From positions 1-20,638 of IMG/VR virus record IMGVR_UViG_3300042288_002227: 20,638 nucleotides of DNA. One strand, given 5' to 3'. The first letter of the stretch is position 1. Each line of letters starts with the position of its first letter. This document shows, piece after piece, positions 1-20,638 of the stretch. The DNA is from a virus. A program made the translations under genes and the position numbers. The notes under the pieces were generated by a model, which was given only the letters and a program-made list of their open reading frames with translations, was not told the origin of the DNA and did not search any database.

Positions 1-61
1 CTGCGCACGTCGACTTTTTTGCGCGAGGCCCTCGGAAAAACCTGAAAACAACGGGGGATGG

Positions 62-592
62 TTGGCCGCGGGCACGAAGAAGACCACGAAGGAGCGGCAA
101 CCGACGTTGATCGGCGACCCGGTCGCGTTCTGGAAGCACCAGCACGCCCAGGCGAAGCGCGACGCGGCCACCGCTCGCAAGCTGGCGCCCTCGGTGGTCC
201 CGAACCACATCCGGCTTGAGCGCGAGGCCTGGAAGGAGTACCAGTCCGCGCTCGCCGCGCGTGAGGTGAACGGGTCCGGGGCGCCGGCGGCCGCACCAGG
301 TGCCGCGCCTCCCTCGCCGCCGCTCGCCGCAGACAGCCTCGAGCAGGAGCTGGCGGACGTGCAGCGCCTGCGTCGCTCGGCGGAGGCGGCCGGCAGCTAC
401 GTCGCGGCGGCGAAGCTCCTCGCCGCCGAGCGCGAGGTCGGGGACCGCATCCGCGCCCGGGACGAGGCCGCGTCGAAGGCGGCGCGGCGGGCGATGTCGG
501 CTGACGAGCTCGTGGCGGCGCTCGCGTCCCGGATCTCGTCGATGCCGCTGGCGATGCAGGAGCGGGTGCGAGTGCGGCTCGGCTGGGTGTAG
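62..592 (+). CDS. Putative small terminase subunit (TerS)
   Basis: This 176-residue protein would recognise phage DNA and hand it to the large terminase for packaging. The call rests on its position just before an unmistakable large terminase and on the segment at residues 104-130 (SAEAAGSYVAAAKLLAAERE), which resembles the helical 'AxxAGxYxAAxxAE' segment common in phage small terminases. An N-terminal basic half is joined by an Ala/Pro linker (about 72-90) to this helical part. The start is uncertain: TTG at 62 follows a G-rich stretch (53-57), there is no ATG or GTG in frame near it, and the frame stays open to the left edge, so the gene could begin earlier. It ends 24 bases before the large terminase. 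Family evidence is a short motif plus context, not a full domain match. Confidence 0.65.
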   Translation: MAAGTKKTTKERQPTLIGDPVAFWKHQHAQAKRDAATARKLAPSVVPNHIRLEREAWKEYQSALAAREVNGSGAPAAAPGAAPPSPPLAADSLEQELADVQRLRRSAEAAGSYVAAAKLLAAEREVGDRIRARDEAASKAARRAMSADELVAALASRISSMPLAMQERVRVRLGWV

Positions 593-602
593 CGGCGGTT
601 CC

Positions 603-615
603 GTGTACTACCCGG
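603..615 (+). promoter_or_regulatory. Recurrent start-associated element, copy 1 (variant)
   Basis: GTGTACTACCCGG lies in the 24-base gap between the small and large terminase genes and ends one base before the terminase ATG. It differs from the other five copies at one core position (GTACTAC instead of GTAGTAC, which are reverse complements of each other). There is no clear Shine-Dalgarno sequence between it and the start. Its function is unknown. Confidence 0.55.
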
Positions 616-616
616 C

Positions 617-2086
617 ATGTGCTTCGCTGGAGAGGACTACGGCGACGCCTTCGGCGATGACCTCGACAGCGTCCTCGACGTAGCGGACGCCCTCCTCGAA
701 GAGGCGGCGGTCCACCCGCTCGACCAGGTGCGGTGGACGCCCCCGCAGATCGCGTTCCTGCGGTGCACCGCCGCGTTCTTCATGCTCCGGACGGGCAACC
801 AGTTTGGGAAGACCTGGTGCGGCGCCGCGGAGCTCATCTGGCGGTGCCTGGGCGCGCACCCGCACAAGCCCGTGCGGCAGGGGCCGATCGAGGCCTGGGT
901 CATCTGCAAGAGCTGGTCGCAGTCCATCGCGATCCAGAAGAAGATTTGGGCGCTGCTCCCTAAGGACGAAGTCGTCCCCGAGACGATGTTCAGCGACAAG
1001 AACGGGTTCGCGGGCGTTCAGAAGGCCGTCGTCTTCAAGAACGGCAGCGTCATCCGCATCAAGACGGTCGGCCAGGACACGCTCGACCTCGCCAGCGCCA
1101 CGATCCACTACGTCTGGATCGACGAGCCGCTTGGCGACGACGGCACGTTCTCCGAGCTGCAGATGCGGCTCCGCCGCACCGGCGGCGACATCGCGATCAC
1201 CATGACGCCGGCGACGACCGGGGACCTGTCCTGGCTCCGCAAGCTCGTCACCGACGGCCAGGTGGTGGACCTCCACTTCCGCATGGAGCCCGAGAACTTC
1301 GTCCCCGAGGGCGCGCTGGTCCCGCTGAAGACGGAGGACGGCCGCCCGATGGACGCGGCCTGGATCGAGTCGGAGATCGCGAAGACGCTCTCGTGGCAGC
1401 GGGCGGTGCGCTGTCACGGCGAGTGGGAGTACGCGACCACCGGCGCGGCCCTGGACGCGTTCGCTCGCGCGAAGCACGTGCGTCGCATCGTGGCCGAGGG
1501 GCTCCTGCCGAAGACGGTCGAGCTCGCCGCGGGCCTCGACTACGGCGAGGACGCGCTCCGCACGTGCGGCGTGCTGCTCTACATCGACTCGAGCGGGCTC
1601 TACCCACGAGTGTTTGCGATGGGGGAGTACGTCCCCCAGCAGGGCACGACCGTCGAGATGGACGCGGACGGCCTCCTTGAGATGCTTGGCGCCACCGGGG
1701 ACCGGTGGACGGATTTGGACCACGTGTGGGCGGACAAGGCCTACGAGGGGCGCACGACGCGGAAGAACGCGCGCCTGCTTACCGCGGCGGTGGCCCGCCG
1801 CCTCGGCGTCACCGGCGAGCTCCGGCCCGCGATCAAGGTCGCGAAGCGCGGCCTCAAGAAGGACCACTTCTGGCCGTCCGTGCGATGGCTTCACGAATGC
1901 ATGATTCGCCCCGGCCACTTCTACGTCGACGAGTCCTGCGCGTGGCTCATCGAGGCGCTGGAGAAGTGGGACGGCACGGACAAGTCCCGCTACAAGGACA
2001 TCCTCGACGCGCTCCGCTACGCCTGCCGTCATCTCTGGGGAGGGCGGCACGACGCGCCCGGCCGCGTCCTGCAGCGGAAGTTCTGA
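617..2086 (+). CDS. terL: Terminase large subunit (TerL)
   Basis: This is the ATP-driven DNA packaging motor and nuclease that acts at the portal vertex. The 489-residue protein shows the full architecture. A Walker A P-loop (TGNQFGKT) is at residues 59-66 and a Walker B strand ending in Asp-Glu (IHYVWIDE) at 163-170. A coupling motif (TMTPAT) follows at about 195-200. The C-terminal RNase H-like nuclease has acidic residues at D308 (GLDYG), around D373 (VWADK) and D461/D464 (KDILDALRY). The length is normal for the family. ATG at 617 is chosen because it follows the recurrent element directly; no purine-rich ribosome site precedes it. The gene stands alone between two copies of the element (603 and 2101). 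Confidence 0.96.
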   Translation: MCFAGEDYGDAFGDDLDSVLDVADALLEEAAVHPLDQVRWTPPQIAFLRCTAAFFMLRTGNQFGKTWCGAAELIWRCLGAHPHKPVRQGPIEAWVICKSWSQSIAIQKKIWALLPKDEVVPETMFSDKNGFAGVQKAVVFKNGSVIRIKTVGQDTLDLASATIHYVWIDEPLGDDGTFSELQMRLRRTGGDIAITMTPATTGDLSWLRKLVTDGQVVDLHFRMEPENFVPEGALVPLKTEDGRPMDAAWIESEIAKTLSWQRAVRCHGEWEYATTGAALDAFARAKHVRRIVAEGLLPKTVELAAGLDYGEDALRTCGVLLYIDSSGLYPRVFAMGEYVPQQGTTVEMDADGLLEMLGATGDRWTDLDHVWADKAYEGRTTRKNARLLTAAVARRLGVTGELRPAIKVAKRGLKKDHFWPSVRWLHECMIRPGHFYVDESCAWLIEALEKWDGTDKSRYKDILDALRYACRHLWGGRHDAPGRVLQRKF

Positions 2087-2100
2087 CCGGCGGCGCTCGC

Positions 2101-2114
2101 TGTGTAGTACCCCG
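2101..2114 (+). promoter_or_regulatory. Recurrent start-associated element, copy 2
   Basis: TGTGTAGTACCCCG sits in the 30-base gap between the large terminase and portal genes and ends two bases before the portal ATG at 2117. As with copy 1, it occupies the place where a ribosome binding site would be expected, and no other one is visible. Confidence 0.6.
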
Positions 2115-2116
2115 CG

Positions 2117-3577
2117 ATGGCCCTCGACCTCGCCTCGCGCCCCATGCTGCCCCCCGAGGACCGGAAGCGTGCGGAGCACCAAGCGCTCCGGACGCGCCTG
2201 CTCAACGGCCAGTGGGCCGACGATCTGGAGCGGGCGTTAGAGAAGCACATCCGGGCGGACCGGCGCCAGGCGTGGGGCATCGCCGAAATGTCACGGAACC
2301 CGTTCCGCTCGCTCTCGACCCAGATCGGCGGCGCCCTCTACCGGAGCCAGCCCAAGGTGCGGGGCACCGCGGGCACGACCGCCGAACAGCTTGCCGCGGC
2401 GGTCGAGGGCGCTGGTTTCTGGCAGCTCCAGCAGCGCGCGAGCACCGACCTCGTCGGCCTGCGCGAGGGCATCATCCGTGTGGACTGGAGCGAGCGCGGG
2501 GGCCTGCTCCACCGGCCCGTGCCGTGCGAGCTCGTGCACGTCGAGTCGCTCCACGAGGCGCCGGACGTGCCGGTGCGCATCGAGGAGATCCAGGCACGCC
2601 GGGACCCGCAGACCGGCGAGTTCGCTTGGGCGTGGGAGATCCTCGACGTCACCGACCTGGAGAACCCGGTCCACCGCATCCTGTCGGCCGACCGGTTGCA
2701 GGACTGGACGGCGTACAACGTCGGCGGCGACAAGTCTGGCGCGAACTACCAGTACCGCGACAGCGCCGGCCGCCCCTACATCCCGGCGGTGATGTACCAC
2801 GCCGAGCGCACCGGCCGGCTCTGGGACAGCTACTACGGCCTCGAGGCGGTGCTCGGCACGCTCACCATCGGCGTGCTCCTCACGTTCTGGGTGCACGGGG
2901 TCAAGGACGGGTCTTTCAGCACCGTCGTCGTCGTCGGCGGCCGCGTGGTGGGTCTGGAGATCGAAAGCCCGGGCGGCACGCGCACGAGCGTGATCTCGAC
3001 CGAGCCCGGCGCGTTCATCGAGGTGGCGCCCGTCGAGGACAGCAACATCCAGCCGCAGGTGATCCAGCTCAAGCCTGGGTTCGAGCCCGAAGCGCTTATG
3101 ACGGCGATCGGCATGTTCGAGTCTGGCCTCGCCGAGTACGCCGGCGTGTCCGCCGCGGACCTCGTGCGCACGGGCGCGGACCCGCGCTCCGGCGCATCCC
3201 TGTCGATCTCGCGCGAGGGCCTCCGCGGCGCCCAGGCGCGGTTCGAGCCCCAGCTCCGGCGCGGCGACTTGGCCGTGCTTGAGTGCTCGGCGAAGGTGCT
3301 GAACGCGACGACGGGCACGAGCCACCCGGAGAGCGGCTACGCCATCGAGTACCCGAGCCTCCCGCTGTCGGCCTCCGAGGTCGAGGCCCAGCGGAAGGAC
3401 CTGCTCGAGAAGGTGGGCGCGGGGCTGGAGTCCCTGGTGGACGCCTACATGAAGCTCCACCCGGGCGTGAACCGCGACCAGGCCAAGGCCGAGCTCCGGC
3501 GCATCCAGGAAGAGAACGCCGAGTTCGGCCCTGCGGCCGCGCTTTCCACCGCGCCTGCAGACCCGCTCCCCACCTGA
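2117..3577 (+). CDS. Portal protein
   Basis: This 486-residue protein is placed as the portal, the dodecameric ring at the capsid vertex through which DNA is packaged and ejected. Evidence is its position between the large terminase and the scaffold/capsid pair, its size, and its organisation: a helical N-terminus, a mixed alpha/beta centre with many aromatic residues, and a long helical, charged C-terminus (roughly 415-475). The C-terminus contains an ELRRIQEENAEF segment of the kind common at portal C-termini. The last residues are an Ala/Pro tail. It ends 12 bases before the scaffold gene, which has its own GAGG ribosome site, and the two are probably one transcript. No catalytic motif is expected in this family. 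The call is strong by context and moderate by sequence. Confidence 0.85.
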   Translation: MALDLASRPMLPPEDRKRAEHQALRTRLLNGQWADDLERALEKHIRADRRQAWGIAEMSRNPFRSLSTQIGGALYRSQPKVRGTAGTTAEQLAAAVEGAGFWQLQQRASTDLVGLREGIIRVDWSERGGLLHRPVPCELVHVESLHEAPDVPVRIEEIQARRDPQTGEFAWAWEILDVTDLENPVHRILSADRLQDWTAYNVGGDKSGANYQYRDSAGRPYIPAVMYHAERTGRLWDSYYGLEAVLGTLTIGVLLTFWVHGVKDGSFSTVVVVGGRVVGLEIESPGGTRTSVISTEPGAFIEVAPVEDSNIQPQVIQLKPGFEPEALMTAIGMFESGLAEYAGVSAADLVRTGADPRSGASLSISREGLRGAQARFEPQLRRGDLAVLECSAKVLNATTGTSHPESGYAIEYPSLPLSASEVEAQRKDLLEKVGAGLESLVDAYMKLHPGVNRDQAKAELRRIQEENAEFGPAAALSTAPADPLPT

Positions 3578-3589
3578 CCGAGGACACAC

Positions 3590-4252
3590 ATGCCGATCAC
3601 CCATGAAGGCGCCGAGTACTTCAGCAAGGCCGAGCTCGAGGACAAGATCAAGGACCGCGTCCGGAACACGCAGACCGAGCTGGAGACGCTGACCACCTGG
3701 AAGAAGCAGGTGGAGCCCGAGCTCGCGCGCGTGACCACCCTCGCCACCGAGGTGGAGACCTGGAAGGGCAAGGCCACCCAGGTCGAGACCCGGTACACGG
3801 CGGCGACGCAGTTCGGCATCACCGACACCGACACGCTTGAGGCCCTCGAGGAGGCGCACAAGAAGGCGATGGGCAAGGTCGCCGATCCCGCCGCGCGCGT
3901 GGACCTCGGCACGTACCTCGGGCAGGTGAAGAGCGATCCGACGCTCCTGCCGAGCTACCTCCGCGGCGTCTTCAGCCAGGGCGGCGGTGGCCAGCAGGGT
4001 GGCGGGCAGCAGGGCGCGGGCCAGCAGGGTGGCGCTGGCGGCGAGCAGGGTGGAGGCCAGGGCGGTGGGCAGCAGGGCGGCGGCCAGGGCGGCACGGGGA
4101 CCAACCGCCCCGCGTGGGCGTCGTCGTCGCAGAACCAGCAGCGCGTGGAGCCCGGCACGACGCCGGACTTCGCCTCGAAGGTCCAGGGCGCCAAAACGCT
4201 CGACGAGCTCGTCAAGCTCGACGCCGAGCGGCGCGCCGCCCGTCGCGGGTAA
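3590..4252 (+). CDS. Capsid scaffolding protein with Gly/Gln-rich tract
   Basis: This 220-residue protein probably directs assembly of the major capsid protein and is then removed. It has the usual place between portal and capsid genes. An acidic, heptad-like helical N-terminal half (residues 12-70) suits a coiled coil. A short basic helical C-terminus (about 195-220, ending DAERRAARRG) would suit contact with the capsid protein. No Ser-His-Asp protease motif is evident. The odd part is a low-complexity tract at about 130-168 made almost entirely of Gly and Gln, with one Glu and a few Ala, joining the two helical regions. A GAGG site at 3581-3584 supports ATG 3590. Scaffolds diverge fast, so the call rests on context, length and composition. 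Confidence 0.75.
   Translation: MPITHEGAEYFSKAELEDKIKDRVRNTQTELETLTTWKKQVEPELARVTTLATEVETWKGKATQVETRYTAATQFGITDTDTLEALEEAHKKAMGKVADPAARVDLGTYLGQVKSDPTLLPSYLRGVFSQGGGGQQGGGQQGAGQQGGAGGEQGGGQGGGQQGGGQGGTGTNRPAWASSSQNQQRVEPGTTPDFASKVQGAKTLDELVKLDAERRAARRG
3976..4095 (+). repeat. Degenerate tandem repeat coding the Gly/Gln tract
   Basis: Short imperfect units of the type GGCCAGCAGGGTGGC recur about eight times within the scaffold gene. They remain in frame and code GGQQG/GGGQ units. The units differ at third codon positions, so the repeat has drifted while the peptide composition has been kept. Repeats like this can change in number by replication slippage. Confidence 0.8.
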
Positions 4253-4265
4253 GCGCCCTCGCCGC

Positions 4266-4279
4266 TGTGTAGTACCCGG
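4266..4279 (+). promoter_or_regulatory. Recurrent start-associated element, copy 3
   Basis: TGTGTAGTACCCGG lies 13 bases after the scaffold stop codon and 76 bases before the capsid start, the largest spacing of the six copies. It is directly followed by two overlapping hairpins in the capsid leader, the first of which uses the last bases of the element. Confidence 0.6.
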
Positions 4280-4304
4280 GGACAGCCGCCCCGGTCGCAC
4301 CGGG
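4276..4304 (+). other. Two mutually exclusive hairpins in the capsid gene leader
   Basis: CCGGGG at 4276-4281 can pair with CCCCGG at 4289-4294 (loop of 7). Alternatively CCCGGT at 4290-4295 can pair with ACCGGG at 4299-4304 (loop of 3). The stems share bases 4290-4294, so only one can form at a time. This is visible by inspection; a role in expression is inference, and GC-rich DNA forms such stems easily. Confidence 0.45.
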
Positions 4305-4355
4305 CCCCAACAGCGACACGGCCGTCGTGGACCCCCAACCCGACAGGTGCTCACC

Positions 4356-5297
4356 ATGGCCATCGCCATCTTCTCCGCCGGCGCCCCCGTCTCCGGCAAC
4401 GGCCTCACCACCGAGGACCAGCTCAACGACCTCGTGCTCGCCGAGCGCGCGTTCGCCCTGGCCCTCGCCGACGTGGCCGACCTCTTCGACTCCCCGATCG
4501 TCTACATGACGGACGGAAGCGGTTCGAGCTCGCTCGTCCAGCGCCACCGCCAGCTCCTGCTCGGCTGGGGCATCTCCATGGACGCGACCGCGGCGGAAGA
4601 CACCGACGTGGCCGCCTCGTCCGTCACCGCCTACGACGCCGACGTCACCATCGCCCGCCGTTCGCTCCGCTTCGACCAGACCGGCCTCGCCCGGGCCGTC
4701 GGCGCCGCCTGGGGCTTCGACCCGATCGCGCTCGGCATGACCCTCGCGGACTCCTTCCGCGCGGGCCGCATGGGCTTGCTCGCCACCGCGGCCGCCGCCG
4801 CGTCCACCAACATCACCAGCACCGGCATGGGCAGCGTCGACGATCTGATCGACTGCATCGACTCGTTCACCGACGACGTCGGCGACCCGGGCCAGCTCTT
4901 CGGCATGCTCCGGCCGAAGACGGCGCAGTCGATCCGCGACTCGCTCCGCTCCGAGGTTGGCCCCCTGGCGAACCGCGGCGACGTGCAGGCCTTCCTGGCG
5001 AAGGGTGCCGAGAACCTCATGGGCGTTCTCTGCTTCCAGAGCACGAAGGTGCTCTCCGCGGGCGGGTACTTCCAGAACGCCGTGATGACCGCGGGCGCGT
5101 TCGCCTACAGCATCGCGCGGCCCCAGGCCCCGCTCGGCGGCAACGCCATCGTGATGGCGCCCACCGACATGCCGCTGCTCATCGAGATTGAGCGCGACGC
5201 TTCCAAGGACAGCTACCAGATCGTGGGCAACGGGTACGACGGCGTCGCCATCCGCGAGGAGCGCCGCATCCGCGGCCTGCTCGGCGCCACCTCGTAG
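4356..5297 (+). CDS. Major capsid protein (HK97-fold candidate)
   Basis: This 313-residue protein is the likely shell subunit. It follows the scaffold gene, is the right size for a capsid protein without an N-terminal delta domain, and has an alternating alpha/beta pattern. Its C-terminus includes a hydrophobic strand, PLLIEIERD (about 273-281), followed by a VGNGYDGVAIREERRI segment like the end of HK97-fold subunits. ATG 4356 is supported by an AGGTG site at 4345-4349, and the first residues (MAIAIFSAGA) read naturally. A 103-base leader with the recurrent element and hairpins precedes it and a hairpin-rich 130-base gap follows. The most abundant protein of the particle is thus the gene with the most non-coding sequence on both sides. 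Confidence 0.85.
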   Translation: MAIAIFSAGAPVSGNGLTTEDQLNDLVLAERAFALALADVADLFDSPIVYMTDGSGSSSLVQRHRQLLLGWGISMDATAAEDTDVAASSVTAYDADVTIARRSLRFDQTGLARAVGAAWGFDPIALGMTLADSFRAGRMGLLATAAAAASTNITSTGMGSVDDLIDCIDSFTDDVGDPGQLFGMLRPKTAQSIRDSLRSEVGPLANRGDVQAFLAKGAENLMGVLCFQSTKVLSAGGYFQNAVMTAGAFAYSIARPQAPLGGNAIVMAPTDMPLLIEIERDASKDSYQIVGNGYDGVAIREERRIRGLLGATS

Positions 5298-5302
5298 CAC
5301 GC

Positions 5303-5355
5303 CTCGGGCGGCGGCTCCGGCGGCACGGGAGTTGTGTCCGCCGGGTCCGCCCGAG
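5303..5355 (+). terminator. Large stem-loop after the capsid gene
   Basis: CTCGGGCGG (5303-5311) pairs perfectly with CCGCCCGAG (5347-5355). Inside it CCGGCGG (5317-5323) pairs with CCGCCGG (5338-5344), leaving a 14-base loop. No T-run follows, so this is not a classic intrinsic terminator. It may be a partial terminator, an RNA processing signal or a 3' stabiliser for the capsid message. Confidence 0.55.
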
Positions 5356-5372
5356 CCGCCTGCCTCTGGCCC

Positions 5373-5399
5373 GGCCCGTACCCCGCGAGGGGACGGGCC
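5373..5399 (+). terminator. Second stem-loop after the capsid gene
   Basis: GGCCCGT (5373-5379) pairs with ACGGGCC (5393-5399). After a bulged A, CCCC (5381-5384) pairs with GGGG (5389-5392) around a GCGA loop. This 11-bp GC-rich stem has no U tract behind it. It ends 28 bases before the next start codon and, with the previous stem, fills most of the gap 5298-5427. Confidence 0.5.
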
Positions 5400-5427
5400 C
5401 TCGGCGTCAGAACCCCCGAGGACACAC

Positions 5428-6132
5428 ATGGCCAAGAACACGAGCACCACTGGCGCCGGATCGATCGGCGTAAACGCGGACGGCTTCGCCGAACAGCGGT
5501 CCGTGAGCCGCGCCGCATTGGGCGGCAAGCTCCCCGACTTCAACAAAGACGGGACCCTCGGCCGCCACCGCATGCTCTTCCTCGGGGCCCACTCGAGAAG
5601 CTGGGAGCTCATCGAGGTCGAGGGCGCTTGGCGGCTCCTGCCTGTCCTCAAGCCCCTGTTTGTGCAGCCAGGCGTCTGGGTGCGCAGCGCGCCGAAGGGC
5701 CAGTCGCCTGACCCGTCGTTCATGCTCGCGAAGAACGAGCGCGCCGGGTTTTCCGTCCTCCGGGACACCGACTCGTACCTGTACGAGATCGACGGCGTCG
5801 GCGGAACCAAAGGCTACTTCCTCCGCTGGGAGAAGGTGCGCGTCTACGGCGACGGGGCCTTCGATGTCGTCATCGACCAGGCCGCCCGCGACAGCTTCCG
5901 CCTCGGCCTCGTCGAGCGGGGCCTCGTCGAGGCGCCGCGCGAGTCCGTGATCTCCGAGCTTCGGAGCCGCCTGGTCCGCCTCAAGCAGCGCGCCATCCGG
6001 GGCAAGGTCGACGACGTGAAGGCGGACGCCGAGCGGCGCCTCGCCGGCCTCGAGGAGGCAATCAAGCCGAAGGGCGGCGGACGAGCTCGTGGCGGCGAGA
6101 AGGCGGCCGAGTCCGCCGGGACGGCGGCGTGA
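5428..6132 (+). CDS. Conserved-position structural protein of unknown function (post-capsid)
   Basis: I do not recognise a family for this 234-residue protein. Its place between the capsid and connector genes suggests a head-associated, decoration or connector role. The first part (about 1-150) is mixed with many aromatic and beta-prone segments (e.g. LFLGAHSRSWELIEVEGAW). Residues about 150-210 are helical and charged, and the last 25 residues are a Lys/Arg/Gly/Ala-rich tail, possibly for binding nucleic acid or a scaffold. The start is ATG 5428 because it has the same GAGGACACACATG context as the scaffold gene; the frame is open further left but runs into the hairpin region. It ends with a GTGA overlap into a 54-codon ORF. 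Confidence 0.7.
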   Translation: MAKNTSTTGAGSIGVNADGFAEQRSVSRAALGGKLPDFNKDGTLGRHRMLFLGAHSRSWELIEVEGAWRLLPVLKPLFVQPGVWVRSAPKGQSPDPSFMLAKNERAGFSVLRDTDSYLYEIDGVGGTKGYFLRWEKVRVYGDGAFDVVIDQAARDSFRLGLVERGLVEAPRESVISELRSRLVRLKQRAIRGKVDDVKADAERRLAGLEEAIKPKGGGRARGGEKAAESAGTAA

Positions 6133-6293
6133 GCGGCCTCGGCGAGGGCGAGAAGCAGGGCGGTCGCGACCAGATCGACCGCACCACCAAGTACATGATC
6201 GAAAAGGGCGGCGTCCCCGCGGACGTGGCGAAGAAGCTCGCCCGCGACGCCCGCATCCGCAACGAGCAGCGCGAGAAGGGAGACCGCAAGTGA
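6129..6293 (+). CDS. Small 54-residue protein in the head-tail connector region
   Basis: This short, highly charged ORF (MSGLGEGEKQ...REKGDRK) has no recognised function. It is supported by exact coupling at both ends: its GTG overlaps the stop of the preceding gene (GTGA, 6129-6132) and its TGA overlaps the GTG of the next gene (GTGA, 6290-6293). Composition is Lys/Arg/Glu/Asp-rich, with a predicted helix at about 18-50 (TTKYMIEKGGVPADVAKKLARDARIR). It fills a stretch that would otherwise be an unexplained 157-base gap in a tightly packed operon. It is short enough to be missed by gene callers. Confidence 0.65.
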   Translation: MSGLGEGEKQGGRDQIDRTTKYMIEKGGVPADVAKKLARDARIRNEQREKGDRK

Positions 6294-7051
6294 GCAACGC
6301 GGAGACGTCCTACTCGGCTCGCATCGCCTACCCAGACCTCCTGGAGCGCGCGCGGACGCAGACCGTCTCGCTGGAGATCTACCGGTCCGGCGCGCTCGTG
6401 GCGCCGAGCTCGGGCACGTTCACGTTGTACGACTCGGCCAGTGCCGAGATCGTGCCTGCGGCGGCGGTGACGATCGCGGGCGGCATCGCCACGTACTCGC
6501 TGGGCGCGTCGTCGCTCCCGGCGACGCTTGCCCTCGGCCGCGGCTACCGCGAGGCCTGGGCGCTCGTGCTCGACGGGGTGACGCGCACGTACCACCGCGA
6601 CGCGGCGCTCGTGCTGCACGCGGCCTTCCCGGTCATCACGGACGCGGACCTGACGGGGCTCTACTCCGATCTTGACCGCCACCTGGCGAGCGGGACGACC
6701 ACCTTCCAGCCGAAGATCGACGAGGCCTGGAAGCGCATCGTCGGGCGGCTTGAGCAGATGGGCGTGCTGCTCGAGCACGTCATCACGAGCTGGTCTCTGC
6801 GGGAGGTGCATCTCGAGCTCACGTTCCACCTCATCGCGCTCGACTTCCACCGCGCCCAGGGTGGCCGCTGGGGCGAGCTCGCCGGGTCGCACAAGAAGGA
6901 GTTCGAGATCGCCCTCGGGCGCATGAGCTTCGTGCGGGGCACCGGAGGGACCGGGCAGGCCGACAGCGACGATCGGAGGGCGGCGAACAAGGGCGTCACG
7001 TACGTGAACGCCTCGCCGCTCACCTCGTGGCGGGGCTTCGGCGGCCTGTGA
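6290..7051 (+). CDS. Head-tail connector / adaptor-like protein
   Basis: This 253-residue protein is probably part of the neck between portal and tail. The N-terminal half (about 20-112) looks like a beta-sandwich of short alternating strands. The C-terminal half (about 115-230) is helical, with a pattern (TDADLTGLYSDLDRHL, then EAWKRIVGRLEQMG) like the helix bundles of head completion adaptors. The GTG start at 6290 overlaps the stop of the small preceding ORF and has an AAGGGAG ribosome site at about 6276-6282. The assignment is inferred from position and helix pattern. A fused decoration domain at the N-terminus is an alternative reading. Confidence 0.6.
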   Translation: MSNAETSYSARIAYPDLLERARTQTVSLEIYRSGALVAPSSGTFTLYDSASAEIVPAAAVTIAGGIATYSLGASSLPATLALGRGYREAWALVLDGVTRTYHRDAALVLHAAFPVITDADLTGLYSDLDRHLASGTTTFQPKIDEAWKRIVGRLEQMGVLLEHVITSWSLREVHLELTFHLIALDFHRAQGGRWGELAGSHKKEFEIALGRMSFVRGTGGTGQADSDDRRAANKGVTYVNASPLTSWRGFGGL

Positions 7052-7485
7052 GCGCGCTCGCGGTCGCCACCATCCGGCAGCGGTGCGCCGCCTCCATCCT
7101 CGCGGCGCTGACTGCGGACGGGTGGCAGGAGTCGACCAGCACCTGGGACCGCTTCGGCGCCAACGAGGGCGACAACCTCCTGCACAAGGGCTTCGCCGTC
7201 GGGGTGCCCGGGTGGACCTTCCCGCAGGGCCGCCAGAAGCAGAGCGAGGGCGCCGTCTGCGAGACGCGCGTGAGCGTGAAGTGGGCCTACAACATCGGGG
7301 CGCTCGACCAGGTCACCAGCTACGACGAGGCGCTCGCCGCGGCGCAGACCATCACGATGTACGCGCGTCGAATCGCGGGCGTTTCCGGCGCCGTGCTCGT
7401 CTCCGCGGACCACGCCGAGGACGACCAGGGCTGGATCATGGGTGAGGTCGTGCTGCGCGTGATCCACCTATTCGCGTTGAGCTGA
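7048..7485 (+). CDS. Putative tail terminator / completion protein
   Basis: This 145-residue protein occupies the position usually held by the tail terminator that caps the tail tube before it joins the head. It starts with a helix (ATIRQRCAASILAALTADGW) followed by a beta-rich stretch and ends with a strand (GEVVLRVIHLFALS), a layout typical of the small alpha/beta terminator fold. GTG 7048 is chosen because it overlaps the previous stop as GTGA; an in-frame GTG at 7027 is possible but lies deeper in the upstream gene. It ends just before copy 4 of the recurrent element, closing the head/neck sub-unit. Confidence 0.55.
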   Translation: MSALAVATIRQRCAASILAALTADGWQESTSTWDRFGANEGDNLLHKGFAVGVPGWTFPQGRQKQSEGAVCETRVSVKWAYNIGALDQVTSYDEALAAAQTITMYARRIAGVSGAVLVSADHAEDDQGWIMGEVVLRVIHLFALS

Positions 7486-7493
7486 CGCTCCGC

Positions 7494-7507
7494 TGTGTAG
7501 TACCCGC
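7494..7507 (+). promoter_or_regulatory. Recurrent start-associated element, copy 4
   Basis: TGTGTAGTACCCGC lies 8 bases after the putative tail terminator stop and 14 bases before the next ATG (7522). Here a GAGGG ribosome site (about 7509-7513) is present between element and start, so the element is distinct from the ribosome binding site. Confidence 0.6.
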
Positions 7508-7521
7508 CGAGGGTTCAGACC

Positions 7522-8472
7522 ATGGCCGACAGCACCCCCGAGATCGGGCCCAATTTCCGAGACAAGCTCGTCAAGGCCGAGGGGCTCCGCCTCTCCGACA
7601 TCGGCGACCGCGCAACGACGGACTACGCCGAAGTGATGGTCGGGGACGGCGTCCCCGAGGGCGCGTACGGACGCGCAGCGGGCACCACCATGTTCTGGCT
7701 GAACAAGGCGGCCGTCAGCACGCTCTTCGCGCTCTGGGCGACCATCGACGGCGGGACCAACTGGTTCAACGTCGCGATCAAGGACGGCCAGCGCTTCTCG
7801 CTCGACTGGACGGCAGGGAGCCGCGGCAAGCCCGGCGTCAACGCGGACATCCACTCCGCGACGGAGGCCACCCGCGAGATCGCCGACCCCGACTTTGAGG
7901 TGCTCGGCACGAACGCCACCAGCGCGTGCGTCGCGTACTACGCCGAGGGGGGCATCACCCTCACCACCACGGCGGCCTCCGGCGACCAGGTCATCCTGGT
8001 CCCGCACCTGGACGCGAACCAGAGCGCCTGGCAGCAGGTGACCTGGGGCACGGACAAGCAGACCGCGTGGGAGTGCACGGTGACCACGCCCGCCACGATC
8101 ACGTCGATGATCATCTGGGCGGGCCTCAAGCTCACGAACACCTCCGTTGCCGCGACGGACGACAACCAGGCCTTCCTCCGCTACGAGGCCGGCGTCAACG
8201 GCGGTGAGTGGCAGGCCATCACCTCGATCGCCAACGTCGACACGACCACCGACAGCAACGTGCTCGTCCAGGCGTCGACCCGGTACACGCTGCGCATCGT
8301 CATCGACGCGAGCCGCATCGCGCGGCTGTACATCAACGGCGTGCTCATCGTGACGACCACGGCGCTCACGGACGCGATGGACTTCATCCCGTACATCGGC
8401 GTGCAGACGGCGACGACGGCGGCGCGGTCCCTCCATGTCCACCGCCAGGCCATCAGCCGGATGATCGGCTGA
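7522..8472 (+). CDS. Structural protein with ConA-like lectin/glucanase-type domain
   Basis: This 316-residue protein is probably exposed on the virion (decoration or side fibre). Residues about 126-316 look like a concanavalin A-like jelly-roll: repeated beta-strands with features common in such phage proteins (DQVILVPHLDANQSAW, WAGLKLTNT, DDNQAFLRYEAGVNGGEW, IDASRIARLYINGVLI). The N-terminal about 125 residues form a separate module ending in a GKPGVNADI...TREIADPDF linker. No catalytic residues can be assigned, so a binding rather than enzymatic role is inferred. It is the first gene after copy 4 of the recurrent element and has a GAGGG ribosome site. A lectin-like gene between the neck and tail tube genes is a less common position than the tail tip. 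Confidence 0.7.
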   Translation: MADSTPEIGPNFRDKLVKAEGLRLSDIGDRATTDYAEVMVGDGVPEGAYGRAAGTTMFWLNKAAVSTLFALWATIDGGTNWFNVAIKDGQRFSLDWTAGSRGKPGVNADIHSATEATREIADPDFEVLGTNATSACVAYYAEGGITLTTTAASGDQVILVPHLDANQSAWQQVTWGTDKQTAWECTVTTPATITSMIIWAGLKLTNTSVAATDDNQAFLRYEAGVNGGEWQAITSIANVDTTTDSNVLVQASTRYTLRIVIDASRIARLYINGVLIVTTTALTDAMDFIPYIGVQTATTAARSLHVHRQAISRMIG

Positions 8473-8524
8473 ACCAGACGGAGCTGCTCGACGCGACCGG
8501 ACCCACCTCTGACGGAGACCGCTC

Positions 8525-9046
8525 ATGGCTGTGAACACCGACCTCTACCTGCGCGTCCTGGCGATGGAGTCGCAGGCAAACGATCTGGGCACGGCCACGC
8601 AGCCGCATCTGCTGGAGTTTCCCGGTGCGCTGCGCGGCCGCAGCTACACGAGCGGCACGACCGACAACGCCTTCGATCTCGTCTGGAGCGACAGCCGCTC
8701 TGCCGCCGCAGCCGCAGACCCGCTCGACCTCCGGGGGGTGCTCACAGCGGCGTTGGGTGGCTCGGTGCTCAACCTCATCGAGGTATGCGCGATCGTCATC
8801 AAGAACAAGGCCACCACCGCGGGCCACGTGCTCTCGGTGGGCGCGGGCTCGAACCCCGCGTTTGCGGGCCTGTTCGGCGCAACGGGCGACGTGATCAAGG
8901 TCCCTGCCTCGGGCCTGTGGGTGTGGTTCGCGCCGCTCGACGGCGGCGGCCTCGCGACCACCGCTGGCACGGCCGACATCCTCAACATCGACCCCGGCGC
9001 CAACACCATCTCCTACGACATCGTGATCCTCGGCCGCTCGGCCTGA
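8525..9046 (+). CDS. Small beta-rich virion structural protein
   Basis: This 173-residue protein resembles a type of short phage structural protein that has an N-terminal strand/loop region followed by a beta-sandwich, with segments such as VCAIVIKNKATTAGHVLSVG and a final strand YDIVILGRSA. It is rich in Gly, Ala and Thr with few charges, which fits a trimeric or decoration-type assembly on the virion surface. The start ATG 8525 has a CGGAG site at 8513-8517. It sits 52 bases after the lectin-type gene and 13 bases before the tail tube candidate, so the three are probably co-expressed. The exact role (decoration, fibre tip, baseplate) is not readable from sequence. Confidence 0.6.
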   Translation: MAVNTDLYLRVLAMESQANDLGTATQPHLLEFPGALRGRSYTSGTTDNAFDLVWSDSRSAAAAADPLDLRGVLTAALGGSVLNLIEVCAIVIKNKATTAGHVLSVGAGSNPAFAGLFGATGDVIKVPASGLWVWFAPLDGGGLATTAGTADILNIDPGANTISYDIVILGRSA

Positions 9047-9059
9047 TCCGGAGGCTCCC

Positions 9060-9548
9060 ATGGCCGAATCTACCGCCCCGAAGACCCGCTTCCTGGGCAC
9101 CATCACGGTGACTCCGGGCAGCGGCACCCCCTACACGGTGGCCGTCGAGAGCGGCAACCTCAAGATCAACGGGCTTACGGCGGGGAACAAGCAGCCGATC
9201 CTCGTCGAGGACCGCGGCGAGTTTCACACCCTCGTCGACGGCGCGCGAAAGTACCCCACGTTCACTCTGACTGCGGTGCTCCGCGACCTCGTGGATAGCG
9301 CCGACACCACGCTCGTGGGCGTGTGCCTGAAGCTGGGCCCCTACGCCGCGGCAACGAGCACGCTCGGCGCCAGCCGCCCCTGGACGGTCGACCTCCTCTG
9401 GACGATCGCCGGACTCGCCGTGGGCGACGCAGCCGACCACACGGCAACGCTGGAGGACTGCCGCATCGAAGACGTGAACTTCAGCGAGGGCGACGTCAAC
9501 GAGGTGGAGATCAGCGGCATCTGCTACGGGGCGATCACGCTTACCTGA
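9060..9548 (+). CDS. Major tail tube protein candidate
   Basis: This 162-residue protein probably polymerises into the tail tube. It is the gene immediately upstream of the tail assembly chaperones, where siphophages usually place the tube gene. It is predominantly beta-stranded with a long acidic loop, and the end (IEDVNFSEGDVNEVEISGIC, then YGAITLT) reads like the closing strands of a tube subunit. Near the start, FLGTITVTPGSGTPYTVAVESG fits the first hairpin. ATG 9060 is preceded by a GGAGG site (9051-9055). The length is at the short end for tail tube proteins. The preceding small beta-rich protein is a less likely alternative. Confidence 0.65.
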   Translation: MAESTAPKTRFLGTITVTPGSGTPYTVAVESGNLKINGLTAGNKQPILVEDRGEFHTLVDGARKYPTFTLTAVLRDLVDSADTTLVGVCLKLGPYAAATSTLGASRPWTVDLLWTIAGLAVGDAADHTATLEDCRIEDVNFSEGDVNEVEISGICYGAITLT

Positions 9549-9561
9549 CCGAGGAACCTCG

Positions 9562-9966
9562 ATGGACACCGGACACACCCCGATCACCGTCACGCTGGGA
9601 GGAGCGTCCCACGAGGCGACCGTCCCAGCCTCCTACGCCGACCGCGAGGACATCAGCCGGGCGTTCCATGCCGCGGGCGGGTCTGTGCGGCGGTCGAGGA
9701 AGGCGTTCAGCGTGGCGGTCGCGTTGTGCGTCCCGGCGCTGCGCGAGGCCGCCGGCGCCCCCGCGCTGGACGACTTCGGGAGCGACGACATCCTCGAGTA
9801 CGGGGCGGTGGTCTACGAGGCGCTCCGGGCGCACGGGGCGAAGCAGTCCGAGATCTCGGATGCCGGCTCCGCGATCTGGCCGCACGTCCTGACGAGCCTC
9901 TACCCGCGCGCGCCCGAGGTCGAGAAGGCCGAGGATTTTTCCGAGGCCGGGGCGCAGCGGACCTGA
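9562..9966 (+). CDS. Tail assembly chaperone, short form (gpG-like)
   Basis: This 134-residue protein is placed as the short member of the tail assembly chaperone pair that coats the tape measure during tail assembly, the role of lambda gpG. It lies between the tail tube candidate and the tape measure, starts with a strand (ITVTLGGASHEATVPASYADRE), and continues as helices with an acidic end (EVEKAEDFSEAG). A CGAGGA ribosome site precedes ATG 9562. Near its 3' end a T-run with a downstream stem allows a shift into the -1 frame, giving the long form described separately. Sequence similarity to named families is weak; the genetic layout is the main argument. Confidence 0.75.
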   Translation: MDTGHTPITVTLGGASHEATVPASYADREDISRAFHAAGGSVRRSRKAFSVAVALCVPALREAAGAPALDDFGSDDILEYGAVVYEALRAHGAKQSEISDAGSAIWPHVLTSLYPRAPEVEKAEDFSEAGAQRT

Positions 9967-10262
9967 CCGCGCTCCGGCACGCCCGGGACTGGCGCCAGGC
10001 GGACCCCGACTGGTTCTACCGCCTCACCCCGGAGCAGCGTGTGCGCGTCGTCGCCGAGTGGAACATCCGCCAGGAGGACCTCGAGGAGGCTCACCAGCGG
10101 CGTTCGCGCGGCCGCCGGTCCGAGCGGCCGCCGGCCCGCCAGGCGGGGGCGCAGAGTCCGCGCGCGGGCGTCGCGGCCCTGGCGAAGGCGAAGCAGGCCG
10201 TCAACGTCTCGGACGGCGGCGCCTCGTTCTGGTTCTCGCACGGGCTTGTGCATGCCTCGTAG
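9562..10262 (+). CDS. Tail assembly chaperone, -1 frameshift long form (gpGT-like)
   Basis: Joining 9562-9939 to the -1 frame at 9939-10262 gives a predicted 233-residue fusion: 126 residues of the short form plus 107 more. The extension reads FRGRGAADLTALRHARDWRQ, then a conserved-looking DWFYRLTPEQRVRVVAEWNI segment, then a basic tail. This is credible protein. The -1 frame has no ATG or GTG start before that segment; the first GTG falls inside it. Independent initiation would therefore cut off the best part, which favours recoding as in lambda gpG/gpGT. The long form would use the extension to recruit tail tube subunits. The last 11 bases overlap the next gene. The coordinates span the shift, so the interval is not one open frame. 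Confidence 0.7.
9936..9977 (+). other. Predicted -1 ribosomal frameshift site and stimulatory stem-loop
   Basis: The zero frame reads GAT TTT TCC at 9934-9942. A shift of -1 on the T5 run (9936-9940) lets tRNA-Phe re-pair TTT with TTT and continues with TTC. Six bases downstream a stem forms: CCGGGGCGC (9947-9955) pairs with GCGCTCCGG (9969-9977), nine pairs including one G-U, with a 13-base loop that holds the zero-frame stop codon. The spacing is within the range seen for bacterial -1 signals. The heptamer is not a canonical X XXY YYZ, so the efficiency cannot be guessed. Confidence 0.65.
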
Positions 10263-10824
10263 CAGCTTCACCCGAGACGGGATCACGGTGAGCCTCGACG
10301 ACGGCTGGGACGCCGCGGTGCGCCAGCTCCTGTCGGCGGCGCAGACGGAGACCGTCCGCGTGCTCGAGCGCGCGGGCGACGAGGAGGCGGCCAAGGCCGA
10401 GGCCGCCTGGTACAGCGCGGCGGGCGTCACCCGGCGCACGGGGCGCAGCGGGTACATCGAGCGCGTCACCACCTTCGACGCGAGCAAGGGCGAGGTGCGC
10501 GTGAGCGTGGGCAGCGCCGACACGCGCCTCGACCCGCAGAAGCGCAAGCCGACCCCGCTCTTCGTGCGACGCCCCGGTCGGCTGTCGGTCGTGCGGCGGG
10601 TCGTGACGCAGGGCGAGTGGTGGGCGTGGAAGAAGGCGGGGAAGCCCGTGGCGCCCCGCATCCGCGGCGCAGCGCCGTGGCAGATCGAGGTGCCGAACCC
10701 GAAGGCCTCGGACGGGAAGTTCCTCATAGTCGAACTCGTCCGCAAGCCGGTGCAGGCCCGCATCCCGCGGCTCGCGCCCGAGCTCGCGCAGGCGATCTCC
10801 GTGAAGGCGGCGAAGGGGGGATGA
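10252..10824 (+). CDS. Small tail protein of unknown function between chaperones and tape measure
   Basis: This 190-residue protein has no confident family. It begins with a short strand and a helix (DAAVRQLLSAAQTETVRVLERAG), then beta-rich segments (GEVRVSVGSAD, FVRRPGRLSVVRRVV), then a helical basic end (APELAQAISVKAAKGG). This outline is loosely like HK97 gp10-type tail completion proteins, which would be an odd location for that function. ATG 10252 overlaps the end of the frameshifted chaperone frame by 11 bases; no good ribosome site is visible, so it may be translated by coupling. Only one base separates its stop from the tape measure start. The tape measure usually follows the chaperones directly, so this gene is an insertion relative to the usual order. 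Confidence 0.65.
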   Translation: MPRSSFTRDGITVSLDDGWDAAVRQLLSAAQTETVRVLERAGDEEAAKAEAAWYSAAGVTRRTGRSGYIERVTTFDASKGEVRVSVGSADTRLDPQKRKPTPLFVRRPGRLSVVRRVVTQGEWWAWKKAGKPVAPRIRGAAPWQIEVPNPKASDGKFLIVELVRKPVQARIPRLAPELAQAISVKAAKGG

Positions 10825-10825
10825 C

Positions 10826-12757
10826 GTGGCAAACCCGGTAGCAGGCATCGACATCGTCGCGCGGCTCGACAAGTTCGAGCAGGCGCTGGCGCGCATTCCG
10901 GAGATCGGCGGCGTTCAGGCGAAGGCGCTCGCCGCGCAGATGGCGAAGGAGATCAAGTCGGCGGAGCGCGCCGCGCTCGCCGCGGCCAAGGCGTCGCGGC
11001 AGGCGGCGGCCGACACGAAGGACTTCGGCGACCGGGCCGGCACGGCGGGCCAGAGCGCGGCAAAGCTCGCCGGCGCCCTCGGCCTCGTCGCGCCCGCCGC
11101 CGGCGACGCGGCCCGGAACGTCGCGGACCTCGCCGACGTGGGCGAAGTGGCGAGCGCCACGAGCAAGGCGCTCGGCGTCTCGCTCGGCACCCTCGGCGTG
11201 GCCGTGGCGGCGGTGACCGCCGCGGTGGGCCTCGGCTACTTGGCCTGGCGCGAGTACCACCGCGAGGCCGAGGAGGCGAAGCGAAAGAGCAACGTGCTGT
11301 CGGAGTCGCTGAAGGCGCTCAAGCCGATCCACGACATCGCGGCCGCCTCGGCGATGCAGCTCGCCCACGCAACGGGCCAGCTCTCCGACACGGAGCTCGC
11401 GTACCAGCAGGGGCTGGCCGGCGCGAAGGGCGCGCGCGACCAGGTGGTGGCGGCGACGCGCGCCCAGGTGGCGGCGCACCAGGCCGAGCTCGACGCCATG
11501 GGGAAGGTGGCCCGCACCCTCGACGGGCAGCTCGTTCCGGCGGCGCAGGCGCTCGTCGATAAGATCTCCGAGGGCACGGCCGTCATCACCGCCGCGGACG
11601 AGGCGTACGGGGACATCGAGGTTTCCCTGCGGGGGGTCCGCGACGCCACCGACGCGGCGGCGTCCGCCGACGAGCGCGCGAAGCGGGAGCTGCTCGACCG
11701 GAAGGTGGCGGCCGAAGCCTTCACGGAGGCGGTGCGCCAGATGATCGCGGAGGAGAACCGCGAGTTCGCCCTCGCCAAGGAGCGCGCGAAGATCGCGGAG
11801 TCCAACGCGAAGATCATCGCCGACGCGGAGGCCCGGACCGCCGAGCGCCGCGCCGAGGCCGAGATCTCCGCCCAGGCGCGCGCTGCCAAGCTCGAGGCGG
11901 ACCGGACCGCGCAGCTCGAGCAGGGGCTGCAGGACCGCTACGACCTGACGGTCGAGTACGCCGAGCAGACCATCAGCGCCGTGGAGCCGTTCCTGCAGGC
12001 CATCAGCGCGATCGTGGACGCGCAGCTCGACGCCCGAACCGAGGCGCTCCAGGAGGTGCAGGCGCAGCTCGTCGAGCTCGACGCGCTCCTCGCCGCTCTC
12101 TCCGACCAGACCGTCGACGCCGCGGCCCTCTCTGGCCAGGCGCTGGTCGACGCGTACCGGGCGGGCGAGGTGGCGGCGGAGGACCTCACCGACGCGCAGA
12201 AGAGCGCGATCGAGGCCCAGCTCACGGTGGAGCGGGACGCGCTCGCCGAGAAGGAGGCCATCAATCGCGCGGCGGCGGAAGCGGCGTTCTCGATCCAGCA
12301 GGCGGCGAGCATCGCGGCGACCCTGATCGCCGGCCTGCAGGCGGGCGTCGCCGCCTTCCAGCTCGGGCCCGTCGCCGGCGCCGCAGCGGCGACAGGCATC
12401 GCCGCGTTGACCGCGACGAACGTAGCCCTCATCGCCGCGACGAAGCCGCAGTTCCACGCCGGCGGCGTCGGGTACCCCGACGAGCGGAACAGCGTCGTCC
12501 TCGCGGGCGAGGGCGTGCTCAACCGTCAGAGCGTGAACGCGCTGGGGGGGGCCCAGGCCGTGCACGCGATGAACGCCAGCCCGGGCGCCATGCCCGGCGG
12601 CGGGGGCGTGACGGTGGTCCGCATCGGCCGCCACGAGGCGCGGGAGATCGCGCGCACCGACATCCGAAGCAACGGGATCATCCCGCAGACCGTGCGCGCC
12701 CTGTCGCGCGGTAGCGGCCGAGGCGCCGGGCTCTCCGGCGGAGGCGTAGTCGCATGA
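10826..12757 (+). CDS. Tape measure protein
   Basis: This 643-residue protein sets tail length and is ejected into the host envelope with the DNA. It is overwhelmingly helical and rich in Ala, Glu, Lys and Arg, with long coiled-coil-like stretches (about 20-75 and 150-485). There is a hydrophobic segment at about 117-141 (GVSLGTLGVAVAAVTAAVGL) and an Ala-rich hydrophobic segment at about 486-539. The C-terminal module QFHAGGVGYPDE...VLAGEGVLNRQSV (about 543-575) is typical of tape measure ends. GTG 10826 follows an AAGGGGGG site. It is short for the family: at the usual rule of about 0.15 nm per residue the tail would be near 96 nm. Its ATGA overlap couples it to the next gene. Confidence 0.9.
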   Translation: MANPVAGIDIVARLDKFEQALARIPEIGGVQAKALAAQMAKEIKSAERAALAAAKASRQAAADTKDFGDRAGTAGQSAAKLAGALGLVAPAAGDAARNVADLADVGEVASATSKALGVSLGTLGVAVAAVTAAVGLGYLAWREYHREAEEAKRKSNVLSESLKALKPIHDIAAASAMQLAHATGQLSDTELAYQQGLAGAKGARDQVVAATRAQVAAHQAELDAMGKVARTLDGQLVPAAQALVDKISEGTAVITAADEAYGDIEVSLRGVRDATDAAASADERAKRELLDRKVAAEAFTEAVRQMIAEENREFALAKERAKIAESNAKIIADAEARTAERRAEAEISAQARAAKLEADRTAQLEQGLQDRYDLTVEYAEQTISAVEPFLQAISAIVDAQLDARTEALQEVQAQLVELDALLAALSDQTVDAAALSGQALVDAYRAGEVAAEDLTDAQKSAIEAQLTVERDALAEKEAINRAAAEAAFSIQQAASIAATLIAGLQAGVAAFQLGPVAGAAAATGIAALTATNVALIAATKPQFHAGGVGYPDERNSVVLAGEGVLNRQSVNALGGAQAVHAMNASPGAMPGGGGVTVVRIGRHEAREIARTDIRSNGIIPQTVRALSRGSGRGAGLSGGGVVA

Positions 12758-15726
12758 GCACCCTGTTCGTTCGCCCTGGCCACACGCACACGGCGTCGCG
12801 CGTTCTCTCCGCCACCTCCGAGGCCGGGCTTACCGTGGCCCCGCCGACGCCTGGCACATCGAACCTCGGGCAGCTCCGCCTCCGCGCCACCGGGAACCCG
12901 GTGGCCGCGGCGGCGCTCGACGTGAAGCTCCAGACGGGCGGCAACGCGAGCGGGTACGCGCTGGTCACCGGCTCCGGCCAAGGCCTCGGCGCCGCGGCGA
13001 TCTGGAAGCGCACCACCGACGCCGCCGGCGCTGGCACGCTGGATTGGCGCGGCTACGTCGACACGCCCTACCTCGTGCGGGTCGACTACCCAGTCGCCTA
13101 CGGCACCGGCGTCGGCCGCCCGTCGACGCCGCGGACGCTCGCGAACGGCGACCTCGGGTTCGTCACGTCCCACGCGCCGACCAGCGCGAGCACGTTCACG
13201 TTCACCCGCGTGACGACTGCTGGGGTCGCGTCCACGGTGACCATCGACGCCACGTCGACGACCTCCGACAAGCAGAGCGACTTCGTCGTGCTCCCGAACG
13301 GCCGGCTCGTCGTCGTGCGCGCGCTGAGCCTCTCGCTCACCCGGTTTTCCTCGGACGACGACGGCGTGACCTGGTCCGCGTCCTCGTCGTGCGGCACGGT
13401 GACGTCGAGCCAGGACATGGTCTCGCTCGAGTACGTGGACGACCTGCTCGTCATGGTCGTCGCCTCCTCGACGGGGAGCGCCGTGACCGAGGTCCGCGTG
13501 AGCCAGGACGAGGGCTACAACTGGACGACGGTCGACTCCAGCCAGACGCTCCGCAACGTGCGCACGGCAGTCACCGCCAGCGGCAAGGTCCTCGCCATCT
13601 CGCTCGTTGGCAGCGCCCCCGAGGTGCGCACCATCGCCCCGGGCGGTGGGCTGTCGACCACGGGCGTGGACGCCGATCTCACGTGCAACAGCGGCCGGCT
13701 GGCGATCGTGACGCGCGACGACGGCGTCGTGTGGGCCTTCGCGACGAACAGCACCGCAGGGAGCCACGTCGACATCGACGCGTCCTGCTCCCTCGACGGG
13801 GGGGAGACGTGGACCAACCCGCTCGGCGGGCAGAAGGTGGTGAACCTGAACAGCACGAACACGAACGCGGGCTGGCGCGCGATCTCGGCTGGCACGTGGG
13901 CGGGCCGCGTCGTCATCCTGGCGCTCTCTCGCTCCTCGGGCGGCGGTGCGTCCGACTACGCCATGCACCTCTACACGCTCGGCGGCTGGGAGACCGTGAC
14001 GGAGGGCGGCAACGTCGGCAGCGTGATCGAGACGTACAACGCAGGGTACATCCCCGTCGACTACCCGGACGCCCTGGCCACGCCCTGGACGCGCACCAAC
14101 ACCGGCGCCGGGGCGACGGTCACCAACGAGGGGCCGCTCCGCTTCGTCTCCACCGGCGCCAACGCGACTTACTACCTGGCGCCGACGGCGGTGCTCGCGG
14201 CCTCCGACGCGGGCGGGACCTACAAGGTCCGCTACCGGTGCCGCCAGGTCAGCGGCGGCTCCGTGGCCGTCACGTCGAACGGCTTCCGCTTCTCCGTCTC
14301 GGACGGGTCCGGCAACCACCAGGGCTTCATCCTCCGCATGTCCACGACGCAGTTCCAGATCGTGGACACGTCGGGCACGAACATCAGCCTCATCACGGCC
14401 GATATGACCATCGCGACGGAGTTCCTCTTCGCTTTTGCGCACGATTACGTCGCAGGCGTCAGCGGCCGGCTCGCCTACTGGTATCGGCAGGATGGCAGCT
14501 CAAAATGGACCGCCGGCCCGGTCTCGACCGTGCCTGAGTACGCGGTGGTCGGCAACTCGCAGCTCCGGCTTGGCGGAAGCTCGGCCGTCGCTGGGACGCA
14601 CGACTGCTACTTCATCGGCGTCTCCGGCTCCTCGGACAACCTGGAGGCCGGCTACACCAACCCGAACGACCTCCGGGGGCGCGCCCTCGGGACGCTCGCC
14701 GACTACTACCTCTCCGACGGGATCTACCTGGGCGGCCGCAACATGGGCGGCGTGCCGGGCGACACGTACACTGTCGCGACCACGTACCAGTTCGGGCGGG
14801 AGAGCATCTGGCACGAGCTCCGGCCCTCGCGGAAGTGTCACAGCGCCAGCGACAACGTGAGCTGGAACGTTGTGTTCGATGCCGGCTCGGGCGACACGTT
14901 CCGGGGAGACACCGCGGGCCTGTTCGGGACAAACTTCCGCAGCGCGACGCTCCAGTTCAACACCTCCGACTCGTGGGGCACGCCCGCGCTCGCGCTGTCG
15001 CTCGACGCCACCCTCGACACTCGCACCATCGGCGCGGGCAACCGGGGCCCCGGCTACGTCGGCCCCACGAGCTCGCCGAGCTGGAGGCCGGGCCAGTTCC
15101 GGAGCGACGGCGACGGCCACCGCTTCTTCCTGGACGTCGGCGGCACCGTCTACGAGATCACCGACAACGACGCCGATCGGATCTACGTCACCGGCGCGGA
15201 CTTCTCGGCGGCCTCGGGCAGCATGTACGTCTTCGGCGATCACATGGCGCTCAAGACGAACTTCGTGCTGTACCGCTTCATGCGGCTGCTTGTCGGTGCC
15301 CAGCAGACCCCGCCGGCGGACAACTGCTACCACGTCGGGACGCTGATCTTCGATCGCGCCTTGACGCCGGCGCAGACCTACGACCACGGCTTCGTCGACC
15401 GCATCGAGCCGCGCGTGGAGGTCATGGAGGCCGACAGCGGCTACCGCACGTCGGCGCGCATCGGCCCCCGGCGCCGCACGCTGGCGATCCAGTGGGCACC
15501 GATCGCCCACGCCTCCGCCAGCTTCGATCTGGAGCTCCGGCTCCGTGACTTCTACGCCGCGCTGGAAGGGGCGCACCGGCCGATCATGTTCTGGCGCGAC
15601 ACCGACGACTTCGCGACCGCCGGGCTCTACCGGGTCGTCGGGACGTACCAGGCGACGAACGTCTGGGGCGAGGGGACTACGGCGCTCACGCGCGTGGACC
15701 AGCTCGTCCTCGAGGAGTGTCTCTGA
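12754..15726 (+). CDS. Large tail-tip protein with sialidase-type Asp-box propeller and hub-like C-terminus
   Basis: This 990-residue protein probably sits at the tail tip and contacts the cell surface. Three canonical Asp-boxes (S-x-D-x-G-x-T/N-W) are visible: SDDDGVTW at 200-207, SQDEGYNW at 250-257 and SLDGGETW at 346-353, marking a BNR-type beta-propeller over about 110-430. A second beta-rich region (about 430-635) looks like a ConA-like sandwich. The last 112 residues (from about 879; MFWRDTDDFATAGLYRV, ending VDQLVLEECL) look like a distal-tail/hub domain, consistent with the gene's place right after the tape measure. I could not identify the sialidase RIP motif or arginine triad, so sugar binding is as likely as cleavage. 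ATG 12754 overlaps the tape measure stop (ATGA). Confidence 0.75.
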   Translation: MSTLFVRPGHTHTASRVLSATSEAGLTVAPPTPGTSNLGQLRLRATGNPVAAAALDVKLQTGGNASGYALVTGSGQGLGAAAIWKRTTDAAGAGTLDWRGYVDTPYLVRVDYPVAYGTGVGRPSTPRTLANGDLGFVTSHAPTSASTFTFTRVTTAGVASTVTIDATSTTSDKQSDFVVLPNGRLVVVRALSLSLTRFSSDDDGVTWSASSSCGTVTSSQDMVSLEYVDDLLVMVVASSTGSAVTEVRVSQDEGYNWTTVDSSQTLRNVRTAVTASGKVLAISLVGSAPEVRTIAPGGGLSTTGVDADLTCNSGRLAIVTRDDGVVWAFATNSTAGSHVDIDASCSLDGGETWTNPLGGQKVVNLNSTNTNAGWRAISAGTWAGRVVILALSRSSGGGASDYAMHLYTLGGWETVTEGGNVGSVIETYNAGYIPVDYPDALATPWTRTNTGAGATVTNEGPLRFVSTGANATYYLAPTAVLAASDAGGTYKVRYRCRQVSGGSVAVTSNGFRFSVSDGSGNHQGFILRMSTTQFQIVDTSGTNISLITADMTIATEFLFAFAHDYVAGVSGRLAYWYRQDGSSKWTAGPVSTVPEYAVVGNSQLRLGGSSAVAGTHDCYFIGVSGSSDNLEAGYTNPNDLRGRALGTLADYYLSDGIYLGGRNMGGVPGDTYTVATTYQFGRESIWHELRPSRKCHSASDNVSWNVVFDAGSGDTFRGDTAGLFGTNFRSATLQFNTSDSWGTPALALSLDATLDTRTIGAGNRGPGYVGPTSSPSWRPGQFRSDGDGHRFFLDVGGTVYEITDNDADRIYVTGADFSAASGSMYVFGDHMALKTNFVLYRFMRLLVGAQQTPPADNCYHVGTLIFDRALTPAQTYDHGFVDRIEPRVEVMEADSGYRTSARIGPRRRTLAIQWAPIAHASASFDLELRLRDFYAALEGAHRPIMFWRDTDDFATAGLYRVVGTYQATNVWGEGTTALTRVDQLVLEECL

Positions 15727-17288
15727 TGCGGCTCACGCAGGCCGAAGCCGAGCTCGAGGACGGGCATCGCCCCGTGTGGCTCCTCACGCTCACGCTCCCC
15801 GACGGGCGCGCCCTGCGCCTGGCGAGCCGGCCGATGCGGGTGCTCACCCGGCGCGGCGCGGTGCTCTCGTTCGACCCGTTCCTCGCCGGCGTCAGCGAGT
15901 TCGACCAAGAGCTCGACGTGTTCAGCCTCGACGGCGTGGGCGCGCTCACCCAGGCCCAGGTGGAGATGGTTACGCCGGGCACCTCGCTCGGCGCGCTCCA
16001 GGGCGACTGGCACCACGTCACCGCCGCGACCGCCGAGCTCGCGCTGCTCTGGGCGGGCCAGGTCTGGGACGATCGCCTCGTCGCGCTCGCGGGCGGCATC
16101 GCCGGTGCGGAGTTCGGTGTGGCCGACCAAGTGTCCACGCTCTCGCTGGAGACGACTCCGCCCGCCACGTCCGAGACGATCGGCGACGACGCGCGCGACG
16201 TGGGCGCCGACTGGCCCACTCCGGTCGACACGGCGGGCGACGACATGTCGGACCTCGAGGGGAAAAAGTACGTCCACGTGTACGGCGCCGCGAAGTCGGT
16301 CCCCTGCTACAAGGTGGGCGAGGTCTCCTCGGGCACCAACCGGCTGATCCTCTGCGGGCACCACCTGCCCCGTACGGGCGCCTCGTACACGGTGACGGTG
16401 TACGAGGACGGCGAGTCGCCGACTCCGTACATCGTCACGAACGGCACGATCAACGGCAAGGAATACGCCTACGTCGAGGGCGCAGCCGCCTTCCTGTCGA
16501 CAAACGGGGCGTACACCTGGGACGCGACGCACGGCGGCATCGCCGCCGCCGACGGCGCCGACCGGCCGGCGCTCGGCGCCGAGGGCGTCATCCGCCGCCT
16601 CCTCGTCGACTCCGGCCTGGCGGTGGACTGGCGCGCGACGGAGCCGGCGCTCGCCCGGCTCAGGGACTGGCGCATCGCGATCTACACGGACCAGGAGGCG
16701 ACGGCGATCGAGGTGCTCCGGGACCGCGTTCTTCGGCACCTCCCAGTGATCGAGATGAACAGCGGCAAGGGCCTCTGGCTGGCCTACTGCGACCCGCACG
16801 TCGCTGTCCCCGAGGCGCACCTCACGCTCGGCCAGCAGCTCCTCGGGCGCGTCGGCCGCATGGGGGTGTCCGACCTTGAGGCCATCCGGAACGCGTTCAC
16901 CGTGAACTACGCGCCCGAGGCCACCTCCGGCGATCTCATGGAGACCGTCACCCTGGACGCGTCCACGTCCGCGCTCTGCGCCCTCTCCCAGCAGCTCTAC
17001 GGCGTGCGCGCCGACGCCCCCGTCGACTGCGACGCCACCGACGACGCGACGACCGCGCTCCGCATCGCGGGCGCCCGGGCGAGCCGCCTCGCCATGCCGC
17101 GGCGCGTGCTCCAGTACGAGCTCGCCGCGGACGTGTACTGGCTGCAGGCCGGCGCCGTCGTGACGATCACCGACGACGGCTACGGCCTGACGCGCCAGCG
17201 CGCCGTGTGCACGCGGGTCTCGCGCACCATGGTCCCGTTCCGCGCGCAGTTCGACCTCGTGGACCGCACGCCTAACGGGCTTGTGTAG
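15726..17288 (+). CDS. Tail hub / baseplate-type minor tail protein
   Basis: This 520-residue protein is the second tip gene after the tape measure, where siphophages code the tail hub or tail-associated protein. It opens with a strand-rich domain (HRPVWLLTLTLPDGRALRLA). A helical segment follows around residues 305-340 (IAIYTDQEATAIEVLRDRVL, then RHLPVIEMNSGKGLWLAY) of the kind found in hub proteins that organise a trimer. It ends with beta-strands. No peptidase or lysozyme motif is visible. ATG 15726 is chosen over GTG 15717 because it overlaps the previous stop (TGATG) and has a GAGGAG site 8 bases upstream. Its TAG stop codon (17286-17288) lies inside copy 5 of the recurrent element. Confidence 0.7.
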   Translation: MRLTQAEAELEDGHRPVWLLTLTLPDGRALRLASRPMRVLTRRGAVLSFDPFLAGVSEFDQELDVFSLDGVGALTQAQVEMVTPGTSLGALQGDWHHVTAATAELALLWAGQVWDDRLVALAGGIAGAEFGVADQVSTLSLETTPPATSETIGDDARDVGADWPTPVDTAGDDMSDLEGKKYVHVYGAAKSVPCYKVGEVSSGTNRLILCGHHLPRTGASYTVTVYEDGESPTPYIVTNGTINGKEYAYVEGAAAFLSTNGAYTWDATHGGIAAADGADRPALGAEGVIRRLLVDSGLAVDWRATEPALARLRDWRIAIYTDQEATAIEVLRDRVLRHLPVIEMNSGKGLWLAYCDPHVAVPEAHLTLGQQLLGRVGRMGVSDLEAIRNAFTVNYAPEATSGDLMETVTLDASTSALCALSQQLYGVRADAPVDCDATDDATTALRIAGARASRLAMPRRVLQYELAADVYWLQAGAVVTITDDGYGLTRQRAVCTRVSRTMVPFRAQFDLVDRTPNGLV

Positions 17289-17295
17289 TACCGGG
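17282..17295 (+). promoter_or_regulatory. Recurrent start-associated element, copy 5
   Basis: TGTGTAGTACCGGG overlaps the 3' end of the tail hub gene: bases 17286-17288 are its TAG stop. It ends three bases before the tail fibre ATG at 17299. Its CGGGAG end may also serve as ribosome site, which joins element, stop codon and start signal in under 20 bases. Confidence 0.6.
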
Positions 17296-17298
17296 AGC

Positions 17299-18021
17299 AT
17301 GAACACCCTCCTGTCCCGGATGCGCGCGCGGCTGTACGCGCTCGCCGCGCTCGTCGACCCGCCGTCGCCCGGCGCCAGCCTGTACTACGGCACGAACAGC
17401 GGCGGGACGAAGGGCTTCCACGCCCTGGGCGGCGGCGGCGGCGGCACCACGGACCACGCCGCGCTCACGTCCAACCTGGGGTGGACCTCGAGCGCCCACA
17501 CCGGCACCGCCTCGCGCCTCGCCAGCTTCGACGGATCGGGCGCCGCCGCCTACACGCAGATCGGCGCGGCCGGCGGCGTCCAGGCGTGGGACGCCGACCT
17601 CGACGGCTACGCCGCCCTCGCGTCCGCCGGCCTCGTCGCGCGCACCGGTGCGGGCACGGCGGCGGCGCGCACCCTGACCGCCGGCTCGGGTCAGGTCAAC
17701 GTCAGCAACGGCGACGGGGTCGCCGGCAACCCGACCGTCGACCTCGCCTACGCGGGCGCGCTCCGCGAGACCGGCGGCCCTACGACGCTCACGGTGGGCG
17801 CGATGGCCGACGGTGAGATCCTCATCCGCTCTGGCTCAACCCTCGTCACCCTCGCCGCGCCTGCGTCCGGCGACCGCCAAGGCCGCGTCCTCGGCTACGC
17901 CGGCACCGCGCTCGCCTGGATCGCCATGCCCCTCGTGAGTGTGCTCGGGCGCGGCCCCATCGTCATCGAGGGGCGCGGCATTGTCCACGTGCCCGACTGC
18001 GTCACCGTTGGAGTGCTGTAA
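17299..18021 (+). CDS. Tail fibre-type protein
   Basis: This 240-residue protein has modules typical of phage tail fibres: a DHAALTSNLGWTSSAHTGTA segment (52-71), GYAALASAGLVARTGAGTAA (103-122), and RTLTAGSGQVNVSNGDGVAG (124-143) followed by NPTVDL. These Gly/Ala/Thr-rich beta repeats form trimeric fibre shafts. A poly-Gly stretch (about 44-49) links a short helical N-terminus (MNTLLSRMRARLYALAAL), which may anchor it to the tip. The C-terminus is short and beta-rich with no recognised receptor-binding domain. ATG 17299 is chosen for the GGGAG just upstream; an in-frame TTG at 17281 would lie inside the hub gene. It ends with TAATG coupling to the next gene. Confidence 0.8.
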   Translation: MNTLLSRMRARLYALAALVDPPSPGASLYYGTNSGGTKGFHALGGGGGGTTDHAALTSNLGWTSSAHTGTASRLASFDGSGAAAYTQIGAAGGVQAWDADLDGYAALASAGLVARTGAGTAAARTLTAGSGQVNVSNGDGVAGNPTVDLAYAGALRETGGPTTLTVGAMADGEILIRSGSTLVTLAAPASGDRQGRVLGYAGTALAWIAMPLVSVLGRGPIVIEGRGIVHVPDCVTVGVL

Positions 18022-18998
18022 TGCCGACCCGCTACCACGTCGGGACGAACACGCCGGCCTCGGATAACGCCGCCGGCATCATGGCGTCGCTGGCTACCCT
18101 GTTCGGCGTCACCCAGGACGTCGACATCGCGGGTGCGCCGGGCGTCGTCTCGGCGATGACGTGGACGCGCGACACCACGGCCGGCTCCCAGGCAATCTAC
18201 TCGTCGGCCTTCGGGCCTCGAAACTGCCGAATCATCATCGCCGTCCACGACTCGGGCACGCCTTCGCCCTCGCCTACGATGGTGGCCTCGGCGGACACGT
18301 ACACGGCGGCGAACATCCTGATCGGGCTCTGCGACAACGCGAGCGGGGCCTACGCCGGATGGAACCAAGCCGCGCCGTTTACCGGCTGCACGTTCGCCGG
18401 CTACTACCGGCTTGGGCCGAGCGCAGGCGCGTCCACGGGCGGCGGCATCCGGGCGTGGGTGAGCACGAAGGACTTGTGGCTCCAGTACCGCTCCACGACG
18501 AGCGTTGTGCAGGCGGCTTGCGCCGGCGCCGTCGTCACGGGCGCCACTGGCTACCAGGAGAGCGACGGCTACCGGTACGGGCTCGCGGTGTCGGGCATCG
18601 GCGACATGAGCGGCCAGTTTCGGTCCAACACGAACTCGATCGCCGGGTTTTTCGGAAAGAACGGCACCACAAACGGCACACCCCACTTCGGGCTCTACGC
18701 CGTGGGCGGCACCGCGTGGCAGACGGTGCGCATGGAGCACACTCGCGTGGCCGCCGCAACCGTCGACATGGGCAAATGGGCCTCCTCCGGGCCGGTCGCG
18801 AGCCGCACGGGCATCTCGATCCAGCGGTCGGCGACCCCGGAGAACTCCGTTGGGTCGTGGTCCGGTGTGAGCGACGGCCCGGCGGCGCAGACGGCCTCGA
18901 TCGTCAACGACTCTGCGGCGGCGCTGTGGGGGTGGGTGTTCGGCTCGCAACCAAGCGGCGCCGGTGAGGACTCGGTCGTCATCGCGCGGGTGTACTGA
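18021..18998 (+). CDS. Tail-tip or receptor-binding protein of unknown family
   Basis: This 325-residue protein is Gly/Ala/Ser/Thr-rich and almost wholly beta-stranded, with frequent aromatic residues and few long helices (e.g. GYYRLGPSAGASTGGGIRAW, then VSTKDLWLQYR). I recognise no named domain. Its start overlaps the tail fibre stop by one base (TAATG, 18019-18023) and its own stop overlaps the next start (TGATG), so it belongs to the fibre sub-unit. A globular tip or adhesin that sits on the preceding short fibre is the simplest reading, and would explain why that fibre has no obvious head domain. It could equally be another decoration or baseplate protein. Confidence 0.6.
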   Translation: MPTRYHVGTNTPASDNAAGIMASLATLFGVTQDVDIAGAPGVVSAMTWTRDTTAGSQAIYSSAFGPRNCRIIIAVHDSGTPSPSPTMVASADTYTAANILIGLCDNASGAYAGWNQAAPFTGCTFAGYYRLGPSAGASTGGGIRAWVSTKDLWLQYRSTTSVVQAACAGAVVTGATGYQESDGYRYGLAVSGIGDMSGQFRSNTNSIAGFFGKNGTTNGTPHFGLYAVGGTAWQTVRMEHTRVAAATVDMGKWASSGPVASRTGISIQRSATPENSVGSWSGVSDGPAAQTASIVNDSAAALWGWVFGSQPSGAGEDSVVIARVY

Positions 18999-19198
18999 TG
19001 CTGTCGTCTGTGCTCGCCACCGAGGAGGCCTGGGGCACCGTGTCTCGCATCGTGGCGCCGCCCGCGCATGTCGAGGCGCTACGCGAGGAGCTCCTCGACG
19101 CCTCGCGCGGCGACCTCGACGCGATGGTCGAGCCGGGCGCCCCCGGACGCCTCGTCGTCACCGCAGGGGGCATCGACTGGCCCTTCGGCGGGCTCTGA
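18998..19198 (+). CDS. Small hypothetical protein at the end of the fibre sub-unit
   Basis: This 66-residue protein is of unknown function. It has one amphipathic acidic helix (about 22-43, PAHVEALREELLDASRGDLD) followed by a strand and a Trp-Pro-Phe end. ATG 18998 overlaps the previous stop as TGATG; there is no ribosome site of its own, so translation is probably coupled. It ends 36 bases before copy 6 of the recurrent element. Small proteins at the end of a fibre group can be assembly chaperones, but nothing in the sequence shows this. Confidence 0.55.
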   Translation: MLSSVLATEEAWGTVSRIVAPPAHVEALREELLDASRGDLDAMVEPGAPGRLVVTAGGIDWPFGGL

Positions 19199-19234
19199 CG
19201 CGCGCGGGTTCCTCGTGCATGACGCTCATCTGGC

Positions 19235-19248
19235 TGTGTAGTACCGGG
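19235..19248 (+). promoter_or_regulatory. Recurrent start-associated element, copy 6
   Basis: TGTGTAGTACCGGG lies in the 63-base gap between the fibre sub-unit and the candidate lysis cassette, 13 bases before the holin-like ATG at 19262. A separate AGGAG ribosome site lies between them. The first half of this gap (19199-19234) holds no other recognisable feature. Confidence 0.6.
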
Positions 19249-19261
19249 CCAGGAGCACACG

Positions 19262-19573
19262 ATGCCCGAGCAGTCCCCGGGATGGTACGCGAAGCCCTTC
19301 ACGCTGTCGTTCCCGGCGGGCATCATGGCCGTCCTCGGCACCGCTCTCGTCAGCGCAGCCGCCGCAGGCGGGGTGGGGGCGGCGACGCGCGATGGCGACC
19401 TCTCGTCCATCGACGCGCGGATCGACGCGAAGGTCGGGGCGGCAGTGGAGCTGCTCCGGCGCGAGGAGCTCTCCTTCCACGCGGCCGCGGACCAGGTGTC
19501 GGCGACACGGTACGACGAGATCCTTCGGCGGCTCGACCGCATCGAACGGCAGCTCGACGGGGCTGGGCAGTGA
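19262..19573 (+). CDS. Candidate holin (one transmembrane segment plus coiled coil)
   Basis: This 103-residue membrane protein could make the timed lesion that releases the lytic enzyme, or act as a spanin-like or membrane-anchor subunit. A short polar N-terminus (1-16) is followed by one hydrophobic segment (about 17-40, FPAGIMAVLGTALVSAAAAG) with many small residues. A charged heptad-like helix follows (about 46-98, ending DEILRRLDRIERQLDG). This topology is the reverse of XhlA-type proteins, where the coiled coil comes first. A good AGGAG site precedes ATG 19262. The gene starts a new sub-unit after copy 6 of the recurrent element and overlaps the next gene by GTGA. No lipobox is seen, which argues against an outer-membrane spanin. 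Confidence 0.6.
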   Translation: MPEQSPGWYAKPFTLSFPAGIMAVLGTALVSAAAAGGVGAATRDGDLSSIDARIDAKVGAAVELLRREELSFHAAADQVSATRYDEILRRLDRIERQLDGAGQ

Positions 19574-20154
19574 TCACCACCACGATCCCGGAGCTCCGCG
19601 CTCGCCTCGCCCGCGAGGGCCACGTGGTGTTCCGCGGCGCCTACAACCTCACCCTAGGCGTGCTCCGCGCGCACCCCGGCACCCTCGACCGGTGCGACGA
19701 CCTCTTCTACGCCCTGTTCGAGGACGAGGCGGCGACGTGGCAGCTCCAAACCTGGGCGTGCACCGCCGACCCGGGCCGCCCTGCCGTGACCGCGCCGCGG
19801 CGGCGTGACGGCGTCGCCATCATCGCCACGGGGCAGCACCGCGGCGCCTACAAGCTCGGGCTCCACAAGGGCGTCGACGTGGCGCTCGTGCCCACGCGCC
19901 CCATCCCGTGCTGGCGCGACGGGAACCGCGACGAGGTTCTGGACTACGAGGGCCCCCTCTACAGCTCTTCGCTGCTCCAGATCCACCGCGGCCCCCGCAC
20001 CGCCGACCGTCCGGTCGGCCCGTGGTCCGAGGGCTGCATCGCCATTGTCGGCAAGGGCATCGACGAGCTGTACGACCTCTGCCTGGTCAACACCGCCCGC
20101 GGGCACGGGTCCACGTTCTCGCTCTCCGTGCTCGAGCACCCGGCGGCGGCGTGA
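19570..20154 (+). CDS. Putative cell-wall-acting enzyme with H...SxGC motif (endolysin candidate)
   Basis: This 194-residue protein directly follows the holin-like gene, the normal place of an endolysin. It lacks lysozyme or zinc-amidase signatures. It does have QIHRG (H139) followed 17 residues later by WSEGCI (S153-C156), plus an earlier GLHKG (H99) and a WRDGNRDE segment (116-123). An H...S-x-G-C arrangement is the active-site pattern of YkuD-type L,D-transpeptidases, and similar LHKG/WRDxNxD/HR/WSxGC proteins occur in phages and bacteria as uncharacterised proteins. A peptidoglycan peptide substrate is therefore plausible but inferred. GTG 19570 overlaps the previous stop (GTGA) and the stop overlaps the next GTG. 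No signal peptide is visible, so it would need the holin for export. Confidence 0.6.
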   Translation: MITTTIPELRARLAREGHVVFRGAYNLTLGVLRAHPGTLDRCDDLFYALFEDEAATWQLQTWACTADPGRPAVTAPRRRDGVAIIATGQHRGAYKLGLHKGVDVALVPTRPIPCWRDGNRDEVLDYEGPLYSSSLLQIHRGPRTADRPVGPWSEGCIAIVGKGIDELYDLCLVNTARGHGSTFSLSVLEHPAAA

Positions 20155-20447
20155 CCGAGGAGACCGCCCGCGAGGTCCGCCAGCTCGTCGCCGCCCTCGT
20201 CGAGCTCGCCGCCGATGGCGTCCGCGCCGGCGCCGACGGGCAGCTCTCCGCCGACGAGGTGATCGAGCTCTCCCTCGACGTGGTCGCCCTGGGCGACGCG
20301 CTGCGCGACCTGGCCACGCCGAGCGACCCGGAGAAAGCGGCCGCCCGCGCGCGCGCAGCCGAGGCCCGCCTCGCCGCGCACATCGAGCGGCGCCGGACGA
20401 AGCGGCGGCGCCGGCTCCGCGAGACCCGGCGCGTGGTCGTCGGGTAG
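20151..20447 (+). CDS. Small Arg-rich helical protein at the end of the lysis cassette
   Basis: This 98-residue protein is helical throughout. The N-terminal part has an acidic helix, then a short ADGQLSADEVIEL segment (28-40) reminiscent of an EF-hand-like loop but too short to claim one. The C-terminal 35 residues are very rich in Arg and Ala (RRRTKRRRRLRETRR), suggesting contact with nucleic acid or membrane phospholipid. GTG 20151 overlaps the endolysin candidate stop as GTGA. It is the last gene of the block; its function is unknown and a regulatory or lysis-accessory role is only suggested by position. Confidence 0.6.
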   Translation: MTEETAREVRQLVAALVELAADGVRAGADGQLSADEVIELSLDVVALGDALRDLATPSDPEKAAARARAAEARLAAHIERRRTKRRRRLRETRRVVVG

Positions 20448-20484
20448 GCCTTCCCGCTGCGGAAAGAGCCGCCTCCCCACCCGT

Positions 20485-20506
20485 CCGGCGTGGCACCGGC
20501 GTGGCA
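20485..20506 (+). repeat. Perfect tandem duplication of an 11-bp unit
   Basis: CCGGCGTGGCA occurs twice head to tail (20485-20495 and 20496-20506). It is just downstream of the last gene. It could be a binding site pair or simple slippage. Confidence 0.7.
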
Positions 20507-20525
20507 CGCCCGCCGCCAGCCGATG

Positions 20526-20552
20526 CCCCGGCGCGCCCCGGCGCGTCCGGGG
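20526..20552 (+). terminator. Possible terminator hairpin with repeated arm
   Basis: CCCCGGCGCG is directly repeated (20526-20535 and 20536-20545). CCCCGG of either copy can pair with CCGGGG at 20547-20552; the second copy gives a loop of five bases. No T-run follows. Position after the last gene suits a transcript end, but the evidence is structural only. Confidence 0.4.
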
Positions 20553-20638
20553 ACCCGAGCAATCTTAGGGGCCTACGTCGATGTGCCAGCTACATCCTGG
20601 GCCACGTAAACCCGGCATCGCGTCCCATGGCCTGCCGC

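Follow-up and report, generated by a model that had tools for sequence, protein, structure and literature searches.

Recurrent -10-like blocks at the late gene junctions of an uncultured phage as putative single-element promoters with a linked candidate sigma factor

Introduction

Single-element promoters read by phage-encoded sigma factors are known from phiEco32 and T4. The gp36 promoter of phiEco32 consists of one element, tAATGTAtA, with no -35 sequence and with starts 6–8 bp downstream, and the missing -35 has been tied to the absence of sigma region 4 (PMC8948821). Phage 7-11, which is related to phiEco32, has a different consensus at comparable places in its genome (PMC8948821). Late promoters of T4 also have no -35; they are read by gp55, and gp33 serves as a region 4 mimic that does not read DNA (PMC2988020).

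The DNA analysed in this work, hereafter the window, is a complete IMG/VR record of 20,638 b with a G+C content of 71%. It carries six copies of a short word, TGTGTAGTACC in its exact form, and these copies are considered, with a probability of about 0.77, to be single-element late promoters read by the phage's own sigma factor. On this reading, phiEco32 gp36 and T4 gp55 appear to be the closest known systems, by likeness in the way of working. As in phiEco32, a phage sigma would serve about six promoters that stand before middle and late genes and consist of one -10 block. However, the phage family is a different one, tAATGTAtA is unrelated to TGTGTAGTACC, the gene order here is sigma, small terminase, large terminase and portal, and many of the promoters appear leaderless. 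With T4 gp55, which binds where sigma region 2 binds, the locus would share a -10-only promoter and a small phage sigma-like protein, whereas the consensus is different and T4, a myovirus, has dozens of late promoters along with gp33 and the sliding clamp gp45. The original prediction had spoken of an undescribed regulatory system, which is overstated because phiEco32 and T4 already provide phage-sigma promoters of the single-element type.

Gene surroundings of the window

The genes of the window run in one direction as small terminase, large terminase, portal, scaffold-like gene, capsid and tail genes, followed by a long protein that matches BNR weakly, small genes and a YkuD-like protein. 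The small terminase subunit (62..592, + strand) is assigned from its position and from relatives, and the large terminase (617..2086, + strand), downstream of the first element, from Pfam Terminase_6N (8e-9) and phrog_2 (2e-14). The names portal, scaffold and capsid come from gene order and alignment within the family, with no database hit. The phage record collection held no near match to the window; large terminase matches there were at most 30% identical, and a capsid search returned nothing. Among genome contigs, a portal search gave no relative and a terminase search gave two proteobacterial MAG contigs (L140, L141) at 36%. A literature search found no description of the phage family or of the TGTGTAGTACC word. 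Additionally, exact 15-mer scans of IMG/VR yielded some 40 further contigs, most of which had a single isolated hit, and none was used. Among them, L101, L106, L118 and L120 have a second hit with one mismatch, L102 is a local tandem repeat, and L100 ends at the 15-mer hit and has ORFs unlike the window genes by eye.

Copies of the element at late gene junctions

Five exact copies of TGTGTAGTACC start at 2101, 4266, 7494, 17282 and 19235, all five on the + strand, exactly where the original prediction had placed five identical 11-mers; the minus strand of the window has none. Dinucleotide shuffles gave a mean of 0.00 and a maximum of 0 exact copies. When up to two mismatches are allowed, the window has 6 hits vs a shuffle mean of 1.03 and a maximum of 4. 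The additional hit is the sixth copy, CGTGTACTACC, which shows the two differences that had been predicted but starts at 602, not at 603. Four copies (2101, 4266, 7494 and 19235) are directly preceded by GC, as had also been noted. All six lie at junctions, on the + strand and ahead of late genes, in keeping with the predicted placement at or between gene boundaries, and scatter inside genes is absent. The 17282 copy covers the final 7 nt of the upstream ORF and the other five are intergenic.

The imperfect copy before the large terminase (CGTGTACTACCCG, 602..614, + strand) is the weakest of the six; its first base lies 15 nt from the start codon, and the ATG at 617 falls on the predicted +1. 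The putative promoter element before the portal (TGTGTAGTACCCC, 2101..2113, + strand) carries the -10-like hexamer TAGTAC at 2105-2110, lies 16 nt from the ATG at 2117, which is its predicted and leaderless start, and is kept in L008, L009, L078 and L011. Before the capsid gene (4356), the putative element (TGTGTAGTACCCG, 4266..4278, + strand, TAGTAC at 4270-4275) lies 90 nt upstream with a predicted start at A 4282. The same 13-mer, TGTGTAGTACCCG, recurs at 7494..7506 (+ strand), 28 nt before gene 7522, with a predicted start at A 7510, and is kept in L078. The remaining two putative elements share the form TGTGTAGTACCGG. The first, at 17282..17294 (+ strand), lies 17 nt before gene 17299, whose ATG is the predicted start; the second, at 19235..19247 (+ strand), lies 27 nt before gene 19262, with a predicted start at A 19251 and an AGGAG ahead of the ATG. 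The TAG of the block also serves the upstream gene as its stop codon in the window (17286-17288) and in L092 (10160-10162), and likewise at the scaffold/capsid junction of L012, L013 and L092.

Conservation and lineage-specific words

The exact word recurs before the portal, the capsid and the 7522 homologue in L008, L009 and L078, at each junction present, in phages whose portal is 82% identical to that of the window. L011 carries CGTGTAGTACCC ahead of portal and capsid, and L010 a different word, GCTGTAGAGCGG, at two junctions. L092 has TCGGTAGCAC at four junctions; in L012-L014 and L092-L094, this word or a near form stands before the portal, capsid, 7522 and 12754 homologues, where those junctions are present. 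At the large terminase junction of L009, L010, L011 and L012, no copy of the element was seen. The test that the original prediction had offered for its own refutation came out in its favour, with the element kept at the same junctions in close relatives, no scatter inside genes, and other lineages with a word of their own. As the word changes in step at several loci, a single trans-acting reader may be inferred.

In L009 (2033-2683) and L008 (about 2350-2650), large terminase and portal are separated by extra genes, which differ between the two phages, and the element remains with the portal gene in both.

More distant lineages have their own word, common to their own junctions. In L156, blocks of TCGGTACCACG or near forms occur at 1420, 2217, 3710, 5922, 6978, 7908 and 9579, all on the + strand, and the one at 2217 lies ahead of its terminase. 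L155 has CGGTAG[CA]ACG at 4126, 6365, 8358, 9429, 10350 and 11931, again all on the + strand. L159 carries CCGGTAGCACG, exact or with one mismatch, at eight junctions, all on the + strand, and L018 has ACGTCCGGTAC in three places. De novo word counts in G015, a relative with ordinary promoters, gave coding repeats only, and its portal and capsid leaders share no common word. This phage encodes an integrase (L096:12802-13917) and is probably temperate.

Anatomy of the block

When 20 sites were aligned on TA, information was limited to positions -4 to +12 (about 16 bp), with nothing upstream, and the strongest positions read G-TA-(G)-N-A-C. A -35 sequence is undetectable, as the best TTGACA match 15–19 nt upstream of the element sites averages 2.42 of 6 vs a background of 2.56; the same test on ten blocks from L155, L156, L159, L018 and L041 gave none. 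Ten distant relatives, with terminases 34–56% identical to that of the window, scored 3–6 at the capsid junction, with 5 or 6 in eight of the ten, scores biased in their favour because the hexamers were chosen by eye from the alignment. Those hexamers (e.g. TAGGCT, TAGCCT, TAAGAT, TAGCGT) lie 77–99 nt before the capsid ATG, and the element hexamer in the window's clade lies 65–88 nt before it. Since the two occupy a matching place at the capsid junction, upstream of the same hairpin leader, the block stands in the position of the homologues' -10 box and has positional homology with sigma-70-type promoters.

The sites do not fit housekeeping sigma-70 promoters of the usual kind, with a TTGACA-like -35 and a TANNNT -10, as no -35 is detectable and the hexamers end in C. 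Reading of extended -10 promoters by the host's own sigma, with no phage specificity factor, is unlikely. It would accord with the normal TTGACA/TANNNT promoters at the same place in distant relatives and with the GTGTAG shared with L015 and L016. However, the hexamers TAGTAC, TAGCAC and TAGAGC are without the final T, the extended -10 position is without TG, and a phage sigma gene is linked; moreover, 11–13 identical bases including the discriminator, together with concerted change between lineages, go beyond the demands of a host sigma.

Mycobacteriophage stoperators are asymmetric 13-bp words, intergenic and in a single orientation. The original prediction had drawn an analogy with them, and repressor sites of this cluster A type, which would silence the late block in a lysogen, share with the element an asymmetric, intergenic word of about 13 bp in one orientation; the integrase of G015 also suits them. 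Such a role is nevertheless quite improbable, as the block keeps a fixed position 5–7 nt from a start codon or an A, like the -10 box of the homologues, and the junctions would be left without any other promoter. The element further differs from stoperators in being tied to predicted transcription starts and linked to a sigma gene, and no repressor was seen in the sequence examined. The analogy becomes dispensable because the block sits where homologous promoters have their -10 box. The same positional homology to sigma-70 -10 boxes, along with the linked sigma gene, makes a phage RNA polymerase, whether single-subunit (T7-like) or of another kind, a very improbable reader of the blocks, with about half of the genome covered, even though a contiguous block, no -35 and lineage-specific words would be in line with it.

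Predicted starts and the capsid leader

If TAGTAC occupies -12 to -7, the +1 position lies at +12 counted from its T. At leadered sites this position is mostly an A (4282, 7510 and 19251 in the window), and at gene-adjacent sites the first base of the ATG lies at +11 to +13, again counted from the T of TA; transcription is predicted from the sequence to start at these positions. A Shine-Dalgarno core accompanies 1 of 10 adjacent starts vs 14 of 24 others (Fisher p = 0.02, in a small sample that includes orthologues). The sole adjacent site scored with one is that of L094, where the GGAG precedes the element. Action at the RNA level, either in processing or as a translation signal close to the start codon, draws on the several copies that lie 15–17 nt before an ATG without a Shine-Dalgarno and on the upstream stop codon inside some copies. 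It is very improbable, given that the distance to the start codon ranges from 15 to 90 nt, that most leadered copies have a Shine-Dalgarno of their own and that a plain promoter -10 takes the place of the word in distant relatives.

The capsid mRNA leader contains a conserved hairpin (CCGGTCGCACCGG, 4291..4303, + strand). The hairpin, CNGGTCGCACCNG, is kept in the window's clade and in distant relatives with other promoters, with leaders at 4282-4355 in the window and in L015, L016, L019-L026, L032 and L156. In 4 of 16 sequences, one pair of the stem has changed on both sides, and pairing across the short stem amounts to 82.5%. Rfam gave no match for the window and seven relatives. In several relatives the stem seems to be longer and to extend to the Shine-Dalgarno, so control of capsid translation is possible.

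Candidate sigma factor beside the terminase

The original prediction expected the binding protein outside the window, and a candidate indeed lies 158 nt past its edge. Contig L007 is 99.91% identical to the window over 6,656 b and reaches 788 b further left. Its ORF at L007:17-631 (204 aa) ends 158 b before window base 1, upstream of the small terminase, and matches Sigma70_r2 (1.8e-4) and sigma70-ECF (4e-4), both under the curated cut-offs of Pfam and NCBIfam. Its single PHROG match is phrog_351, a phage sigma (0.083). An AlphaFold model from the single sequence (pLDDT 69) aligns almost solely to sigma factors, best to SigD region 4 (Z 8.4, 2.0 A over 61 residues), with a region-4-like C-terminal end. 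As Z 8.4 is middling for a helical protein, the weight is carried by the sequence matches and synteny. The product is probably a dedicated phage sigma and the reader of the blocks. Like Sigma-70/ECF factors (PF04542, TIGR02937), it has region 2 matches and a modelled C-terminal part that superposes on ECF region 4, whereas ECF sigmas usually require a -35, which the promoters here are without.

A search for close relatives with this protein recovered L007 alone, and its homologues were reached solely through a small terminase search, which gave L155-L159. Immediately ahead of the small terminase, Sigma70_r2 exceeds the Pfam cut-off (PF04542) in L155 (1.7e-6), L156 (3.9e-7) and L158, the last two of which are near-duplicates of a single phage. 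In L018, a match under the cut-off (7e-5) also lies upstream of the small terminase. The L155 sigma matches the L007 sigma in sequence (3e-15), and both begin MNA-M-ELPM. The sigmas of L155 (135 aa) and L156 (129 aa) stop after region 2; the region-4-like end of the L007 sigma is a difference from phiEco32. Between sigma and small terminase, L007 has at about 664-676 the sequence CGTGTAGGGCC, which resembles the element, and a block is present at this place in L155 (4126), L156 (1420) and L018 (394) as well.

The correspondence between sigma and promoter type has exceptions. L047 combines a sigma region 2 match with a TTGACG-type capsid promoter, and L041 has blocks at three junctions yet a weak sigma-like ORF (436-1101; 0.018-0.08). 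G015, with ordinary promoters, has no sigma match in 34 kb, including 3.7 kb upstream of the terminase. Because the contigs are fragments, which in several lineages do not reach upstream of the terminase, the association of sigma with promoter type is suggestive and carries no statistical weight. The L041 ORF (L041:436-1101) is region 2-like with an N-terminal extension and a weak match to Rv0623-like factors, and is followed by an ORF that is RuvC-like by eye (L041:1315-1861). In the relatives L056-L074, TIGR02937 hits just upstream of the large terminase cover only the region 4 helix-turn-helix part; they were rejected as sigma factors and are probably DNA-binding motifs of the small terminase.

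Proposed mechanism and significance

The sigma encoded directly ahead of the small terminase would dock on the host RNA polymerase and read a single block of about 13–16 bp, TGTGTAGTACCSG, comprising a -10 region (TAGTAC, -12 to -7) and a discriminator. Recognition of the block would need no -35 sequence, and transcription would start on an A about 6 nt beyond the hexamer. Where the promoter abuts the gene (terminase, portal, 17299), the start A would be the A of the ATG, giving a leaderless mRNA; the capsid, 7522 and 19262 promoters would give an mRNA with a leader. The late block would be initiated at several points, for packaging, portal and scaffold, capsid, tail, fibre and lysis.

Promoter function and reading by the L007 sigma are what we infer from these observations. 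Conservation, the -10-like position and the linked region 2 gene strongly support the phage-specific late promoter that had been one of the options predicted. On the other side stand the location of the sigma gene on an overlapping contig, scores below curated cut-offs and the imperfect terminase copy. The region-4-like end of the L007 sigma, which would usually read a -35, also counts against this promoter reading, as do L047 and L041, in which sigma and promoter type are mismatched. Overall, the observation behind the original prediction is confirmed and its interpretation is partly supported.

A broader proposal, held at even odds, is that late genes of this uncultured phage family are run by a minimal, mostly region-2-only sigma encoded beside the terminase. 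The specificity of this sigma would have drifted repeatedly (TGTGTAGTACC, GCTGTAGAGC, TCGGTAGCAC, TCGGTACCAC, ACGTCCGGTAC), and phage promoters would have replaced host-type -35/-10 ones while leaving the mRNA leader undisturbed. If true, this would constitute a natural series of sigma-promoter co-evolution in which many late mRNAs are leaderless. Different words at the same junctions, together with homologous sigmas upstream of the terminase, form a ready comparison set, which bears on the way in which residues of region 2 determine recognition of a -10 block without a -35 and on the phage-specific replacement of host-type promoters. Candidate orthogonal promoter-sigma pairs are supplied as well. 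Furthermore, a phage family without a close cultured relative gains a candidate late-transcription switch, consisting of a small sigma and the word it probably reads.
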